Part shown: piece after piece, positions 1 through 64,000 of the stretch | How positions within the stretch are numbered: position 1 is the stretch's first letter | How the letters are laid out: the number at the start of each line of letters is the position of its first letter | Notes under the pieces: model-generated | Databases searched by the model: none | What the model was told of the DNA's origin: nothing | Seen by the model: only the letters and a program-made list of their open reading frames with translations | Program-made: the position numbers and the translations under genes | Source: Halosimplex litoreum | GTDB taxonomy: Archaea > Halobacteriota > Halobacteria > Halobacteriales > Haloarculaceae | Reading direction: 5' to 3' | DNA: 64,000 nucleotides | Assembly: GCF_016065055.1 (NCBI RefSeq) | Contig: NZ_CP065856.1 | Coordinates: 558,001 to 622,000 of the forward strand

Positions 1-51
1 TCATGGGTGGCTCCCTCCGCGAACCGCGGTGCTGTCCGTCGTGCGATACAT
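1..51 (-). CDS. possible 16-codon coupled ORF
   Basis: A 16-residue reading frame starts with ATG in a TGATG overlap with the stop of the upstream membrane-protein gene. It ends in an ATGA overlap with an ATG at position 4 that may open the next gene, outside the window. The two tight overlaps are seen directly. Whether the peptide is made is unknown. It may be a coupling device or chance. Confidence 0.2.
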   Translation of the reverse strand: MYRTTDSTAVRGGSHP

Positions 52-704
52 CAGTGGTCCCTCCGTTCGGCGACTTCGATGTGGGGCATGAACCAGGCGT
101 AGTAGGCGACGGTCGAGCCGGCCAGCGAGAGGAACATCCCCGCGGCGTAGACGCCGAAGTACTGCGTGCGCGCCAGCGTGAGGTACTCGCCGGTGAACAG
201 CGCCGCGAAGACGATCGCGAGGACGGTCAACCCGCCCATCACGACCAGCCCCTCGATGGCCCCGCTGGCGTCGTGGTACTCGACGACCCAGCGCTCCTCG
301 GTCGAGAGCCACGGGAAGCCGACCTGTCCGCCGTCGGGCCGGGCGTCGGCCGACCGCCCGTCGCTCCCGGTGGCCGCCCGTCCGCCGTCGGCGACGGCCG
401 CGTCGTCGGCCGCGGTCCCGCCTGCAGCCGCCGGTTCGTCGGGCCTGACGGCACGGTTCATGAAGCGGTGTGCCGCCGAGAGGACGGCGACCAGCGCCAG
501 CAGCGCCACCCAGACGATGACGCCCACCTGGCTGGGCGAGAGCTTGTTCGGGGTGTCGAGGAAACCGTCGAGCGGCCGCAGCTCGGAGACGCTCTGGTCG
601 ATGGCGATCTCCTCGCTCGGCGGCTCACCCTGGAGCCCGACGTACCACATCGGTAGCAGCGTCATCACGACCAGCAGGACGATGAGGTAGCCGTTGCGTC
701 TCAT
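51..704 (-). CDS. four-helix membrane protein, function unknown
   Basis: The 217-residue product has an N-terminal hydrophobic helix (about residues 5-24), a second near 63-82, an acidic Ala/Gly/Asp-rich cytoplasm-like linker (about 88-125) and two more helices in the last 75 residues. The ATG at 704 was chosen because it sits in an ATGA overlap with the stop of a short upstream ORF and is followed at once by the first hydrophobic stretch. The stop overlaps another ATG (TGATG), so the gene lies inside a tightly coupled cluster that continues off the left edge. I do not recognise the family. An accessory subunit of a respiratory complex is one possibility, but nothing in the sequence proves it. 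Confidence 0.72.
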   Translation of the reverse strand: MRRNGYLIVLLVVMTLLPMWYVGLQGEPPSEEIAIDQSVSELRPLDGFLDTPNKLSPSQVGVIVWVALLALVAVLSAAHRFMNRAVRPDEPAAAGGTAADDAAVADGGRAATGSDGRSADARPDGGQVGFPWLSTEERWVVEYHDASGAIEGLVVMGGLTVLAIVFAALFTGEYLTLARTQYFGVYAAGMFLSLAGSTVAYYAWFMPHIEVAERRDH

Positions 705-817
705 CGGTGACGCGACCCTCCGTGTCGGTCCGACCCGCGGTCGGTGTCCTCGTCGTCGTCGGCGGTCGCGTCCACGGATCCACCGGACCGCTGTCGGGCG
801 ATTCGAGAGCGGGTCAT
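701..817 (-). CDS. short hydrophilic ORF coupled to membrane protein
   Basis: A 38-residue Arg/Ser/Asp-rich frame whose TGA overlaps the ATG of the next gene (ATGA). A TATA-like element (AGTATTTTGG on the minus strand, 857-866) lies about 40-50 nt before the ATG, so the short ORF would be the first one on the transcript. It has no recognisable domain. It may be a real small protein or a leader peptide that couples translation. Confidence 0.35.
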   Translation of the reverse strand: MTRSRIARQRSGGSVDATADDDEDTDRGSDRHGGSRHR

Positions 818-918
818 CGCGTCGAATATGCGACACCCCACCGCAAAGCGATACGGCCAAAATACTCCGGTCGTTTTTGTACCCCCCGGCGGTCTCGGGG
901 GTCGCTCGCGGGCGACGA

Positions 919-1572
919 TCACGCCGACCCCTCCAGCAGCGAGTCGAGCACCTTCGACTGGGCCGACGCGAGGTGTTCGGCGAACGTCGAGGGAGAGATG
1001 TCCAGTCGTTCGGCCACTTGAGTGGCGTTGGCCGAGCGCGGGCGCTCGAAGTAGCCCATCTCCATGGCCGTCTCCAGCACCTCCTGCTGGCGGTCGGTGA
1101 GCCGCCCGCGGTCGACGAGCACCAGGTCGTCACCGTCCCCGTCGCCGGTGCGGGCCAGCCGGTCGATGCGGACCGACCCGAAGGCGGCGTCGAGGTCGTC
1201 GACGGCCGCCCGGACCGTCTCCACGTCGGTCGCGTGGAAGCTCAACCGGAGCGTGCCTCGCGAGGCGCTCACGTCGGTGACCGGCACGTCCAGTCGCTCG
1301 ACGGCCTCGCAGACGCAGTCGCCGGACTCGCGAGTGAATCGCACCCGCTCGGCGCGGTCGGTCTCGAAGACGACCGATGCCTCGTCGGGGAGGTCGGTCG
1401 CCGTCGCGTCGCCGACGAGGTCGAACTCCTCGACGACCTCGCCCTCCCCGGCCGTGCTCCACCTGGCCGACCGGGCGATCGTGTCGCCACCGGTCGACGC
1501 CGCCACGGGACAGGCGTCGGCCGCCTCGACCGCGAGCCTGACCCGGATACCGCGTGCCGATTTGGCTCCCAT
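919..1572 (-). CDS. Bat-type helix-turn-helix regulator (HTH_10 family)
   Basis: This 217-residue protein has a beta-rich N-terminal region (about 1-150) of the kind that precedes the bacterio-opsin-activator HTH. The C-terminal HTH_10 domain (about 160-215) has the signature LTDRQ-EVLETA-EMGYFE-PR followed by ISPSTFAEHL. In the family this C-terminal domain binds DNA and the N-terminal part probably senses a ligand or partner; the target here is unknown. The neighbour at 1665-2321 is a paralogue with the same layout, so the two probably arose by tandem duplication. Both lie on the minus strand, separated by about 90 bp. Confidence 0.9.
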   Translation of the reverse strand: MGAKSARGIRVRLAVEAADACPVAASTGGDTIARSARWSTAGEGEVVEEFDLVGDATATDLPDEASVVFETDRAERVRFTRESGDCVCEAVERLDVPVTDVSASRGTLRLSFHATDVETVRAAVDDLDAAFGSVRIDRLARTGDGDGDDLVLVDRGRLTDRQQEVLETAMEMGYFERPRSANATQVAERLDISPSTFAEHLASAQSKVLDSLLEGSA

Positions 1573-1664
1573 GTGCGGCGGGTGGGAGGCTCGGCAATAG
1601 AACCCCGTTCGGCGCTCTCAGTGTCCGGGAACCCCCGGCGAACACGTTCGTCTGGCTTCTGTCG

Positions 1665-2321
1665 TCAGTCGGAGTCGAGGACCATCGACAGGACCGTCCG
1701 CTGGGCGGTCGCGAGGTGTTCGCAAGCGGTCGACAGCGCGACGCCGAGTTCCTCGGCCACCTCGCCGGCGTTGGCGCGCTTGGGCGTCTCGAAGTACCCC
1801 ATCTCGAAGGCCGTCTCCAGCACCTCCCGCTGGCGGTCGGTCAGCTCGGCTCGGTCGACGGCCACGGGATCGTGGTCGGTCAGGTCGCAGTCGCGTTCGA
1901 GCCCGACCACGGCGACGCCGCCGAAGCGCGAGCGCAACACCTCGACGACTTCCTCCAGTCGGTCGGCGTCGGGGGTGAAAAAGGAGAGCCTGACCGCGTC
2001 GTCGTCGGCAGAGATGTCGTCGAGGGGATAGCCGAATTCCGAGAGGACACCGCAGACGCAGGCCGACTCGTCGACGCCGCGCTCGCGGTAGCGGACGCCC
2101 TCCTCCCACTCGAAGACGGGTTCGATGTCGTCGGCCGGCGCCGCGCACTCGCGGATCTCCTCGGCGTCGCCCCGGAGGGTGAACTCCTGGACGAGCCGCC
2201 CGTCGTCGACGGTCCGCGAGACGGCGTCGACGCTCGCGCCCGCCGTTCTGGCCGCTCGTGCGGGCGTACAGTGGCCCGGCTCGGTGACGCGCATCTCGAC
2301 CCGGAGCCCGTCCGTCGACAT
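1665..2321 (-). CDS. Bat-type helix-turn-helix regulator (HTH_10 family), paralogue
   Basis: This 218-residue paralogue of the downstream regulator has the same N-terminal beta-rich domain and the same C-terminal HTH_10 block (LTDRQREVLETAFEMGYFETPK, then ALSTACEHLATAQ). The ATG at 2321 is preferred over an in-frame upstream start at 2366 because the upstream 15 residues are not conserved-looking. A TATA-like TTTGTATTC lies near 2357-2366, about 40 nt upstream. The transcription target cannot be read from the sequence. Confidence 0.88.
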   Translation of the reverse strand: MSTDGLRVEMRVTEPGHCTPARAARTAGASVDAVSRTVDDGRLVQEFTLRGDAEEIRECAAPADDIEPVFEWEEGVRYRERGVDESACVCGVLSEFGYPLDDISADDDAVRLSFFTPDADRLEEVVEVLRSRFGGVAVVGLERDCDLTDHDPVAVDRAELTDRQREVLETAFEMGYFETPKRANAGEVAEELGVALSTACEHLATAQRTVLSMVLDSD

Positions 2322-3192
2322 GGGACCCCCTCCGACCGCCGGCCACAAAAGCGTGTCCGAATACAAACATGTTCGGGGGTGTCACCGGGTGGATAACCGA
2401 CCACGGTGTCGCGGGTCGCGGGACAGAGCCCCAGTGAGAATCCGTTCGCGACGGTCCCGTCCTGCCCGAACGCCCTGGCGGGTCGACCGGTGCCGGGAGC
2501 GTCCGCGCGCCGGTCGGACCGCCTGGCGCGCGACCCGGACGGTCGACCTCGTCGCCGAGAAGACGGCGCGTCTGGAAGACGACGAGCAGTTCTACATCTT
2601 CGCCGCGATCGAGGCCGACGGTCCGGTCGCCCGCCACGGGCCGGGCCGTCGACAACCTCCCTGTCGACTCCGGCGAGCGCCGACGGATCGAGAACGGCGG
2701 CGCTCAGCGCACGGCCGCCCTCGTCGGTGTCCCCTGAATACGTCCCGTCTCCCGACACCGACCGACCCCGAGCGTATCTTATTTATATACATGACGGCTA
2801 TTATATTGTATCTGTCCGATCGGATCGGGGCCTGAAACCCGAAGCGCGCCAGATACGGATTCTATCGGTGGAATAGCCGGATCGATTTTGATCCACTCAC
2901 GTCGGAGACGTTCGAAAACTCCGAATTCGAGCCCTTATACCGATATTTCTGAAGGGAGCGATCCGACGCCACATCCAATCATTTTGACTGTATCGTAGAT
3001 ATTTAGAGTATCTGGTGTATACTACACGGAACGAGCGGCGGTGACCACCGCGGTAGGAGACTGTTACCGGCGCGCGGCCGGGTGGGACGGTCGCAACGGT
3101 AGCGGGCGGGGGTGGAACGGAACTCCGGATTTATTGTCGGGACTCGGGTAGAGGGACGCGCCTCCCCCACGTTCGCGGGTGGTGCACGACAC
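2322..3192. other. intergenic region with a possible gene remnant and AT-rich patches
   Basis: No intact gene is convincing here. Around 2530-2740 on the plus strand two adjacent frames read like haloarchaeal coding sequence (DLVAEKTARLEDDEQF in one, AVDNLPVDSGERRRI in the next) but no start or single frame joins them. AT-rich patches at 2775-2811 and 2950-3035 could hold promoters. Confidence 0.5.
2530..2741 (+). pseudogene. frameshifted coding remnant, unidentified
   Basis: Two consecutive plus-strand frames carry acidic, haloarchaeal-like peptide sequence, the second ending in a stop at about 2739-2741. A frame change near 2640 separates them and no start codon is evident. The family is not recognised. 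It may be chance coding potential in GC-rich DNA. Confidence 0.22.
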
Positions 3193-3456
3193 ATGAGACG
3201 GAACTTTCAGGGAACCGATAGAGGGAAGCGAGTCGTGGCCGACGACGGGACGGCCGTCGGGACGCTCGTGCGGACCGACGGGGACCGGGCTCGAGTCCTC
3301 CTGGACCCCGAGCGGTCAGACCCGGGCGATCCGACGGGCGAACGCGGGTCGCGGACGACGGTCGCGATCGACCGCAGAGGGGTCGCAGAGAGCACGAACG
3401 ACCGCGTTCGTCTGACCGAGGGCGCCGACCCGACCGACGCACGGAGACGCACGTGA
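3193..3456 (+). CDS. small PRC-barrel-like protein
   Basis: The 87-residue product opens with the pattern GKRVVADDGTAVGTLVR, which resembles the first strands of the PRC-barrel-like proteins common in haloarchaea (a residue-exchange 'V--DG--IG-V' hairpin). The rest is Arg/Asp-rich and less typical. The ATG at 3193 is preferred to one at 3112 because homology-like sequence begins there. It lies convergent to the SMC-like gene (stop-to-stop gap about 20 bp). Function unknown. Confidence 0.6.
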   Translation: MRRNFQGTDRGKRVVADDGTAVGTLVRTDGDRARVLLDPERSDPGDPTGERGSRTTVAIDRRGVAESTNDRVRLTEGADPTDARRRT

Positions 3457-3477
3457 GGAGTGCGGAGGGAGTGCAGT

Positions 3478-5586
3478 TCAGATCTCCGTGATGCGGTCGT
3501 GATCCATCTGGACGGCCGACGCGTCCGCTTCGAGCAGCGCGACGACGAGGTACGTCGCGTGGTCGGCGAAGTACTCGACCAGCTCGGCGATCCGCTCGGC
3601 GTCGATGGCCTCCAGGGAGTCCAGCAGGAGGAACGGGCACCGCCGGTGGACGTCGTGGACGAGGTAGCCGGCCAGCGCCAGCACGAGCCCGACGACCTCC
3701 CGCTCGCTCTCGCTGAGGTTCGACGGCGAGTCCTCGAAGACGCCCTCGTCCCCTTCGCGGACGACGCGGATGTCGAAGGTGCCGACGTCGGCACCCGACC
3801 GGTCGGTCCCGGTGGTCCGTGTCAGGCGTACCCGAGTGACGTTCCCGTAGTCGAGGGCGTCGACCAGCGCGTCGGCGTGGTCGTTGAACGTCGCCACGGC
3901 CTCGGCCGCAGTTCGGTCGAGCCGCGTCCTGCGCTCGAGGAGGTCGGACTGGAGCTCCTCGCGACGGGTTTCGAGCCGGTCGCGCTCCTCGAGGCGTTCG
4001 TCGAGGGCGGTCAGCTCCGACTCGACGGCCGCCAGGTCCGACCGCCGCTGTTCGAGCTCGACCTGGCGCTCGTTGGCCCGCCGGTGCAGGTCCAGCAGAT
4101 CCGAGTAGTCCTCGGTCCGCAGGTCTTCGACGGTCGCCTCCAGCTCCCGTACGCGTTCGTTCAGGTCCCGGCGGCGCCGTTCGAGTTCGCCGATGCGCTC
4201 CTCCCGGCGCGCGAGCTCGGATTCGACGCGGTCGCGTTCGGCTCGCAGGTCCGCCCGCCGCTCGCGGCGTCGCTCCAGCCGTTCGCGACGGGCGTCGAGC
4301 CTGTCGATCCGAGCGGTCAGGTCGCGACGCCGCGCGAGCGTCCGCTCGCGAAGGGCACGCAGCCGGTCGAGCGTCCCCTCTATCGCCGCGCGGTCGACGG
4401 TCGACCCGCACGTCCAGCAGGTGACCCGCCCGGCGCCCGACAGCTGGTCGGTCACGTGCTCGTCGCCGTCGTTCGACGCGAGTCCCACGGAGTCGTCCAC
4501 ACCCGCGATACCGTCGTCGTCCGCGATACCGTCGTCGTCCGCGATACCGTCGTCGTCCGCGATACCGTCGTCGGGGTCCCCTACTCGCCGAACTACCTCG
4601 GCCCGGTCGATCCCGTCGAGTCCGGCGAGGTGTCCGTCCTCGAGCTGCCTCTCGTTGAACCGGACGATCCCCTGGAGAGCGCTCACGTCGCCGTCGAGCC
4701 GGCGCTTGCGCTCGCGCAGCGTCGCGACGTCCGCGCCCAGTGCGTCGATCTCCGCCTCGTCGGCCGCCGAGACGGCCGACAGATCCCGTTCTATCTCCTC
4801 GCGTTCGCGTTCGACCGCCGCGAGCGTGTCCCGCTCGGCGTCCAGCTCCTCGATCACCGATTCGAGATCCGTCCGCGCCGCCCGCAGCTCGTCGAGTCGG
4901 TCCTCCAGGCGCTCGTCGCGCTCGATCCCGTCGTCCAGCGACGCGTCGGCCGCTTCGATCGCCGCCTCCAGGTCGGCGAGGTCGGATTCGAACGCTTCGA
5001 TCTCCCCCTCGAGGCGGCGCCGCTCGGCGGCCAGCTCCGCCCGCTCCTCGTCCAGCCCTTCGAGGTCGGACAGGTCGTCGTCGACCCGCCGCTTCTCGGC
5101 GGTCAGCCGTTCGATCTCCGTCTCGATGGCGTCCGTGTCGACCGGCCGCATCACCACCCCGGCCAGGTCGCCGCCCGTCCTGACCGCCTGCCGAACGTCG
5201 TTGTCTTCGAGCAACACGGCGTAGGTATCGGCCGGTCCCGGGTCCGTGAGGTACGGATCGCCCGCCGCGACCACGCCGTCGTCGGTTCGATCGAACCGTC
5301 TGGTGTGCGTGTCGCCCCCGACGGTCAGCTCGACGCGGCCCGCGTCGGCACCGCGTCGTAGCGGCGTCGTCTCGCCGCCGAGCACCGCCCGGATCGCCCG
5401 CAGGAACGAGGTCCTGTTGGTCGCGTTGCGACCCGCCAGTACCGTCACACCTGGGTCGAGCTCGACCGTCGTCGCCTCGATGCCGCCGACGTCCCGGACC
5501 GAGACCGAGGCGGTACCCGCCCCGTCGTCGGTCGTCGACTCCGAACGGTCGTCGTCGGATCCGTCCGCCCCAGCGTCGCCGCCCAT
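3478..5586 (-). CDS. archaea-specific SMC-related protein (Sph3-like)
   Basis: The 702-residue product is a Rad50/SMC-type ATPase. The P-loop GRNATNRTS is at residues 52-60. Two long heptad-rich coiled coils flank a zinc-hook CWTC (Cys390 and Cys393), and the C-terminal head has the ABC-type signature region (SNLSESEREVVGLVLALA) and a Walker B-like LLLDSLEAID. In Haloferax, Sph3 is encoded with RdfA and takes part in cell-shape control. Here rdfA lies 40 bp upstream on the same strand, so an operon is likely. Just before the hook (about 4500-4575) a perfect 18-bp repeat encodes four (DDGIAD)-type units, so the hook-proximal coil is variable in length. The ATG at 5586 was chosen because the ATPase domain begins soon after it. 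Confidence 0.9.
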   Translation of the reverse strand: MGGDAGADGSDDDRSESTTDDGAGTASVSVRDVGGIEATTVELDPGVTVLAGRNATNRTSFLRAIRAVLGGETTPLRRGADAGRVELTVGGDTHTRRFDRTDDGVVAAGDPYLTDPGPADTYAVLLEDNDVRQAVRTGGDLAGVVMRPVDTDAIETEIERLTAEKRRVDDDLSDLEGLDEERAELAAERRRLEGEIEAFESDLADLEAAIEAADASLDDGIERDERLEDRLDELRAARTDLESVIEELDAERDTLAAVEREREEIERDLSAVSAADEAEIDALGADVATLRERKRRLDGDVSALQGIVRFNERQLEDGHLAGLDGIDRAEVVRRVGDPDDGIADDDGIADDDGIADDDGIAGVDDSVGLASNDGDEHVTDQLSGAGRVTCWTCGSTVDRAAIEGTLDRLRALRERTLARRRDLTARIDRLDARRERLERRRERRADLRAERDRVESELARREERIGELERRRRDLNERVRELEATVEDLRTEDYSDLLDLHRRANERQVELEQRRSDLAAVESELTALDERLEERDRLETRREELQSDLLERRTRLDRTAAEAVATFNDHADALVDALDYGNVTRVRLTRTTGTDRSGADVGTFDIRVVREGDEGVFEDSPSNLSESEREVVGLVLALAGYLVHDVHRRCPFLLLDSLEAIDAERIAELVEYFADHATYLVVALLEADASAVQMDHDRITEI
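4503..4574. repeat. 18-bp tandem repeat inside the SMC-like gene
   Basis: About four head-to-tail copies of an 18-bp unit (CGATACCGTCGTCGTCCG on the plus strand) encode DDGIAD repeats next to the zinc hook. The unit is a multiple of three, so slippage would keep the frame. Confidence 0.85.
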
Positions 5587-5626
5587 GCCCGCTCCCGGGA
5601 GCGGCGCGCGTAAATGCGTTCGTATC

Positions 5627-6256
5627 TCAGCGGGTGCCGTCGTCGGGATCGCACCCGCAGCCGCCGTCGCGGAGCAACGAGACGGCGTCGCGGTCGGCGC
5701 CGCAGTCGTGACAGATGACGCGTGCGTCGAGGAACACGTCGAACTCTCCGAGGGTGATCCGGTCGGCGTCACGGTGGCGGGTGAGCGTGCCCTCGGCGAC
5801 GGTGGTCGTCCGCCCGACGAGCCGCTGGAGCGTCTCCACGTCGCTGTCGACAGGGTCGGTCGCCGACTCCGGCGGCGCGACCCCTCTGACCTCCGTGAGG
5901 TAGGTATGGACGGCCTGGTGGGAGACGAAGTCCTCGGCGAGCGCGTCCACGTCGACGCCGGCGCGGGCGAGGTCGTTGCGCATCTCGGCCCTCCGCCCTT
6001 CGCTCGTCTCGTCGTCGGTCAGCGTCTCGTAGGCGTCGGCGACCGCGTGTTCGGTCGGGTTGCGGTCGGCACGACGCATCGCCGACCGCAGGACGGCCCT
6101 GTTGAACTCGTCGGCCAGGTCCCGGAGACTCGTCCGCGCCCCGGTCGAACCCGTCCAGCTGTCGACCAGTCTGTCACCCATCCCATCCAGCCCGTAGGCG
6201 GCGACGAGCCGCTCGACTTTGCTCCGTCTGCCCTCGGGCGCGTCGTCCGACACCAT
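5627..6256 (-). CDS. rdfA: rod-determining factor RdfA family protein
   Basis: The 209-residue product begins with a basic stretch (GRRSKVERLVAAYGL) followed by GMGDRLVDSWTG and NRAVLRSAMRRA, typical of the RdfA family that governs rod/disk shape in Haloferax volcanii. The C-terminus has a probable zinc site, CHDC (Cys182, Cys185) and CGC (Cys200, Cys202). The ATG at 6256 is the first in-frame start before the conserved block. It is followed after 40 bp by the Sph3-like SMC gene, the same pairing described for the Haloferax system. Haloarchaea carry several RdfA paralogues, so the precise role of this copy is not established. Confidence 0.86.
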   Translation of the reverse strand: MVSDDAPEGRRSKVERLVAAYGLDGMGDRLVDSWTGSTGARTSLRDLADEFNRAVLRSAMRRADRNPTEHAVADAYETLTDDETSEGRRAEMRNDLARAGVDVDALAEDFVSHQAVHTYLTEVRGVAPPESATDPVDSDVETLQRLVGRTTTVAEGTLTRHRDADRITLGEFDVFLDARVICHDCGADRDAVSLLRDGGCGCDPDDGTR

Positions 6257-7079
6257 GGCTGGGGCTCTCGGGGCGCAACCGTATACCTGTCGGTGGTCGT
6301 TCAGGTCTGGCGGCGAGAAACCGCGGTCGAACCGGCCGCGGCGCCGGCCCATCGGGTCACGGGCTGGGGGCCGGCACCACGGCCGCGGACCGCTGGTAGA
6401 CGCAGCCGTCTTCCCGCGTAGCGCCCCGGGCGAGGAGCGCCAGACCGACGGAGCGGCCGACCGGTGGGCTGGGAAGCCGACGGGAACGGGCGTCACGTCG
6501 GCGATGCACAGGGGTTCGGGCGTGTCAGGTGGTTCCGGTCGTTGGGTCGACGGCGATCGATCGGAGGGGGGTGAGACGGTTAAACCGAGTCAATCGTTCA
6601 CGGGGGTACGCACCGCGTAACGGGCCGCTGAGAGGCGACTGGCGATACCTTCGACCGCTTCGGACGAGTAGCGACTCGCTTCAGACCGCCGGCGTTCGCG
6701 GACCGGTTCCTCCGCGCGGAACGACCTGCGACCCCTTGCCGTTCGAAGCGAGCTCGGAGCCCGTCGCCGCGGTATCGAATTCGAAACCGGCCCGTACGCG
6801 GACGATAACCAAGTGTGACCCCTCGGTACCTCCGTGCGGGGGGTCGGGGGAGGTCCCACCGCCGTCCATTCGACTGCACGGACGCCCGCCGCCGGTCCGA
6901 CGCCCGTCCCGGACGACGGCGGGCGCCGCCCTGATTCCCTGTTCCATTCTTTGAAGCCCGACCGCGATAGCGGCCGCGTTCGGCGACGACCGCGATAGCG
7001 GCCGCTCGCGGACACCGCGCCGTCGTCGGCCGTTTAGTCGACCCATTACTATGCGTATCGACCCCCTGACGGACGGACG
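6257..7079. other. long intergenic region
   Basis: I see no convincing gene or structured RNA. The right part holds two direct 18-bp copies of GACCGCGATAGCGGCCGC (6960-6977 and 6988-7005). A TTTAGTC element near 7033-7040 may be the phnM TATA box. Confidence 0.5.
6960..7005. repeat. two 18-bp direct repeats with palindromic core
   Basis: GACCGCGATAGCGGCCGC occurs twice with a 28-bp period. The core GCGGCCGC is self-complementary. The pair lies about 75 bp before phnM and could be an operator or mere simple duplication. Confidence 0.5.
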
Positions 7080-8276
7080 ATGAGCGAACGGACCGAACGC
7101 CTGGTCGTCGAAGGCGGGACCGTCGTCACGCCCGCGGCCGCACTCGAGGACGCCCGCGTCGTCGTCGAAGGCGACCGGATCGCCGCGGTCGAGGGGACCG
7201 AACGCGCCGGCGGGAACGACGGTCGGGTGACGGCCGACGGAGCCCGCGACGACGGGACGACAGAGCGGCGCCTCGACGCCACCGACCGGGTCGTCCTCCC
7301 GGGGCTGGTCGACCTCCACGGTGACGAGGTCGAACGCTATCGGTTCCCCCGGTCGGGCGAGCGCGTCGACGCGGCGACCGCGCTGGCGACGGCCGACCGG
7401 CTAGCGCTGGCGGCCGGCGTCACGACCAAGTTCGACGCGATCGCCTTCGAGGAGGCCCCGGAGAAGAACCGGTCGATCGAGGGCGCGACGGAGCTTCTGG
7501 AGGCGGTCGACACGGACGCCGACCTGGTGGCCGACCACCGCGTCCACGCCCGGTGTGAGGTCACCGATCCCGCCTCGGTCGCGGTCGTCGGCGACCTGGT
7601 CGAGCGACCGGTCGTCGACATCGCATCGGTGATGGCACACGCGCCCGGCCGCGGCCAGTTCGAAGACGAAGCGGCGTTCGCCAGCCGCTACGCCGACGGC
7701 CGGGGCGCCGCCGCCGACGAGGCGGCCCGGGCCGGGGCGGAACGGCGCGCCGTCCCCGAGCGGACCGTCAGAGAGCGGGTCGCCGACCTCGCCGAGGAGT
7801 TGTCGGCGGCGGACGTGCTGGTCGCCTCCCACGACGACGCCGACCCCGCCGCCGTCGAGCACGCGCTGGCCCACGGCGTCGATCTGTGCGAGTACCCGGT
7901 GTCGCTCCCCGCGGCCCGCCGGGCGAACGAGCGCGGCGCCGCGACCGCGATGGGCGCGCCGAACCTCGTCCGCGGCGGGAGCCTCTGGGGCAATCTCGAC
8001 GCCCGCGAGGCGATCGACGCCGGCGTCGTCGACCTGCTCTGCTCGGACTACCGCCCCCAGGCGCTGCTGGCGTCGGTGTTCGTCGACACCGGCGAGCCCC
8101 TCGCCCGCCGAGTGGCTCGCGTCACGAGCGAGCCCGCCCGGGTCGCCGGCCTCGACGACCGGGGCGAGCTCGCGCCGGGTGCGCGGGCCGACCTGGTCGT
8201 CGTCGACCCCGATCCGGTGCCGACCGTGACCCGCGCCGTCGTCGCCGGACGGGACGTGTACCGTTGCGGGCGGTGA
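7080..8276 (+). CDS. phnM: alpha-D-ribose 1-methylphosphonate 5-triphosphate diphosphatase PhnM
   Basis: The 398-residue amidohydrolase matches PhnM along its length. Visible blocks are LPGLVDLHGDEVER (about 73-87), MAHAPGRGQF, ASHDDADPAAVEH, MGAPNLVRGGSLWGN and LLCSDYRPQALL, which correspond to the metal-binding His/Asp sites and the characteristic PhnM signature. In the C-P lyase pathway PhnM removes pyrophosphate from ribose 1-methylphosphonate 5-triphosphate to give the PhnJ substrate. No phnG-L gene lies nearby, so it acts with genes elsewhere or on another triphosphate. The ATG at 7080 gives a normal family N-terminus. Confidence 0.92.
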   Translation: MSERTERLVVEGGTVVTPAAALEDARVVVEGDRIAAVEGTERAGGNDGRVTADGARDDGTTERRLDATDRVVLPGLVDLHGDEVERYRFPRSGERVDAATALATADRLALAAGVTTKFDAIAFEEAPEKNRSIEGATELLEAVDTDADLVADHRVHARCEVTDPASVAVVGDLVERPVVDIASVMAHAPGRGQFEDEAAFASRYADGRGAAADEAARAGAERRAVPERTVRERVADLAEELSAADVLVASHDDADPAAVEHALAHGVDLCEYPVSLPAARRANERGAATAMGAPNLVRGGSLWGNLDAREAIDAGVVDLLCSDYRPQALLASVFVDTGEPLARRVARVTSEPARVAGLDDRGELAPGARADLVVVDPDPVPTVTRAVVAGRDVYRCGR

Positions 8277-8460
8277 CCGCCGGGCGACCGCCGTCGGAGC
8301 CGGTGGCCGCCAGGATGGCGACCACGGTGAGACGCGACGAGCCATCGATCCGAACAGTTTCGACAGTTTTCGCCAGTTCGGTCGTTTAACCGCCCTATAC
8401 ACTGTTTTCCGGCGCTGTAGACGACCAATTACAATGAGTCGACGCCGCCTCCGATGCGGT

Positions 8461-8658
8461 ATGTCGACGGACACGACGCGCCAGACCGGCGGCGAACGCG
8501 AAGCGCCGACGTGGGAGCTACGAGCGGTCGTCGAGCGCTACGACGACGCACCGGACGAGTGTACCATCTACCCCGCCGGGGTCGACGAACACAAGCGGAT
8601 GGCGACCTGGGTCTCGGCGACCGAACCGGCGTTCGTCGAGCTCGGCGCGGTCCGCTGA
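8461..8658 (+). CDS. small DUF7511-like protein
   Basis: The 65-residue product has the pattern WELRAVVERYDDAPDECTIYP, then MATWVSA and VEL near the end. I recall this from the haloarchaeal DUF7511 family, whose function is unknown. An in-frame ATG at 8434 is the alternative start. A TATA-like CTATAC at 8394-8399 would place the transcript start about 10 nt before 8434 and 40 nt before 8461, so both remain possible. The sequence from 8461 looks more family-like. Confidence 0.7.
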   Translation: MSTDTTRQTGGEREAPTWELRAVVERYDDAPDECTIYPAGVDEHKRMATWVSATEPAFVELGAVR

Positions 8659-8818
8659 GCCGCGAAGCGGTCTCGTTTTTCGGATTCGTTCGATTCGACC
8701 GCCGAACCCGAGAGCCGAGACCGAACCCGGCGGTCGGTGTCGAACCCGAGAGCCGAGGCCGAGTCCGGTAGCTGGTGCTGCCCGAGTAGCAAAGAACGGA
8801 GACGTAACGGGGGAGACG

Positions 8819-9442
8819 CTACTCCTCGTCGCGGCGGTCGAGCGTCTGTGCGGCGGAGACGCCGACGACCCCGACGAGGACGACCGTCGCGACGACGGTC
8901 GGCGTCAGACCGACGGCGGCGGCGCCGAGCTGGCTCGCGACCAGTCCGAGGACGCCGGCGCCCGTGAGCGACCCGTAGTAGAGCGGCCACGGGCGGTCGA
9001 GGTCGTCGGACTCCTCGAGGTACTCGTAGAGCTGGGCAGCGTTCGGGCCGAGCGAGATCCGGCCGCGGTTCTGATTGAACTCGACGATGTCCATGTCGTC
9101 CATCTTCGGGAGGTGACACTGGTAGAGCCCGACGTAGACGCACTTGCGCTCGTTGGACGTCACCTGCGCGACGGTCGTCCCGTTCTCGACGGCGGCGACG
9201 TGCTCCGCGAGCTCCCCGAGCGAGACCGTTCCGCCGTGGTCTTGCAGGTAGTGAAGCACCGTCCGGCGCCGTTCGTTCTTGAGGATCTCGAAGACGTGGT
9301 CGAGCGGCAGGTCGGCGACCGACTGGGAGTCGGCCTCCGACTCGGGGGCGGATTCGGTCTCCGCGACCGCTTCCGGTTCGGGCTCGTCGGCTTCCTCGGC
9401 GAGGATATCACCGTCGCCCGCACGCTGGGACGTCGACGACAT
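8819..9442 (-). CDS. DUF7344 winged-helix membrane protein (copy 1)
   Basis: The 207-residue product has a low-complexity Glu-rich N-terminus, a winged-helix domain (VFEILKNERRRTVLHYL to CHLPKMDDMDIVEF, about 45-125) and two C-terminal membrane helices (about 150-200). This is the DUF7344 layout. The N-terminal HTH core (NERRRTVLHYL) is typical of DNA-binding domains, so a membrane-tethered regulator is likely. Two related genes lie at 13031-13576 and 15064-15549. Confidence 0.87.
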   Translation of the reverse strand: MSSTSQRAGDGDILAEEADEPEPEAVAETESAPESEADSQSVADLPLDHVFEILKNERRRTVLHYLQDHGGTVSLGELAEHVAAVENGTTVAQVTSNERKCVYVGLYQCHLPKMDDMDIVEFNQNRGRISLGPNAAQLYEYLEESDDLDRPWPLYYGSLTGAGVLGLVASQLGAAAVGLTPTVVATVVLVGVVGVSAAQTLDRRDEE

Positions 9443-9923
9443 CAGGTCGCCACCTCCGGAGAGCCGCGCCTCCGATCCTCGGTCACGCTTCGGGCGAGAC
9501 GTGGTCGCGAGCGCTCACTCATGAGTCGCCCGCCGAAACGTGTCCGTGACAGTTAGCGTTCGATTCGCGGTCGGTTCGTGGGATATGTCGGCATTCATGT
9601 GTCCGTACCCCCGGCGCTGGAGACCCCTCCACAGAGTGTGTTGCGCCGTCTGTCCGTGATGGCTCATGGCCACTTAATCTTTCTTGATTGAACAATCACC
9701 AGCGTTAGTATAACGCGGTGGTTACCCCGGCCCGTTTCGGCCGTCCGGGAGTAAGGCCGACGCTACGGGCGAACCGACCGGGGTATGCGATCCGTTCGCA
9801 TCGTAAGGGTGGGGCTTCGCGATGCGTCGTGATCCCGAAGCTTCTTTGCGAGCGGGGAGAATTCCCGTGGTGTATTCGAATGGTGTCAGAAACGACTGCT
9901 GGAGCACACTGGGTGGTGTGAGG
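9443..9923. other. intergenic region between divergent genes
   Basis: No gene is supported. AT-rich sequence at 9677-9716 (including AGTATAAC) and TGTATTCGAATG near 9870 may be promoter elements for the flanking genes. Confidence 0.45.
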
Positions 9924-10247
9924 ATGGCGGAACGAACGGCGGAGGGAGACGACCCCGTGGCGGTCCGGGAGGGCGGACCGCGCGTAGTTCACTCGCGAGC
10001 GGCCGACCGAGACCGGGAGACGGACCTGAGTATCGCCGTGGTCGAGGCGATCGCCGAGGCGAAGGCGATAGAGCCGACCGAGATGGAGGCGACCCTGTAC
10101 GACGCCGTCGACCCGGACGCGCTCGACAGACTGTTCACCGACCACGGAGGAGCGGTCGCCGGCCGCGTCGTGTTCGAGATCGGCGCCCACGAGGTCACGG
10201 TGCAGTCGAACGGTGACGTGCTGGTCAGACAGATCGACCCTCGCTAG
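9924..10247 (+). CDS. HalOD1 output domain protein
   Basis: The 107-residue product consists of a short leader and a single HalOD1 domain (about 35-107): TDLSIAVVEAIAEAKAIEPTEM, LYDAVDPDALDRLF, and the ending GHEVTVQSNGDVLV-like strand pair. HalOD1 is a haloarchaeal output domain of unknown mechanism in signalling. The ATG at 9924 follows GGTGTGAGG. Its stop overlaps the stop of the convergent nucleotide-sugar dehydrogenase gene by 4 bp. Confidence 0.86.
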   Translation: MAERTAEGDDPVAVREGGPRVVHSRAADRDRETDLSIAVVEAIAEAKAIEPTEMEATLYDAVDPDALDRLFTDHGGAVAGRVVFEIGAHEVTVQSNGDVLVRQIDPR

Positions 10248-11614
10248 TCCTCCCCGGAGCCGTCACCGAACCGGACGACCGGGTGCCCGACAGCGTCGGC
10301 GTCGAACTGCCGACGCCCGTCGAGGACGACCGGGTCGTCGAACGCCGCCCAGGGGATCGTCTCGAACTCGTCGTGGGCCGTGGCGACGACGGCAAGGTCC
10401 AGTTCGCGGGCGCCGATGTCGTCCAGCGAAACGCGCTCGACGCCCTCCGGCGGCGAGTCCGTGGTGACGGGGTCGACCGCGTACACCGTCCCCGCGCGGT
10501 CGGCGAGTAGCTCCGCGATATCGACCCCGGGCGAGGCGCGCGTCTCGTCGACGCCGGGGCGGTAGGCGAGTCCGAACACGGCGACGGTAGCGTCGGACAG
10601 GTCCCGACCCTCGTCGGCCAACGCCTCGGCCGCCCGGTCGACCGTGTACTCTGGCATGTACTCGTTGACGTGTCGGGCCGTCTCCAGCAGCGGCGTCGCG
10701 CTCTCGAGCTCCGAAATGACGAAGTACGGGTAGTACGGGATGCAGTGGCCGCCGACGCCCGGGCCGGGGTCGTGGATGTCGCAGAAGGGCTGGGTGTTGG
10801 CCACCGCGATCGCCTCGGGCACGTCGACGCCGAACTCCCTCGAGAGCGTCGCGAGCTCGTTCGCCAGGGCGATGTTGACGTCGCGGTACAGCCCTTCGAA
10901 CACCTTCACGCACTCGGCGGTCGCGGCGTCGCTCACCGCGTAGATCTCCGCGTCGGTGATCTGCCCGTAGACCAGCTCGGCGACCCGGGTGCTCTCGTCG
11001 TCGGCACCGCCGACGACCTTCGGGTGGGCGCCTCGGATGTCGTCGAGCGCCCGACCGCTCATAGTCCGCTCGGGGCAGACGGCGAGGCCAAACTCACCGA
11101 GTTCGAGGCCGCTCTCGGCTTCGAGCCAGGGGCTCACGCGGTCGCGACAGGTTCGCGGTGGGACGGTCGACTCGACGATCACCGTGTCACCGGGCTCGAG
11201 CCCCTCGCCGACCGACCGGACCGCCGCTTCCAGCGCCGAGAGGTCGGGCCGGTCGTCCTCGACGAGCGTCGGGACGATGACGACGTGGACGCTCGCCTCG
11301 GCGGCGGCGCCGACCGCGTCGGTCGTCGCCGACAGCGACCCGTCGGCAGTCAGTCGTTCGACCGCCTCGGGGAGCCCGGGCTCGCCCTCGATGGGGCACT
11401 CGCCGGCGTCGACGGCCCGGGCAACCTCGGGGTCGATGTCGACGCCGGTCACCGCACCGGACACCTCGGCGTAGACGGCGGCCAGCGGCAGGCCCATCTT
11501 CCCGAGGCCGTAGACGGCGACGGGGACCGAGCCGTCGGTGAACGCGCGTCGCTGGGCGGGTTCGTCGGCGTCGGCTCCGTAGAGTGCCGTCGGTTCCGAG
11601 CGCTGGCTGCTCAT
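10244..11614 (-). CDS. nucleotide-sugar 6-dehydrogenase (UDP-GlcNAc/ManNAc dehydrogenase type)
   Basis: The 456-residue product is a UDP-sugar dehydrogenase. It has the NAD-binding motif YGLGKMGLPLA (about 34-44), the central CPERTMSGRAL and EC-VKVFEGLYRDVNIALANEL helices, and the catalytic Cys291 in GPGVGGHCIPYYP. The enzyme oxidises C6 of a UDP-hexose to a uronic acid with two NAD+. The CPER and GGHCIPYYPYF variants resemble WbpA/WecC more than UDP-glucose dehydrogenase. Its ATG overlaps the stop of the Gfo/Idh/MocA gene (ATGA), which implies coupling. Together with the acetyltransferase and aminotransferase at 15.7-17.4 kb it fits a UDP-2,3-diacetamido-uronate pathway; this is inference. 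Confidence 0.91.
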   Translation of the reverse strand: MSSQRSEPTALYGADADEPAQRRAFTDGSVPVAVYGLGKMGLPLAAVYAEVSGAVTGVDIDPEVARAVDAGECPIEGEPGLPEAVERLTADGSLSATTDAVGAAAEASVHVVIVPTLVEDDRPDLSALEAAVRSVGEGLEPGDTVIVESTVPPRTCRDRVSPWLEAESGLELGEFGLAVCPERTMSGRALDDIRGAHPKVVGGADDESTRVAELVYGQITDAEIYAVSDAATAECVKVFEGLYRDVNIALANELATLSREFGVDVPEAIAVANTQPFCDIHDPGPGVGGHCIPYYPYFVISELESATPLLETARHVNEYMPEYTVDRAAEALADEGRDLSDATVAVFGLAYRPGVDETRASPGVDIAELLADRAGTVYAVDPVTTDSPPEGVERVSLDDIGARELDLAVVATAHDEFETIPWAAFDDPVVLDGRRQFDADAVGHPVVRFGDGSGED

Positions 11615-12594
11615 GGGCTGGGCACCTCCGCGGACGGGCGGTCGGACCCGCCCTCGGCGGCGGCCTCGATCCGCTCGGCGAGTTCGACCGCGCGGATGCC
11701 GTCCTCGCCGGTCGTCTCCGGTTCGGTCCGCTCGCGGACCGACTCGGCGAACGACGACAGTTCGTTTTTCAGCGGCTCGCCCGTCTCGACGGTCGGTCGT
11801 TCGATGACGCTCTCGTGGCGGTAGCGCACGTCGCCGTCGGTCGCGACGTACTCCGGCAACGAGTGGCGGTGGATCTCGACGGACTGGTCCATGTAGTCGA
11901 CCTCGACGTGGCAGTCCTCGGCGGTCACCGCCAGGTCGCGGACCCGCTCCTGGGTGACGCGGCTGGCCGTCAGCGACGCGACGCGGCCGTCGGCGAACTC
12001 CAGCTGGGCGACGACGTGGCCGCCCTCGGCCGCGCCGGCCGCCGCCACGTCCACGACAGGCTGGTCGGTCAGCGAACAGATCACGTCGATGTCGTGGATC
12101 ATGAGGTCGAAGACGACGCTGTCGACGCTGTCGCGGTCGACCGGTGGGCCCTGCCGTCGGGCGGCGAAGGCGATCGGGTCGGCGTCGACCATGACGTCAC
12201 CCAGCGCGATGACGGCGGGGTTGTACCGCTCGATGTGGCCGACCTGGACGAGACAGTCCGCCTCGCGGGCGGCCGCGAGGAGGTCCCGTCCCACGTCGGG
12301 GTCGGCGACGAACGGCTTCTCGACGAGGATATCCGTCCCGGCGTCGATGGCCGCTCGCGCGACCGCCTCGTGGAACCGCGTCGGGACGACCACCGAGACG
12401 GCCTCGGTCCGGGCGAGGAGCGTCTCGCGGTCGCGTGCGGCCGTGTCGAACTCCGCGGCGACCTCGGCGGCGCGGTCGGCGTCGACGTCGGCGACCCCGA
12501 TCAGGTCGACGCCGGGGAGTTCGCTGTAGACCCGCGCGTGGTGGCGACCCATGTTCCCGACGCCGACGACGCCGGTACGGACCTGGTCGCTCAC
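11611..12594 (-). CDS. Gfo/Idh/MocA oxidoreductase, UDP-GlcNAc(A) 3-dehydrogenase type
   Basis: The 327-residue product has a Rossmann start GVVGVGNMGRHHARVY, the EKPF motif of Gfo/Idh/MocA enzymes, GHIERYNPAV, and FDLMIHDIDVI containing the conserved His/Asp. These match the WlbA/WbpB group, which oxidises C3 of UDP-GlcNAc or UDP-GlcNAcA. The start is a GTG at 12594, where conserved sequence begins; it sits in a GTGA overlap with a short upstream ORF. The stop overlaps the next gene (ATGA). The exact sugar substrate cannot be read from the sequence. Confidence 0.9.
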   Translation of the reverse strand: MSDQVRTGVVGVGNMGRHHARVYSELPGVDLIGVADVDADRAAEVAAEFDTAARDRETLLARTEAVSVVVPTRFHEAVARAAIDAGTDILVEKPFVADPDVGRDLLAAAREADCLVQVGHIERYNPAVIALGDVMVDADPIAFAARRQGPPVDRDSVDSVVFDLMIHDIDVICSLTDQPVVDVAAAGAAEGGHVVAQLEFADGRVASLTASRVTQERVRDLAVTAEDCHVEVDYMDQSVEIHRHSLPEYVATDGDVRYRHESVIERPTVETGEPLKNELSSFAESVRERTEPETTGEDGIRAVELAERIEAAAEGGSDRPSAEVPSP

Positions 12595-12743
12595 GACCGC
12601 CCTCCGTCGCCGGCCGCGCCACGGCGTCGCGCGCCGACCGAGTTCGACCATCGCTCGACCCGCGTGAGCGCGCCGTTCGACGCGTTCCGGGCCCGGTTGC
12701 CTAACGGGGACCTGACCGCCGGTGTCGACCGTCCGTGCTTCAT
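12591..12743 (-). CDS. short basic ORF coupled to the Gfo/Idh/MocA gene
   Basis: This 50-residue Arg/Ser-rich frame starts with ATG at 12743. Its TGA lies in a GTGA overlap with the next gene's GTG. A TATA-like GCATAACAA (12776-12784, minus strand) lies about 35-40 nt upstream, so this ORF would be the first on the transcript. It may be a leader peptide or chance. Confidence 0.3.
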   Translation of the reverse strand: MKHGRSTPAVRSPLGNRARNASNGALTRVERWSNSVGARRRGAAGDGGRS

Positions 12744-13030
12744 GAATCACCCGGGGGTAGCGCCGAGCGTCGGCTTTGTTATGCGTTTCCTTTGACTGGT
12801 AGCCCGTCGATACGGATCGGCCCGCCCAGCGGGTCGCTCACGGTCTCCCCGGATACGGCCCGAGAGCGCCTATCACGGCCGATAACCGGACCCCAGGCGG
12901 TCGCGGTTCGGGTAACCGGTTCGTAACAAAGTGAGACCCACTGATTTGCCCGTCTGTGTCGAGATACGACAATGGGGTGGCTGCCAGTAGTAACAGTCCA
13001 CCGACATACCGACGCGAGGGCTGATGGTGG
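12744..13030. other. promoter region between divergent genes
   Basis: No gene is seen. It holds the TATA-like element for the minus-strand sugar operon and the upstream region of the DUF7344 gene. Confidence 0.4.
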
Positions 13031-13576
13031 ATGTCGACAGACGAGGAGGCGCTCACGCAGGACGTCGTCTTCGACATCCTCAGTAGCGCCAGACGACGCT
13101 ACGTGCTCTATCTGCTCCGCACCGACGACGCGCCGGTCGAACTGACGGAGCTCGCAGAGGACGTGGCGGCCTGGGAGAACGACACGACTGTCGAAGATCT
13201 GACGAAACAGCAACGCAAGCGCGTCTACGTCTCGCTGTATCAGACGCACGTCCCCAAACTCGAGGACGCCGGGCTGGTTCGCTACGACCAGGACACCGGT
13301 GAGGTCGAGCTGACGCAGGCGGCCAACGACGTCGACCAGTACCTGAACCCGGGCGAGCGGGAGGTGCCCTGGCAGTACCTGTACCTCCCGCTGGCGCTCC
13401 TCGGGATCGCCCTGGTCGCCCTGTCGAACCTGAACGTCTGGGTCTTCGCGGACATGACCGACGTCACGCTCGGCGTCATCGTCTTCTCGGGCTTCCTCCT
13501 CACCGTCGGCGCACACATCGTCGTGTGGACCATGAACCGCCGTCAGGTCCCCGACGACCTCCGCAGACACTCCTGA
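13031..13576 (+). CDS. DUF7344 winged-helix membrane protein (copy 2)
   Basis: The 181-residue product has a winged-helix domain (VVFDILSSARRRYVLYLL, then QRKRVYVSLYQTHVPKLEDAGLVRYD; about 10-95) and two C-terminal membrane helices (about 118-137 and 145-168). The layout is the same as copy 1. It is divergent from the sugar-dehydrogenase operon and about 2 kb before the acetyltransferase, so it could regulate the glycan genes; this is suggested by position only. Confidence 0.88.
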   Translation: MSTDEEALTQDVVFDILSSARRRYVLYLLRTDDAPVELTELAEDVAAWENDTTVEDLTKQQRKRVYVSLYQTHVPKLEDAGLVRYDQDTGEVELTQAANDVDQYLNPGEREVPWQYLYLPLALLGIALVALSNLNVWVFADMTDVTLGVIVFSGFLLTVGAHIVVWTMNRRQVPDDLRRHS

Positions 13577-13744
13577 CGCCTCGTGGGGCGACGCCGCCTG
13601 CCGTGTCCTCTCGAGCCGTCAGTGCCCACCGACTCCGGGACGGGGCGGTGCCGACCGGGGGCGGCGCTGGTCGAACGAAGCGAGGCCGCCAGAACACGGC
13701 GGCGCGCCGAAAGTGACAGGAACCCGGGTCGACGGTGCCGGCGA

Positions 13745-13858
13745 CTACTCCTCTTCGACGTCTTCGGGCAACAACTGCTCGGGCTCGCGCTCGTAGGCCG
13801 GCGTGTCCACGAACTGGGCGATTCGCTCCAGGTCGCTGTCGGAGATGTGTTCCGTCAT
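13745..13858 (-). CDS. 37-residue conserved small acidic protein
   Basis: A short gene beginning MTEHISDSDLERIAQFVDTP and ending in a Pro-Glu-Asp-rich tail with a QLLPED motif. I recall similar small proteins as widespread in haloarchaea. Composition and codon use are those of a real acidic haloarchaeal protein. Function unknown. Confidence 0.72.
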   Translation of the reverse strand: MTEHISDSDLERIAQFVDTPAYEREPEQLLPEDVEEE

Positions 13859-14420
13859 CGGCTATGATCCCGTCCCACCGACCGATAGTAATCCGGCCCC
13901 TAAAGCCGCTTCGTGCCACGAGACCGTCGGGCGGCGTCTCGGCACGCGACTCGCAGGTATTCGCTAGTCTCCCCGCCGGAACGACGCGACACCGTGGAGC
14001 AGAGCCGCATCGTCGTCGCTCGCGCCCCGCACGGACTCGGCACGCGACGCGGCGCGCCCGCGCGTGACGCCGCCGATCGATCCACCGGTCCGGGCCTGCA
14101 GGCCTCCCGGAAGGGAGCGACCATCCCCACAAGTGTCACGAATGGAGCTGATTCCGAGCCGGACGGCCCGGGAACGGTCACCCTACTCGCGGGGTACCCA
14201 TTACAAACCTATGCCTGTAAAGTCGAGCGCGGTTCGGACGGGAGTCGGACGCGAGAAACGGCGGTTCGGAGTGGGACGGCGTCGGGTAAGGGCGCCGTAC
14301 TCGCCGGTCGAACGGGCGGTCCCCGGTCGTCACGGGTGGCGTGCGGAGCGACGCGAGGTGTCGCCGGCCGACGGCTGGGTCGGCCGCTCGCCAGCTGGTG
14401 CGCGGTCGGGCCGGATTCGC
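13859..14420. other. intergenic region
   Basis: I see no gene with convincing composition on either strand, only overlapping Arg-rich frames typical of GC-rich noncoding DNA. A less GC-rich patch at 14195-14222 may hold a promoter. Confidence 0.45.
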
Positions 14421-14696
14421 TCACACCATGTTTTCGGCTTCGATCTTGTCCCACACGTCGCGTCCCTGTTCTGTGAGGCCGTAGACGCGGCCTTTCTTTC
14501 GGTCGTCGGAGACGAGGAGGTCCACGAGCGACCGTTCTCGGAGGCGCTGGAGCGCCCGCGAGACGTGCGCGATACCCACGTCCTCGTCGGAAGCGATCTG
14601 CGACGGCGTCGAGGGGCCGTCTGCGAGTCGCTTGAGAACTGCGACGCGATACCGCGAACTGATGACGAAGCTGACGTCGTCCCAATCTGTGGTCAT
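14421..14696 (-). CDS. winged-helix transcriptional regulator (ArsR/MarR-like)
   Basis: The 91-residue product is a single winged-helix domain: SSRYRVAVLKRLADGPSTPS, IAHVSRALQRLRERSLVDLL (recognition helix region) and a wing RKKGRVYGLTEQG. It probably binds DNA as a small dimer. The partner genes and ligand are not evident. Confidence 0.86.
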   Translation of the reverse strand: MTTDWDDVSFVISSRYRVAVLKRLADGPSTPSQIASDEDVGIAHVSRALQRLRERSLVDLLVSDDRKKGRVYGLTEQGRDVWDKIEAENMV

Positions 14697-15063
14697 TGTT
14701 GCAATGTAGTGTCGGACGGGTGCATCCTGCTGCCGGTCGGTGACCGGGAACTCACGCGGACGTTGTCGTCGGGACCCGCTTGCGTCCCACTTTCCGCTGT
14801 ACTCACACCGAGTCGGCTACCACGTAAAGAGGTTTCGACGCTCCAGAATTTTCGCTTTGCGTACCGCGATTACGGTGGTCTGAACGGTCGCGCCGACCGG
14901 CCGGCCGAGCGCGTAACCTCGACATAACGCACCCCCCGCCTGGCGCGGAGTCGCGCACGCGGTCGACGCCAGTTCGCGCCGGACGCTTTGGTCGGATCGT
15001 CCGGTGCGAGCCGGTCGTGTCCCGGAGGCGAGAGTATATAACAACGGAGTGAGAACTGACGGT
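14697..15063. other. intergenic region with promoter of DUF7344 copy 3
   Basis: No gene seen. It contains the promoters of both flanking genes; the plus-strand TATA box is at 15033-15040. Confidence 0.5.
15033..15040 (+). promoter_or_regulatory. TATA box of DUF7344 copy 3
   Basis: AGTATATA lies 24-31 nt before the ATG at 15064, the spacing expected for a leaderless haloarchaeal transcript. This supports that start. Confidence 0.7.
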
Positions 15064-15549
15064 ATGGGGTCAGAGCAGCCACCGGAGAGCCGGTCGAGTG
15101 ACGACGACCGGCGAGGAGGCGGAGATCCGGACGGACCGAGGGGGAAAAGCGACGCGGACGGCGAGAGCGCGACGAACGCGTCGGCGACCGAACCGGGGGA
15201 GGGCGACGCCGCCCGCGAGCGGTCGGTGTCGGTCGACGACCTGTTCGAGTTGCTGGCCCGTCCCGGCAACAGGTACACGCTGGCGTATCTGAGCCGGGCC
15301 GAGGGGCCGGTGCCCTACGAGGACCTCGTCGAGACTGTCGTCGACGGGGCGAATACCCCCGAAGGGCTCTCGACGGCCGACTTCCGCGACCAGGTCGCGA
15401 CGAGGCTCGTCCACTCGAACCTCCCGAAGCTCGACGACGCCGGCCTCGTCGAGTACGACCGCGCCCAGCGGACGGTCCGCGCGACCGAGACGACGGCCGT
15501 CGCGGTTCCGTATCTCGAACTCGCGATGGACCAGTTTTCGACCGAGTGA
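15064..15549 (+). CDS. DUF7344-type winged-helix protein (copy 3)
   Basis: This 161-residue protein has an acidic/Gly-rich disordered N-terminus (about 1-55) and a winged helix (DDLFELLARPGNRYTLAYL, then RLVHSNLPKLDDAGLVEYD). Unlike copies 1 and 2 it lacks C-terminal membrane helices, so it should be soluble. The start at 15064 rather than 15004 is set by the TATA box at 15033-15040. It lies just before the acetyltransferase/aminotransferase pair. Confidence 0.83.
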   Translation: MGSEQPPESRSSDDDRRGGGDPDGPRGKSDADGESATNASATEPGEGDAARERSVSVDDLFELLARPGNRYTLAYLSRAEGPVPYEDLVETVVDGANTPEGLSTADFRDQVATRLVHSNLPKLDDAGLVEYDRAQRTVRATETTAVAVPYLELAMDQFSTE

Positions 15550-15679
15550 CGCGGGCGTGGCGGACCGCCGTCGTGGCGCGTACGGCCGGCGCAACACGTC
15601 GACCGGGGACGCGTCGTGACGGCCGCCCGCGCAAGCGCTCCATAACAAAGGTCGACCGGTGCCGACCGTCGACCGACAC

Positions 15680-16276
15680 ATGAGCGAACAGGACCTCTCG
15701 ACCGTCCGAATCGGCGACGGCTGCGACGTCGCCGAGACGGCGGTCGTCGGCGAGCCCGGGGGCTCCGACGGCGCGTACACTCGAATCGGCGACGACGCAA
15801 CCGTCCGCGGTGGTACCATCCTCTACACCGACGTCGAGATCGGCGACGGCTTCTCGACCGGCCACCACGCGCTGGTCCGCGGCGGAACCGAGATCGGCGA
15901 CGACGTCCTCGTCGGAAGCCACGCCGTCCTCGACGGGGACGTGACCCTCGGTTCGCGCGTCAGCTGCCAGACCGGCGTCTACCTCCCGCCGAAGACGACC
16001 GTCGAGGACGACGTGTTCCTCGGCCCCCACGCCGTCGTCACGAACGATCCGTACCCGGTTCGCGAGACGAGCGACCTCGTCGGCGCCACCCTCGAATCGA
16101 ACGTCTCCGTGGGCGCCAACGCGACGGTCCTCCCCGGCGTGACCGTCGGCGAGGGGTCGTTCGTCGCCGCCGGCTCGGTCGTGACCGAGGACGTACCGCC
16201 GAGGACGCTCGCGATGGGCAACCCAGCGCGTCACGACCCGCTCCCCGAGGCGCTCCTCGGAGGGAACGAGCTGTGA
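15680..16276 (+). CDS. hexapeptide-repeat acetyltransferase (WbpD-like)
   Basis: The 198-residue product is built of left-handed beta-helix hexapeptide repeats (IGDGCDV, IGDDATV, IGDGFST, VGSHAVL, VTLGSRV, VSVGANA and so on) and ends with the typical [18 protein letters not shown]. Enzymes of this type acetylate amino groups on UDP-sugars. It ends in a GTGA overlap with the aminotransferase, as expected if it acetylates that enzyme's product. The assignment to UDP-GlcNAc3NA N-acetyltransferase rests on this context. Confidence 0.89.
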
Positions 16277-17376
16277 GCCTCGAAGACCACCGCCGGATCC
16301 CCATCGCCGAGCCCGCACTGGGTAGCGAGGAACGCGAGCGCGTCGCGGACGTGCTCGACAGCGGGATGATCGCCGACGGCGAGGAGGTCCGCGCGTTCGA
16401 GCGGGAGTTCGCCACGACCTGTCACGTCGACCACGGCGTCGCCACCTCGAACGGGACGACGGCGCTACACACCGCCCTGCGTGCCTGCGGGATCGGCGAG
16501 GGCGACACCGTCGTCACGACGCCGTTCTCGTTCGTCGCGACGGCCAACGCCGTCCGCTTTTGCGGCGCCGAGCCCGTCTTCGCCGACGTCGACCCCGACA
16601 CCTACAACCTCGACCCGACCGCGGTCCGCGAGGCCGTCGAGATCCGTGGCGGCGACGTGGACGCCGTCCTCCCGGTCCACCTCTACGGGCTGCCCGCGCC
16701 GATGGACGAACTGTGCGGGCTGGCCGAGGAGTACGACGCCGTCGTCGTCGAGGACGCGGCCCAGGCCCACGGCGCCCGCTACCGCGGCGAGCCGGTCGGG
16801 TCGCTCGGCGACGCCGCCGCGTTCTCTTTCTACCCGACGAAGAACATGACCACCGGCGAAGGTGGGATGGTCGTCACCGACGACGAGCGGGTCGCCGACC
16901 GCGCGGCGCGGTTCGTCAACCACGGTCGCAACGACCAGTACGAGCACGTCGAACTCGGGCACAACTTCCGGATGACGAACGTCGCCGCCGCGATCGGTCG
17001 CGTCCAGCTCAAACGTCTGTCGCGGTTCGTCCGCGCCCGCCGGGACAACGCCGCCGCGCTCACCGAAGCGCTGGCAGACGCTCCCGTCGACCCCCCGACG
17101 ATCCCCGACGGACTCGACCACGCGTTCCACCAGTACACCGTCCGGGCGCCCGACCGCGAGCGGTTGGTCGCTCACCTCGACGACGGCGGGATCGACACCG
17201 GCGTCTACTACCCGACACCGATCCACGAGCAGCCGGCCTACGAGGGCGTCGACGAGCGCTTCCCCGTCGCCGAGCGAGCCGCCGAGGAGGTCCTCTCGCT
17301 GCCGGTCCACCCCGGTCTCTCGGAGGCCGACCGAGAAGCGATCGCCGACGCGCTCGCGCTGTATCAGACGCGGTAG
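16273..17376 (+). CDS. DegT/DnrJ/EryC1/StrS sugar aminotransferase (WbpE-like)
   Basis: The 367-residue PLP-dependent aminotransferase has [13 protein letters not shown] (substrate/PLP site), [11 protein letters not shown] (PLP-binding Asp) and the Schiff-base Lys190 in [15 protein letters not shown]. It transfers an amino group from glutamate to a keto-sugar nucleotide. A GTG start overlaps the acetyltransferase stop. With the 3-dehydrogenase (11611-12594) supplying a 3-keto sugar, it would make a 3-amino sugar. The precise substrate is inferred. Confidence 0.92.
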
Positions 17377-17400
17377 AGAAGAGGTGCGGCCGGGTTTCTC

Positions 17401-19179
17401 TCAGACTTCGACGGCCGACCGCCCGCGGGCGGCGGTGTCGTCGTCCAGGTGCCGACGCGCCCAGAGTTCCAGCCCCGTCAGCGCCGCGACCGGGGCGAAC
17501 GTCGACAGATCGCGCGCCGCGAGGCGGTCGTGCAGAGCCGACACGGCGGCTGCGTCGAGGGGAGCGCGCTCGGCGACGCCGTCGAGGAGGTCGTCGACGA
17601 ACCGCCGGAAGCGGTCGTCGGTCGCGTACCGGCGGGCGTACCCGTCACCGGCCGGCACTCCACGCTCGTCGCTCGCCGCGTCATCCCGTGGCGCGGCCGA
17701 ATCGGCCCCGCCCGGTCCCGTCGGGATCACCGCCAGGTCGGAGCCGAGCCGTTCGGCGACCGCTCGGCGGATCGGTGGGGTGCCCGCGCCGACCGGTGCC
17801 GAGATGGGGAGCGTCCCGAGCCGATATGCGGTGGGCATCCGCGCGGCCGTGTCGAGTAGTGACCCGCTCGCGAGCGTTCTGGTGCCGACCTGCCGGCGCT
17901 GGACCGCGCGACTCCGCAACTCGGTCGCCGCCCGGACCTGTGTGGCCGCGTCGACCGCCGTCCGCTCGGCCGGCCCGTCGACGCAGTTCGCGACGACCGC
18001 GTCGACGGAGTCCAGCTGGTCCGCGTCGACCGCGAGCAGGTCGCGGACCGTCTCCGCCGGGATGACGGACTCGTGCTCGGAGAGCGCGCTCGCCGCCGAA
18101 TCGTCCGCGGCGATGGCGCCCGCCCACGTCGCCGCGTCGAGGGCGGCGTCACCGTGGACGAGCACGTCGGCGTCGTCGTGGAGCCCGTCGGTCACGTAAG
18201 CGAGCGCGTCGACGGTCGACCACGCCACCATCGCGTCGGTCGCCGCCACGGCGTCGGCGACGGCGTCGACGAGGTGGTGATCCGGCTCGCCGTGATCCCC
18301 CGCGTTCGGCGTCCCGAGACGCGTGGCGACCGATGCACCCGTCTCCCTGTCGCCGCCGGTCGGACCCGCACACGCGAGTGTCCGAATCGGGGGCGACTGG
18401 TCCGCGAGCACCGCCGCGGCGATCCGACTGTCGGCGTCGCCCGGGAACCAGAGCGTCCGGTCGCGCGCCGTCGTCGCCACGTCCGCCAGCGCACGCCGGT
18501 AGTCGGCCAGCCACCGGTCGGGGTACCCCGACGGCGCCAGCCCCTCTGGGGCCGGTTCCCAGTAGCGCTCGGTCGACACCCCGTCGTCGACGGTCAGGCG
18601 CGTCGCCGGTGGGAGGCTCCCGACCTCGGTGAGGAGCGTCCGCTCGCCGACGACGCCGCCGAACAGCAGCAGGTCCCCCACCGCCCGAGGGTCCAGCGTC
18701 GGATCCGCCCGCTCGGCCGCCAGCGGCCCGAGTTCCGACGCGAAGGCGATCCCGTCGCCTTCGAAGCGGTCGCCGGCCCCGTCGGGGTCGCCGGCCGGCG
18801 CGTAGTAGAGCGGCCGGCTCCCGGCTTTGTCCGTCGCTAGGTGGACCACGCTCGCGCGAGTGTCGACGCAGGCGAGCGCGAACGGGCCGTCGAGCCGCGC
18901 AAGCGTGTCCCGGGAGTCGTCGGCGACCCCGCGGAAGAGGTCGCCCCACGACAGCGCCAGCCGGTCGCGGTTCGACACGACTCCGTAGACGACCCCCAGG
19001 AGACCGTCGCCCCGCCAGACGACGTTCGCGTCCGGGTCGCGCGTCCCGTGTTCGAGCACGCCCACGGCCGCCGCTCCTTCGCTCGCGGTCTCCAGTTCGT
19101 ACCAGTCCTCCCGGACCATCGCTTCGGCCATCTCGTCCAGCTCCGTGTCGCCCGGCGACCGTCCGATCAGTCCCGTCAT
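17401..19179 (-). CDS. asparagine-synthase-like protein with degenerate active sites
   Basis: The 592-residue product has the two-domain layout of AsnB: an N-terminal Ntn-type glutaminase-like domain and a C-terminal synthetase-like domain. Residue 2 is Thr, not the Cys that acts as nucleophile (MTGLIG against the usual MCGIVG). The ATP-pyrophosphatase loop reads PGDADSR instead of SGG-DS. Neither activity is therefore expected in the usual form. Such proteins occur in glycan loci and some transfer ammonia or have lost catalysis. It is convergent with the aminotransferase gene. The role is unknown; a modified sugar-amidation function is a guess. Confidence 0.83.
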   Translation of the reverse strand: MTGLIGRSPGDTELDEMAEAMVREDWYELETASEGAAAVGVLEHGTRDPDANVVWRGDGLLGVVYGVVSNRDRLALSWGDLFRGVADDSRDTLARLDGPFALACVDTRASVVHLATDKAGSRPLYYAPAGDPDGAGDRFEGDGIAFASELGPLAAERADPTLDPRAVGDLLLFGGVVGERTLLTEVGSLPPATRLTVDDGVSTERYWEPAPEGLAPSGYPDRWLADYRRALADVATTARDRTLWFPGDADSRIAAAVLADQSPPIRTLACAGPTGGDRETGASVATRLGTPNAGDHGEPDHHLVDAVADAVAATDAMVAWSTVDALAYVTDGLHDDADVLVHGDAALDAATWAGAIAADDSAASALSEHESVIPAETVRDLLAVDADQLDSVDAVVANCVDGPAERTAVDAATQVRAATELRSRAVQRRQVGTRTLASGSLLDTAARMPTAYRLGTLPISAPVGAGTPPIRRAVAERLGSDLAVIPTGPGGADSAAPRDDAASDERGVPAGDGYARRYATDDRFRRFVDDLLDGVAERAPLDAAAVSALHDRLAARDLSTFAPVAALTGLELWARRHLDDDTAARGRSAVEV

Positions 19180-19757
19180 GGCCGCGACGTGACCGCAACC
19201 GGCTATTGTTATAGGCCCCCTGCGGACACCCTCTCGCCGATATCGATTCCGATACCGCCGACTCGGTCGAACCGATACGGTCTCCCGGTCCGAGCCCCGT
19301 CGATACGTTCGCCCGGACGAAAATATCGAATTTAGCAAAAGAAACGAAAACAGACAGATAGAGAGTGCGTTACGCCGGACGGAAGCCCGACCACGCGGAG
19401 TATCTACTAACTCACCGTATTCGCGCCCACAGACGCGATATATCTGCCTCTTCGGTGACCGCAGATGGGCCCGGCTCGTCGTGCCGGACCATCGTTTCGA
19501 TATCGCGATATACGCTTTACGACCTGTTTCGGCCGCGTTCTGCGCCCCCGTAGCCGATCGGCGAGGTTCCGATTGGTCGAACAGAAATACAATCTTTGAA
19601 TTATACCACCGTTTTTGGTAGTGCTGTCGATTACTCGGCGTCCTCTGCTCGCTCGCCTCGGTCGGGGGACGGGGCGGCGGAAGGGCGCGGCGGATAATCG
19701 CGGGATAACAATCAGTGCGTGCGGTCTCGGCTACCGCATGAAAGGGGGCCACGAGTC
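19180..19757. other. AT-richer divergent promoter region
   Basis: About 580 bp without a supported gene, with clearly lower GC than its flanks (for example 19315-19370 and 19575-19630). It serves two divergent genes and probably holds their promoters. No RNA gene recognised. Confidence 0.5.
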
Positions 19758-20663
19758 GTGGGATCGGTAGTCCTCTCGGTCGACGCGGAGCTGGCCTGGG
19801 GTTTCGTCGACTACGACGACCCACCGAGCGACCGGGTCGAGAGCGGTCGGGAGGGCTGGCGGACGCTTCGGCGACTCTGCGAGCGGTACGACGTGCCGGC
19901 GACCTGGGCGGTGGTCGCGCATCTGCTGCACGAGGACTGCGACGGCCGTCACGCCGACCACCCGATCGGCCCCGGATGGTTCGCTCGCGAGCGCGACGAG
20001 TGGGTCGACCGGCCCGACCTGACCCGGGGGCCCGAACTCGTCGAGCGACTCCGGACGTCGCCCGTCGACCACGATATCGGCTGCCACACGTACTCACACG
20101 TCGAACTCGGCGCTCCGGGGACGACGCGAGCGATGGCGGCCGCCGAGCTGGAGCGCAGTCGGGCGCTCATGGACGAGTGGGGGATCGACGGACGGTCGTT
20201 CGTCTTCCCGCGCAACAACGTGGGCCACGTCGACCTGCTGCCCGACTACGGCTTCGAGGTCTACCGCGGACGCCGCCCGGTCGAACGCCGGTCGCTCCCC
20301 GCGAAGCTGCGGACCGTCGCTATCGGGGACGGCCGCCCTCCGCTCGTTCGACCGACGGTCGACGACGGTGGCCTCGTGACGCTGCCGGCGTCGCTGTTCC
20401 TCTACAGCTTCGAGGGGCTTCCACTGCGAGCGAGCAAGCCCGTCGTCGGCGACCCCGTCGTCGAACTCGTCGAACGCGGGTTGGACGCCGCGGCCGAGGG
20501 CGAAGGCGTCCTCCACCTCTGGCTCCACCCGAACAACCTGGTCGACGACGACGCGATCGAACGGATCGAAGCCGTCCTCCGAGCTATCGACGAGCGCCGC
20601 GATACGGTCTCCGTCGAGACGATGGCCGACGTCGCGACCCGACGACGCCAGAGGCTGCAGTGA
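19758..20663 (+). CDS. polysaccharide deacetylase family protein
   Basis: The 301-residue product is a NodB-type deacetylase. It begins VVLSVDAELAWGFVDYD (Asp motif), has GCHTYSHVEL (metal-binding His pair), FVFPRNNVGHV and a late LHLWLHPNNL (catalytic His region). GTG at 19758 is preferred because conserved sequence starts there; an in-frame GTG at 19719 is possible. There is no signal peptide, so it probably acts on a cytoplasmic or lipid-linked sugar. It lies in the glycan region. Confidence 0.85.
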   Translation: MGSVVLSVDAELAWGFVDYDDPPSDRVESGREGWRTLRRLCERYDVPATWAVVAHLLHEDCDGRHADHPIGPGWFARERDEWVDRPDLTRGPELVERLRTSPVDHDIGCHTYSHVELGAPGTTRAMAAAELERSRALMDEWGIDGRSFVFPRNNVGHVDLLPDYGFEVYRGRRPVERRSLPAKLRTVAIGDGRPPLVRPTVDDGGLVTLPASLFLYSFEGLPLRASKPVVGDPVVELVERGLDAAAEGEGVLHLWLHPNNLVDDDAIERIEAVLRAIDERRDTVSVETMADVATRRRQRLQ

Positions 20664-20964
20664 TCCCGCTCTCGACTGCGGGACGCACCGCGCCCACCGG
20701 TCGCCCCACCGCGCCCACCGGGTCCGCACCGGTTCGGACACACCAGCCCGACACGGCCTCACCCGTCCGTTTCGACGACTGATTTTCGGGAACGCGGTCG
20801 CTACGAACGGTTCAATCGACACATAACTATGAGTACGGTGTGCCGAATGAAGCCAATGCGTGTCAGCGACCGCCCCGGTCCGCGGCGCTCGGCCCCGGAC
20901 CGCGGAGACCGGTATCGACCCGACGCATCGACCGAACGGACGCCCGACGCGGGGGTGACCCGGC
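20664..20964. other. intergenic region with a short basic ORF
   Basis: A 48-codon Arg-rich frame at 20829-20975 overlaps the epimerase start by 11 nt. It is similar in composition to the coupled short ORFs at 701-817 and 12591-12743. Nothing else is recognised. Confidence 0.35.
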
Positions 20965-21915
20965 GTGACGACTGATCCGGCGAGCGAGCTCGGCGGGCAA
21001 CGCGTCCTCGTGACCGGCGGGGCTGGCTTCGTCGGGAGCCACCTCACGGGCGCGCTGACCGACCGCTGTGAGGTCACCGTCCTGGACGACTGCTCGACGG
21101 GCGAGCCCGGGAACGTCCCCGACGGCGCCGAGCTGATCCGCGGCGACGTGCGCGACCCGACCGACCTCGAACGAGCGATGGACGGCGTCGAGGTCGTCTT
21201 CCACCAGGCGGCGCTGGCCGACGCCCGCGCCTCGCTCCGGTCGCCGGTCGAGGGACACCGCCGGACGGCGACGGGCACGGTGAAGGTCCTCGACGCGGCT
21301 CGGCGCGCCGACGCCCGGGTCGTCACGGCCTCCAGCGCCGCGGTGTACGGCCGACCGGACACGCTTCCGATCCGCGAGTCCGACCGGAAGACCCCGCTCA
21401 CGCCGTACGGGATCGACAAGCTCGCAGCCGACCAGTACACGCGGCGCTTCGCCGACCGGTACGGGCTGGAGACGGTCACGTTGCGCTATTTCAACGTCTA
21501 CGGTCCGGGACCGACGGGCCATCGGAGTGGCCCCGGCGACGTGGTCGGTACCTTCCTCGACCGGGCGCGCTCGGGCGACGTGCTCCCGATCGAAGGCGAT
21601 GGAACCCAGACTCGGGATTTCGTCCACGTCGAAGACGTCGTTCGGGCGAACCTCCGCGCGGCGACGACCGACGCGACCGGGCGGGCCTACAACGTCGGCA
21701 GCGGTAGCGGCGTCTCGGTCCGGGAGGTCGCCGAGCGCGTCGTCCGGCTGGTCGACTCGGACAGCGAGATCGTCCACAACGACCCCCGCGAAGGAGCCAG
21801 CAGACACAGGCGTGCGGCGCTCGGGCGCGCGCGAAGTCGCCTCGGCTACGAGCCGGCGTACTCCTTCGAGGAGGGGCTGACGACGCTGGTCGACCGGGCG
21901 GCCGTCCCGGGCTGA
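20965..21915 (+). CDS. NAD-dependent UDP-sugar epimerase/dehydratase
   Basis: The 316-residue extended SDR begins at a GTG. The NAD motif is TGGAGFVGSHL (about 18-28), the substrate region is HQAA, and the catalytic pair is Tyr148/Lys152 (YGIDK) with ASSAAVYG upstream. The closest functional type is UDP-glucose or UDP-GlcNAc 4-epimerase. It is followed after 88 bp by a glycosyltransferase with its own promoter. Substrate not determinable. Confidence 0.91.
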   Translation: MTTDPASELGGQRVLVTGGAGFVGSHLTGALTDRCEVTVLDDCSTGEPGNVPDGAELIRGDVRDPTDLERAMDGVEVVFHQAALADARASLRSPVEGHRRTATGTVKVLDAARRADARVVTASSAAVYGRPDTLPIRESDRKTPLTPYGIDKLAADQYTRRFADRYGLETVTLRYFNVYGPGPTGHRSGPGDVVGTFLDRARSGDVLPIEGDGTQTRDFVHVEDVVRANLRAATTDATGRAYNVGSGSGVSVREVAERVVRLVDSDSEIVHNDPREGASRHRRAALGRARSRLGYEPAYSFEEGLTTLVDRAAVPG

Positions 21916-21952
21916 GCGCTCGTTTGGCTCGGACCACGTCGTCGTATGAGAG

Positions 21953-21960
21953 CTATAACA
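21953..21960 (+). promoter_or_regulatory. TATA box of the GT2 gene
   Basis: CTATAACA lies about 45 nt before the ATG at 22004, giving a predicted leader of roughly 20 nt. Confidence 0.6.
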
Positions 21961-22003
21961 AAGCCCACCCTTCGCCTAGTGCCGACCGACGACCACCACG
22001 CAC

Positions 22004-22990
22004 ATGTATCAGGACACGACAATCGGCGTCGTCGTGCCGGCGTACAACGAAGCGGGCTTCGTCGGCGACGTCATCGACTCGATCCCGACGTTCGTCGACC
22101 GCGTCTACCCCGTCGACGACGCCTCGACCGACGGGACCTGGGCGGAGATCCACGAGCACGCACAGCGCCAGAACGCGCCGACGCCGGAACTCGTCGGCGA
22201 CGGCGGGACCCAGCGCCGGGTCGTCCCGATCCAACACAGCGAGAACCGGGGCGTGGGCGGCGCGATAAAGACCGGTTACCAGCGCGCGGTGGCAGATGGG
22301 ATCGATGTCGTCACCGTCATGGGCGGCGACGGGCAGATGGACCCCGACGTCATCGAGCGCATCATCGACCCGGTCGTCGACGGTCGGGCCGACTACGCAA
22401 AGGGCAACCGCCTCCTCACGGACGACCACCACGACTCGATGCCCGCCTTCCGTTACGTCGGCAACGTCATGCTCACGTACCTCACGCGCATCGCCAGCGG
22501 CTACTGGGGGATCGGCGACCCCCAGAACGGCTACACCGCGATCTCGACCGACGCTATCGAGGCCGCCGACCTCGACGAGATGTACGAGTTCTACGGCTAC
22601 TGCAACGACCTGCTCGTCCGGCTCAACGTCGCCGACATGCGCGTCGTCGACGTCCCGACGCCAGCCGTCTACGGCGAGGAGGAGAGCCACATCGATTACT
22701 CGACGTACATCCCCAGAGTCTCGGCCATGTTGCTCGGCAGCTTCCTGTGGCGACTCCGAACCAAGTACGTCGCCGACCGGCCCCACCCGGTCGCCCTGTG
22801 TTACCTGCTGGGCGCCGGTGGCCTCGCGACCGGGGTCGGCGCCGGCCTGCTCGTTCTCCTGCGCGGGACGGCGGTGGCCACCGCCGCCACTGCCGTCGGG
22901 ATCGGCCTGTGCTTTCTCGTCCTCGCAATGGTTCTGGACAAGCGTTCCAACGATCACCTCACGAACGTCGTCTCGGCGACACTCGGCTGA
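22004..22990 (+). CDS. family 2 glycosyltransferase with C-terminal membrane helices
   Basis: The 328-residue product has a GT-A domain: VVVPAYNEAGFV, VDDASTDGTW, GGDGQMDPD (the DxD-like metal site) and DPQNGYTA. Two membrane helices follow (about 264-285 and 292-312). This is the architecture of polyprenyl/dolichyl-phosphate hexosyltransferases, which charge the lipid carrier in archaeal N-glycosylation. It stands at the end of the sugar-nucleotide region. The donor sugar cannot be read from the sequence. Confidence 0.91.
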   Translation: MYQDTTIGVVVPAYNEAGFVGDVIDSIPTFVDRVYPVDDASTDGTWAEIHEHAQRQNAPTPELVGDGGTQRRVVPIQHSENRGVGGAIKTGYQRAVADGIDVVTVMGGDGQMDPDVIERIIDPVVDGRADYAKGNRLLTDDHHDSMPAFRYVGNVMLTYLTRIASGYWGIGDPQNGYTAISTDAIEAADLDEMYEFYGYCNDLLVRLNVADMRVVDVPTPAVYGEEESHIDYSTYIPRVSAMLLGSFLWRLRTKYVADRPHPVALCYLLGAGGLATGVGAGLLVLLRGTAVATAATAVGIGLCFLVLAMVLDKRSNDHLTNVVSATLG

Positions 22991-23278
22991 AGTCGGTCCC
23001 AGAGACTCCGAGGTAAGCCGCTCCTACGCCGGCGCACGACATCGTTCGAGCGTCCCTGAACCTCCCGACTCCGGAGGTGTCCGCCGGTCGGCTCGTTCGG
23101 TGGTAGCAGGTATCACTGCAAGTATCCGGTAACTGTCTCGTCACCACTACGCAATCGTCTCTCGGACAAGTCAGTTCAGACGGACAGTAGCGTTATACGA
23201 GTAGGTGGGCATTACCGGAAACGTGACCCCCGAGTCGTGGCGGATCGGCCGCCACGCGGGACGAGCGACGGAGCAAGC

Positions 23279-23551
23279 ATGACCGAAGACAACGAGAACG
23301 CCGACGTGTGGACGGACGGACAGACGAAGTCGCGGGGTGGTCAGACCCTCCCGGCGGACTGGTGCGACCAGCCCGTCGACCCCGACTTGGAAGAGAACCT
23401 CGGCTACGAGCTGATCGCGTGGGAGAAGATCAACGTCGTCGACGACCCGGACCAGGTCATCTTTCTGCCGGACTCCGAGGAGCAGTTGCGTGACGACGCC
23501 TTCATCGTCTCCGGGGAGAACGCGGTGTGTGACCTGGCGGACAAGCGGTGA
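23279..23551 (+). CDS. small conserved acidic protein, function unknown
   Basis: The 90-residue product contains GQTLPADWCDQPVDP, LGYELIAWEKINVVDDPDQ and VIFLPDSEEQLRDDAF. It is very acidic, with two cysteines and no membrane segment. A TATA-like GTTATACG lies at 23192-23199. I recall similar haloarchaeal proteins but not a function. Confidence 0.7.
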   Translation: MTEDNENADVWTDGQTKSRGGQTLPADWCDQPVDPDLEENLGYELIAWEKINVVDDPDQVIFLPDSEEQLRDDAFIVSGENAVCDLADKR

Positions 23552-23605
23552 GCCGTCGAGTGACGATAGCTCGCACACTCGGTCAGGAACGCGAGTAGCG
23601 CGGGG

Positions 23606-25414
23606 TCACTCCACCGTGACGCTCTTGGCCAGGTTGCGCGGTTTGTCGACGGGTCGGTCCAGCAACGTCGCGGTGTGATAGGACAGCAGCTGGAGCTGGA
23701 CGTTCGCCAGGACGCCGACGAGCTCGGGATGGGTTTCTGGCACCCACAACACGTCGTCGGCGACCGCGGCGACTTCTTTCTCCGAGCGCGGAGCCACCGC
23801 CACGACCGGTGCCCCTCGTGCGCTCACTTCCTCGATACTCCCGACGAGCTTCTCGGTGTGCTGGCCCGTGCAGATGGCGAACACCGGGGTCGACGGCGTC
23901 ACCAGCGCCAGCGGTCCGTGTTTGAGTTCGCCCGCTGGGAACCCCTCGGCGTGTTCGTAGGAGATCTCCTTGAGCTTGAGCGCACCCTCCAGCGCGACGG
24001 GGTGGCCCGTCCCGCGGCCGATGAAGAAGTACGCGTCGCTGTCGTCGTAGCGGGTCGCTAGCGCGCTCGCCGAGGAATCGGCCAGGATCGTCTCGACCCC
24101 GTCGGGCACGTCGTCGAGCGCGGCCGGTAGCCCCGAGGGGGCCGACCCCGACCCGCCCACCTCTCGAGCGATTCGCTCGGCGAGCAGCCCCAGCGTCGCC
24201 ACTTGCGAGGAGAACGTCTTCGTCGCGGCGACGCCGATCTCCGGGCCGGCCCGGATCAGGACGGTGTCGTCGCACTCGCGGGCGGCCGTCGATCCGACGA
24301 CGTTGGTCACCGCCAGCGTCCGCAACCCCTCCGAGGCACCCCGACGGAGCGCCGCGAGCGTGTCGGCGGTCTCCCCGCTCTGGGTGACCCCCACGAGGAC
24401 CGTCCCGTCCTCGGTCGGCGGCGCCGTCACCGCGTACTCGCTGGCGAGGTACGCCCGGGCGGGGACGCCCCGGTCACGCAGCAGTTGCGCGCCGTACAGC
24501 GCCGCGTGGTAGGACGTCCCGCAGGCGACGAAGTGGATCCGCCGTGCGTCGGCGAAGGCGTCGGCCGACAGCGACTCGAAGGCGACCCGCTCACCGTCGG
24601 CACGGCCGCGCACGGCCTGGGCGATCGCCGTCGGCTGTTCGTCGATCTCCTTGCGCATGTAGTGGTCGAACGACCCCTTCTCGACGTCCTCGGAGGTCCA
24701 GTCGACCGTCTCGACGCTCCGCTCGACCGGCGTGCCGTCGGCGTCGGTGATGTCGTATCCCTCCGGCGTAACCCGGATCACGTCGCTGTCTTCGAGGTAG
24801 ACCACGTCGTCGGTGAACTCCAGGAACGCCGGCACGTCGCTCGCGAGGTAGTACGAGTCGTCGCCGACGCCGAAGACGAGCGGCGACCCCTGGCGGGCGG
24901 CGTAGACGGCCTCCTCGTCCTCGTGGACCATAGCGATCGCGTAGCTGCCCGCCAGATCCTCGACCGCGCGCCGAAAAGCGCCCTCGACGCTCTCGCCCTC
25001 GGTGACGTACGTCTCGACGAGGTGGGGGACGACCTCCGTGTCCGTGTCGCTGGAGAAGGTGTGTCCCATCTCCGAGAGGCGCTCGCGCAGTTCGCCGTGG
25101 TTCTCGATGATCCCGTTGTGGACGACGGCCAGCTCACCGTAACAGTCAGTGTGCGGGTGGGCGTTGGCGTTCGTCGGCGGGCCGTGCGTGCTCCAGCGGG
25201 TGTGTCCCAGCCCGACTCGTCCGGCCATCGAACTCCGCGAGAGGAGGTCGACGAGTTCGTCGACTTTCCCCTCGCGCTTGAGGACCTCGACGCCCGCGCC
25301 GTCGGCGACGGCGACGCCCGCCGAGTCGTACCCTCGGTACTCGAGATTCTGGAGGCCGGTCAGCAGCGTCGACACCGCGTCGTCGGCGCCGATCGCGGCG
25401 GTGATGCCGCACAT
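23606..25414 (-). CDS. glmS: glutamine--fructose-6-phosphate aminotransferase (isomerizing)
   Basis: The 602-residue product is GlmS. The mature nucleophile Cys2 follows Met in MCGITAAIG. The glutaminase domain carries EYRGYDSAGVAV, GHTRWSTHG and NGIIENH. Two SIS domains follow (CGTSYHAALYG, VTQSGETADT, and FIGRGTGHPVALEGALKLKEISY), and the C-terminus is KPRNLAKSVTVE. It makes glucosamine-6-phosphate from fructose-6-phosphate and glutamine, the entry to UDP-GlcNAc. That is the precursor needed by the sugar genes upstream. The ATG at 25414 is required because Cys2 must be second; an ATG three codons earlier is rejected. Confidence 0.96.
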   Translation of the reverse strand: MCGITAAIGADDAVSTLLTGLQNLEYRGYDSAGVAVADGAGVEVLKREGKVDELVDLLSRSSMAGRVGLGHTRWSTHGPPTNANAHPHTDCYGELAVVHNGIIENHGELRERLSEMGHTFSSDTDTEVVPHLVETYVTEGESVEGAFRRAVEDLAGSYAIAMVHEDEEAVYAARQGSPLVFGVGDDSYYLASDVPAFLEFTDDVVYLEDSDVIRVTPEGYDITDADGTPVERSVETVDWTSEDVEKGSFDHYMRKEIDEQPTAIAQAVRGRADGERVAFESLSADAFADARRIHFVACGTSYHAALYGAQLLRDRGVPARAYLASEYAVTAPPTEDGTVLVGVTQSGETADTLAALRRGASEGLRTLAVTNVVGSTAARECDDTVLIRAGPEIGVAATKTFSSQVATLGLLAERIAREVGGSGSAPSGLPAALDDVPDGVETILADSSASALATRYDDSDAYFFIGRGTGHPVALEGALKLKEISYEHAEGFPAGELKHGPLALVTPSTPVFAICTGQHTEKLVGSIEEVSARGAPVVAVAPRSEKEVAAVADDVLWVPETHPELVGVLANVQLQLLSYHTATLLDRPVDKPRNLAKSVTVE

Positions 25415-25594
25415 CAGCGCCACCCCCGGCCGGCTCCCAGCGCTCCGCCGGTCTCGGTCCGATCGGTTCGTGCGACAGGCGACTCTGTCATGCGTTCGCC
25501 TAGCCGAGAACGTGACATTGTTATGTATAGACTTGACGGGGCGAGAACGGGGTAGGCGGTCGGTACGTTCGGCGGCGCTCGGCGTCGAACCCGG

Positions 25595-26167
25595 TTACGG
25601 CTCGACGACCAGCTGGCGCTCCTCGCAGAAGTGGTGCAGTGCGTCGGCGAAGTCCGCGACCGCGTACTCTTGCCCGTCGATCCTGCAGGGGAACACGCCG
25701 GCCAGCGAGTCGTCGCAGTAGAGCGCGGTGGTCACGCGCGGCGGGACGAGCGCCCGCGCCGTCTCGTCGGCCATCGCCGAGTCGAGATCCCTGACCTCGA
25801 AGAACGGACTCGCGGTGGCATCGTGGTCGCCACCCCACTCGTCGAGTTCGGCGATGCGGTCGAGCAGCGCCCGCTCGGTGTCCGTTCCCGCGCAGGTCTC
25901 GCAGAGACAGAGCCGGTCGCCGGTGACCGTCACGGAGACGGCGTCGAGCGAGGACTCGTCGGTCAGTTCGTCGAGTCGCGCGATCAGCGCCTCCTGGCCC
26001 GACTTGGCGCCGAGCGGCGGCAACATCGAGCGGACGAACACCTCGACCCGTCGTTCGTCGGCCGACTCGAAGCGGTCGGCCGTCGCGTCCAGCCACGCCC
26101 GGAACGCCGGGCGGTCGGTCGTCTCCGAGTTCGAGATATCTATCGAATCCGAACGGTCTCGTGTCAC
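25595..26167 (-). CDS. haloarchaeal protein with CLCETC cysteine motif
   Basis: The 190-residue product has VFVRSMLPPLGAKSGQEALI, a CLCETC motif (probable metal site) and a C-terminal VPPRVTTALYCDD-LAGVFPCR-DG block. I recall this arrangement from a widespread haloarchaeal family of unknown role, sometimes annotated as HTH-domain protein. No ATG is available before the conserved region, so the GTG at 26167 is the likely start. Confidence 0.74.
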   Translation of the reverse strand: MTRDRSDSIDISNSETTDRPAFRAWLDATADRFESADERRVEVFVRSMLPPLGAKSGQEALIARLDELTDESSLDAVSVTVTGDRLCLCETCAGTDTERALLDRIAELDEWGGDHDATASPFFEVRDLDSAMADETARALVPPRVTTALYCDDSLAGVFPCRIDGQEYAVADFADALHHFCEERQLVVEP

Positions 26168-26386
26168 GGTTGGGTCGGACAAGCCCTGGAACGGTCTTGA
26201 ACGGCCCAGACCGTTCACCTCGCGAGCCGCGAGTAGGGGCCTCGGACGATCCGGTAACGACCGCCGGACGACCGTTAACGACTTCCGGAACGGTTGGGCC
26301 GGCGCGCCGTTTCGGCTGTTCGGACCGTCCCGTCTCGAACCGGACGCGTCCAGCGCGACTTCGGTCACCGGACCTGACCGGCCGGT

Positions 26387-26428
26387 CCCCGCTTCGAACC
26401 GACCGATCCCCGCTTCGAACCGACCGAT
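26387..26428. repeat. 21-bp tandem repeat (2 full copies)
   Basis: The unit CCCCGCTTCGAACCGACCGAT occurs twice head to tail, with degenerate partial copies before and after it. Each unit contains the palindrome TTCGAA. Confidence 0.8.
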
Positions 26429-26492
26429 CGCCGCCGATAGCGACGGTATCGATCGCGCACCTCTCGGTAATCGACGCCTTCCGGCGCCCCCC

Positions 26493-26500
26493 AGTTTTTT
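26493..26500 (+). promoter_or_regulatory. TATA-like element of the DUF502 gene
   Basis: AGTTTTTT lies 25-32 nt before the ATG at 26525, consistent with a leaderless transcript. Confidence 0.5.
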
Positions 26501-26524
26501 CCTCGCCGCGACCGACCCCGAGGT

Positions 26525-27190
26525 ATGCCACTGACCAGCCGACTCAAGGAGAGCTTCGTGGCCGGGCTCATCCTCGTCGCGCCGCTGGCGGTCACTCTCT
26601 ACATCCTCCGGATCCTGGTCTCCTTCTCGCTGCAGTTTATCGACCCGCTCGTCGCCGAACTCGGGCTGATCGAGACCGCCGCCAACGTCGAGCTCGCGGC
26701 GCAGATCCTGGCGGTCGTCCTGATCGTCGCGGTCGTCACCGCCCTCGGCCTCCTCGCCCAGTGGTCGATCGGGCGACACCTGTTCGGGAACCTCGGGCGG
26801 ACGATCAACATCGTCCCCCTGGTCAGCACGATCTACGGCGGTGTCCGACAGGTCGCGACCTCGCTCGTCGACACCGGGTCCCAGTTCGAACGAACGGTCC
26901 TGGTCGAGTACCCTCGCGACGACGTCTACTCGATCGGCTTCGTCACCGGCGAGGGGACGGCCAGCTTCGACGAGGCCACCGGCGACCGGGCCCACTCCGT
27001 GTTCCTCCCGAACAGTCCGAACCCCACGGCCGGACGGCTCGTGATGGTCCCCGAGTCGGAGATCCACGAGACCGACATGAGCGTCCGCGAGGGGATGCGC
27101 ATGATCGTCACCACCGGCATCGGGGGCGAGGCCGAAGGAGTCGACGCCTACGACGACTACGCCGTGCCCGAGCCCGAACGGGCCGACTGA
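26525..27190 (+). CDS. DUF502 family membrane protein
   Basis: The 221-residue product has two N-terminal membrane helices (about 12-34 and 58-80), then the DUF502 core: NLGRTINIVPLVSTIYGGVRQV, FVTGEG, VFLPNSPNPTAGRLVMVPESE and the ending VREGMRMIVTTGIG. The family is widespread in bacteria and archaea with no assigned function. Confidence 0.9.
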   Translation: MPLTSRLKESFVAGLILVAPLAVTLYILRILVSFSLQFIDPLVAELGLIETAANVELAAQILAVVLIVAVVTALGLLAQWSIGRHLFGNLGRTINIVPLVSTIYGGVRQVATSLVDTGSQFERTVLVEYPRDDVYSIGFVTGEGTASFDEATGDRAHSVFLPNSPNPTAGRLVMVPESEIHETDMSVREGMRMIVTTGIGGEAEGVDAYDDYAVPEPERAD

Positions 27191-27251
27191 CTGGCGAGTC
27201 CTGCGGCTCGCGGGCGAGTTCGAAAGGACGAGAATCGAACGGATCGGGCCG

Positions 27252-27536
27252 TCAGGCCGCGGCTTCGAACGCGTCGGTGAAGTCGTTGGACTTCTCGATG
27301 ACCCGCTCGGCGCCGGCCTCCAGCGCGTCGAGCGCGTCGGTCTGCTCGTCGGTCTTGATGGTCAGTACGGGGTCGGTCTGGCCCCCGGACTGTTCGGGAT
27401 TCACGTCGTAGGTCGCCGCCGTGATCCCCTCGGTCTCCAGTAGCGCGCCCTTCAGCACGTTCATGAAGGTGTGACTCTCGCCGGCGATCTCGATAGAGAT
27501 CATCGTCGGCTCTTTCTCGATGACCCGCAGTTCCAT
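27252..27536 (-). CDS. rpo11: DNA-directed RNA polymerase subunit L
   Basis: The 94-residue product matches archaeal Rpo11/Rpo[35 protein letters not shown], then the long C-terminal helix that pairs with Rpo3. It is needed for assembly of the RNA polymerase core. A TATA-like element (27563-27570) is about 30 nt upstream of the ATG. Confidence 0.95.
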
Positions 27537-27631
27537 ACGCGTATCCAGCCCCCTCGCTCGCATGAAACTTACGTTCCCGGCGTCCGCGCCCGTCGTTCCC
27601 GCGGACCGTCGGCAGCCGCCTGCGACCGCTC

Positions 27632-27952
27632 TCAGACGACCGCGTACACGATCAACAGCCCGAAGTACACGAGGACGAGCGCAGCCAGCGCCTTGAGTCG
27701 GAACCGCCCGAGCTGACCGGACTCGGCCTCGTAGGCCTCTTCGTAGGCCGTCCGCTCGGCAGCGGAGATCGCCGACTCGTGGGCGCGCCCGCGGTGGAGC
27801 GCGAGCAGTCCCTCGGACTCGAAGGGGCGCCCGCAGTACTCGCACTCGGCGACCGACGCGTCCGGCGGCACGTCGTAGGCGGTGTCGTCGGGGGCCGCGC
27901 CGTCCGCGTTCGATCCGTCGGGTCCCGCGGTGGTGGGTGATGTCTCGGTCAT
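27632..27952 (-). CDS. C2H2 zinc-finger membrane protein (DUF7410-like)
   Basis: The 106-residue product has one zinc finger (CEYCGRPF then LALHRGRAH, a CxxC...HxxxxH arrangement, about 37-61) and one C-terminal membrane helix ([21 protein letters not shown]). Its ATG overlaps the stop of the upstream multi-pass protein (ATGA), so the two are made together. Function unknown. Confidence 0.84.
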
Positions 27953-29346
27953 TGGAGGTATGGCAGGGGCACGTCCGGTCGGGTGACGATCCAGAGGCTG
28001 GCCATCGTGTAGAAGATCATGACGGCGATGAAGGGGTACTGACTGCGGATGGCCTGCAGGCGACCCGGAAACAGGTCGAAGGCAGTGACGTGGGCGGCGA
28101 GGATGGCCAGGATGTGCCCACCGAGCACGCCGGCGATAGCGACGCCGCCGAACCAGTTCGGAACGACGAGCAGTCCCGGGTTCACCGTCGCCAGCGGCGC
28201 GGTCACCGCGGCGACCAGCGCCGGGATCAGCGAGAGGAAGTACCCGAGGAAGTGCGCGACGTGGTAGCCGGCGGCGATAGCCAGTAGCGGCGGCGCGAAC
28301 CGCCGGGCGAGGGTCTCGCTCGCGACGTAGGTCGGCGCCGTCCGGCGTGCGAGCCGCGACGCGAGCAGGTAGACGCCGAGGAAGAGAACGAAGCCGACGA
28401 CCATCGCGCCCGGGTACAACGCCGCGATCGGGTAGCCCAGATTCACCAGCGACCGGGCGAGGGTTCGCCAGGCCGGCGTCGCGACGAACCCGTCGAAAGT
28501 GGTCACCCAGAGGATCGCGACGACGAACGCCGTCTCGTCGACGCCGTCCAGTCGGTCGCTCGTGAGCCCCGCGCCGGGGAATCGCAGCGAGAGCGATCCG
28601 TCGGCGTCCCGGCCGACCGGGGCGACGGCGCCGTAGTAGCGGAACACCCGCGAGACGGGGTCGGCCTGGCGGAACCACGTGTCTGTGCCGTAGACCACCG
28701 CGCCGGCCAGCGTCACGACGGAGTAGGCCACGACGGTGACCGCGAGGATCCGCGGGTCGTCGGCCAGCGGGCTGACCACTTCGACCCAGATGAGCGCGAG
28801 CAGACCGGCGACGCTCGGCCAGGCGCCGAGCGTCCAGCGGTACTCCCGCCCCAGGTCCGGCAACACCTCGGCGATCGCTCGCCAGGGGTTGACGGCCGGC
28901 CACGAGTTCCCCACGAGGTAGGTGCTCATCACGAACCCGGCCCACCAGCCAGCCCAGACGATCACGACGGCCGGATTCGAGAGCGGGTCCGTCGGCCCGA
29001 CGAACCCAGTGACGACGATACCGACGAGCGTCGCCACGCCGAGCGCGCCGGCGGCCCACCGGAGCGCGGTCGGGGCCGGGAGCGCGAACCGCCGTCGGGC
29101 GTCGACCAACCAGTCCAGCGCCGAGCGGTCGGTCGCGAACGTCGCCAGCAAGAACGAGGCGCCGACGACCGCGCCGCCGGTCCCCAGCATCAACCACGTC
29201 GGCACGCTCAGCGACTCGCGGGCCGACCCGCCCAGCGACCCGCCGTGGGCGAGTACGGGTCGCGCGACCACGACCGTCGCGAGCGCGACCGCGGCCGCCG
29301 TCGCCGACCGAGCGGCCGCGACCGTCCGAGTCCGTCGTCGGTCCAT
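27949..29346 (-). CDS. multi-pass membrane protein, unknown function
   Basis: The 465-residue product has an N-terminal signal-like helix and about ten further membrane helices, with AHGG near residue 33 and conserved-looking [16 protein letters not shown]. It is divergent from the oxidase subunit III gene, with about 200 bp between. Similar proteins lie near respiratory genes in haloarchaea, and the scattered His residues would allow metal or haem contact. I cannot name the family. Confidence 0.83.
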
Positions 29347-29511
29347 CTGCCGGAGTTTAGACCCCCCTCCCGGTCAAAGTATCGAAGCGCGGTCGCCCAG
29401 CGGTCCAGGCCCGCGACGGCCGGCGGCCCGCACCCGAGACGGTCGACGAACACGTTCGGAAACCCGTGGGCGTGGACGGGTCCCGACACCGGGCCCGGCC
29501 GGTTTGGGAGG

Positions 29512-29519
29512 CTTTTTAG
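29512..29519 (+). promoter_or_regulatory. TATA box of the oxidase subunit III gene
   Basis: GCTTTTTAG-type element 24-31 nt before the ATG at 29543, consistent with leaderless initiation. Confidence 0.6.
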
Positions 29520-29542
29520 TGTTGCTGGCGCAAGTCCCGAGT

Positions 29543-30406
29543 ATGAGTCTCGCGGACGATACGTCAGAGGACCACGGGGACCACGGCGGGCACCACCTGC
29601 CGGCGGTCGAGGACTGGCCGCGCGGGTTCGGCGAGGCCAGCTGGTGGCCGTTCGTCACCGCAGTCGGCGCGGCGGGCATCTACCTCGCCGCCGCGCTGTT
29701 CGTGCTCGGTCGTGGTCAGGAACCGCTCGTCGACCCGATGTACGGCCCGGTCGCGACCGTCGCCAGCGTCGGCCTGTTCCTGATCGGCCTCTACGGCTGG
29801 CTGTACCACGCGTTCGTCGTCAACTTCTGGGAGGGCGGCACGGACGAACACGGCAGCAGCACCCTCCGGGTGGCGATGATACTGTTCCTCGGCTCGGAGA
29901 TCGCGACCTTCGGTGCCGGGTTCGTCTACTACTTCTTCATCCGCGCGGGTGCGTGGTCGACCGAGGGGTTCCCGGACTTGCTGGGTAGCCTCATCATCAT
30001 CAACACGTCGATACTGATCGTCAGCAGCTTCACGCTGCACTTCGCACACACCGCGCTGCGGAAGAACAACCGCACCCGTTTCCTCCAGCTGCTCGGGCTG
30101 ACTCTACTGCTGGGCGTCGTGTTCATCGGCGGCCAGATCTACGAGTACTACGAGTTCATCGTCCACGAAGGGTTCACCCTCACCGGCGGCGCCTTCGCCT
30201 CCGCGTTCTACGGCCTGACCGGCCTCCACGGGCTCCACGTCAGCCTCGGCGCGGTCCTGCTGGGTATCGTCTTCCTGCGCGGCCTCAAGGGCCAGTACTC
30301 CGCCGAGAAACACACCTCCGTCAGCACGGCTTCGATGTACTGGCACTTCGTCGACGTCGTCTGGGTGTTCCTCGTCGTCGTCCTCTACGTCGGCGCCGAG
30401 ATCTGA
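29543..30406 (+). CDS. coxC: cytochrome c oxidase subunit III (heme-copper oxidase)
   Basis: The 287-residue product has a His/Asp-rich N-terminus and seven membrane helices. It has the subunit III landmarks: WWPFVTAVG, ILFLGSEIATFGAGFVYYFF, SSFTLHFAH, GGQIYEYYEF, FYGLTGLHGLHVSLGA and the terminal WHFVDVVWVFLVVVLY. Subunit III stabilises the catalytic core of the terminal oxidase. Subunits I and II are not in the window. Confidence 0.93.
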   Translation: MSLADDTSEDHGDHGGHHLPAVEDWPRGFGEASWWPFVTAVGAAGIYLAAALFVLGRGQEPLVDPMYGPVATVASVGLFLIGLYGWLYHAFVVNFWEGGTDEHGSSTLRVAMILFLGSEIATFGAGFVYYFFIRAGAWSTEGFPDLLGSLIIINTSILIVSSFTLHFAHTALRKNNRTRFLQLLGLTLLLGVVFIGGQIYEYYEFIVHEGFTLTGGAFASAFYGLTGLHGLHVSLGAVLLGIVFLRGLKGQYSAEKHTSVSTASMYWHFVDVVWVFLVVVLYVGAEI

Positions 30407-30444
30407 GCGGGAGTTTCAAGACGATTTCTCCCCATCCTGGGGGT

Positions 30445-30687
30445 ATGGAACCGCTCGACGTCGAGAACAGCTTCGACGTGCACGAGTACCGCCACGGGCT
30501 GAAACTGGTGAGTCAGGACCGGGCGACGATGCACCTCGAAAACCGCGACGACTTCGCCTGCCCCGCCTGCGGCGACGCGTTCGACGATCTCTTCGTCTCG
30601 GAGAAACGCGAGAACACCTTCGGGAGCCCCGGCGGCCCCTTCTGCGTCGTCCGCACCGACGACCAGGTGCTGTTGCTGACGCACTGA
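30445..30687 (+). CDS. small zinc-ribbon protein (DUF7385 / 'flagella cluster' type)
   Basis: The 80-residue product has FDVHEYRHGLKLVSQD, CPACGDAFDDLFVSEKR and FCVVRTDDQVLLLTH. This matches a haloarchaeal family sometimes labelled 'flagella cluster protein'. One CxxC is clear. It follows subunit III by about 40 bp. Function unknown. Confidence 0.85.
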   Translation: MEPLDVENSFDVHEYRHGLKLVSQDRATMHLENRDDFACPACGDAFDDLFVSEKRENTFGSPGGPFCVVRTDDQVLLLTH

Positions 30688-30729
30688 CCGGATCGCGGGC
30701 GCTGCCGACGGCCCGCGTCTCGCTGCTCG

Positions 30730-31083
30730 TCACGCCGAGTCCTCACCCCAGACGCCCGCCACCACCAGCGCCAGCAGGAAGAAGTACGTCACCAACCCCC
30801 ACCAGGCCACGGCGACGGCCCACGGCCCGCCCACCCACACCGCGAGACCTGCACCGCCGACGAGCGCGACCGCACTCCCGACCTGCACGACGGGGCGCTC
30901 CCACAGCTCCACAACCGGCGTCTCGGCGACGAACAGCGCTTCGACTGCCAGCCCGGCGGTGACACCCATCACGGCGACTGCGGGCCGAGCGAGCAGGGAC
31001 AGCGACGCCGTCAGTCCGAGCGCTGCCGACAGCGCACAGACACACCCGGTCGCCAGCAGCGCGTCGCGAGTCGTCGACTGCAC
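30730..31083 (-). CDS. small membrane protein, unknown
   Basis: The 117-residue product has about four membrane helices covering almost its whole length. GTG at 31083 is preferred over an ATG at 31170 because the extra residues are hydrophilic and unlike the rest. No family recognised. Confidence 0.74.
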   Translation of the reverse strand: MQSTTRDALLATGCVCALSAALGLTASLSLLARPAVAVMGVTAGLAVEALFVAETPVVELWERPVVQVGSAVALVGGAGLAVWVGGPWAVAVAWWGLVTYFFLLALVVAGVWGEDSA

Positions 31084-31124
31084 GGGTAGGTTGGGGCGGT
31101 CGCCGAAAATAGGGGTTCCGACGC

Positions 31125-31301
31125 TCAGGTCGTGAACCCGGACTCGGCCTCGTGCTCTTCGAGTACCCACTCCAGTTCCTCGATGGCCCGGAGGATCGCG
31201 ACCTCCGCTTCGTCCTCGAGCTCCGAGGTCGGCGGGTCCGTTCTGTCGTACGCGTCCTCGAGTTCGGCGATCCGTTCCCGGATGTCGTCCTCTGACCGCA
31301 T
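31125..31301 (-). CDS. 58-residue acidic helical protein
   Basis: Very acidic, Glu-rich, predicted helical: an MRSEDDIRERIAELEDAY start, then LEDEAEVAILRAIEELEWVLEEHE. It starts 40 bp after the membrane protein's start region ends on the same strand. Likely a small conserved haloarchaeal protein of unknown function. Confidence 0.75.
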   Translation of the reverse strand: MRSEDDIRERIAELEDAYDRTDPPTSELEDEAEVAILRAIEELEWVLEEHEAESGFTT

Positions 31302-31459
31302 ACTCCTACCGAGCGCGCGGATCCGCTTGATGCTACCGGTCGGCGCCGTCCGGAGGAGGCCACTCGCCCACAGTCTCGATGCCGTGACCGTGGTCGAGAC
31401 CCCCGTTGTCCGCTGAAAGAGACGAACTTGGGGAGACGGCGAACGCTTCGCCGGGGTCG

Positions 31460-32128
31460 TCACCGGTAGAACTGACCCGAGAGCGATCTCCCGTAGTGGT
31501 TCTGCCCGAAGGCGGGCCAGTCGTGTCTGTAGAACGCGTCACTGATCGCGGTCCCGCTCGCGTACCGTCGAGCGGCGTATCCCAGCGTGCCGATCGAGGT
31601 CTCCCCGGCTGCGAAGGCCTCGGCGACCGCCGTGAGGTGGTCCACGGCTTCGTCCGTGCCCCACTCGCAGAGCAGGACCGACTCCATACTGTCGAACACG
31701 TCGACCGTCTCCGCGGAGAGCGCTACGTCCGGGTCGGAGTCGGCTGTCTGACCGACGTACGGGTCCATCAGTGTTCCCTCGACGTGTTCGTAGCCGAGAT
31801 TGTGTCCGATCTCGTGGGCGACGACGGTCGTATCGACGAGGTCGTCGTAACTCCTGTTGAGTACGATATAGTCCCCGCCTAGCGCGGCGTAAGCGGCGAT
31901 AGATCCGTCGGCCCACTTGTCTTCGAAGTGGGCCTGGTCGCGCCAGTAGATCCGGTGGGTCTTCGTCGACCGAGCCGTGAAATCCGGCTCCGTCGCTACG
32001 GGGAGTTCGTCCCTCTCCGTGTCGTCGACGAGTCGACACTTCGGAGAGCCGTCGTCGCTCGACGACCTGGCACACGCACCACCGACGCCCGCGGCCGCTA
32101 CCGACTCGAGGAAGGTGCGTCGGAACAT
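31460..32128 (-). CDS. secreted metzincin-type metalloprotease
   Basis: The 222-residue product begins MFRRTFLESVAAAGVGGAC, a twin-arginine-like signal with a possible lipobox Cys near residue 19. The catalytic site HEIGHNLGYEH (HExxHxxGxxH) is followed by a Met-turn candidate in TLMDP. These are the metzincin hallmarks, so a zinc protease of the cell surface is expected. The substrate is unknown. It stands alone, before a tRNA gene. Confidence 0.8.
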   Translation of the reverse strand: MFRRTFLESVAAAGVGGACARSSSDDGSPKCRLVDDTERDELPVATEPDFTARSTKTHRIYWRDQAHFEDKWADGSIAAYAALGGDYIVLNRSYDDLVDTTVVAHEIGHNLGYEHVEGTLMDPYVGQTADSDPDVALSAETVDVFDSMESVLLCEWGTDEAVDHLTAVAEAFAAGETSIGTLGYAARRYASGTAISDAFYRHDWPAFGQNHYGRSLSGQFYR

Positions 32129-32483
32129 GACTGAAGAGATGAACTATCGTTGGTACCGAGAGAGAGGTCGTCGGATCCGGTACCGTCCGAGCCAGCGTGT
32201 TTCGGTCGGGGTCGCTCCCGAACGGGTGGTTCGAGTGCGACGTCGTCAGTCGGTCCCCCCGTCGGCGAGGCGCGATCTGTGTCTGGCATCACACGACAGT
32301 GACCCTGGGTTACTCAATAGTATGAGTGCGTTATTTTCGGAAGCGTTCGCTTGCCTTCGAGAACTGTGGACGACACCGTAATCGACAGATACGAGCCCAC
32401 CACCGCGTTTCCACTCCCGAAACAGATCTACCCGCTAGTCGGCCGATTTCGGCGACTTCCTTCGGGGCGGTCCCGTCTGAGAA
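32129..32483. other. intergenic region
   Basis: No gene is supported. It contains AT-rich sequence near 32325-32345 and lies between the metalloprotease promoter and the 3' end of tRNA-Thr. Confidence 0.45.
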
Positions 32484-32558
32484 AGCCGGTGGAGGGATTT
32501 GAACCCTCGGCCTAATCCTTACGAAGGATTCGCTCTAGCCAGTCTGAGCTACACCGGC
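32484..32558 (-). tRNA. tRNA-Thr (anticodon CGT)
   Basis: The 75-nt gene folds as a full cloverleaf: acceptor GCCGGTG/CACCGGC, a D arm beginning TAGCTCAG, anticodon stem AATCC/GGATT with loop TTCGTAA, and a T arm with GGTTCAAATC. The anticodon CGT reads ACG (Thr). The discriminator is T and CCA is not encoded. No intron is present. Confidence 0.97.
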
Positions 32559-32635
32559 GCGTTCGGTGACTCCGTTTCAACGTACCGCCGATAACCGCAA
32601 TAAGGGTTGCGAATCGGGCCGACTCTGTGAGAGGA

Positions 32636-33622
32636 TCACTGGGCCCGCATCAGTCGCACGTCCAGACAGACGTTCAGCTCGTGGGGCGCGTACGACCGCA
32701 CGGTGTGACGTCGTTCGACGGTCACGTCGTACTCCGGCTCGGCCGCCTCGCGGATCGCCCGCTCGCCCGGGCCGTAGGGGTCGTCCTCGTGCTGGAAGTC
32801 GTAGTAGTGGACGACGCAGTCGTCGCTCGCCAGCGCCACCGCGCTCTTGAGGAACTCGTCTGCGCTGTGGGGCAGGTTCATCACCAGACGCTCGGCCCAG
32901 TCCTCGTACTCCGAGGCGACTTCGCGCACGTCTCCCTGGATCGCCGTCACGCGCTCTTCGACGCCGTTGCGGCGGGCGTTCTCCCGCAGGTACTCGATGG
33001 CGTCCCCGTTGATGTCGACGCCGACGGCGGTCGCGCCGCGCTTCGCGAACGGGACCACGAACGGCCCGACGCCGGCGAACATGTCGAAGGCGCGTTCGCC
33101 CTCACGCACTTGCTCGGCGACGCGGTGGCGTTCGGTCGCCAGCCGCGGCGAGAAGTACACCGTCGCCAGGTCGAGGGCGAACTCACAGCCGTACTCGCGG
33201 TGGACGGCTTCCGTGCTCTCGCCGGCCAGCACCTCCCAGTCGCGCACGCGTTCGGTTCCCTTGACTTTCGACGCCCGGTTGACGACCGTCTTCACCGGGA
33301 GCGCGGACTCGACGATGGCGTCGGCCAGCGCCCGGGCGCGCTCGGCGTCGTCCTCGTCGACGATGACCACGTCGCCGAGGCGTTCGTAGGACGGGTCGAA
33401 CTCGAGAATATCCGCCGGCATCGTCTGGGTCTCCCGCGGCTCGGCCTCGCGGCTGACCAGTTCGAACTCGTCGGGGACGGCCGAGGGGTCGGTGACCGGC
33501 ACGTACAGCGACCCGTCGGCGACCGCGATCTCGTAGTCCTCGTCGACCAGGTCGGCGTCGGCCAGCCGCCGGCGCGTCGCCTCCCCCTCCTCGCGGGGCA
33601 CCCGAACGCAGGAGACCTCCAT
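32636..33622 (-). CDS. trm5: tRNA (guanine(37)-N1)-methyltransferase Trm5
   Basis: The 328-residue product has an N-terminal D1-like region, a linker with the KTVVNRASKVKGTERVRDWE block, and a class I SAM-binding domain: FDMFAGVGPFVVPFAKRG, VGVDINGDAIEYL, QGDVRE and the MNLPHSADEF motif that corresponds to the family NLP site. It makes m1G37 next to the anticodon and prevents frameshifting. The ATG at 33622 begins the conserved N-terminus. It lies about 75 bp upstream of tRNA-Thr on the same strand. Confidence 0.92.
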   Translation of the reverse strand: MEVSCVRVPREEGEATRRRLADADLVDEDYEIAVADGSLYVPVTDPSAVPDEFELVSREAEPRETQTMPADILEFDPSYERLGDVVIVDEDDAERARALADAIVESALPVKTVVNRASKVKGTERVRDWEVLAGESTEAVHREYGCEFALDLATVYFSPRLATERHRVAEQVREGERAFDMFAGVGPFVVPFAKRGATAVGVDINGDAIEYLRENARRNGVEERVTAIQGDVREVASEYEDWAERLVMNLPHSADEFLKSAVALASDDCVVHYYDFQHEDDPYGPGERAIREAAEPEYDVTVERRHTVRSYAPHELNVCLDVRLMRAQ

Positions 33623-33757
33623 AGCACCGATAGGTCGCCGTCCCGCGGTAAGCCTGACGCTTCGGACGTCGTCGGTCACGACCGATTCCCGCCCACCTCA
33701 CCGACCACGTCGCGAGCGCTTCGCGGGGCTTAATCCGCTCGGCGACGGAGTCGGCGT

Positions 33758-34537
33758 ATGCTCACCTTCGTCGGACTCGGTCTCTACGACGAGCGCTCGG
33801 TCACCGTCGCGGGCCGCGAGGCCATCCGCGCGGCCGACCGCGTCGTCGCCGAGTTCTACACCAGCACGCTCGCCGGCGCGACGCTCGCCGACCTCGAAGC
33901 CGCCCACGACACCGAGATCGAAGTCCGCGACCGCGCCGGCGTCGAGCAGTCTCCGGACGATATCCTCGACGACGCCGTCGACTCCGAGGTGGTCTTCTGT
34001 ACGGCCGGGGACACGATGATCTCGACGACCCACACCGACCTGCGGCTGCGCGCTCACGACAGGGGTATCGAGACCCGCGTCGTCCACGGGACGACCGCAC
34101 AGGCGGCGGCGAGTTCGCTCACCGGCCTCCAGAACTACCGCTTCGGCAAGGCGACGACGCTGCCCTTCGAGCGGTCGCACGCCGGCGACGACCTGCCGGA
34201 GAGCATCATCGACACTATCGAGCGGAACCGCGACCGCGGACTCCACACCCTGGTCTTCCTCGACATCGACGGCGAGAACGAGGCGTACATGCGCGCCGAC
34301 CGAGCCGCCGGGCGCCTCGCCGACGCCTACGAGGACACCCTCGGGGTCGCCGTCGCGCGCGCGGGGAGTCCCGATCCCGTCGTCCGCGCCGACCGGCTCT
34401 CGGTGCTCGCCGAGGCGTCGTTCGGCGACCCGCTCCACCTGCTCGTGATCCCCGGCGACCTCCATCTCATGGAGCGCGACGCGCTCGCCGCCCTCGGCGA
34501 CGCCCCGAACGAAGCCCTCGAAGCGCTAGTCGTCTGA
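33758..34537 (+). CDS. dph5: diphthine synthase
   Basis: The 259-residue SAM-dependent methyltransferase has the tetrapyrrole-methylase fold markers MLTFVGLGLYDERSVT, AGDTMISTTHTDLRL and NYRFGKATTLPF, and ends with HLLVIPGDLHLMERDAL. It methylates the modified histidine of elongation factor 2 in diphthamide synthesis. CTTAATCC at 33729-33736 is a TATA candidate about 25 nt before the ATG. The 3' end overlaps the convergent artA gene by 12 bp. Confidence 0.95.
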   Translation: MLTFVGLGLYDERSVTVAGREAIRAADRVVAEFYTSTLAGATLADLEAAHDTEIEVRDRAGVEQSPDDILDDAVDSEVVFCTAGDTMISTTHTDLRLRAHDRGIETRVVHGTTAQAAASSLTGLQNYRFGKATTLPFERSHAGDDLPESIIDTIERNRDRGLHTLVFLDIDGENEAYMRADRAAGRLADAYEDTLGVAVARAGSPDPVVRADRLSVLAEASFGDPLHLLVIPGDLHLMERDALAALGDAPNEALEALVV

Positions 34538-35569
34538 GCGGGAACTCGCGCCCGTCTCCGCACCGGCCTCCGGTTCGCCCTCGACGGCGGCTGCCGGCAC
34601 GTCCAGGGCGGCTCGGAGGTCGTACTCCGAGCCGGTCAGGACGAACAGCAGGTCTTCGACGACCGTCAGAACCTCCGGGAGCTCGCGGACGACGAGGTAG
34701 GTGATCCCGACGAGCGCCACCACCGAGAGGCTCTGGGCGACGATCCGGTCGACGACGATGTAGGAGACCTGCCGCGGGTCGGTGAGTCCGAACACCGACA
34801 TGATGAGATCCGGGAACAGCTGGAAGCGCTGTTCGCCGAACCCGACGGCGATCATGACGTTCCGTCCGAGGTTCAGCGCGTAGATAATCGGGATCGACAC
34901 CGCGAACGCGCGGAGCTTCCGGCGCAGCGGCGCTTGGACGGCGGCGATCAGCCCGACGAAGATGGCCATGCTCCCGATCCCCGTACAGGCGATGACGATC
35001 GTGTAGAAGATGGGGCTCTCCCCGTCCGCGAACACGAACGTGTTGTGATAGAGATGTTCCTTCTCGCCGACGATGTAGCCGTCGTACGCGACCACCGACT
35101 GGCCGTCGACGACCGCCTCGTACCCCGTGACGAGGTCGGGACTCGACCCGATCAGCGAGATCAACAGCGCGGTCTGGTCGGTGACCGTCTCGACTAGGAA
35201 CTGCCGCAACACGGGGATCGACTCGAACGGGAAGAAGACCGCGCCCATCAGGAGGATCGCCCGCGAGAGGACGAACAGCGAGTCCCGCCCCGACCACAGC
35301 AGATACCCGACGTAGAACGAGGCGGGCACGGCGACGAGGGTCCCGACCCCCTCGATGACGCTCCGCTGGACGACCGCGAAGTGATAGATGAGACTGAACC
35401 AGAAGACGCCGAACAGCCCCCACGCCGCCACCCCGGCCTGTCGAGCGCGCTCGCGGCGCTCGGTCAGCTCCAGGACCGTCGTCGCGAGAAACGCTCCGAG
35501 TACGAGCCACGCGAGCGGGTCGGAAAAGCGCGTGGCCCAGTCCAGACCCGAGAGGACGACGTCGAGCAT
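34526..35569 (-). CDS. artA: archaeosortase A
   Basis: The 347-residue multi-pass protein carries the exosortase/archaeosortase catalytic residues: Cys in IACTGIGSM and Arg in NLGRNVMIA, with the expected FFPFESIPV region earlier. ArtA cleaves PGF-CTERM tails and passes surface proteins to a lipid anchor. The S-layer gene that begins its coding stop 170 bp away ends in exactly such a tail. The ATG at 35569 follows a TATA box at 35600-35607. An acidic tail (about 320-347) is likely cytoplasmic. Confidence 0.95.
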   Translation of the reverse strand: MLDVVLSGLDWATRFSDPLAWLVLGAFLATTVLELTERRERARQAGVAAWGLFGVFWFSLIYHFAVVQRSVIEGVGTLVAVPASFYVGYLLWSGRDSLFVLSRAILLMGAVFFPFESIPVLRQFLVETVTDQTALLISLIGSSPDLVTGYEAVVDGQSVVAYDGYIVGEKEHLYHNTFVFADGESPIFYTIVIACTGIGSMAIFVGLIAAVQAPLRRKLRAFAVSIPIIYALNLGRNVMIAVGFGEQRFQLFPDLIMSVFGLTDPRQVSYIVVDRIVAQSLSVVALVGITYLVVRELPEVLTVVEDLLFVLTGSEYDLRAALDVPAAAVEGEPEAGAETGASSRSDD

Positions 35570-35599
35570 CGGTACTGACTCAACGTTACGGGATCGGGA

Positions 35600-35607
35600 G
35601 TATATGT
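35600..35607 (-). promoter_or_regulatory. TATA box of artA
   Basis: CATATACT on the minus strand lies 31-38 nt before the artA ATG. Confidence 0.6.
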
Positions 35608-35740
35608 TTTGTCGTTGCGTCCACGGTGGACGCACGACCGCGTTGGCGTACGGAAACACCGCGGAGCAGTCGCTGTCCGGGTAGCGTCGAAAGAAATGTC
35701 GAGCGGTTAGGGGTCGGGCGTCAGCCCGATAGTGCTACCG

Positions 35741-38700
35741 TTAGTCGCGACGGCGCGCCGTGAGGAGCGCAGCCGCGAGCAGGGCGATGAGCGAGACGGC
35801 GACACCGAAGCCGGGACCGTCACCGGTCGTGGTCGGCTCGGGCGTCGTCTCGCCGCCGTCGTCGGCCTCAGTCGGCGTCGGCTCGGCCGTCGCGGTCGGC
35901 GTCGGCTCGGCCGTCGCGGTCGGCGTCGGCTCGGCCGTCGCGGTCGGCGTCGGCTCGGCCGTCGCCGTCGGCGTGGCCGTCGCCGTCGGCGTCGCGCTGC
36001 TCAGGGAGACGGACGCGCTGTCGGTCACTGCGCTACCGTTGGCAGTGTACGGCGCGTCGGCCTCGGGGAAGTCGTACAGGTTGTTGGAGTTGTCGTCCAG
36101 GTGCGGCATGGCGACCAGCGTGGTCGTCTCGTTGATCGGGCTGTCGAGGTCGACGCGCACGTTGGAGTGCTGGCCGGCCTCGAGGTAGCCGCTGGTGCCG
36201 ATGACGTCGCCGCTGGCACTACCCTCGTGGATGGCGATGAAGCCACCGTCGGAGAGCGTGGTGGAGTCGACGACGACTTCCTGGTTGCCCTCGGGGACTG
36301 CCTGGTCACTGAACGTGACCGTGGCGGTCGCTTGGGCCAGGATCATGCCGCTGTACTGGTCACTGATAGCGGAGCCGCCGCGGCGGACCGTGACAGTGAA
36401 GTTGATACCGGAACCGCGCTCGCTGAAGTCACCCGTCGCCGCGAACGTGCGGTCCTCGGTGACGTGGGTGTTCAGCGTCTCCAGGAACGGACTCGTGTCC
36501 GACTGGCTGTTGACGCGGAGGCCGAGCATCGTACCCGGGGCGACGTTCGTGTCGCCGCGCATGGTCTGACCGGCCTGGTTGCGGATGATAACTTCGTCGT
36601 CCGCGTTCGTGTCGAGCGTAGCCTCGGCGAGCTCGTAGGTCCAGACGGAGCTGACGGTGCCTTCACCGTCGCCGCCGATCTGCGGACCGACCGACTCGTA
36701 CCCTTCGAAGGTGAACGAGGCGTTGTACTGGATGTCATCCTCGAGGACGTCGTCGGAGACACCCGCCAGGTCGACTGCGACGTAGTAGGTGTCGTTCGCG
36801 TAGTCCGGGATGACGACCGTGTTGCTCGTGTCGAGGTCGAAGCGCTCGCGCTGCGCGTTCGGACCGGGCTCCTGTTCGGAGAAGCTGGCGTTGAAGACGC
36901 CGACGTCGACTGCGCTCAGGTACGCGCTCGTCGCGTTGGCGCCGTTGTTCGTGCGGTTCTTGAAGACGCCTTCGAGACCGGACGCGGAGAGCTGGTGGAC
37001 GATCAGCTCGTCACTGGCCACCAGGTCGGACTGCGTCAGGTTCCCGTCGATAGCGTCCTCAGTGTTGTCGGTGTTCTCGTCGATGAACTCGAAGTCGACC
37101 TGGTCCTTCTTGTCCGAGGGGACGACCCACACGTTGCTGCTCTCGGTGGAACGCTGGTTGATCCGCACTGCACCGACGCCGTCTGCGTCGATTTCGCTGA
37201 AGTTGAAGTTACCGCTGTTCAGCAGCTCGGCCTGGTCCTCGTCGTTCGCGACGATCGCGAGGTCGTACGAGGCCGGGTCGAGGATGCCGTTGCCGGCGAA
37301 GTCGAGGCTCGTGTCGTCGGTGACGTTACCGTCGCCGTCGAGGTCCTGTCGGACCGCCTCGACGAAGCCGCCGGACTCGCCACCGAAGGCGGTGACGTTG
37401 TCCTCACCCTGCGCGGTGAAGATGTAGTCCTCCATGCCCGTACCGGACATGTAGGTGTTCCATTCGAGGACGACCTCGCCGTCGCCGTCCTCGTCGGCAA
37501 CCGTCACGTTCGTCACGTAGGCGGTGTCGCCGACGTTACCGATGGAGACGGTCGCCTGAGCGCCCTCCTCGCTGTTGGAGAGCGAGATCGGGATCTCGAC
37601 GACGTCACCGCGTTCCTCCTCGACGACGCCGCGGTCGAAGGAAGCGGAGTCAGCCGTGGGGAACGTGTCGACAGTGAACTCGCCGGCACTGACGTCGACA
37701 CCGGTCGCGACGTCAGTGACGGTGACTTCGTAGTCGCCAGCCGCGAGCGCGAGGCCGAGGTCGTACGTCTCCTCGAACTCGCCGCGGTTGTTGAACTGGG
37801 TCAGTCGGTACTCGCTAGAGTCCTCGTCGTCGTCGTCGGTCGGACCGACGATGTCGATGGCGACGCCGGAGTTACCACGGATGGACTCACCGCTAACGGA
37901 GAGTTCGACTTCCTCGTTGTGCTCGAACAGGGTGCCGTCCTCGTCGAGGGAGGCCGACATCCGGAGCGACGTGACGTTGAAGTACTTCTCGGTCTCGCCC
38001 TGGTTCTCGTTGAACGTCAGGCGGTAGGTCGAACCGGACTCGAGGTTGTCGGATTCGAAGACGATCTCGCGGCTGTTGACACCGGTCGAACCGTCGAGGA
38101 TGATCTCACCGGTCTCGACGTTCTTCAGGAGGATGGCCGCGTTGTCGGCACCCGACTGGAACGAGACAGGCGAACCCTGGTAGATGCGCTGGGCACTACC
38201 GCGGGTGGTGTGAGCGTTGTCGGTCTCGAACAGAACCTCGGACGAGAGGTCCGCCGACACGTTGCCGGGGGTCGTCGAGTTGCTGTCCGAGACGCCCTGA
38301 GCGTCGGAGGTGTTGCCGATGTAGATGTCGACCTCACCTGCCGGGGAGATGTCGCCCAGACCGTGGGCGCTCTCGGCGATCTCGAAGCGAGCGCCGTTGG
38401 AGAGGGACGTGACGTCGCTCGCGCTCACGTTGGCGCGAACGGTGTCGCCCTGACCCGCCTGGCGCGCGTAGATAATGAAGTGCTGGTCGACGCTGTCGAC
38501 GTCGTTACCCGTCGTCGCGTTGACGACCGGGCGGTCGAAGGCAACCGTGAAGTCGCCCTGGTACTCGGTCACGGCGATGACGTCAGGCTCGCCCGGCTCC
38601 GGGGCGTCCTGACCGTCCTGACCGTCCTGACCGTCCTGACCGTCCTGACCGTCCTGACCGTCCTGACCGTCCTGACTCTCGGCGACCTCGACCGTGGTCG

Positions 38701-39163
38701 TACCGAGGTCGACGCTAGTGTCGTTACCGGCCGTGAAGCTGCCAGCGACCGAAATGTTGGCAGCGTCGGTAGCGTTCTCCGCGGTCAGAGTGTACGTGAC
38801 TTCGACGGTCGCGCCACCAGAGAGGTCCTGGAAGCTCGCGACCAGACCGTCGGAGTTAGCCTGGGGAGTGATCGCGAAGTCGGAGACTCCCGCAGCCTGT
38901 CCGTCGATCGTCGTCGAATCATACTCTGCACTCTGTACTCCTCCACTGAACGATTCGTTCAGCGTCAGGGCGCCGCCGTTGGCGTCCATTTCCGCTGTCG
39001 CTGTGACCGTAACCGTCTCGCCGGGCGCAACAGTCGCGTCGGCTGTGCGGTCGCCGCTTGCGACCCCTGCAGCCGCCGGACTGGCGGTGACAGCGAACAC
39101 GGAAACGACCATCAGCGCAGCGAGGAAGACGCTGCGAAATTTGTCGTTCGTTGTATTCGTCAT
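35741..39163 (-). CDS. csg: S-layer glycoprotein (BGTF / DUF7282 / PGF-CTERM)
   Basis: The 1140-residue product has a signal peptide (about 1-33) and an N-terminal beta domain (about 34-150) found again in the adjacent gene at 39424-40389. A (DGQ)7 linker follows, then the BGTF surface region from DVIAVTEYQGDFTVAFDRP, the DUF7282-like domain near the end, a Thr/Pro/Glu stalk of ATAEPTPT repeats and the PGF-CTERM tail (GDGPGFGVAV, hydrophobic helix, ARRRD). Many Asn-x-Ser/Thr sequons are present. It forms the lattice and is anchored by ArtA, whose gene is adjacent. The ATG at 39163 begins the signal peptide. The beta domain plus DGQ linker in front of BGTF is unusual. Confidence 0.91.
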   Translation of the reverse strand: MTNTTNDKFRSVFLAALMVVSVFAVTASPAAAGVASGDRTADATVAPGETVTVTATAEMDANGGALTLNESFSGGVQSAEYDSTTIDGQAAGVSDFAITPQANSDGLVASFQDLSGGATVEVTYTLTAENATDAANISVAGSFTAGNDTSVDLGTTTVEVAESQDGQDGQDGQDGQDGQDGQDGQDAPEPGEPDVIAVTEYQGDFTVAFDRPVVNATTGNDVDSVDQHFIIYARQAGQGDTVRANVSASDVTSLSNGARFEIAESAHGLGDISPAGEVDIYIGNTSDAQGVSDSNSTTPGNVSADLSSEVLFETDNAHTTRGSAQRIYQGSPVSFQSGADNAAILLKNVETGEIILDGSTGVNSREIVFESDNLESGSTYRLTFNENQGETEKYFNVTSLRMSASLDEDGTLFEHNEEVELSVSGESIRGNSGVAIDIVGPTDDDDEDSSEYRLTQFNNRGEFEETYDLGLALAAGDYEVTVTDVATGVDVSAGEFTVDTFPTADSASFDRGVVEEERGDVVEIPISLSNSEEGAQATVSIGNVGDTAYVTNVTVADEDGDGEVVLEWNTYMSGTGMEDYIFTAQGEDNVTAFGGESGGFVEAVRQDLDGDGNVTDDTSLDFAGNGILDPASYDLAIVANDEDQAELLNSGNFNFSEIDADGVGAVRINQRSTESSNVWVVPSDKKDQVDFEFIDENTDNTEDAIDGNLTQSDLVASDELIVHQLSASGLEGVFKNRTNNGANATSAYLSAVDVGVFNASFSEQEPGPNAQRERFDLDTSNTVVIPDYANDTYYVAVDLAGVSDDVLEDDIQYNASFTFEGYESVGPQIGGDGEGTVSSVWTYELAEATLDTNADDEVIIRNQAGQTMRGDTNVAPGTMLGLRVNSQSDTSPFLETLNTHVTEDRTFAATGDFSERGSGINFTVTVRRGGSAISDQYSGMILAQATATVTFSDQAVPEGNQEVVVDSTTLSDGGFIAIHEGSASGDVIGTSGYLEAGQHSNVRVDLDSPINETTTLVAMPHLDDNSNNLYDFPEADAPYTANGSAVTDSASVSLSSATPTATATPTATAEPTPTATAEPTPTATAEPTPTATAEPTPTEADDGGETTPEPTTTGDGPGFGVAVSLIALLAAALLTARRRD
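35871..35966. repeat. 24-bp tandem repeat encoding the S-layer stalk
   Basis: Four near-perfect copies of a 24-bp unit encode ATAEPTPT, a Thr-rich membrane-proximal stalk that is normally O-glycosylated in such proteins. Confidence 0.88.
38606..38677. repeat. 9-bp tandem repeat encoding (DGQ)n
   Basis: Eight head-to-tail copies of GTCCTGACC (plus strand; last copy variant) encode a DGQ linker between the N-terminal beta domain and the BGTF region. The unit length keeps the frame if copy number changes. Confidence 0.9.
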
Positions 39164-39224
39164 AGTTGTTGGATTGTTGTACATCGGGCCGATCCCGACA
39201 CTGTGCATCCGGTGGATTGTATGC

Positions 39225-39236
39225 CGGTATTAAATG
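39225..39236 (-). promoter_or_regulatory. TATA box of the S-layer gene
   Basis: CATTTAATACCG on the minus strand lies about 62-73 nt before the ATG at 39163, predicting a leader of roughly 40 nt. This differs from the leaderless pattern of the neighbours. Confidence 0.55.
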
Positions 39237-39423
39237 CTTTGTGTAATATCGTGCCCTATGCCACCCATTCTATTGCGACCTATGCAGGTGATCGACCAGG
39301 GAGAGCGCCCCGATATCGGGGAGTTCCGACCCGGAGAACCGAACCAAACTACCACTACCGGGACGAAATGTCACACACGAAACCGTTTCTGGCCCTATAT
39401 AAAAAGCGCGAACTGGTGGGTGC

Positions 39424-40389
39424 TTACGCCCCAGCGAACGCCGAGGCGATCTGACCGAGTTCGGCGATCGATAGGTCGCCGTTTGCGAAGGTCTTGGCCG
39501 CGTTGCCGAGATCGGAGATATCGATGGTGCCGTCGTTGCCGGCGAACCGGTCGACCGGGTCCGCCTCGACGACGGTGACGGTCAGGGTATCGAACGTCGT
39601 CGACCGGTCGCCGGCGGTGACGTCACCGGAGACCGCTACCGCGGTGCCCGCGGAGGCGTTCTCGGGGACCGTGGCTTCGATCGCCACGGTCGCCGTCCCG
39701 GTGACGTTTTCGATGGTGACGACCGTCCCGTTCGCCTCGCTCGCCGCGACGATGGGGAGCACGCTCTCGTTGGCCACCGACGTGTCGGTAACGGAGACGT
39801 TCGCGAGCGCGGGATCGAATTCGTGAGTGACGGTCAAGTTGCCCGCGGCGTTGTCGACGGAGGCGGTCACCGTCACGACCTCACCGGGTGCGGCCTCCGC
39901 AGTATCGAGCGCCTGTGAGACGACCAGGGGGTCCTCCACGACGTCGATAGTCGTCTGGACGCTCTCGTTGCCTGCACTGTCCGTCGCTCGCCCGTCGATC
40001 GCCATCTCGCCCGTGGATTCGTTGGCCGTCAGTTCGTAGGTGACCGCGACCGTCGCCCCCTCGGAGAGACCCTGGAAGCTCGCGACCAGCCCGTTCGCGG
40101 TCGCCTGGGGAGCGATCGCGAAGTCGGAGACGCCCGCAGCCTCGCCGTCGATCGTCGCCGACACGTACTCCGCACTCCGCACTTCACCGCTGAACTCCTC
40201 GTTGACGGTCAGGCTACCACCGCTGGCCTGCGCCGTGAACGTCACCGTCGCGGTACCGCCCGGTGCAACTGTCTGACTGTCCACACTGCGGGACGTCTCG
40301 TTGACCGCCGCCGCGGGTGCGGCCGCAGCCGTCAACGCGAGCAGCCCCAGCGCGAGCGTCAGTACTGGAACGAGTGCTTTCGATCGCAT
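39424..40389 (-). CDS. secreted two-beta-domain protein with dockerin-like tail
   Basis: The 321-residue product has a signal peptide (about 1-28) and a first beta domain (about 33-155) very similar to the N-terminal domain of the S-layer protein (shared AEY...TIDG-AAGVSDFAI and NGLVASFQ). A second, PGE-VTVTA-type beta domain follows (about 155-275), then the array's C-terminal module (about 280-321), ending SIAELGQIASAFAGA. Its EF-hand loop is degenerate (first acidic position lost). There is no membrane anchor. A promoter candidate is at 40411-40420. The layout of two beta sandwiches plus a dockerin-like tail recalls a minimal scaffoldin; this is inference. Confidence 0.83.
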   Translation of the reverse strand: MRSKALVPVLTLALGLLALTAAAAPAAAVNETSRSVDSQTVAPGGTATVTFTAQASGGSLTVNEEFSGEVRSAEYVSATIDGEAAGVSDFAIAPQATANGLVASFQGLSEGATVAVTYELTANESTGEMAIDGRATDSAGNESVQTTIDVVEDPLVVSQALDTAEAAPGEVVTVTASVDNAAGNLTVTHEFDPALANVSVTDTSVANESVLPIVAASEANGTVVTIENVTGTATVAIEATVPENASAGTAVAVSGDVTAGDRSTTFDTLTVTVVEADPVDRFAGNDGTIDISDLGNAAKTFANGDLSIAELGQIASAFAGA

Positions 40390-40410
40390 ACATCCGGTAA
40401 GTATATGCTA

Positions 40411-40420
40411 CTACTTTTAG
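40411..40420 (-). promoter_or_regulatory. TATA-like element of the two-beta-domain gene
   Basis: CTAAAAGTAG on the minus strand lies 22-31 nt before the ATG at 40389. Confidence 0.45.
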
Positions 40421-40562
40421 ATTGAGGTCCCGGTCTCAACGAGGATACTCGGCGGCCCACCGCGGGCGAACGAGGCCGTCGAACACCGGTCCCATCGGGT
40501 CGGCCCTCTCAGCCGTCCACCGTCTCGCGAGTCGGTCCCCGGCCGTCGCCGCAGGACCCGGA

Positions 40563-42497
40563 TCAGCTGGCCGAGAAGGCCTCGGCGACCGACCCGAGCT
40601 CGTCGATCGTGAGTCTGCCACTCGAGAAGGCATCGGCGGCGGCCCCGAGTTCGCCGATGTCGATCCGGCCGTCTGCGTCCGCGTCGTACTCGGCAGCCCC
40701 ACTGCCGGGCTCGTAGACCACGTCCCTCGGGAGCTGTGTCTCCTCTTCGACCGGCAGCGTCACCGTCGCCGAATCCGTCGCCCCATCACTGGCTTCGACG
40801 GTCAGAGTCGCGGCGTACGTCCCCGAGTGGGCGTAGGTGAACGCGACCGTCTCGCCGGTCGCCTCGACCGCCGAATCCCCGTCGAAGTCCCACCGATACG
40901 CCGCGTCGTCACTGTTCGCGGTCGTGTTCGCACGGAACGTCACCGACTCACCGACCGCTACCGAGTCGGGAGCGACCCCGAACGCGGCCGTCGGCGTCGG
41001 GTCTCCCCCGTCGAGAGCCAACACCTGCGTCCCCTCGATCGACTCGGTGCCCGCGGTGAACCGCACCGTCACCGCTTGCCGTCCGGACGCCGGGGGCGTC
41101 CACTCGACGGCGTGGCCCGCGTCGACGCGTTCGAACGCCCCGTCACCGTCGGTGTCCCAGGACACTTCGACGCCGTCGAGCGGTTCCGCCAGCGTCCGGA
41201 GCGTCCCGTCCTCGGAGGCGAACATCGGCTTCGTCTCGAAGACCTTCCACGCGGCGGCCGGGTCGTCGGAACCCCCGCTCATCCACCGTTCGTGGAACGA
41301 GGCGAACGACTCGCCCGTCTCCGCGCGGAACTGTCGCTCGAAGTCGCTCCCCGCGGAGTCGGCGAGCAGGTCGAGCAGCGACTGCCGGCCGTACTCGGCG
41401 ACGTACGAGGCGACGAAGTAGTGGGCCTGGTCGTAGCTGGCCGTCCACTCCAGCAGCGCGTCCTCGGAGGGCTTCGACAGGTCGTCGTAGTACGGGAGCG
41501 TCGAGGACTGCTCGTAGGAGGCGTGACCCTCGATCAGGAAGTTCCAGCCGCCGTCGGTCTCGGTGGTGGCCTCGTACTGCCCGAGATGCGCGAGTTCGTG
41601 GACCAGCGTCGTCCGGACCCCGTGGACGGTCTTCCCGTTCGCGACCACCACTGTGTCGGGCGCCACCGCGTACGACCGTGCCCGGGGCTCGGCCAGTTCG
41701 AACGTGACGGTCTCGGGCAGTTCACCGGCCCGCTGTTCGTAGCGCTCGTAGACCGTCGGGAGGTCCGGTTTCAGCGCGGCGAGGACGATCCGGTCGTTGC
41801 GCGAGAGGGGCTCGGCCGACCGCAGGACGAACCGCTCGGTGTCTTCGAGCGTCCCCGGTTCGTACGCGCGGAACGACAGCGACACCGTCTCCGTCGCGTC
41901 CCGATCGGTCGCCGCCATCGTCACGGTCAGTTCGACCGCGCCCGGGCCGGTGAACTCGAACGCCGTCGGCTCGGCCCCGACGCGGGCCACCGGCCCGCTC
42001 GCCGAGACGTTCGCCACCGTCGCACCGCTGCCCACTTCGTCGGTCGCCCGCAGTTCGAGTCGTTCGCCGGTGAGCACCCTGTAGCCGACCGACGACAGCG
42101 CCTCGCCGTCCCGGTCGACGAGCGTCTCGGACAGCGAGAGTTCGACCGGCGTTATCTCGACGGTCTCGGTGATCACTCGGTCGTCGACGTGGGCCTCGAC
42201 GGTCACCGTCACCGGGGCCGCGCCCACGCGGACGGTACAGTTCGCGTGTCGGATGCAGCGGTTGGTCCCGAGTTCGCCGTCGTTGCGCCAGACGAGCGTC
42301 GCCCCGTCGGGCAGCGTCGCCTCGTCGACCGCGATCGTGACCGAGTCGTGGGGCTCGGGCGTCGGGTCGTCGACCGAGACCGCGAACCCCTCGCTCCCGG
42401 TCGAGCCCGCCGCCGCGTCGGCGGCCCCGCCCGCGGCGAAGAGGGCGGCGCCGACCAGCAACAGCGACAGCACCGCGGCGTAGTCTCGCGTCGGCAT
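40563..42497 (-). CDS. secreted HExxH metallopeptidase with PKD domain and dockerin-like tail
   Basis: The 644-residue product has a signal peptide (about 1-30), beta-rich N-terminal domains and a zinc-peptidase domain with His300-Glu-Leu-Ala-His304 and a third ligand candidate Glu322 (EGHASYE), the gluzincin arrangement. A PKD domain follows (about 505-585; YRWDFDGD, FTYAHSGTY), then the 56-residue C-terminal module (589-644) with the perfect EF-hand loop DADADGRIDIGE. ATG 42497 is preferred to GTG 42500. A TATA-like TTATAC is at 42524-42530. It has no anchor of its own. The substrate is unknown. Confidence 0.86.
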   Translation of the reverse strand: MPTRDYAAVLSLLLVGAALFAAGGAADAAAGSTGSEGFAVSVDDPTPEPHDSVTIAVDEATLPDGATLVWRNDGELGTNRCIRHANCTVRVGAAPVTVTVEAHVDDRVITETVEITPVELSLSETLVDRDGEALSSVGYRVLTGERLELRATDEVGSGATVANVSASGPVARVGAEPTAFEFTGPGAVELTVTMAATDRDATETVSLSFRAYEPGTLEDTERFVLRSAEPLSRNDRIVLAALKPDLPTVYERYEQRAGELPETVTFELAEPRARSYAVAPDTVVVANGKTVHGVRTTLVHELAHLGQYEATTETDGGWNFLIEGHASYEQSSTLPYYDDLSKPSEDALLEWTASYDQAHYFVASYVAEYGRQSLLDLLADSAGSDFERQFRAETGESFASFHERWMSGGSDDPAAAWKVFETKPMFASEDGTLRTLAEPLDGVEVSWDTDGDGAFERVDAGHAVEWTPPASGRQAVTVRFTAGTESIEGTQVLALDGGDPTPTAAFGVAPDSVAVGESVTFRANTTANSDDAAYRWDFDGDSAVEATGETVAFTYAHSGTYAATLTVEASDGATDSATVTLPVEEETQLPRDVVYEPGSGAAEYDADADGRIDIGELGAAADAFSSGRLTIDELGSVAEAFSAS

Positions 42498-42523
42498 CAC
42501 GTCACCGCGATGGGCCAGTCGGC

Positions 42524-42530
42524 GTATAAG
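42524..42530 (-). promoter_or_regulatory. TATA box of the PKD metallopeptidase gene
   Basis: CTTATAC on the minus strand lies 27-33 nt before the ATG at 42497. Confidence 0.6.
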
Positions 42531-42637
42531 CGTTGCTACAGCGCCGACGGTGGAACTGCCGTCGCTACGAAGCGCGAAAAAACGGAGAAAGTGCGTCGAC
42601 CCGTGTCGGGGGTCAGTCGTGGTCGTGGCGGGTCGGC

Positions 42638-45600
42638 TTAGCTGGCCGAGAAGGCCTCGGCGACCGAACCGAGCTGGCCGATGTCGAGTTCGCCACTCGA
42701 GAAGGCCTCGGCGGCCGAACCGAGCTCGCCGATGTCGATCAGGCCGTCGTTGTCGCCGTCGTACTCGGCGGCCGCACTACCCGGCTCGTAGACCGCGTCT
42801 TCCGGGGTGTCGTCGGTCACCGCTTCGACGGTCAGCGTCGCGGTGACGCTGTCGTCGCCGTTGTCGCTGTCACTGACCTCGACCGAGAGGTCGGCCGTGG
42901 TCGTGTTCGCGACATCAGGCGCGGAGACCGTCACGTTGGCCTCGACGGTCAGGTCGCGGAACTCCGCGCTGGAGTCGGGCGCGACACTGAACGTGATGAC
43001 GTTGCCGCTAACGTCCGGGCCACCGGACAGCGAGACGTTCTCGCCGTCGGCGTCAGTGACCGAGACGCTGTTGGCGCTGTCGAGCGTCGCGGCGTCCGGA
43101 ATCGTCACCGTGAAGGTGTCCGTGTCGCCGTCGTCGCTGACGTTCATCGCGTCGAAGGTCAGCATGTGCTCGTTCGTCGTGTTCGCGTCGACCGTGCTCG
43201 GGTCGAGGTTGACGTTGTCGAGCATGACCGCACCGGGGTCGACGGGAGCCTCAACGGACACGTCGACCGTGTCGTTGACGAACGCCTTGCCGACCTGCGT
43301 GCGGGTCGGCTTGCTCGCCTCGACGGCGAACTCGCCGGCCGAGTCGAAGGTGACGTTCGCAGTCTGGTCGATCGAGACGGTGTTGACCACGTCACCGGAC
43401 GCGTTCCGCACGGTCAGCGTACCGGTGGTCTGGCGGTCGAAGTCCTCACGGGTGAGCGTGAACATGACCGTATCGTTCTGCGCGATGTCGGTCGTGTTCG
43501 CGGCCAGCGAGAGGTTGACCTGCTCGTAGACGTTCGTGGTCGCGACCTGGAAGCTCGCATCATCGGACGCCTGCGCGGTGTCCGTCACGAGGTCGACTTC
43601 ACTGCCGGTGATCGAGTCATCGACAGTGTAGGTGATCGTGCCGGATTCGGTGGTCGTGAAGTCGAAGTTGACCAGGCCTTCGTCGGTGAGCTTCGACTGG
43701 GCGCCACCATCGAGGGCGCCGCTAATCTCCACGCCAAGGAGGTCGAGCTGGTCACCGTTGGCGTCAACGGCGTTCAGCACGAGCGAGTAGTCCGAGCTCG
43801 GCTCGAGGTCCTCGGGCGTGTCTTCGAGCGTGATGTTGCCCGTGTTGATAGCGATCTGTCCGTACGCCCCGTTAGCCGTATCGAGCGAGGTCGAGACGTT
43901 CAGCGTCTGCGGCGCGGCCTCGGCGGTTCCCTGCTCGGGCGCGACCGACACTGCGCGCGTACCGTTCTCGTTGACCGTCACGGTCTCAGAGTTGCCAGCA
44001 GTCGTCGCGTCCGGACCAGTCTCGTCAGAGAGGTCGTCGAGCTGGAAGCTCGCGTTGACTGCACTGAGATCGACATCGACCTTGCCGAGCGCGCTGCCGT
44101 CGCGCGGGTCTTCGACGGTAACGTTCATCTCGGAGACGAGACCGAACGTCAGGTCGTCGCCACCGAGGGTGGTGGTGATCTCCGGCTCGACCACGTCGAG
44201 GGTCGTGGAGCCAGTCCGGGATTCACCGTCGTCAATCGTGATGTTCAGCGGTGCGGTCGAGTTCTCCGCGCGGAGTTCGACCTGCAGCGCGTCGTTGGTG
44301 CCGTCACCGTCGGTGTCGACGGATGACGGGGCCGTGACTTCCGTCACTTCGGCCGCCGGTTCGTATGAGACCGTGAAGTCGTCGAGGGCCGTCCCGTTGA
44401 CGATGTCACCATCTTCGGTGATCGTCAGGTTGTGGACCTCATTCGCGCCCGCGAGGGCCGCCGAGCGGTTCGACGAGATCTCGTAGGATTCGACGCCAGT
44501 AACCGAGATCGCAGCTGCCTCATCGATCCGACTGTCGTCGTACGCACTGTTAGCGACTTCCAGATCGATGCTACCGGTGGTGTCGAACGAGACGTTCTCG
44601 GCGATGTAGTCACCGTTGTTCACGGAGCTGAAGTCCTGAACAACAGTGCCGCCAACGCCGCCAACTTTCACCTGACCATCCGGACCGTGGATGACGAGCG
44701 TGGTGTCAGTCTCGTAGTTGTTAGCTGTCTGGGGCGAACTGGCGTTGAAGGTCACACCGGTTAGTACGACGATGCGGTTGTTCAGCGGCGTCCCATCGCT
44801 GTCCGTGACCTGCAGGCTTACATCCTGCCGGGCGTCGTCGATAGTGGCCTGGCTCGGACTCAGACTGTTGTAGCTGTCACCGAGGACGGGGAGCGTCAGC
44901 GACTCGCTGACTTCCGCGCCGTCGTCCGTGTGTCCTGTCACATCTATCGACACTTCGCCAGCCTGTTCGGGGTTGAGGCTGCCGAAGGTTGCCGTACTAC
45001 CGTCCTGGCCCTCGTTGGCGCCATCGAGGAGAACGCTCTGCTCCTCAATGCCGATGTCGGGTGCGCTGATGGTCACCGTCGCGTCTGCCAACGCGTTGCC
45101 ATCAGCAGGCTTCTGGTTGTCACTTCCGACAACGTCAACGTTGATGGACTGAGCACCATCACCGTCAGCGGCGCCGGTCACCGAAATGTCGCTTTCCTGA
45201 ACGTTGACGATGAGGTCCTGATCCGCGGTCGCCGTAGCCGCGGAGTCGTCACCGAGGAGGTCCGGGGCCGTAGGCGAACTGAACGCCGTGTCCTCGTAAC
45301 CGTCAATCAGGTCCGTCCCGTCGTCGGTTTCGAGCTGTGCAGTCACTTCCGCAGCGTTCACCGTCGGCGTCGCTTCGATCACGACAGCCTCGGTTCCGGC
45401 ACCATCACTCTGCGCAGGCACGACGTGGATGTAGTTCGTCTCATCCTGGTCGCCATCAGTATCCGAGTTGAGCAGCGTACCCTGACTGATGTAGACATCA
45501 GCTGTTGAGTCGGTGTCGGATACGACCGTGCCGTCGAACGGGCCCGTGATGTTGAGGTAGTTGGCACCGGAGCTGTCGTATGCTCCAGCACCTTCTCCTG

Positions 45601-47323
45601 CGAAAGTGCCAAGCGGGAGAACATTCCCGGCCTCGTCCTTAGCCGTAACCGTGTAGGTCTCGGAGAAGCCCTGGAAGTTCTCGCCATCAGCGGTGATCGT
45701 CACGTTCGCGTTAGCAGCGCCAACGTCGATAGTTTCGACATCGGCGGTGTCACCAGCGTCGTGGACGTACCACGTGCGTGCGTCGTTCAGCGTTGCGGTA
45801 ATCGAGAAACCACCGTTGGAGCCGGTAGTGTCGACACCGACCAGACTACCGGCACCGCCGCTCTGCGTGCGGATCTCGATTGAATTACCAGTTACAGGAT
45901 CACCATTACTGTCCACCAGATTCCCGCTAATCGTCACTTCGTCGTTGTAAGCGGGGCTACTGGGGTCGACAGTGAAGTTCTCGACGATATTGCGGTCTTC
46001 AACCGTGACCGTGGCACCGCCTTCGTTGTTAGCAGCAGTACTGTCGATGTTGACAGCGTCAGTAGTGGTGCTGATACCAACGAACCAGTCGCCAGCACTG
46101 TCGAAGACACCGTCAACGGAGAACGCACCGGTACTCGTACTCCCTGTCTCCTGGGTGGCATCACCCTCGTCAACCAGTGCGTAGTTGATGCTCTCCTGAT
46201 AGAGATCACCGGTTTCGGCTTCAGTATCGTACCACTGGTAGACGTTCGCGTCGATGGTGTTCTCCGTACTCAGGACGACCGTACTCGGATCGGCCGTAAC
46301 GTAGTAGTCGTCAGTCGTATACGCCGCGTTGTCGACTTCGCTTCCAGCAACAATGAGCGACCCGTCCTGGTTGGTCGCCTTCGCCTGGGAGAACGTTGCA
46401 TCCGTTGTCGTGCCCGTCAGCGTGATCTCTTGGTCGTTGTAGTTGTGACGGACAACAACCTCACCACCGATGTCTTCCGGATTATCGCTGACACGGAAGG
46501 TAACGTCGTCACCGGCGGTGGTTCCTTGTGAATTGACGGCGATCGTCGGCTGAGAGAGTGCCTGATCAACCGTCTGCGATGTCGTCGTATCTTGTAGCGA
46601 TGAGGTGCCACTCGTTGCGATAACGTACGTGTCAGCAGTCACAGTGACAGTGTACGTCCCGCCACTAACGCTGTCGAACGAGTAGTCCCCGTTCGAATCC
46701 GTTGTCGTGGTTGCGACGACCTCAGCAGCGTTGTCGTCGGTAAGTTCGACCGTCGCGCCCTCGATTGCTGACGCGTCGCCAGCATCAGTAATGGAGCCCG
46801 AGATACTCCCTTCCGCGAAGGCAAACGTGGCGCTATTGGCTGAGTCACTGGCGCTAACGTCCGTGACTTCGTAAGTCAGCCCACTGGCGCTCGCATCTGC
46901 ACCGGAGGTATCGAGACCAGAGAGGGTCAGGTCGAAGTCAGCGGTCCCATCAGTGCCGTCAAGCTGTGTGACGTCAACAGTAACAACGCCGGTTGTTGTG
47001 TCGAAGCCTGTTACAGAAGCAGCAGCGTCACCATCACTTCCGGGGTTGATCGTAACCCCAGCATCGGCGCTACTCAGATCAACGCCATTCTCCTGTAGAG
47101 CGGAGACGTCAATCTCAACATCGCCTGTTGTATCGACTATGATATTATTCGTTACATGCTGTGTGCCAGCATCGGCTGACCCAACGACGAGGTCGTTAGG
47201 TGTACCGGCATCACTGACTGCGGCCGCCGCCGTCCCACTCACTGCCACAGTCGCCCCGAAGACGGAGCCGACCATGAGCAGGGAGAGGAACAGCGCGCGC
47301 AGCTTCTCGTTGGTTCCTGTCAT
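42638..47323 (-). CDS. giant surface glycoprotein with dockerin-like tail
   Basis: The 1561-residue product begins with an S-layer-type signal peptide (MTGTNEKLRALFLSLLMVGS). It contains many Ig-like/carboxypeptidase-regulatory-like beta repeats (for example ISGSITDAGDASAIEGATV) and many Asn-x-Ser/Thr sequons. A domain near 1395-1500 is shared with the peptidase at 54112-56385 (DGDTDTFTVTIP, SVTDADGE). It ends in the 56-residue module with loop DGDNDGLIDIGE. The PGF-CTERM helix expected for such a protein is missing. GC of the 5' half (about 44.8-47.3 kb) is visibly lower than that of the 3' half and neighbours. An RHH-type gene ends 19 bp upstream. It may be a second lattice or sheath protein. 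Confidence 0.86.
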   Translation of the reverse strand: MTGTNEKLRALFLSLLMVGSVFGATVAVSGTAAAAVSDAGTPNDLVVGSADAGTQHVTNNIIVDTTGDVEIDVSALQENGVDLSSADAGVTINPGSDGDAAASVTGFDTTTGVVTVDVTQLDGTDGTADFDLTLSGLDTSGADASASGLTYEVTDVSASDSANSATFAFAEGSISGSITDAGDASAIEGATVELTDDNAAEVVATTTTDSNGDYSFDSVSGGTYTVTVTADTYVIATSGTSSLQDTTTSQTVDQALSQPTIAVNSQGTTAGDDVTFRVSDNPEDIGGEVVVRHNYNDQEITLTGTTTDATFSQAKATNQDGSLIVAGSEVDNAAYTTDDYYVTADPSTVVLSTENTIDANVYQWYDTEAETGDLYQESINYALVDEGDATQETGSTSTGAFSVDGVFDSAGDWFVGISTTTDAVNIDSTAANNEGGATVTVEDRNIVENFTVDPSSPAYNDEVTISGNLVDSNGDPVTGNSIEIRTQSGGAGSLVGVDTTGSNGGFSITATLNDARTWYVHDAGDTADVETIDVGAANANVTITADGENFQGFSETYTVTAKDEAGNVLPLGTFAGEGAGAYDSSGANYLNITGPFDGTVVSDTDSTADVYISQGTLLNSDTDGDQDETNYIHVVPAQSDGAGTEAVVIEATPTVNAAEVTAQLETDDGTDLIDGYEDTAFSSPTAPDLLGDDSAATATADQDLIVNVQESDISVTGAADGDGAQSINVDVVGSDNQKPADGNALADATVTISAPDIGIEEQSVLLDGANEGQDGSTATFGSLNPEQAGEVSIDVTGHTDDGAEVSESLTLPVLGDSYNSLSPSQATIDDARQDVSLQVTDSDGTPLNNRIVVLTGVTFNASSPQTANNYETDTTLVIHGPDGQVKVGGVGGTVVQDFSSVNNGDYIAENVSFDTTGSIDLEVANSAYDDSRIDEAAAISVTGVESYEISSNRSAALAGANEVHNLTITEDGDIVNGTALDDFTVSYEPAAEVTEVTAPSSVDTDGDGTNDALQVELRAENSTAPLNITIDDGESRTGSTTLDVVEPEITTTLGGDDLTFGLVSEMNVTVEDPRDGSALGKVDVDLSAVNASFQLDDLSDETGPDATTAGNSETVTVNENGTRAVSVAPEQGTAEAAPQTLNVSTSLDTANGAYGQIAINTGNITLEDTPEDLEPSSDYSLVLNAVDANGDQLDLLGVEISGALDGGAQSKLTDEGLVNFDFTTTESGTITYTVDDSITGSEVDLVTDTAQASDDASFQVATTNVYEQVNLSLAANTTDIAQNDTVMFTLTREDFDRQTTGTLTVRNASGDVVNTVSIDQTANVTFDSAGEFAVEASKPTRTQVGKAFVNDTVDVSVEAPVDPGAVMLDNVNLDPSTVDANTTNEHMLTFDAMNVSDDGDTDTFTVTIPDAATLDSANSVSVTDADGENVSLSGGPDVSGNVITFSVAPDSSAEFRDLTVEANVTVSAPDVANTTTADLSVEVSDSDNGDDSVTATLTVEAVTDDTPEDAVYEPGSAAAEYDGDNDGLIDIGELGSAAEAFSSGELDIGQLGSVAEAFSAS

Positions 47324-47342
47324 ATGTTTTTGTAGTTTGTCA

Positions 47343-47528
47343 TTAAGTGTCTGATTCGTCCATGTCGAAGTGCTGTCGGAGGATATCCTCCAGCTTGACA
47401 CTGACGTTTGATCCTTCAGCGACGGCCTCGGCACGTACTTGGCGCCACACTTCTCGATCGATCTCGATCGAGGTGTGTGTCGTGTCGCTGCCGCCCGAAC
47501 TGTTCTCGTCGGTCATCGCCGTTGTCAT
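47343..47528 (-). CDS. ribbon-helix-helix-like small protein
   Basis: The 61-residue product has the core HTSIEIDREVWRQVRAEAVA then SVKLEDILRQHF, a beta strand and two helices in the pattern of RHH/CopG-type DNA-binding proteins. An ATG four codons later (47516) is an alternative start. It ends 19 bp before the giant surface glycoprotein gene, so it is probably co-transcribed and may regulate it. Confidence 0.72.
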   Translation of the reverse strand: MTTAMTDENSSGGSDTTHTSIEIDREVWRQVRAEAVAEGSNVSVKLEDILRQHFDMDESDT

Positions 47529-47841
47529 GACCTCATGTTTGATTGTAGCGCTGGACTATTGCAGTGAGTTACTGAACACTACATCACGGACCATTACCGT
47601 CTGCCGTATTATAGCTTGTGGGAACGGAGTAACCTGCAAGTACCACCAAATCTGCTGTTTCAGCCCCTCTCCGTCGATTTTATGCGCCGAATTATCCCCG
47701 TATTAACCGGTCTATACCCCCGATTTGACGGCCTACACCGCCGGGAACACACCGATTCGTGTTTTTACGGCAACTCGACTGCGAGCGCGTGCGTCGCGTT
47801 CTCATATTCGAGATTAGTGTCAACCGAACAGTCACTCCCAA
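47529..47841. other. AT-rich intergenic region
   Basis: No gene is seen. GC is clearly lower than in the flanks. It probably holds the promoter of the RHH/surface-glycoprotein pair. Confidence 0.5.
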
Positions 47842-48412
47842 CTACCGAACGCCCCGACACGGGTCTCGGCGGCCCGCGAGCGAGCGCGGCCGTTCGCCCA
47901 CGTCGGCGTAGCCGGCGTCGACCAGCGTGTGGAGATGGCGGCGGATGTTGGTCCGCGTGATCTCGTAGTCGGCGTCGATCTCGGGCGTCGGGCGCCACCC
48001 CTCGCCCAGTGCGACGAGCGTCTCGAGCACGTCCCACGGTTCGACATCGGTCGGGGTGTCGTAGTCGGCGAAGTACTCGGCGACGGTCACCGGCCCGGGC
48101 TCGGGCAGGTCGGCGTCGGCCAGCCGCGCCCGCCCGGCGTCAGTGAGGTATAGTAGAATTTGAAAGACATCGCTTAGGCGATCGCACACAGTCGTGCGAT
48201 CGACTGTGCAAACGCTTTCAAATTCTACTATAGTACATGTGCGGCTCCTGATCTTCGTCACGGTCGACGTCGCCGTTCGCAGAGAGACGCTTGACGCGGT
48301 AGAGCGCCACCTGGGAGCCGATCGGCAGCGGCTCGGCGACCGACGGGACCGTCCCCAGCTCGTCGCCGGCCAGCGGCCACAGCACCTCGATATCGTCGAC
48401 CTCGGTAGCCAT
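47842..48412 (-). pseudogene. winged-helix regulator gene interrupted by a MITE
   Basis: The first 60 codons (from ATG 48412, MATEVDDIEVLWPLAGDELG onward) run into an 80-bp inverted-repeat element and stop. After the element the protein continues in another frame with LTDAGRARLADADLP and a winged-helix block (VLETLVALGEG, TRTNIRRHLHTLVDAGYADVG). Removing the element and one TA copy restores HMYYLTDAG in frame, so the ancestral gene was intact. The C-terminus (GRRDPCRGVR) may also be altered. Role of the parent gene: a small haloarchaeal transcription regulator. Confidence 0.85.
48151..48230. mobile_element. 80-bp MITE with 16-bp terminal inverted repeats and TA duplication
   Basis: Perfect inverted ends TAGTAGAATTTGAAAG / CTTTCAAATTCTACTA bound an 80-bp non-coding palindrome-rich element. 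It is flanked by TA on both sides (48149-48150 and 48231-48232). TA target duplication is the mark of IS630/Tc1-mariner-type transposition. The interior holds a second hairpin (CACAGTCG...CGACTGTG). No transposase for it is in the window. Confidence 0.88.
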
Positions 48413-49363
48413 ACCTCCATCGTGCCCGCCGACGGGATCGAGTCTGTCGGATCGCCCCGCTAGGTGTGTCGTCGCCCGCTCCGTCGGAGAGTGGCCGGGT
48501 ACCAGCTGTCCAGTCCCGGCTCACACGGGTACATCCGCGCGCGGCCGCTCTCGCGTGCGCTCGCGAAAATTTTCCGCCAGCGACCGTCTCCATCGAGTAG
48601 CGGACGACGAGCGCTCCCGTCGAGTAGCGGGGGCTACCGGGACCCGAGCGGTCGCCCACCGGGCGGTGAGGAGCCGCCAGAAACACACCACACACACGAG
48701 TCGTAAGCGGTGTATACGCATCGTGAGCGGCGAAAGCCGTTTGAGGATCCACGGCGTACCGTTACGTACCACACACGATGCACGCAGCTGGCCCACGATA
48801 GTAGCGCCGTGGGCCAGTGTGTGTGGTCTCGCCGAGTCAGAGGCGAGCATCCGCCTGGATGGCAGTATCTGACTCTTGTCACACCGCCCGTGCCAGAGGC
48901 GGCTGCCCCAGCCCGGGCACCAATATCTGGCTTTCAGCGTCGCTAAATGCTTTGTGATCAGTTACGTCCCTGGTATGGCACATTCGCAGTCATGTTCGTG
49001 CCCGCTTCGCAATCGATAACTCAGCCCTTCGCGTTCTGTCTCCGACTCTCTGGTCTATCTCGGCGAAGAGACGTTGTACTGGCCAGGAATGGAGCGCATA
49101 ACAATACCTCTCTGGTGAGTACTCTGCCACTGGGGGAACTTCCGGGGCTGTGCCACCGGGGATGCCAAATCTCGTTGTGGATGCCTGTACGCCCCATTTC
49201 CAGGGGGCGTCTTCAGACTGTGAAACTACCGCCGCGTGTTTAAGAATCAGTTGCCCCTAGAGCAGTCTGTCTGCACGGTGCGTCTTCCCCGACCCCTGTG
49301 TGCAGACATTCCCCCCCATCCCCCCTAATTGCCCGATGGGCGCTCCCCCCGCGCCCATTGTTT
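48413..49363. other. long non-coding or degraded region
   Basis: About 950 bp without a supportable gene. Short direct repeats (TCGAGTAGCGG near 48590 and 48620) and stretches of lower GC (48890-49240) suggest decayed or foreign DNA next to the IS element. No structured RNA recognised. Confidence 0.5.
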
Positions 49364-49645
49364 TCAGCACCGAGTCGCCCACTCGTGCCAGCAGCCCCAG
49401 CTGCAGAACCGGAGGTGCAGCTGTGTCTCCACCGTCCGATCCTCGCGCTCCTCGACGAGGCAGGCCCGTGCTTCGACGACGGAGTCACGGCCGAGGTGGA
49501 CGGGCTCCTCGCAGTGCCAGCACGGCCGGCTGGTGGTCGTGGCGGTCGCCGGGTCGATCTGTTCGACGGCCCTGATCCAGCCGGTGTCGGCGTCGGGCGG
49601 CCCGTCCCGCAGCGAGCGGTAGCGCTGGGCGGTTCGCTGGTTCAT
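49364..49645 (-). CDS. small zinc-ribbon protein (DUF7576-like)
   Basis: The 93-residue product has CWHCEEPVHLG and CSWGCWHEWA, four cysteines in two pairs typical of a treble-clef or ribbon finger, as in the haloarchaeal DUF7576 family. The left end of the TnpB element lies just upstream of its ATG, so its promoter may have been displaced. Confidence 0.72.
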   Translation of the reverse strand: MNQRTAQRYRSLRDGPPDADTGWIRAVEQIDPATATTTSRPCWHCEEPVHLGRDSVVEARACLVEEREDRTVETQLHLRFCSWGCWHEWATRC

Positions 49646-49654
49646 AGAATAGCG

Positions 49655-51035
49655 AGGCGGAAACCCACCCGTTCACGGGTGGGAGGAAGCGCGTCCACTC
49701 GGTGGTACAATCCACCGACGACAGCAGGGCCGACTTCCAAACGCTTTTGAATTACTAAGATTACATATGGTATATGGGGAAGCGGCGCACTGTCCCCGTG
49801 CGACTCGACGTGGACAGTGACGATGTCGCGCTTCTCCGCGACACTGTCGACGAGTTCCTGTGGGCCGCCAACTACGTGACGCGCCACGCTTTCGAGGGTG
49901 AATACGTCACGACGAGTAAAACAACGCTCCACGATGGCACCTACGAAGACGTGCGCGATGAAACGCACTTGCACAGCAACCACGTCCAAGCCGCTCGCAA
50001 CAAGGCCGCCGATGCCTGCAAGAGCGCCGTCGAAAAGTGGAAGCACGGCAAGAAAGCGTCGATGCCCCACTTCACTAGTCCACACCTCGTCTACGATCAC
50101 CGCACCGCGACGTTCCACGACGACCACGTGAGCCTCGCCACGCTCGATGGCCGGATTGTAGCCGAGTACGTGCTCCCGGATGACGAGCGAGATACGCCCC
50201 ACGCCGAGTACTTCTTCTCGGACGAGTACGAGACGACAGGCGCAGAATTGCACTACACGAACGGTAACTGGATGCTCCACGTCCACTGCAAGGTGGAGGT
50301 GGAGTCCGACACGTCGGAGCAGGCAACACCCGAGAACGGAGCGGTTCTCGGGGTTGACCTCGGCGTGAATCAGCTAGCTGTCACTTCGACTGGCACGTTC
50401 TGGACGGGCGACGAGTTCGACCACTGGCGCAGAGAGTACGAGAACCGCCGTGGCGACCTGCAAGAGTGTGGAACGCGGTGGGCACACGAGAATCTGCAGG
50501 CTGTCGGACGCAAAGAGACAAATCGCTTCAAAATCACACTCCACCGTATCAGTGATGCGTTAGTCGCGGAGGCCCGCGACCACGAGTGTTCAGTGATAGC
50601 CTTCGAGGATTTGACGGACATCCGGGAGCGCACTGGTGCGTCGTGGGGCCACAAGTGGGCGTTCGATCGCCTCTACGAGTACGTCGAGTATAAAGCCGCA
50701 GAGTACGGTGTCGACGTAGAACAGGTAGATCCCGAGAACACGTCACTGCGATGCTCGACGTGTGGGTGCACAGACCCTGACAACCGCGACGGTGAGGACT
50801 TCGAGTGCCTGAAATGCAGCTACGAGAACCATGCCGACTACAACGCCGCGAAAAACATCGGTCTGCGGTATCTCCGTCGGGACCAAACAGGCTCCGGTGG
50901 AGGCGCACCCGTAGGCGTGTGCTTGAACAGCGGGACGCTGAACGTGAACGGAGAGTATGACCCTCCTGCCGATGATTCGGCTAGAACGGGAGTCCACGCT
51001 GAAAGCCCACGGCTTTAGCCGTGGGGTAGCTTACG
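49655..51035 (+). mobile_element. IS200/IS605-group element carrying only tnpB (IS1341 type)
   Basis: A tnpB gene is bounded by two subterminal palindromes: CCCACCCG-TTCA-CGGGTGGG at 49664-49683 and CCCACGGC-TTTA-GCCGTGGG at 51006-51025. No tnpA is present. The exact ends are not certain, since this group leaves no target duplication. Confidence 0.82.
49774..51018 (+). CDS. tnpB: RNA-guided endonuclease TnpB
   Basis: The 414-residue product has the RuvC-like catalytic residues in place: [11 protein letters not shown] (Asp), IAFEDLTDI (Glu) and [12 protein letters not shown] (Asp), with a zinc finger CSTCGCTD...CLKC between. The N-terminal REC/wedge region is complete (about 1-190), so the nuclease is probably intact. 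TnpB proteins cut DNA guided by an omega RNA made from the element's right end. Its stop codon lies in the loop of the right-end hairpin, so coding and guide RNA sequence overlap. Confidence 0.93.
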
Positions 51036-51139
51036 TCTCCGACCAACTCCATCAGCGCGCGAGCCCGTTCGGGAGCGCTTCTGTTCGTTTGGCTCGAGCG
51101 CGGTAGCCGGCTGCTTCCGATGCCGGAATCGCCTCGGTA

Positions 51140-53479
51140 TCACACCGGTTCGACCGCGCTCTCGCTCGCGCGCGCACCGATATCGGCCCCGACGGTGCCA
51201 CCGTTTCGGACGGCTCGTTCGTCCACCGCGACGGTGGTGTTGCCCAGAGTGTACCGGCCGGGGTAGGGGACGGTTACCGCGAACGCCCCCGTGGCGTTCG
51301 CGCGGACGCGACGCTCGTAGCGGACGGTCCGGCCGTCGACGGTGACGTTCGTCGCGAGGGTCTGGGTCCGGTTGGGCGCGGCGGTACCGACGAGGCGGGC
51401 GCCGGGGACTACGCTGGCGACGACCCGGCCGTCGGGCCCGCGGTAGCGGACGCGGTAGTGGGCCAGCCCCGGCGCGTCGGCGGTCCGGCCGCCGAAGCTC
51501 CCCGCGAGGCGCGCGCCGACCGTCCCCGACTCGAAGCCGCTCCCCTCGACGACGACGTAGCCGACGCGGTCGCGCAGCCGCGGGTACCACCCCGAGGCGT
51601 TCGCCGCCGAGGCGAACGGCCCGAAGTTCGCCCGGGCGAACCCGTACGACCGCGACTGGCCGCTGACGACGTAGTTGTACATCCGGTTGTCGCCCCATCG
51701 ACTGAACACGTAGCTGTCGGGGGAGGCGAGCCCGCGCTCGGCGGCGTCGTCGGCCGTCCACGCCGCCGCGCGGTAGGCGTCGCCGTCGGTCGTCACCTGG
51801 CTGGTCTTGACTGGCACCTGGACGACCCCAAGGCCGGCGACGAGGACGAACAGCGCGAGCACCTGTGCGGCCCGCCGGCCCGTCGGGATCGAGAGCGACC
51901 GCGGCCCCGTGCGGTCGGGGTCCAGCGGCGCCGGCGGCGCGCCGAGGTCGACGACCGACGCGAGGTGGACGAACCCGAGGCCGGCGAAGGCGGCGGCGAA
52001 CACCGCGAGCTGGCCGGCGAAGCGCACCTGGACGGCCGCGAGCAGGAGGAACCACCACCCGTAGGCGACCGGGACGGCCCATGCGGCGTCCGAGCGGGTC
52101 GCCCGCCGGGTCGCCCACGCCAGCCACGGGGCCGCGAGGACGAGCACGAACCCGAACAGCAACAGCCAGCCGACCGACCCGCCGTCGAGCAGCGACCGCG
52201 TCTCCGCGATCCCCCGCGACGCGAAGAGGTCGCCGAACCGCCCGGTCGCTCGCGTCCAGACGGCCGGCGCGGCGACCGCGACCGCGGCCAGGCCGGCGAT
52301 TCCCGCGACGCCGCTCGCCGGTACCACCGCCCACGGCGGCGCGTCGGCGCGACCGACGAGTTCGGCGACCGCGAGGACCCCGACGACGGCCGCCAGCAAC
52401 AGCGCGGGCGTGACTGCGACGACCGAGTCGTGCCACCCCAGCGCCGCGTGCGCTCCGGCGACGACGACCGCCGCCGCCCCGACCCCGGCGACGACCGGGA
52501 GTCCTCGACGCGCCGGCGAATCGCCCGCTCGAACGTCTTGGACCGCGCGGACGGCGACGTACCCGACGACCGGGACCACGAGCAGGGGGCCGGCCGACCA
52601 CCCGAGGATCTGTCCGGCGAGTCCCGCCGCGACGACGCCCGCCCCCAGCCACGCGCGGCGGTCGCGGAGGCCGTCCGTCCCGTCGACTGCGACCAGCCCG
52701 TAGGCGGTGACCGCCAGCGGGACGTAGTCGAAGGCGTGGTGGTCGGCGAACCCGAGGCTGGTCCGCATCGCGTGGCCCGGCGTGACCGCCAGCAGTACGA
52801 CGGCGGCCAGCGCGACCCGACGGTCGTCCGTGAGTGCCACCACGAGCGCGTACAGCACCGCAGCGGTCGCGACCGCGGTAACGACGGGGTACCACGCCAG
52901 CGTCCATCCCGCCGCGGCGGGCGTCCCGCCGAACAGCGACGCGACAAGCGTCGTGACCGCGACGAACAGCGGCTCTCCCGTCTCGGTCGGCCCGACGCCC
53001 GTCAGGACGGGGCCGATATCGAGCGGTCCCGAGACGTTCAGGAGCGTCCGCTCGACCCAGTACCGATAGGCGTACGGGTCGTTCCCCGAGAGGACGACCG
53101 TCCCGTCTCTGAACACCGATGGGTAACTGATCACGCGCGCGAGAACCACCGCCGAGAGTGCCGCGACGAGAGCGCCGACCCGACGTGAGTCGAGATCGAC
53201 GGTCGAGAACGTCGGTCGCCCGACCCGTGGCCGGTCGTCGGTCACCCCGTCGTCTCCCAGTGCCTGGCGAACCGCGTCGGGGTCGGCGAGGCGGTATCCG
53301 TCGCCCTCCTTTTCGACGACGTCGCGCTCGACCAGTTCACCGAACGTCCCCGAGTCGACCTCGGTGTCGTCGAACGTCCACGTCTCCGCGGCCGCGTCGA
53401 CTTCCAGAAGGGTTCGCAGATCCTCGGTCAGATCCGGCCGATCCTCGATGAGCGACGCCGCCGCGGATCGCTCACTCAT
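51140..53479 (-). CDS. divergent STT3/AglB-type oligosaccharyltransferase
   Basis: The 779-residue product has an N-terminal soluble domain (about 1-85, winged-helix-like), then about 13 membrane helices and a C-terminal extracellular domain. STT3-like features are GNDPYAYRYWVERTL in the first external loop and DHHAFDY further on. The usual WWDYG motif is replaced by SRWGDNRMYNYVVSG. It should transfer a lipid-linked glycan to Asn, or act on another acceptor. The ATG at 53479 is supported by a CTTATTCG element about 30 nt upstream. It is embedded among heavily sequon-rich secreted proteins. Confidence 0.85.
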   Translation of the reverse strand: MSERSAAASLIEDRPDLTEDLRTLLEVDAAAETWTFDDTEVDSGTFGELVERDVVEKEGDGYRLADPDAVRQALGDDGVTDDRPRVGRPTFSTVDLDSRRVGALVAALSAVVLARVISYPSVFRDGTVVLSGNDPYAYRYWVERTLLNVSGPLDIGPVLTGVGPTETGEPLFVAVTTLVASLFGGTPAAAGWTLAWYPVVTAVATAAVLYALVVALTDDRRVALAAVVLLAVTPGHAMRTSLGFADHHAFDYVPLAVTAYGLVAVDGTDGLRDRRAWLGAGVVAAGLAGQILGWSAGPLLVVPVVGYVAVRAVQDVRAGDSPARRGLPVVAGVGAAAVVVAGAHAALGWHDSVVAVTPALLLAAVVGVLAVAELVGRADAPPWAVVPASGVAGIAGLAAVAVAAPAVWTRATGRFGDLFASRGIAETRSLLDGGSVGWLLLFGFVLVLAAPWLAWATRRATRSDAAWAVPVAYGWWFLLLAAVQVRFAGQLAVFAAAFAGLGFVHLASVVDLGAPPAPLDPDRTGPRSLSIPTGRRAAQVLALFVLVAGLGVVQVPVKTSQVTTDGDAYRAAAWTADDAAERGLASPDSYVFSRWGDNRMYNYVVSGQSRSYGFARANFGPFASAANASGWYPRLRDRVGYVVVEGSGFESGTVGARLAGSFGGRTADAPGLAHYRVRYRGPDGRVVASVVPGARLVGTAAPNRTQTLATNVTVDGRTVRYERRVRANATGAFAVTVPYPGRYTLGNTTVAVDERAVRNGGTVGADIGARASESAVEPV

Positions 53480-53558
53480 ACCACCACTCACCTCCGACCG
53501 GCGAATAAGCGTATCGCTCCGGTGACCGACCTGCAGTACGTCGCCCGAACACGCGCCG

Positions 53559-53711
53559 TCAGTCTTCGGTCAGTACGATCTCGATCTCGACGGTCCCGTC
53601 TTCACCGTCCCGGTCGCCTGATTCCTCGGTCTTGTGTCCGTCGGCCAGCAGCGCAGTAGCGGCGACTGCCATCGCGACCGCCGGGAGCCCGAACCCGTGT
53701 CGCCGTTCCAT
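53559..53711 (-). CDS. 50-residue secreted small protein (paralogue A)
   Basis: Begins MERRHGFGLPAVAMAVAATA, a signal-like hydrophobic N-terminus, and ends in a short acidic strand DGTVEIEIVLTED. The neighbour at 53789-53950 has the same layout and ending. Too short for a family call. It lies just upstream of the STT3-type gene on the same strand. Confidence 0.55.
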   Translation of the reverse strand: MERRHGFGLPAVAMAVAATALLADGHKTEESGDRDGEDGTVEIEIVLTED

Positions 53712-53788
53712 ATCCGAACCAGGTGAATCAACGGATAAACACTTTGTGGAAGATTTTCGGCGGAACGACAGCCGGTCCGGGCGCGCGG

Positions 53789-53950
53789 TCACTCGTCGGA
53801 GAGGACGACGTCGAGGGTGACGGTGCCGTCCGCCGCCTCGGCTCCGATACGACCGATGTCGGAGTCGTCCTCGGCCTCGCCGGGGTCGGCACCGATGGTC
53901 GCCAGCGCCCCGAGTCCGGCGACCGCCGACAGCAGTTCGCGCCGTTCCAT
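53789..53950 (-). CDS. 53-residue secreted small protein (paralogue B)
   Basis: Begins MERRELLSAVAGLGALATIG (signal-like) and ends DGTVTLDVVLSDE. The start MERR and the final DGTV-(hydrophobic strand)-acidic ending match paralogue A, 78 bp away on the same strand. The repeated design argues that both are real genes. Confidence 0.58.
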   Translation of the reverse strand: MERRELLSAVAGLGALATIGADPGEAEDDSDIGRIGAEAADGTVTLDVVLSDE

Positions 53951-54111
53951 GTTCCATGCCCTCTCGCCGACTGGTAAACCTCTTGTGGCTACCGACTATC
54001 CAGCTCCGTGTCGGGATACGGCCGTCTGCGAACGGCTCGCAATCAGCCCGCGAGGAGAGCTAACGACGCGAGTTCCGACGGCTTCGCCCGCTGCATCCGA
54101 TGCGACGGCGC

Positions 54112-56385
54112 TCAGCTCGCGGCGTACGCTTCGGCGACGGCTCCCAGACCCCTGATCGAGAGGTCGCCGCCCGCGTACGCCTCCGCTGCCGCCCCGAGCT
54201 CGGTGATCCCGACCAATCCGTCCTCGTTCGTGTCGAACTCGGCGGCCACGCTACCGGCCTCGTAGACCGCGCCCTGGGGCAGCCCCGCCTCCGTCACCGT
54301 CACGGTCGCGGTGGCGTTCCCGTATCCCGCGGCCGATACCGTCAGCGGGTAGGTCCCGGCGGACGCCCGGACCGATACCGTCGCGTTCCCCTCGGACCCG
54401 GTCGTCTCCGTCACGCCGAGTGCCGCCGACGTGACCGACGCATCCGCCACGGGGGATCCGCTCCCGTCGGTCACCGTGACCGTGACGTTCGCGGAACTGT
54501 TGGCCGCGACCGTCGAGGGCGACAGCGAGACCGAGAGCAGGTCCGGCGCTGCCGGCTCGACGGTCAGCGTCGTGTTCGCGCTGGCGGTGCCGCGCGCGCT
54601 GTCCCGAACGGAAGCCGTCACCCGAACCGAGGCGTTCCGGTCGACCACCGGCGAGCGAAGCGAGAGCGCAACCGAGACCGTCCCGTTCAGGTCGGCGGTC
54701 GGCGAGATCTCGAACAGCACCCGGTTGTTCGAACCGCCGTCGGCGTCGGTCAACTCCGGACTCCCGGTGACGGCGACCGCGTTCCCGTCGGCGTCGGTGA
54801 CGGAAGCGTTCAGGCCCTCCGCGACGACGCCCACGTCGGTCGGGAGCGTCACCGAGACCGTGTCCGTGTTCCCGTCACCGCTGACCTCCCCGACCTCGAA
54901 CGACACCGTCCCGTCGACCGTCTCGTTCGCCGAAACGGTGGCCGGCGATATCGACAGGTTCCCGACGGTCACGGGCGGCGTGGACTCCGCGGTCGAGGTC
55001 GCGTACACGCTGGAGAGGTCCGACGGGATCGACGGCGCATCCCGGGTCCCTGTGAAGCGGTCGAGCGAATCGCCCACCGACGCGTTGGTCACGGCGACGA
55101 CCTCCTCCCTGAACGTCGCGTAGGAGACACTGGCGTTGTCGACCGTGTTGATCCGGCGAAACACCGTTTCCAGCGTGGCGTTGCCCCCGAACCCGCGTAT
55201 CGTGGCGTCGAGCGAGCCCAGCACGCGCCGTCCCTTGTAGTAGTTTTTCAGCTGTGTGGTGTCCACGCCGTCCCGGAGGACGCTGTCGGCGTACCGCGTG
55301 GTCTCGTCGTCGAGATACGACCGGAAGCCCGCCTCGCTCAGATAGCCCGCCCGCCAGGCGTAGTACCCGCCGTAGTAGTCCGCCGACCCCTCGGTGAACC
55401 AGTCGAGGTCGGAGTCGACGTCCTCCGGCAACCTGTCCCCGTCGAGCCACGCCTGACGGGTGTGAATGTACTCGTGTGCGACCGTCTCGGCGAATCGCGA
55501 CGTGGACGCGCCCACCCAGAACGCTCCGCCACCGCCCCGACCCCCGGGTCGGATCGGCTCGGGGAGCAGGAACGCCGTCACGTCGGGGTCCCTGTCACCG
55601 ATAGCCAGCTTCCCGGAGACGTTCGCCACGTATCCCGCGGTCGTCGACGCCGACAGCGGCGGCGCGGCGTCCGCCCCCTCGACGACCGTCACCGTCTGGT
55701 TGGTTCCGGCCGCCTGCGAAGTCCCGTGCTCGCCGAGGAACATCCGACCGTCGGCGCCGTATCCCGACCGGACCGCTTCGTAGGTCGTGTCTATCGACGG
55801 GTCGTCACCGAAGGTCAAATACCCAAGCCCGTTCGTGAGTTGCTGACCGTCGATGAACGCCCAGTCGTCGGTCTCCACCGTATCGTATCCGCCCGAAGCA
55901 GTCACGTTCGTCGCGACGGTGTAGACGAGTCGCCCCGTCGTGCGTTCGCCGTACGACGACCTGAGTTCCCATCGCCCCTGTTCCGTGTCGTAGGTGAAGT
56001 TCTCGGACGAGGTGACCTCGTACTCGACCGGGAGGCGACTGACCGTGGGGTATAGTTCTACAACGTCGCCGGGGAGCGTCGCCTCGTAGGTGACCGTCAC
56101 CTCTCCCGGGACGCTCGGCGTCCGATTCACCTCGAATCGTTGTCGGATCGTGGGCGCCGCGTCGGTCCGCGCGCGGTCGGAACCCATCTCGACGTAGCTG
56201 ACCGTCGAGTTGTTCGCGGCCCCGACGGTCGCGGGAGCACCACCGATCAGATCGGTCGGCCCGGACGAGTCGACGGTCCCAACCGCGGCCGCGGCCCCCG
56301 GCGAGACCAGGCTCGCGAGCACGGCGAGAGCGACGAGAACGAGCGCCGTTCGACCCGGCGAGCAGACAGACCGGAGTGTATCCAT
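54112..56385 (-). CDS. secreted HExxH metallopeptidase with dockerin-like tail
   Basis: The 757-residue product has a signal peptide (about 1-34), a beta-rich N-terminal domain and a peptidase domain with His304-Glu-Tyr-Ile-His308 and Glu332 (WFTEGSADYY), an M1/M61-like gluzincin site. A beta domain shared with the giant glycoprotein follows (about 450-575), then a carboxypeptidase-regulatory-like domain and the 56-residue C-terminal module with loop DTNEDGLVGITE. A TATA-like AACTTACT is at 56411-56418. No anchor is present. Confidence 0.88.
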   Translation of the reverse strand: MDTLRSVCSPGRTALVLVALAVLASLVSPGAAAAVGTVDSSGPTDLIGGAPATVGAANNSTVSYVEMGSDRARTDAAPTIRQRFEVNRTPSVPGEVTVTYEATLPGDVVELYPTVSRLPVEYEVTSSENFTYDTEQGRWELRSSYGERTTGRLVYTVATNVTASGGYDTVETDDWAFIDGQQLTNGLGYLTFGDDPSIDTTYEAVRSGYGADGRMFLGEHGTSQAAGTNQTVTVVEGADAAPPLSASTTAGYVANVSGKLAIGDRDPDVTAFLLPEPIRPGGRGGGGAFWVGASTSRFAETVAHEYIHTRQAWLDGDRLPEDVDSDLDWFTEGSADYYGGYYAWRAGYLSEAGFRSYLDDETTRYADSVLRDGVDTTQLKNYYKGRRVLGSLDATIRGFGGNATLETVFRRINTVDNASVSYATFREEVVAVTNASVGDSLDRFTGTRDAPSIPSDLSSVYATSTAESTPPVTVGNLSISPATVSANETVDGTVSFEVGEVSGDGNTDTVSVTLPTDVGVVAEGLNASVTDADGNAVAVTGSPELTDADGGSNNRVLFEISPTADLNGTVSVALSLRSPVVDRNASVRVTASVRDSARGTASANTTLTVEPAAPDLLSVSLSPSTVAANSSANVTVTVTDGSGSPVADASVTSAALGVTETTGSEGNATVSVRASAGTYPLTVSAAGYGNATATVTVTEAGLPQGAVYEAGSVAAEFDTNEDGLVGITELGAAAEAYAGGDLSIRGLGAVAEAYAAS

Positions 56386-56410
56386 GCCCTGGGATCCGGG
56401 TCCACCCGTA

Positions 56411-56418
56411 AGTAAGTT
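56411..56418 (-). promoter_or_regulatory. TATA-like element of the 757-residue peptidase gene
   Basis: AACTTACT on the minus strand lies 26-33 nt before the ATG at 56385. Confidence 0.5.
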
Positions 56419-56511
56419 TCCGCTACCGTGGGGATCACGCGGTAACGAGTGGTTACTCCGGTGACGGGTCGGATCCGAGAAGCGGGGGTCGGCCCGCCGC
56501 GAGCCGGGTCG

Positions 56512-59235
56512 TCAGCTCGCCGCGAAGGCGTCTGCGACCGTGGCGAGGTCGGCGATCGAGAGGTCGCCCGCCGCGTACGCGTTGGCGGCGTCCGACAGCT
56601 CGGTGATGCTGATCCGACCGTCTCGGTCGTTGTCGTCGAACTCGGCCGCAGCGGTTCCCGGGGAGTAGACTGCCCCGGGCGGAACCGTCGCGTTACTGTC
56701 GACTGTCGCTTCGACGTTCAGAACCGAATACTCCTTCGCGCCGCCGGTCACGTCGCGTAGCTGTGCGGTGTACTCGCTGTCGTAGTACTCCCCGTAGACC
56801 TGCGCGGTCCCGGAGTCGACCGTCGCCTCCCAGTCGGACCGGTCGAACGTGACCGTCAGCGTCGACCCGTCGTAACTCACGCCGGTCGCGTTGACCCGAC
56901 CGGCACTGGCGTTTCGCAGATAGAACTCGTCGGTGACGTCGACGGTCGCCGACGGGGCCTGGGCCGTGACGGTGACCGTCCCGTCGGCGGTCGTCACGTC
57001 CGACGTGTCGACGATCCGGTCGACCATCCGCATGTTACCCTGGACGACGGGGTCGACCATCTCGCGTTCGACCGTCCCCGTCTCGTCGAGCCACTCGATG
57101 ACCGCCTGGGCCATCGTGGCGTTGTACTCGTGGGTCCACATCGACTCGCTCATCGGGTAGTCCGAGGCCCCGGTTCCGATGTAGCTGTTCGTCGCGAGTG
57201 TGTACGTGGCGTCCCTATCCAGCGGTTCACCGTCCACGTGGACGTCTTCGAGTCGTCCGAAGCCCTCGTCCAGAGCCGTGTCTGGGATGTCGGTCTCGTT
57301 GTGGGGGACCCACTCGAACGTCGTGCCGCTGGACTGCAGCCCGATGCTCGGGCCACCGTCGTTCTGGTAGACGAACATCTGACTCTCCAGGATCGCGTAC
57401 AGCTCCTGGCCGGTCACGTTCATCGTGACCACCTGGTTCCCGAACGACAGCGTCGACCGAATGTGACTGGCCGTGATGTTCGGGCCGTAGGTCGCCGACC
57501 CGCGGATGCCGCCCGAGTTCGTCAGCGCCACGTCCGCGTCGGTGTAGTTGCGGACCCCCTCGGCGATGGCGTTCCCCATCGCGGTCTCGTCGGTGTAGGG
57601 GTCGACCGCCGTCGAAAGCGGGATCTCCGTCTGCGCGATAACGGCGTCGAGCCCGTATTCGGCGCGGACGCCGTCGATGTACTGCGCCCACGTGCTGTTC
57701 CGTGAAAGATCGTCGGTAACGTCGTAGGTCTGGCCACCGACGGGGGTCACCGAGCCGTTCCGGACGGTCAGCTTGAGCTCTGCGACGCCCTGTGCGCCGC
57801 CCGGCGGGTGGGTTACGACCGCGCCGCCGACGACCTCGGGTTCGAACGATCCGTCGCGGTCGCCCGTGACGATCGCGTCGACGTACTGCGTGTCGTTCGC
57901 GAGGTCGCGAGCGAGTTCGTTGCCGATCGGCGCCAGCGCGACGACCACGTCTACGTTCGCCTCGGTTTTCAAGTAGCTGGCCTCGCGCTGTGCGGCCGCG
58001 GTGTAGTTCTCGACCGCGTACCCGTTACGGCTCAGGACGTTGCCGGCCTTGCTGTCGATCGCGCCGTCGGCGACCGAGACGATCCCGATCCGCTGGTCGC
58101 CCCGCTGGACGACTGTGTGATTCTCCGTGCCCGGGAGCTCCTGGCTGGCGCTTCGGACGTTCGCGTTGACCCAGGGGAACGCGGAGCCGTTCGACGCCGC
58201 CTCGAAGATCGAGAAATCCCCGGTCTCGGCGGACTCGTCGTAGTCCAGTTCGTGGTTCTGCACCGCCTCCGCGGCGGGGTCGATGATGTTGAGCGCGCGG
58301 ATCGGCGGTTCCCAGCCTGGCGAGACCCGTCCCCGCAACGCGTGGGGGCTGATCTCGTCGCCGTTGCCCACGACTGCGACGGGACCGCCCACGGCCGCGC
58401 GACGGTCGTTGACGAGGGAGATGAACCGCCCCATCGTCCCGTCACCGGCCGCTTCCGAGCCGATATCGGTGTACGCCAGCACCGTCACCGTGGTACCGGT
58501 AGCCGCCGACTCGACTGCCTTCGGCTGGATCTTGTACGCACCGAACGTGTAGCTCAGCGGGCCGACGATGCTCTCGAACTGCTCGTCCGCACGTGCGGGC
58601 ACCGTGTCGGTGCCCGTCTGTACGTCGTCGATAGCGAGCGTCCCGCTGCCGTCGTCGACGCTCCATTCGCCGTCGCTGTCGGGCGGTGACGTCGTGGTGG
58701 CGTCGGTCACTTCGACGAGGACGCCCTCGTAGGCTTCCCTACTCGCGTTTCCGGTAGCGAGCGTCACCGGTTCGGGAACGGCTGTCGTCCCCGTGACGGT
58801 CGCCGATACGGCCCCCGAGGCCTGGACCTCCGTGAGACCGTAGTACTCCGTAATCGGTGCCGTGATCTCGACCCTATCCCCGACCGAGACGGAAACGGAT
58901 CCGCCCGTGTAGACGTACACTCCGGAGTAGGCGCCGGTCCCGTTCTGGATGTAGTACCCGTCGCCGTCGTCCCGCACTGCCGTCACGACGCCGCTGGTAG
59001 TGACGGTTTCGCCAGCGTACGGCGAGACGTCGGTCGACTCGTTCGGTGGTTCCTGTATCTCTCGGATCGATACCTGTGGCGCGTCGGACGACTGATTCGC
59101 GAGCGAGTCGCTCGCCGTAGTCGCCACGTCGGCACCGGACTCGTCTGCATCGGGTGCCGTCACGGCCAGTGCGGGTGTGGCTCCGGCCAGCATCGCACTC
59201 GCGGTGACGAGTAACACGACCAGTGTTCGTCGCAT
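56512..59235 (-). CDS. secreted 5'-nucleotidase/metallophosphatase with OB domain and dockerin-like tail
   Basis: The 907-residue product has a signal peptide (about 1-25) and an OB-fold domain of the type found before secreted nucleases (SPYAGETVTTSGVVTAV, YYIQNGTGAYSGVYVY; about 55-190). The metallophosphatase/5'-nucleotidase follows (VGNGDEISP, NHELDYDE, ALTNSGGIRG, LATNSYIGTGASDYP; about 230-780). The usual first D-x-H motif reads TDIGS, so one metal ligand may be missing. A beta domain and the C-terminal module with loop DNDRDGRISITE end the protein. It likely scavenges phosphate or nucleosides at the surface. Promoter candidate at 59260-59267. Confidence 0.88.
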   Translation of the reverse strand: MRRTLVVLLVTASAMLAGATPALAVTAPDADESGADVATTASDSLANQSSDAPQVSIREIQEPPNESTDVSPYAGETVTTSGVVTAVRDDGDGYYIQNGTGAYSGVYVYTGGSVSVSVGDRVEITAPITEYYGLTEVQASGAVSATVTGTTAVPEPVTLATGNASREAYEGVLVEVTDATTTSPPDSDGEWSVDDGSGTLAIDDVQTGTDTVPARADEQFESIVGPLSYTFGAYKIQPKAVESAATGTTVTVLAYTDIGSEAAGDGTMGRFISLVNDRRAAVGGPVAVVGNGDEISPHALRGRVSPGWEPPIRALNIIDPAAEAVQNHELDYDESAETGDFSIFEAASNGSAFPWVNANVRSASQELPGTENHTVVQRGDQRIGIVSVADGAIDSKAGNVLSRNGYAVENYTAAAQREASYLKTEANVDVVVALAPIGNELARDLANDTQYVDAIVTGDRDGSFEPEVVGGAVVTHPPGGAQGVAELKLTVRNGSVTPVGGQTYDVTDDLSRNSTWAQYIDGVRAEYGLDAVIAQTEIPLSTAVDPYTDETAMGNAIAEGVRNYTDADVALTNSGGIRGSATYGPNITASHIRSTLSFGNQVVTMNVTGQELYAILESQMFVYQNDGGPSIGLQSSGTTFEWVPHNETDIPDTALDEGFGRLEDVHVDGEPLDRDATYTLATNSYIGTGASDYPMSESMWTHEYNATMAQAVIEWLDETGTVEREMVDPVVQGNMRMVDRIVDTSDVTTADGTVTVTAQAPSATVDVTDEFYLRNASAGRVNATGVSYDGSTLTVTFDRSDWEATVDSGTAQVYGEYYDSEYTAQLRDVTGGAKEYSVLNVEATVDSNATVPPGAVYSPGTAAAEFDDNDRDGRISITELSDAANAYAAGDLSIADLATVADAFAAS

Positions 59236-59481
59236 GCACCCGATCGTTGGATAGGAGTGGTTTAACTCGCGCTAAGAGGTGTGTATTCGGCTATAAAACG
59301 GTGGTAATCGATATATATCACGCTGGGAGCGCTCTCCACCGCTGCGGAACACCGGGTCGATTGCTCCGCCCGCCGCCCGGGTATCGGCCCAAGCGTGTGA
59401 GCGAACCAGCGACCCGCAGGGGGTCGAGGGACGGGGACTACCCGCTCGACAGTTCGTACGGAGGAGACGCTCTCACTTCGA
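59236..59481. other. intergenic region of the array
   Basis: No gene. Contains the promoter of the nucleotidase gene and AT-rich sequence at 59283-59320. Confidence 0.45.
59260..59267 (-). promoter_or_regulatory. TATA box of the nucleotidase gene
   Basis: AGTTAAAC on the minus strand lies 25-32 nt before the ATG at 59235. Confidence 0.6.
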
Positions 59482-61419
59482 TCAGCTCGCCGCGTAGGCT
59501 TCGGCGACGTCACCGAGCCCAGTGATGTCGAGGTCGCCGCTCGCGTACGTTTCCGCGGCGGTTCCGAGTTCCCCGATCCCGATCCGTCCGTCTAGATCCG
59601 CGTCGAACTCCGCAGCGGCACTCCCCACGGAATACACCGCGTCCGAGGGGATCCGACTGCTCGACTCGACGGTCAGCGTCGCCGAGGCGTCGGCGTACCC
59701 GTCCGCGGAGACGCTCACCGGGTAGTCGCCGGCGCTGGGCGCCTCGACCGACAACGTCGCGACGCCGCTGGCGTTGGTCGTGTCCGACAGCACGAGGTCC
59801 GAAATCGAAACCGTCGCGCCCTCGATCGGGTCACCCGTCGCGGCGTCGGTCACGGTCACGGCCACGTCGCTCGACTGGCCCGCCGTGACGTTGTCCGTCG
59901 AGAGCGACACGTCGAGGCTCCCGAGCGGCTCGTAGGTTCGATTCGTCTGGAGCCGGTACTCCGTCGTCGTGAACTCGTGGTCACCAGTCACCTCGACGTA
60001 GTGGATCCCGCTCGCAGACGCCTGGTACGTCACCGCCTGACTGTTCCCCGCCGAGATGTACGAGTCGGAAGCGACCTCCGACTGGTCCGGACCGTAGACG
60101 CGGAGCTGCGAGGTCTGGTCCTGTGGCGTCAGCGCGACGCGGAGTCCTTCGCCCTGGTCGAGTCGAACCTTGAAGAAGTCGGACTCGCCGCCCCAGAGCT
60201 TCCCGTCGTTGAACTCCTGGGTCAGCCCGGCGGCCGACTCGAAGTCGCCGTTCGGCGCGAAGTCGTCGTTCTCCGACGGCGCCACTACTTCGGTGTTCAG
60301 TCGGTACTCCGTCGTCGTCTGCCGGTAGTCACCACGGACTTCGACGTAGTACGTCCCGGTAGAGGGGAGCGCAGTCGTCAACCGAGCGGTGCCGCCGTCG
60401 CCGGCGCCGCCGAGGGTCAGTTGCTGTCTGTTCGGACCGTAGATGTAGTATTCGAGGTCCTGGCTCTCGGGGGTCAACCGCACGTCCAGCACGTCCGTGT
60501 CGTTGGCCTGGAGTTCGTAAAAGTCGCTCTCACCGCCCCAGACCTTCGCGTCGGTAAAGCCCTCCGACAGCGACGCCGCCGTGTCGAACTCCCCGTTCGG
60601 CTCGAACTCGTCGTTCTCCGACGGCGTCACGACCTCCGTGTTCAGCGTGTAGTTCGTCGTCGTCTGCAAGTCGTTTCCGGACACCTCCACGTAGTACGTT
60701 CCGTCGGACGACAGGTCGTCCGTGAGCCGAGCGGTCTCGCCCTCGTAGACGAGCCCATCCCCGACCATCTCCTCGCGGTTCGAGTCGTAGATTCGGACCT
60801 CCAGATCTCCGCTCTGGGGCGTCAGCCGCACGTCCAGCACGTCCGTGCCGTTGGCCTGGAGCTGGTAGAAGTCCGTTTCACCGCCCCAGATCTTCGCGTT
60901 GGTGAACCCCTCCGACAGCGTCGCCGCCGTATCGAACTCCTCGTTCGGGGCGAAATCGTCGTTCTCCGACGGCGCCACCACGTCGACATCGAGCGTGTAG
61001 TCCGTCGTCGTCTCCGAGTGGTCCCCGGACACTTCCAGGTAGTACGTTCCATCGGACGGCAACGCGGTCGTTAGCCGATCGGTCTCACCCTCGTAGACGA
61101 GCCCGTCCCGAACCATCTCCTCGCGGTTCGAGTCGTAGATTCGGAACTCCAGGTCTCCGCTCACGGGCGTCAACCGCACGTCCAGCACGTCCGTGTCGGT
61201 CAGATCGAGTTTGAAGAAGTCGCTCGACCCCGCCTCGATCTGCGGGCTGTACTCTCCCTCCTCGATCGAGGCCGCCGAATCGAACGAGTCGTTCGGTTCG
61301 AACGGATCGTCAGTCGCCACGTTTGATCCCGCGACCGCCGGTGCAACCCACGCCGTCGACGCGCCCCCCAACATCAGGACTGTCAAGAAGAGCGCGCGAT
61401 ACCATTTCGTCGACATCAT
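59482..61419 (-). CDS. secreted four-PPC-domain protein with dockerin-like tail
   Basis: The 645-residue product has a signal peptide (about 1-30) and four tandem pre-peptidase C-terminal (PPC)-type beta domains, each opening with a (D/E)-F-PN-x-FD-AA motif and closing with GTYYVEVSGD-like strands (about 35-500). A carboxypeptidase-regulatory-like domain follows (about 500-588), then the 56-residue module with loop DADLDGRIGIGE. The last 150 residues are nearly identical to those of the next gene. No catalytic domain is seen, so it may be an adhesin or spacer. Promoter at 61439-61446. Confidence 0.88.
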   Translation of the reverse strand: MMSTKWYRALFLTVLMLGGASTAWVAPAVAGSNVATDDPFEPNDSFDSAASIEEGEYSPQIEAGSSDFFKLDLTDTDVLDVRLTPVSGDLEFRIYDSNREEMVRDGLVYEGETDRLTTALPSDGTYYLEVSGDHSETTTDYTLDVDVVAPSENDDFAPNEEFDTAATLSEGFTNAKIWGGETDFYQLQANGTDVLDVRLTPQSGDLEVRIYDSNREEMVGDGLVYEGETARLTDDLSSDGTYYVEVSGNDLQTTTNYTLNTEVVTPSENDEFEPNGEFDTAASLSEGFTDAKVWGGESDFYELQANDTDVLDVRLTPESQDLEYYIYGPNRQQLTLGGAGDGGTARLTTALPSTGTYYVEVRGDYRQTTTEYRLNTEVVAPSENDDFAPNGDFESAAGLTQEFNDGKLWGGESDFFKVRLDQGEGLRVALTPQDQTSQLRVYGPDQSEVASDSYISAGNSQAVTYQASASGIHYVEVTGDHEFTTTEYRLQTNRTYEPLGSLDVSLSTDNVTAGQSSDVAVTVTDAATGDPIEGATVSISDLVLSDTTNASGVATLSVEAPSAGDYPVSVSADGYADASATLTVESSSRIPSDAVYSVGSAAAEFDADLDGRIGIGELGTAAETYASGDLDITGLGDVAEAYAAS

Positions 61420-61438
61420 AGGCGGTGGTGAGCGCCTG

Positions 61439-61446
61439 TTATTAAA
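61439..61446 (-). promoter_or_regulatory. TATA box of the four-PPC gene
   Basis: TTTAATAA on the minus strand lies 20-27 nt before the ATG at 61419, consistent with a leaderless transcript. Confidence 0.6.
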
Positions 61447-61560
61447 TTGTTTTGAATTGGAATGTATGCTGTGGAGAAAGGAAACCGCAAAACGGCCGAT
61501 GTCGCTCCCGGATCCGAGCGGGAGCGAACTACCGACCGACGAGCCTACACCCGGATCCGA

Positions 61561-63864
61561 TCAGCTCGACGCGTAGGCCTCGGCGACGTCACCGAGTCCG
61601 GTAATGCCGAGACCGCCGCTCGCGTACGCTTCCGCGGCGGTCCCGAGTTCGCCGATCCCGATCCGCCCGTCGAGATCCGCGTCGAACTCTGCGGCCGGGC
61701 TCCCGGGCGAGTACACCGCGTCCGACGGGATCTCACTGTTCGATTCGACCGTCAGCGTCGCCGAGGCGTCGGCGTACCCGTCCGCGGAGACGCTCACCGG
61801 ATAGTCACCGGGGCTAGACGCCTCGACCGACAGCGTCGCGACGCCGCTGGCGTCGGTCGTCGCCGATACCTGGAGGTCGGATATCGAGACCGTCGCGCCT
61901 TCGACCGCGTCGCCGCTCCTGGCGTCGGTTACGGTCACGGTCAGGTCGGTCGGCTCGCTCGCGTTGATACTCGACGTGGACAGCGACACGTCCGCGCGAC
62001 TCGGGACCGTCGGTAGCTGCTCGATGGTACCGTTACTGTTCAGGACTAGCCGGTAGCCGGCCGACCGGTTCGAGGGGCTGGTGATCCCGAGGTAGTAGTT
62101 TCCGTCGGCCCGGACGGTGTAGCTGAACGAGACCGAGCCGTCGCCGAATCCGGTGTTGTCGTCCCGGGTCAGAACCGACCCGTTAGCGGCGTACAGCGTC
62201 GCTTCGAGGTCGCCGCCGGTCTCCTCCAGACTGACGTCGACCTGCTGGCTCGCGTTCAGCGGGACGAAGTAGTAGTCCTGCTCCGCGCCCGCGACGTCGA
62301 GGTCGCTGTACCGCCCCCGCGTCAGCAGCGGCGCGCTCGCGAACTCGTCGTTAGGCTCGAACTCGTCGGTTCGATCGACCTTTTGAGCCGACACGGAGTA
62401 GGCAGTCGACCGGTCGGTTCGGCTGTCCAGTTCGAAGTAGAACGTTCCGTTCTGGTTGGCGGTGTAGGTGACGCTCACGTCCGGTTCATTGAACGAGCCC
62501 GCTTCTCCCCTCGCGCTCCGCAACTCGGTCACCCGATCGGGGCCGAACATCCGAAGGCGGAGTCCCTGACTGGCGCCCTCCGTCGAGAACGTGATCTGTT
62601 CGCTGTCGTTCAGCTCCACCGCGTAGTAGTCCAGCTCCGACCCAGCCAGGTCGAGGTCGTCGTACCGACCTTCCGCCAGAGTGGTCGCGTTGTCAAACCC
62701 GTCGTTGGGTTCGAACCGGTCGGTCAAGTCCGGCGTCTGAACCGACACGGAGTAGTTCGTCGAGCGGTCGGTCCGGCTGTCCAGTTCGAAGTAGAACGTG
62801 CCGTTCTGGTTGGCGGTGTAGGTGACGCTCACGTCCGGTTCATTGAACGAACCCGCTTCCCCCCTCGCGCTCCGCAACTCCGTCACCTGGTCGGGGGCGA
62901 ACATCCGGAGTCCAAGCCCCTGACTGGCGCCCTCCGTCGAGAACGTGATCTGTTCGCTGTCGTTCAACTGTACCGCGTAGTAGTCCAACTCCGACCCCGC
63001 TAGCGACAGGCCGTCGGTCTGGCCCTCGGACAGTGTCGCCGCCGCCCCCAGCTCGTCGTTGGGTTCGAGGGAGTCGGTCAGGTCCGGCGTCTGGACGGAC
63101 AGCGAATAGTTCGTCGAGCGGTCGGTCCGGCTGTCCAGTTCGAAGTAGAACGTGCCGTTCTGGTTAGCGGTGTAAGTGACGCTCACGTCCGGTTCATTGA
63201 ACGAGCCCGCTTCTCCCCTCGCGCTCCGCAACTCCGTCACCCTGTCGGGCGCAAACATCCGAACGCGCATACCCTGAGTGGCCCCGTCCGTCGAGAAAGT
63301 GACCTGCTCGCTGTCGTTCAGCTCCACCGCGTAGTAGTCCAGCTCCGACCCCGCTAGGACCAGACCGTTAGTCTCTCCGTCGGACAGCTCTGTCGCCGAC
63401 TCGAACTGGTCGTTGCGCTCGAAGCGGTCGGTCAGGTCCGGCGTCTCGGTCGTCAGCGAAACCGTCGTCGGGGAGTCGCTCACCGTCGAGACTGCAAGAT
63501 AGAAGGTCCCGTTCTGGTTGGCGGTGTAAGTGACGCTCACGTCCGGTTCATTGAACGACCCCGCGCTCCCGCTCGCGCTCCGCAACTCCGTCGCCCCGTC
63601 GGGTGCGAGCAGTCGGAGTTGGACGCCTTGGTCGGCCCCCTCCGTCGAAACCGTCACCTGTTCTTTGTCCGCGAGGTCGATCTCGTAGTAGATCGACTCG
63701 TTACCGGGGATGTCGACCCCGTCGATCGTTCCGTCGTCCAGTGGCTGCGCCGACGAGACGTTGTTGTGGTCCGCGAGGGTGGCCGACCCGCTCGCACCAC
63801 CCACGGCCCCGGCCGCGAGTACTAGCATCCCGATCGTCCCGAGTAACAGAACCCTACCGTTCAT
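61561..63864 (-). CDS. secreted five-PPC-domain protein with dockerin-like tail
   Basis: The 767-residue product has a signal peptide (about 1-27) and five PPC-type beta domains, four of them 118 residues apart and almost identical in part (SFNEPDVSVTYTANQNGTFY recurs). A carboxypeptidase-regulatory-like domain and the 56-residue module with loop DADLDGRIGIGE follow. No enzyme domain or anchor is present. It is the outermost member of the array seen here and has its own TATA-like element at 63891-63900. Confidence 0.88.
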   Translation of the reverse strand: MNGRVLLLGTIGMLVLAAGAVGGASGSATLADHNNVSSAQPLDDGTIDGVDIPGNESIYYEIDLADKEQVTVSTEGADQGVQLRLLAPDGATELRSASGSAGSFNEPDVSVTYTANQNGTFYLAVSTVSDSPTTVSLTTETPDLTDRFERNDQFESATELSDGETNGLVLAGSELDYYAVELNDSEQVTFSTDGATQGMRVRMFAPDRVTELRSARGEAGSFNEPDVSVTYTANQNGTFYFELDSRTDRSTNYSLSVQTPDLTDSLEPNDELGAAATLSEGQTDGLSLAGSELDYYAVQLNDSEQITFSTEGASQGLGLRMFAPDQVTELRSARGEAGSFNEPDVSVTYTANQNGTFYFELDSRTDRSTNYSVSVQTPDLTDRFEPNDGFDNATTLAEGRYDDLDLAGSELDYYAVELNDSEQITFSTEGASQGLRLRMFGPDRVTELRSARGEAGSFNEPDVSVTYTANQNGTFYFELDSRTDRSTAYSVSAQKVDRTDEFEPNDEFASAPLLTRGRYSDLDVAGAEQDYYFVPLNASQQVDVSLEETGGDLEATLYAANGSVLTRDDNTGFGDGSVSFSYTVRADGNYYLGITSPSNRSAGYRLVLNSNGTIEQLPTVPSRADVSLSTSSINASEPTDLTVTVTDARSGDAVEGATVSISDLQVSATTDASGVATLSVEASSPGDYPVSVSADGYADASATLTVESNSEIPSDAVYSPGSPAAEFDADLDGRIGIGELGTAAEAYASGGLGITGLGDVAEAYASS
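62460..63570. repeat. 354-bp direct repeats within the five-PPC gene
   Basis: TCCGGTTCATTGAACGA begins at 62480, 62834, 63188 and 63542, exactly 354 bp apart. The surrounding 50-90 bp are almost identical in all copies. Confidence 0.92.
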
Positions 63865-63890
63865 GCAATCGATCCCTACGAATCTGTTCT

Positions 63891-63900
63891 GTTAATTTTT
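63891..63900 (-). promoter_or_regulatory. TATA-like element of the five-PPC gene
   Basis: AAAAATTAAC on the minus strand lies 27-36 nt before the ATG at 63864. Confidence 0.55.
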
Positions 63901-64000
63901 GTGGACCTGCCCAGTTCTTGCGCACACCCGTTGCGACGGGTACACGGAGTTCTTGTGAAAACTAGGTAGTATGACTCTATTGTTTACAATTCCCACAGTC

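Follow-up and report, generated by a model that had tools for sequence, protein, structure and literature searches.

A putative docking system of beta-domain receptors and C-terminal tails on the haloarchaeal S-layer

Why does an S-layer-type glycoprotein of Halosimplex litoreum share its N-terminal beta domain with a small neighbouring protein, which itself ends in a tail carried by a series of proteins nearby? The window analysed here is a stretch of 64,000 nucleotides (contig NZ_CP065856.1, positions 558,001 to 622,000), and the features described below lie on its minus strand. The S-layer-type glycoprotein (1155 aa, 35741..39208), identified by Pfam and NCBIfam matches, comprises, in order, a haloarchaeal surface-glycoprotein signal peptide, the beta domain, a DGQ linker, DUF7827, BGTF, DUF7282 and PGF-CTERM. 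Three hallmarks of haloarchaeal S-layer glycoproteins all score above their cut-offs (halo_sig_pep 25.5 bits, cut-off 24.6; BGTF 78.5 bits, cut-off 40; PGF-CTERM 39.3 bits, cut-off 24.5). Because the whole-protein equivalog NF041335 scores 212.7 bits against a cut-off of 1100, we infer, rather than assign, its role as the lattice protein. The beta domain (residues 49-177, 38678..39064), delimited by sequence comparisons, is our proposed receptor, and a flexible (DGQ)n linker, read directly from the sequence (residues about 178-202, 38603..38677), joins it to the S-layer body. The initial annotation placed this domain before the BGTF region, which is correct in order but loose in wording, since the domain sits at the mature N-terminus and BGTF at residues 870-952. 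The window also encodes archaeosortase A (34526..35659; TIGR04125 319.4 bits, cut-off 75); PGF-CTERM proteins, the S-layer protein included, are substrates processed by the archaeosortase A family.

The neighbour is a 321-aa protein (39424..40389), hereafter the adaptor, and BLASTP aligns it to the S-layer protein with 83 of 158 residues identical (E 1e-32). Its first beta domain (residues 29-152, 39934..40305) is the nearest relative of the S-layer beta domain by BLASTP and codon alignment, with 60% identity over 123 aligned codons, and its second domain matches the same S-layer stretch more weakly (40/121). At the DNA level, positions 38781-38983 and 40025-40227 agree at 158 of 203 bases, compared with 88/203 for the runner-up among ungapped matches on both strands of the whole window, which falls inside the adaptor's second domain. 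The likeness first noted by eye is therefore real, although the description of the DNA as differing at only a few positions was too generous: 38860-38940 and 40104-40184 share 69 of 81 bases and differ at 12. Of 74 identical residues, 42 also share the third codon base, where codon usage alone predicts 40.6; within one mid-domain patch the match, by eye count, rises to 17 of 19. Since third-position agreement lies near the codon-usage expectation, the duplication looks old and maintained by selection on the protein; a recent duplication is ruled out by these positions.

The adaptor consists of a signal peptide (recognised by eye), the two beta domains and a C-terminal tail, as had been predicted, and has no PGF-CTERM. 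Its second beta domain spans residues 156-275 (39565..39924), and its tail, located by profile match and alignment, spans about residues 280-321 (39427..39552), with a degenerate EF-hand-like loop that has lost calcium ligands. Several receptor modules combined with a ligand module or an anchor define the plan of a scaffoldin, and the beta-beta-tail order of such a plan is found in the window, G196 and G327, while tandem beta domains with PGF-CTERM occur in G206, G333, G146 and G322. The proposal of a minimal scaffoldin is thus supported in its receptor-receptor-ligand plan and unsupported as to family membership: the modules fall below the Cohesin and Dockerin_1 cut-offs, and the likeness appears to be one of architecture only.

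The remaining tails in the window terminate a protein with a PKD domain and metallopeptidase-like matches below cut-off (40563..42500, tail 40566-40697); a large companion surface glycoprotein of 1598 aa (42638..47434, tail 42641-42772), which shares 42% identity over 885 aa with a G196 tail protein; a protein with an M61-type peptidase match (54112..56385, 26.9 bits, cut-off 22, tail 54115-54246); one with a 5'-nucleotidase C-terminal domain (56512..59235, 102 bits, cut-off 23.6, tail 56515-56646); and two with PPC repeats (59482..61419, tail 59485-59616; 61561..63864, tail 61564-61695). A tail profile recovers 12 tails in the genome at E <= 1.1e-9, seven of them in the window. The tails are about 45 aa long, and their carriers are enzymes and surface proteins adjoining beta-domain genes, among them peptidase-like proteins, a subtilase, a 5'-nucleotidase, a GH10 xylanase and the giant companion glycoprotein. 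Across the loci examined, tail and PGF-CTERM exclude one another: none of 70 C-terminal-tail proteins has PGF-CTERM, and the 41 beta genes divide into 18 with PGF-CTERM, 10 with a C-terminal tail, none with both and 13 with neither.

One explanation of these modules is an ordinary, diverged cohesin-dockerin system, in line with the family to which the initial annotation had referred them. An AlphaFold2 model of adaptor residues 153-321 (pLDDT 91) contains a beta-sandwich/jelly-roll domain, and the comparison with cohesins that had been called for aligns it to cohesin 4uyq_A with Z 12.1 (rmsd 2.5, 119 aligned). The top match, however, is to Gram-positive pilin domains (EbpB, BcpA, SpaD; Z 14.8, rmsd 2.1, 120 aligned), despite the absence of pilin architecture here and of any adaptor match to PDB sequences by phmmer at E<=10. 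The predicted fold is compatible with cohesins, though nearer to pilin domains, and is not cohesin-specific. In sequence, adaptor domain 2 is the sole Cohesin (PF00963) match of the genome at E<=0.01, which favours the cohesin-dockerin explanation; it scores 20.4 bits against a cut-off of 24.1 and is absent from the whole-protein Pfam scan, and 2 of 20 beta domains match PF00963 at E<=1 (best 2.2e-4). Also in its favour, hhalign of the beta domain to haloarchaeal PF00963 cohesins gives a probability of 92.3% over 86 columns, or 85.1% minus one sequence found by the beta profile itself, versus 42% for CARDB, and the beta profile matches Pfam-level cohesins in G102, G114 and G005. One alignment, in which a single beta domain was split over both adaptor domains, was left out. 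Against the PDB, the beta profile yields short matches only, the best to a designed immunoglobulin (E 0.0092) and two to 'autonomous cohesins' (E 0.053 and 0.054). Profile similarity to archaeal cohesins is thus moderate, and any kinship of the beta domain with cohesins would be distant.

The tails depart further from that family. Not one of the window's seven tail proteins matches Dockerin_1 (PF00404) at E<=1, and in 22 other genomes none of 57 tails coincides with a Dockerin_1 match, against 96 such matches among those listed; the canonical dockerins of the same genomes are located elsewhere. A profile comparison of the tails with five haloarchaeal dockerins gives 2.4%. On these grounds we rejected the identification of the tail as a dockerin. 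The first EF-hand-like loop is complete in six of the seven window tails, as a diverged dockerin would have it, but among 29 aligned tails from 13 genomes it is complete in 8 and incomplete in 21, and the second repeat shows no calcium loop in any window tail (all by eye), so the two-loop pattern of dockerins is absent. A model of a 44-aa tail (pLDDT 92) forms a helical hairpin of two main helices and a short one, with no Foldseek match in the PDB at E<=0.001; its VIA comparisons reach Z 4.2 at most, with no listed entry named dockerin or EF-hand, although the absence of these names is no evidence for different folds. Overall, we consider an ordinary cohesin-dockerin system scarcely credible. 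By analogy, beta domain and tail would work like cohesin and dockerin, whether or not they belong to that family; calcium may play a role only for those tails that retain an EF-type loop.

Do beta domains and tails belong together elsewhere? Among the other haloarchaeal loci inspected, beta domains extend PGF-CTERM S-layer glycoproteins at the N-terminus, form part of beta-tail adaptors or belong to MMPL transporters. The G196 locus reads tail, tail, beta-beta-tail adaptor, tail, beta..PGF-CTERM S-layer protein, and the G305, G189, G327 and G302 loci have a similar layout (gene starts were taken from a simple ORF picker, and lengths are approximate). The S-layer protein that follows the beta domain in G196 is a complete member of the HVO_2072 family (TIGR04216 1015.7 bits, cut-off 400, model 2-783/784). 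Among the beta matches listed, and in genomes that contributed no tail to the tail profile (hereafter unseen genomes), a beta domain is found within 10 kb for 18 out of 70 tails, whereas chance would give 0.54. Within 22 of these genomes, using 150 beta matches, 95 PKD ORFs and 96 dockerin matches (each among the matches listed), the same distance holds for 18/57 tails, 2/95 PKD proteins and 4/96 canonical dockerins; both PKD proteins themselves bear a tail or a beta domain, and the four dockerins all belong to G006 and adjoin weak beta matches.

Presence and absence of the two modules are also associated, with an odds ratio of 6.7 (p 3.7e-9) over all genomes (at least 98 with beta, at least 48 with tail), 3.8 (p 0.0004) in unseen genomes, 3.1 (p 0.0034) once three G206 congeners are removed, and 9.5 (p 2e-5) for strong tails in unseen genomes; at least three of the 98 beta genomes (G102, G114, G005) match through a Pfam-level cohesin. 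The beta domain went undetected in 18 of 48 tail genomes and the tail in 68 of 98 beta genomes, absences that are soft because at most 11 beta and 18 tail candidates were scored per genome, which makes the genome counts lower bounds. Many beta-only matches fall in ORFs of about 1150-1500 aa, and the two such proteins checked, one from the window's own genome, are both MMPL transporters.

Among unseen genomes with strong tails, 5 of 17 have no detected beta domain, which would fit a different explanation, that the tail serves as a tag by which another surface component (a protein, a glycan or a processing enzyme) docks or sorts its carrier and that the beta domain is a structural Ig-like domain of the S-layer, merely sharing a surface-protein island with the tails. 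Haloarchaeal S-layer proteins with extra N- or C-terminal Ig-like domains are indeed on record, with no function given in the available part of that account (PMC8640222). However, two of the five beta-less genomes have, at the corresponding N-terminal position, another kind of beta sandwich, which in G119 is Pfam NEW3, and in G119 and G277 the tails are paired with this NEW3-type domain in place of the beta domain. A tag for another component also fails to predict the beta-tail adaptors, or that adaptor beta domains place the S-layer beta domain of their own genome first of 12 in all eight adaptors from seven genomes.

Nor does it predict that receptor and tail types match. Over 12 genomes whose S-layer protein bears a beta domain, the more alike the beta domains, the more alike the tails (r=0.68, a value reached in 0 of 5000 permutations), whereas tail similarity and S-layer body similarity are uncorrelated (r=0.02). 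The relation is unchanged given family or genus rank (r=0.69 between families), persists with separate alignments (r=0.64, 1/5000 permutations as high) and falls to r=0.36 with 19 genomes when non-S-layer beta proteins are included. This comparison drew on 3 of 12 tails from the window's genome and two of the three found in G232, without G021, G322, G156 or the NEW3 genomes G119 and G277; the tail alignment left out two tails of G021, one of G322 and one near-duplicate of G333. The receptors of G152 and G188 share 23% identity in the 12-way alignment and 31% pairwise. Strict matching has an exception in G021, whose S-layer protein bears a beta domain and whose tails resemble the G119 type.

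A concerted difference is seen between the congeneric genomes G232 and G119. Their S-layer bodies are 64% identical and their N-terminal domains 31%; the companion bodies are 78% identical over 970 residues and their tails 24%; and for a third gene the body is 75% identical and the tail 21%. This third tail lies 3 kb away, and its differing along with the S-layer domain is again unforeseen by a tag for another component, which we judge unlikely. Conversely, G119 and G277, which have the N-terminal domain in common, are 98% identical there and 98% at the companion tail. Since the companion tail lies within about 0.5 kb of the S-layer N-terminus, joint replacement of these two could be a single recombination tract. 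This adjacency lends itself to the explanation that the S-layer N-terminus and nearby gene ends form a hot spot for surface change (through virus escape or serotype-like switching) in which co-change arises from recombination without binding, and beta types crossing family borders, a sign of transfer, point the same way. Against it, the companion body between the two differing tails was not exchanged, four tails of the same kind sit far from the island in the window's genome, and tails of different proteins are more alike within a genome (mean 0.53, 31 pairs) than between genomes (0.23, 434 pairs). We regard such a hot spot as very unlikely.

We instead favour, as likely, the reading that the S-layer docks proteins non-covalently, with beta domains as receptors and tails as ligands. 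This retains the core of the initial annotation, that the beta domains are receptors for the tails, and drops its family filing. Neighbourhoods, clustering against controls, type matching, concerted difference, tail/PGF-CTERM exclusion and the similarity of adaptor beta domains to the S-layer domain of their own genome give this core strong, if indirect, support, and the cohesin-compatible fold agrees with it. Counting against it are the genomes in which one module was detected and the other was not, the beta domains in MMPL transporters, the NEW3-type pairing in G119 and G277, the G021 exception, the lower correlation over 19 genomes, the possible single recombination tract and the better structural fit of pilin domains. 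In the proposed mechanism, the (DGQ)n linker would raise the S-layer beta domain over the lattice as the docking receptor, and the array-protein tails would be its ligands, substituting for a membrane anchor and keeping secreted enzymes and the large companion glycoprotein attached non-covalently to the S-layer. The adaptor would plug its tail into an S-layer receptor and present two more sockets through its beta domains; direct binding, its orientation and the adaptor's direction are putative. We lean, somewhat less firmly, towards an exchangeable receptor at the outer N-terminus of the S-layer (a cohesin-like beta domain or, in some species, a NEW3-type domain) with several mutually exclusive specificity types, to which all tail proteins of a genome, giant companion included, would be re-coded. 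The S-layer would then be a programmable display lattice and in effect consist of two components, with enzymes as cargo and adaptors as branch points.

A close parallel is the bacterial cellulosome with its cohesin-dockerin pairs and scaffoldins (PF00963, PF00404): there too an anchored protein bears beta-sandwich receptors, enzymes end in a short C-terminal ligand module, and receptor-plus-ligand adaptors and flexible linkers occur. Here, by contrast, the receptor is carried by the S-layer-type protein itself, scores below the Pfam cut-off and is nearer in fold to pilin domains, and the tail is no Pfam dockerin, its calcium loops being for the most part incomplete. Archaeal cohesin and dockerin proteins (Archaeoglobus fulgidus cohesin 2xdh; ANME) are likewise surface proteins with cohesin-like modules and scaffoldin-like architecture, but theirs are annotated as cohesins and dockerins. 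ANME proteins combine a dockerin with up to five cohesins, and the available portion of that account (PMC9012536) describes no receptor-bearing S-layer glycoprotein and no matched tail types. The ArtA-dependent S-layer glycoprotein (HVO_2072/csg, TIGR04216, NF041335) shares the signal peptide, BGTF domain and PGF-CTERM, whereas here a beta domain and linker are added N-terminally. Among literature titles and abstract openings, we found no description of the beta-domain/tail pairing.

Lipid anchoring of PGF-CTERM proteins is a known haloarchaeal route of surface retention (cf. PMC7157517). If the docking reading is true, a receptor built into the S-layer with genome-specific plugs would be a second such route and could serve as it stands for display at high salt; the congeneric receptor and plug differences make specificity directly testable with natural pairs. 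Because the shell protein has a socket-like domain and neighbouring secreted proteins a matching plug, the S-layer probably serves as a pegboard for enzymes at the cell surface in a number of haloarchaea.

The S-layer-type glycoprotein of the window (35741-39208, minus strand) has a signal peptide followed by a beta domain of ~129 residues, a (DGQ)n linker, the domains typical of haloarchaeal S-layer proteins, and PGF-CTERM. Its gene adjoins that of archaeosortase A, which, as established for the enzyme's family, probably processes the S-layer protein at the C terminus. The 321-aa neighbour (39424-40389) comprises a signal peptide, two beta domains and a ~45-aa C-terminal module, the tail. The similarity of the two proteins' domains claimed in the initial annotation is borne out far above chance (60% protein identity, 158/203 bases); the next best place for the 203-base stretch within the window reaches 88/203 bases. 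As synonymous positions are near random except in one central patch, the duplication looks, from the sequence, old and maintained by selection on the protein.

Searching this genome with the tail profile gives 12 tails, of which seven lie in the window, another just past its end and four far off. By domain matches, carriers include M61-type proteins (with other peptidase matches below cut-off), 5′-nucleotidase, PPC-repeat, NosD/beta-helix, PKD, subtilase, PQQ propeller and GH10 xylanase proteins, and a large companion surface glycoprotein. Between two tail-gene groups, the ORF at 49774-51018 (+) reads like a candidate TnpB-type transposon protein. Beta domains are carried by the S-layer protein, the neighbour and, weakly, an MMPL-family protein. 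MMPL-family transporters are a third setting of this domain, which is C-terminal at loci L108:10024-13842 (own genome, match C1:650790-651113), L136:5411-8968 and L152:4415-8299, with the assignment made by Pfam for the L108 and L136 proteins only. In comparison genome G117, a weak tail-like segment (14 bits) comes after an MMPL-type beta domain.

Across the comparison set, PGF-CTERM proteins bearing a single N-terminal beta domain adjoin at least one tail protein in Halostella pelagica (G160), G152, G294, G188, G302 and G083, and the same adjacency recurs in G189, G327, G196, G232 and G305. An NCBIfam scan covered seven such PGF-CTERM proteins (window, Halostella, G302, G232, G152, G196 and G119, the last with NEW3 instead of beta); among these, the G196 protein passed the whole S-layer model (TIGR04216, 1015.7 bits vs a cut-off of 400), so that a beta domain stands ahead of a complete HVO_2072-family protein. 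The window layout is closely repeated in G196, beta-beta-tail adaptor included. The Halostella adaptor combines PKD, beta and tail in 659 aa, and other beta-tail adaptors occur in G189, G327, G305, G302, G286, G369 and G370. The large companion is homologous among several such loci, and halo_sig_pep is present in both companions tested.

Among matches listed for genomes outside the 13 used to build the tail alignment, 18/70 tails, from 12 genomes, have a beta domain no more than 10 kb away, vs 0.54 expected. Among matches listed for 22 such genomes, the same distance holds for 18/57 tails, 2/95 PKD proteins and 4/96 canonical dockerins, all four from one genome. In the fetched loci, PGF-CTERM is found on 0/70 C-terminal tails, and the 41 beta genes divide into 18 with PGF-CTERM, 10 with a C-terminal tail, none with both and 13 with neither (including MMPL-type genes, genes whose product ends in a different hydrophobic segment and genes truncated at a locus edge). 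Since the two were never found together in these loci, the tail behaves like a substitute for the anchor.

The survey of both modules covered 391 genomes of the class (beta profile E ≤ 1e-5, tail profile E ≤ 1e-4). Beta matches occur in at least 98, including at least three whose match is a Pfam-level cohesin, and tail matches in at least 48, these counts being lower bounds because limited candidates were scored per genome. Both modules are found in 30 genomes (OR 6.7, p 3.7e-9); without the 13 tail-alignment genomes, 17 have both, 18 the tail only, 68 beta only and 275 neither (OR 3.8, p 0.0004), these p-values being optimistic since the genomes share descent. Exceptions run both ways, as tail genomes with no detected beta domain and beta genomes with no detected tail. 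G286 has at least 18 tails across its chromosome, every one of its 18 scored candidates being a match; this is the highest count in the sample, and its receptor set was only partly seen.

The types of the two modules also match. Tails of different proteins have a mean similarity of 0.53 within a genome vs 0.23 between genomes. Over the 66 pairs of the 12 genomes whose S-layer protein has a beta domain, tail and beta similarity correlate (r = 0.68, 0/5000 permutations as high); the correlation persists when family and genus rank are controlled for, and also between different families (r = 0.69). The top five beta-similarity pairs, all inter-family, occupy the top five tail ranks, and tail similarity vs the S-layer body gives r = 0.02. 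With other kinds of beta protein included (19 genomes), r is 0.36 (permutation 0.0002); the receptor/tail pairing of G021 is an exception. For 8/8 adaptors from seven genomes, the best match of the adaptor beta domain among 12 S-layer betas is that of its own genome, and the duplication first noticed in the window is thus the rule among these adaptors.

Pairs of close relatives amount to natural exchange experiments. G152 and G188, of one genus, have S-layer bodies 82% identical (547/665) and receptor domains 31% identical (34/110), the transition at the linker being abrupt. Receptors 54-55% identical to that of G188 occur in G083 and G232, members of other families with tails of G188 type; the G152 receptor is 57% identical to that of Halostella, whose tails are of G152 type. 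A second congeneric pair, G232 and G119 from a different genus, shows 64% identity between the S-layer bodies (494/769) and 31% between the N-terminal domains (33/107), that of G119 being a NEW3-type sandwich. Their companions have 78% identical bodies (758/970) and 24% identical tails (11/46), and a third protein has a 75% identical body (303/403) and a 21% identical tail (10/47). G119 and G277 share 98% of the N-terminal domain (126/128) and of the companion tail (47/48). As the companion tail adjoins the S-layer N terminus in the DNA, the two could move jointly in a single tract; the unexchanged companion body separates the third protein's tail from both.

Receptor types besides the beta domain probably exist, as NEW3 in G119/G277. 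In the PGF-CTERM S-layer-type proteins at L144:9981-13100 and L143:6331-9423, an N-terminal NEW3 domain replaces the beta domain and tails of another type adjoin, the NEW3 (NPCBM_assoc) match being scored for L144 only (33.6 bits, cut-off 24.4). NEW3 is a possible second receptor family, and such receptors would explain two of the five strong-tail genomes with no detected beta domain among those outside the tail alignment. In G244 and G290, also outside it, tails are strong and no beta domain was detected; in G359, the tail protein itself has a weak beta match (10 bits).

An AlphaFold2 model of adaptor residues 153-321 (ten alignment rows) has pLDDT 91 and pTM 0.76. Its best VIA-align matches are pilin domains (Z 14.8, rmsd 2.1, 120 aligned), with cohesins somewhat below (4uyq_A, Z 12.1, rmsd 2.5, 119 aligned; cohesin-like 2jh2, Z 11.9). 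The ninth Foldseek hit (E 3.9e-6) is a cohesin from a cohesin-dockerin complex, and the Archaeoglobus cohesin is listed at E 1.1e-4. The beta profile aligns with Pfam-level haloarchaeal cohesins over 86 columns at 92% probability (85% when one row found by the beta profile itself is left out), vs 42% over 27 columns for CARDB. The model of the tail (pLDDT 92) shows a small hairpin of helices; no PDB structure matches it at E ≤ 0.001, and the tail profile shows no link to dockerins. A distant kinship of the receptor with cohesins is therefore plausible, and the ligand is no recognised dockerin. G006 has Pfam-level cohesins as well as 56 canonical Dockerin_1 matches (E ≤ 0.001), which apparently form a large and genuine cohesin-dockerin system within this class. 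In G195, the L106 gene at 9068-11014 has either two or three beta matches; the final one looks like a cohesin and, by eye, the C terminus like a dockerin, a possible link between the two systems.

In the Haloferax volcanii S-layer, the N-terminal domain D1 encircles the lattice hexamer axis (PMC8640222, section 8). Placed ahead of D1 on a flexible, acidic linker, the additional domain would present six sockets per hexamer, to which secreted tail proteins would bind. The adaptor tail would plug into a socket, its beta domains providing further ones, and the large companion would add another component to the surface. For this proposed S-layer docking system, the binding itself, any use of calcium and the stoichiometry are inferred; it would work like cohesin-dockerin, with a tail that is not a recognised dockerin.

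Follow-up and report, generated by a model that had tools for sequence, protein, structure and literature searches.

The window analysed here is a stretch of 64,000 nucleotides of the Halosimplex litoreum genome (GCF_016065055.1, NZ_CP065856.1:558001-622000), which consists of one contig of 4.16 Mb. The genes, domains and modules of the locus described next lie on the minus strand. The gene at 34526-35659 was identified as artA, encoding the archaeosortase A of PGF-CTERM processing (TIGR04125, 319 bits, cut-off 75). Beside it, positions 35741-39208 encode an S-layer-type glycoprotein with an N-terminal domain here termed CohL, BGTF and PGF-CTERM, for which halo_sig_pep, halo_surf_dom and PGF_CTERM exceeded their cut-offs, while the NCBIfam equivalog surf_glcprot_Halo gave 213 bits and stayed below its cut-off of 1100. 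The PGF-CTERM anchor signal of this protein (35747-35830, E 5.9e-11) was the only one among the proteins scanned; further BGTF proteins are present elsewhere in the genome.

Seven genes for secreted proteins follow. The smallest (39424-40389) encodes a signal peptide, two CohL domains of about 120 residues each (domain 1, 39937-40296, found with the CohL profile; domain 2, 39568-39921) and a C-terminal module at 39427-39552. The others encode a HELAH-motif peptidase-like protein with a PKD domain (40563-42500; module at 40566-40733), a giant S-layer-like glycoprotein with halo_sig_pep and a likely start at 47323, which ends in the module and not in PGF-CTERM (42638-47434; module at 42641-42808), an M61-like metallopeptidase (54112-56385, Peptidase_M61 over cut-off; module at 54115-54282), a 5'-nucleotidase-like protein (56512-59235, 5_nucleotid_C 102 bits; module at 56515-56685) and two PPC-repeat proteins, both with PPC over cut-off (59482-61419 and 61561-63864; modules at 59485-59652 and 61564-61731). 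Inside this cluster lies a gene for an AglB/STT3-like oligosaccharyltransferase (51140-53491), for which AglB_L1 was over its cut-off and archaeo_STT3, with 111 bits, below its cut-off of 450. Archaeosortase, anchored CohL protein, two-CohL protein, further module proteins and AglB-like glycosyltransferase are thus all found inside approximately 30 kb.

The C-terminal module and its copies in the genome

A preliminary description of this DNA had claimed that the seven secreted proteins end in one shared module of 42-57 residues, with a canonical EF-hand loop in six of them and an internal two-fold repeat. Each of these points was borne out. The copies lie at the coordinates claimed, in frame and 0-2 residues before the stop, and leave-one-out HMMs built from six tails each recovered the seventh at its C-terminus with i-E values of 7e-14 to 1e-23. 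The best value for any of the other approximately 120 ORFs of the window was only about 0.003, so that the sharing is far beyond chance. We did not count a weak match in 31460-32128 as a module, given its non-terminal position and an E value of about 0.003.

The module comprises about 43 residues forming two helices, with the core [A/D]-x-[YF]-D-x-D-x-D-G-x-I-x-x-x-E-L-x-x-A-A-x-x-[FY]-x-x-G-x-L-x-I-x-x-L-x-x-V-A-x-A-[FY]. An EF-hand-type loop-helix is followed by a second loop-helix with a shorter loop; this repeat is visible in the alignment and in an AlphaFold2 model (helices 138-149 and 155-167). In the module of 39424-40389 the first loop is one residue shorter (FAG-NDGTIDISD). When the search was iterated over loci fetched from other genomes, one broad haloarchaeal tail family was obtained, in which the loop is shortened in many members (e.g. 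YTNEDGVVDGDGLLDAAADFRQDDIDSDLLLDVAAAFR) and most relatives have no complete calcium loop. Calcium could therefore stabilise six of the seven modules of the window, and the shortened loops in relatives argue against a family-wide calcium requirement.

The genome contains 12 module copies, eight of them in this cluster, in agreement with the predicted clustering near artA and an S-layer-type gene. The eighth starts 179 bases outside the window, on a NosD/beta-helix protein; the four remaining copies are carried by a PPC/PKD protein, an S8 peptidase, a PQQ beta-propeller (Tat) and a GH10 protein (Tat). Judged by eye, the N-termini of all 12 proteins are Sec or Tat signals. The beta-helix protein and the two PPC proteins have nearly identical tails, as would be expected if secreted genes of an S-layer island had recently exchanged their C-terminal segments and the modules were no more than a trace of this, with no common receptor. 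We consider this very unlikely, since the GH10, PQQ and S8 proteins encoded outside the cluster keep a diverged module and the association with CohL described below recurs in several families.

CohL, the two-CohL protein and the comparison with cohesins and dockerins

CohL was traced from a sub-threshold Pfam Cohesin match inside 39424-40389, located in the second CohL domain (PF00963, E 1.7e-4); with 22.2 bits against a cut-off of 24.1 this was also the best score that any CohL reached with that model. Because an initial CohL profile built by iteration took in CARDB repeats, the searches were based on a restricted alignment (A3). In the anchored protein, CohL is a beta-sandwich domain of approximately 120 residues at the mature N-terminus (38684-39055, E 1.5e-27), with 55% identity to the first CohL domain of 39424-40389. 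Since the latter protein combines two CohL domains with one module, a role as adaptor is more probable than one as client. The earlier view of the seven proteins as a varied set of cargo is corrected in this respect, the smallest being a likely adaptor. When genome contigs were scanned with this protein, no named relatives were found, and its single-sequence AlphaFold2 model was poor (pLDDT 52) and set aside.

Profile comparison suggests that CohL is probably a divergent cohesin. Using hhalign, CohL gave 93% (E 3e-7) with haloarchaeal Pfam cohesins, compared with 38% for CARDB and 22% for CarboxypepD_reg-like domains, two haloarchaeal beta-sandwich families that served as controls. The CohL profile also matches Pfam cohesins of two further genomes (G016 and G102) at the same positions with values of about 1e-6, and one protein of locus L114 (8067-10013) combines CohL with Dockerin_1 and a borderline Pfam cohesin. 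An AlphaFold2 model of CohL with the module reached a pLDDT of 96.7 and a pTM of 0.82. The PDB matches of this model included cohesins (E ~1e-5, TM ~0.5; 2xdh from Archaeoglobus, E ~2e-5), but pilin Ig domains (EbpB/EbpC) came first; we therefore use the term cohesin-like.

For the module, the reading as a dockerin that has lost one calcium site holds as an analogy. The two loop-helix (F-hand) repeats are a dockerin trait, whereas instead of two calcium loops there is one in six of the seven window modules, the seventh having a shortened loop like most relatives, so the calcium loop is not a family-wide feature. Dockerin_1 (PF00404) had no match in the genome and none among the 30 module tails listed, and hhalign gave 1.7% for the module against haloarchaeal Dockerin_1. 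Curated libraries returned weak EF-hand matches only, and a search of PDB sequences found nothing beyond generic EF-hand proteins.

Association of module and CohL across haloarchaea

Neighbourhood, co-occurrence and covariation link the module to non-transporter CohL across haloarchaea. A gene ending in the module adjoins a PGF-CTERM gene with 1-5 CohL domains in L090-L093, L098, L099, L103, L104, L107-L113 and L116, many of these loci having been picked via CohL. In several loci an S-layer-like module gene lies directly upstream of the gene for the anchored CohL protein, with a gap of a few to tens of bases. The anchored protein of the window has one CohL domain, compared with two to five in its relatives. 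Cargo in the loci of other genomes includes multicopper oxidase, alpha-amylase-like and peptidase proteins.

Among 392 haloarchaeal genomes, modules were detected in 27 of the 30 with non-transporter CohL and in 18 of the 362 others (Fisher 1.6e-26, a test that ignores phylogeny and in which CohL and module on one protein account for part of the co-occurrence). Non-transporter CohL was undetected in those 18 module-bearing genomes. MMPL-type transporters also carry CohL at their C-terminus, next to a calcium-less module in cis, and a docking role is not obvious there; transporter-only CohL, separated by a rough split on frame length, showed no association with modules (3/43 vs 15/319, p 0.36). 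In a genome of the same genus (G161) no cargo module was found, and one weak match lies beside its transporter CohL. Named S-layer loci, 76 in all, served as an independent control: a module gene was adjacent in all four loci that carry CohL (Halolamina pelagica, Halorubrum alkaliphilum, Halostella pelagica and Halarchaeum rubridurum), compared with one of the 72 loci without it (p 3.9e-6). The exception, in Haloarchaeobius FL176 (L190), has by eye another N-terminal domain in the same place. In the S-layer loci of Haloferax and Haloarcula that were checked, CohL and module were undetected, which may be why the system has been overlooked so far.

Modules on different cargo resemble each other more within genomes (0.54) than between genomes (0.32; permutation p 0.0005). 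Furthermore, with the remainder of the S-layer protein taken into account, the similarity of CohL correlates with that of the module (partial rho 0.40, p 0.014), a modest covariation given n=10 genomes; this control is the only one for phylogeny in the comparative tests.

Of 47 module matches in the fetched loci, 43 are C-terminal. In L115:11492-12880 and L105:8318-12937 the module directly follows the N-terminal signal, and the expectation that it is always C-terminal therefore fails. None of the 47 matches was on a clearly cytoplasmic carrier, and no protein, neither the seven of the window nor those of the fetched loci, carries both module and PGF-CTERM, as had been anticipated. The extreme C-terminal place on unrelated secreted cargo recalls PGF-CTERM or T9SS tails and would fit a sorting or processing signal for a dedicated sortase or export machine, with an indirect link to CohL. 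Such a signal appears improbable, as the module is a folded two-helix domain (pLDDT >90) whose tails have neither a hydrophobic helix nor a basic end, is found on both Sec and Tat cargo, and stands after the N-terminal signal in two proteins; the covariation with CohL would also be left unexplained. As an export signal proper, the module was rejected on account of the absent hydrophobic helix and the two N-terminal copies.

CohL and module are commonly found in cis (adaptor, S8 peptidases, transporters), and the two might pair within one molecule, or the cargo might self-associate, with no binding in trans to the anchored CohL. We give little credence to this explanation, because six of the seven module proteins of the window have no CohL in cis and the anchored CohL protein, in turn, lacks a module. 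The same holds for the module proteins of most neighbour pairs in relatives, and in L107-L113 PGF-anchored proteins have two to five CohL domains and no module.

A proposed surface display system and its relation to known assemblies

Taken together, these data point to a likely role of the locus in surface display, by a cohesin/dockerin-like system built on an archaeosortase-anchored S-layer. Cargo without an anchor of its own would be exported by Sec or Tat and would then bind non-covalently, through its module as plug, to a CohL socket of the ArtA-anchored glycoprotein, located at its membrane-distal N-terminus, either directly or via the two-CohL adaptor. The latter would dock by its own module and add two sockets, like an adaptor scaffoldin. 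Enzymes, adhesins and the second S-layer-like protein may in this way be held by the anchored glycoprotein, the proposed receptor and scaffold, at its outward-facing end. Docking of varied cargo on the surface, as put forward in the preliminary description, is well supported by the genome evidence, and a candidate receptor is now at hand; the binding itself we infer. The further claim that the module replaces the archaeosortase anchor is valid per cargo protein only, since the proposed receptor is itself archaeosortase-anchored: docked cargo would need no own anchor and would borrow the one made by ArtA.

Based on gene adjacency, we tentatively extend this model to a possible two-component S-layer in some haloarchaea, in which an ArtA-anchored cohesin-like socket and a plug-bearing S-layer glycoprotein encoded upstream would form a non-covalent lock, with sockets shared with secreted enzymes, resulting in a general enzyme display lattice. 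Two-component S-layers of SlaA and SlaB have been described for Sulfolobales (PMC10903991). Likened by description, both arrangements combine an outer lattice protein with a membrane-anchored partner. We know of no PGF-CTERM or cohesin/dockerin-like lock in SlaA/SlaB.

The closest analogy is the type I/II cohesin-dockerin pairing of cellulosomes (Clostridium, Acetivibrio), where likewise varied secreted cargo bears a short loop-helix module of two repeats, a beta-sandwich receptor (here a candidate) sits on an anchored scaffold, an adaptor has both parts, and scaffolds carry several receptor domains (here two to five CohL in relatives and one in the window). Unlike cellulosomal dockerins, the module has no sequence similarity to Dockerin_1 and usually no complete calcium loop; the anchor is PGF-CTERM/ArtA on an S-layer-type protein instead of SLH or LPXTG, and the cargo is mostly not cellulolytic. 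Outside cellulosomes, cohesin and dockerin proteins have been described in Archaeoglobus and ANME archaea, including S-layer plus dockerin proteins and multi-cohesin proteins in ANME (PMC9012536, PMC5244752). Those were found by standard cohesin/dockerin models, whereas the CohL/module pair scores under their cut-offs and is linked to the archaeosortase-anchored S-layer genes of haloarchaea. Our searches of open-access literature yielded no account of a cohesin-like receptor that is anchored in the S-layer, depends on archaeosortase and pairs with this module, nor of such a pairing in haloarchaea. The proposed system offers a specific, testable answer to how haloarchaea retain anchorless secreted enzymes at the surface in molar salt. 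If true, it would extend cohesin/dockerin-type assembly to S-layers, suggest that some haloarchaeal S-layers are two-component and make the module a salt-tolerant protein-display tag of approximately 43 residues.

Canonical domains also occur in haloarchaea. Dockerin-bearing glycosidases were reported for Natronoglomus, with the dockerin read as substrate-binding (PMC10963439), and Pfam Cohesin and Dockerin_1 were each found in 56 of 145 haloarchaeal genomes, unlike the genome of the window, which has neither above cut-off. One of these genomes (G043) encodes a multi-cohesin protein and another (G002) 41 dockerins, and in a third (G079) a GH10-Dockerin_1 gene lies inside a CohL S-layer locus.

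CohL domains in tandem and in transporters

In the haloarchaeal loci L107-L110, four or five domains of the cohesin-like CohL type, the proposed socket for the dockerin-like module, stand in tandem on PGF-CTERM proteins, and the gene for the tandem-CohL protein adjoins one encoding a Tat multicopper oxidase that ends in a module; this arrangement is scaffoldin-like. Large transporters, assigned by eye to the MMPL/RND type, carried CohL together with a calcium-less module at their end (loci L047, L048, L050, L052 and L054; G000:C1:650781-651113). This pair in cis is widespread among haloarchaea, and no role in docking is obvious for it.

Canonical cohesins and dockerins

A haloarchaeal genome of 2.7 Mb from the same family (G002) gave 41 Dockerin_1 matches and only two cohesin matches. 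The genome G043 holds a canonical cohesin and dockerin cluster (G043:C1:470364-491710); one frame in it, 1260 residues long, carries several cohesins and is likely a true haloarchaeal scaffoldin.

Module position and a mobile element

The module was located directly behind the N-terminal leader, not C-terminally, in L115:11492-12880 and L105:8318-12937. Within the window, the minus-strand gene at 31460-32128 encodes a metallopeptidase-like protein (HExxHxxGxxH) that is secreted and whose signal resembles a lipobox (GGAC); this protein showed weak internal likeness to the module (E ~0.003), probably by chance. An IS605 OrfB/TnpB-type gene (Cas12f1-like_TNB; 49774-51018, plus strand) is inserted amid the cargo genes of the minus-strand cluster.
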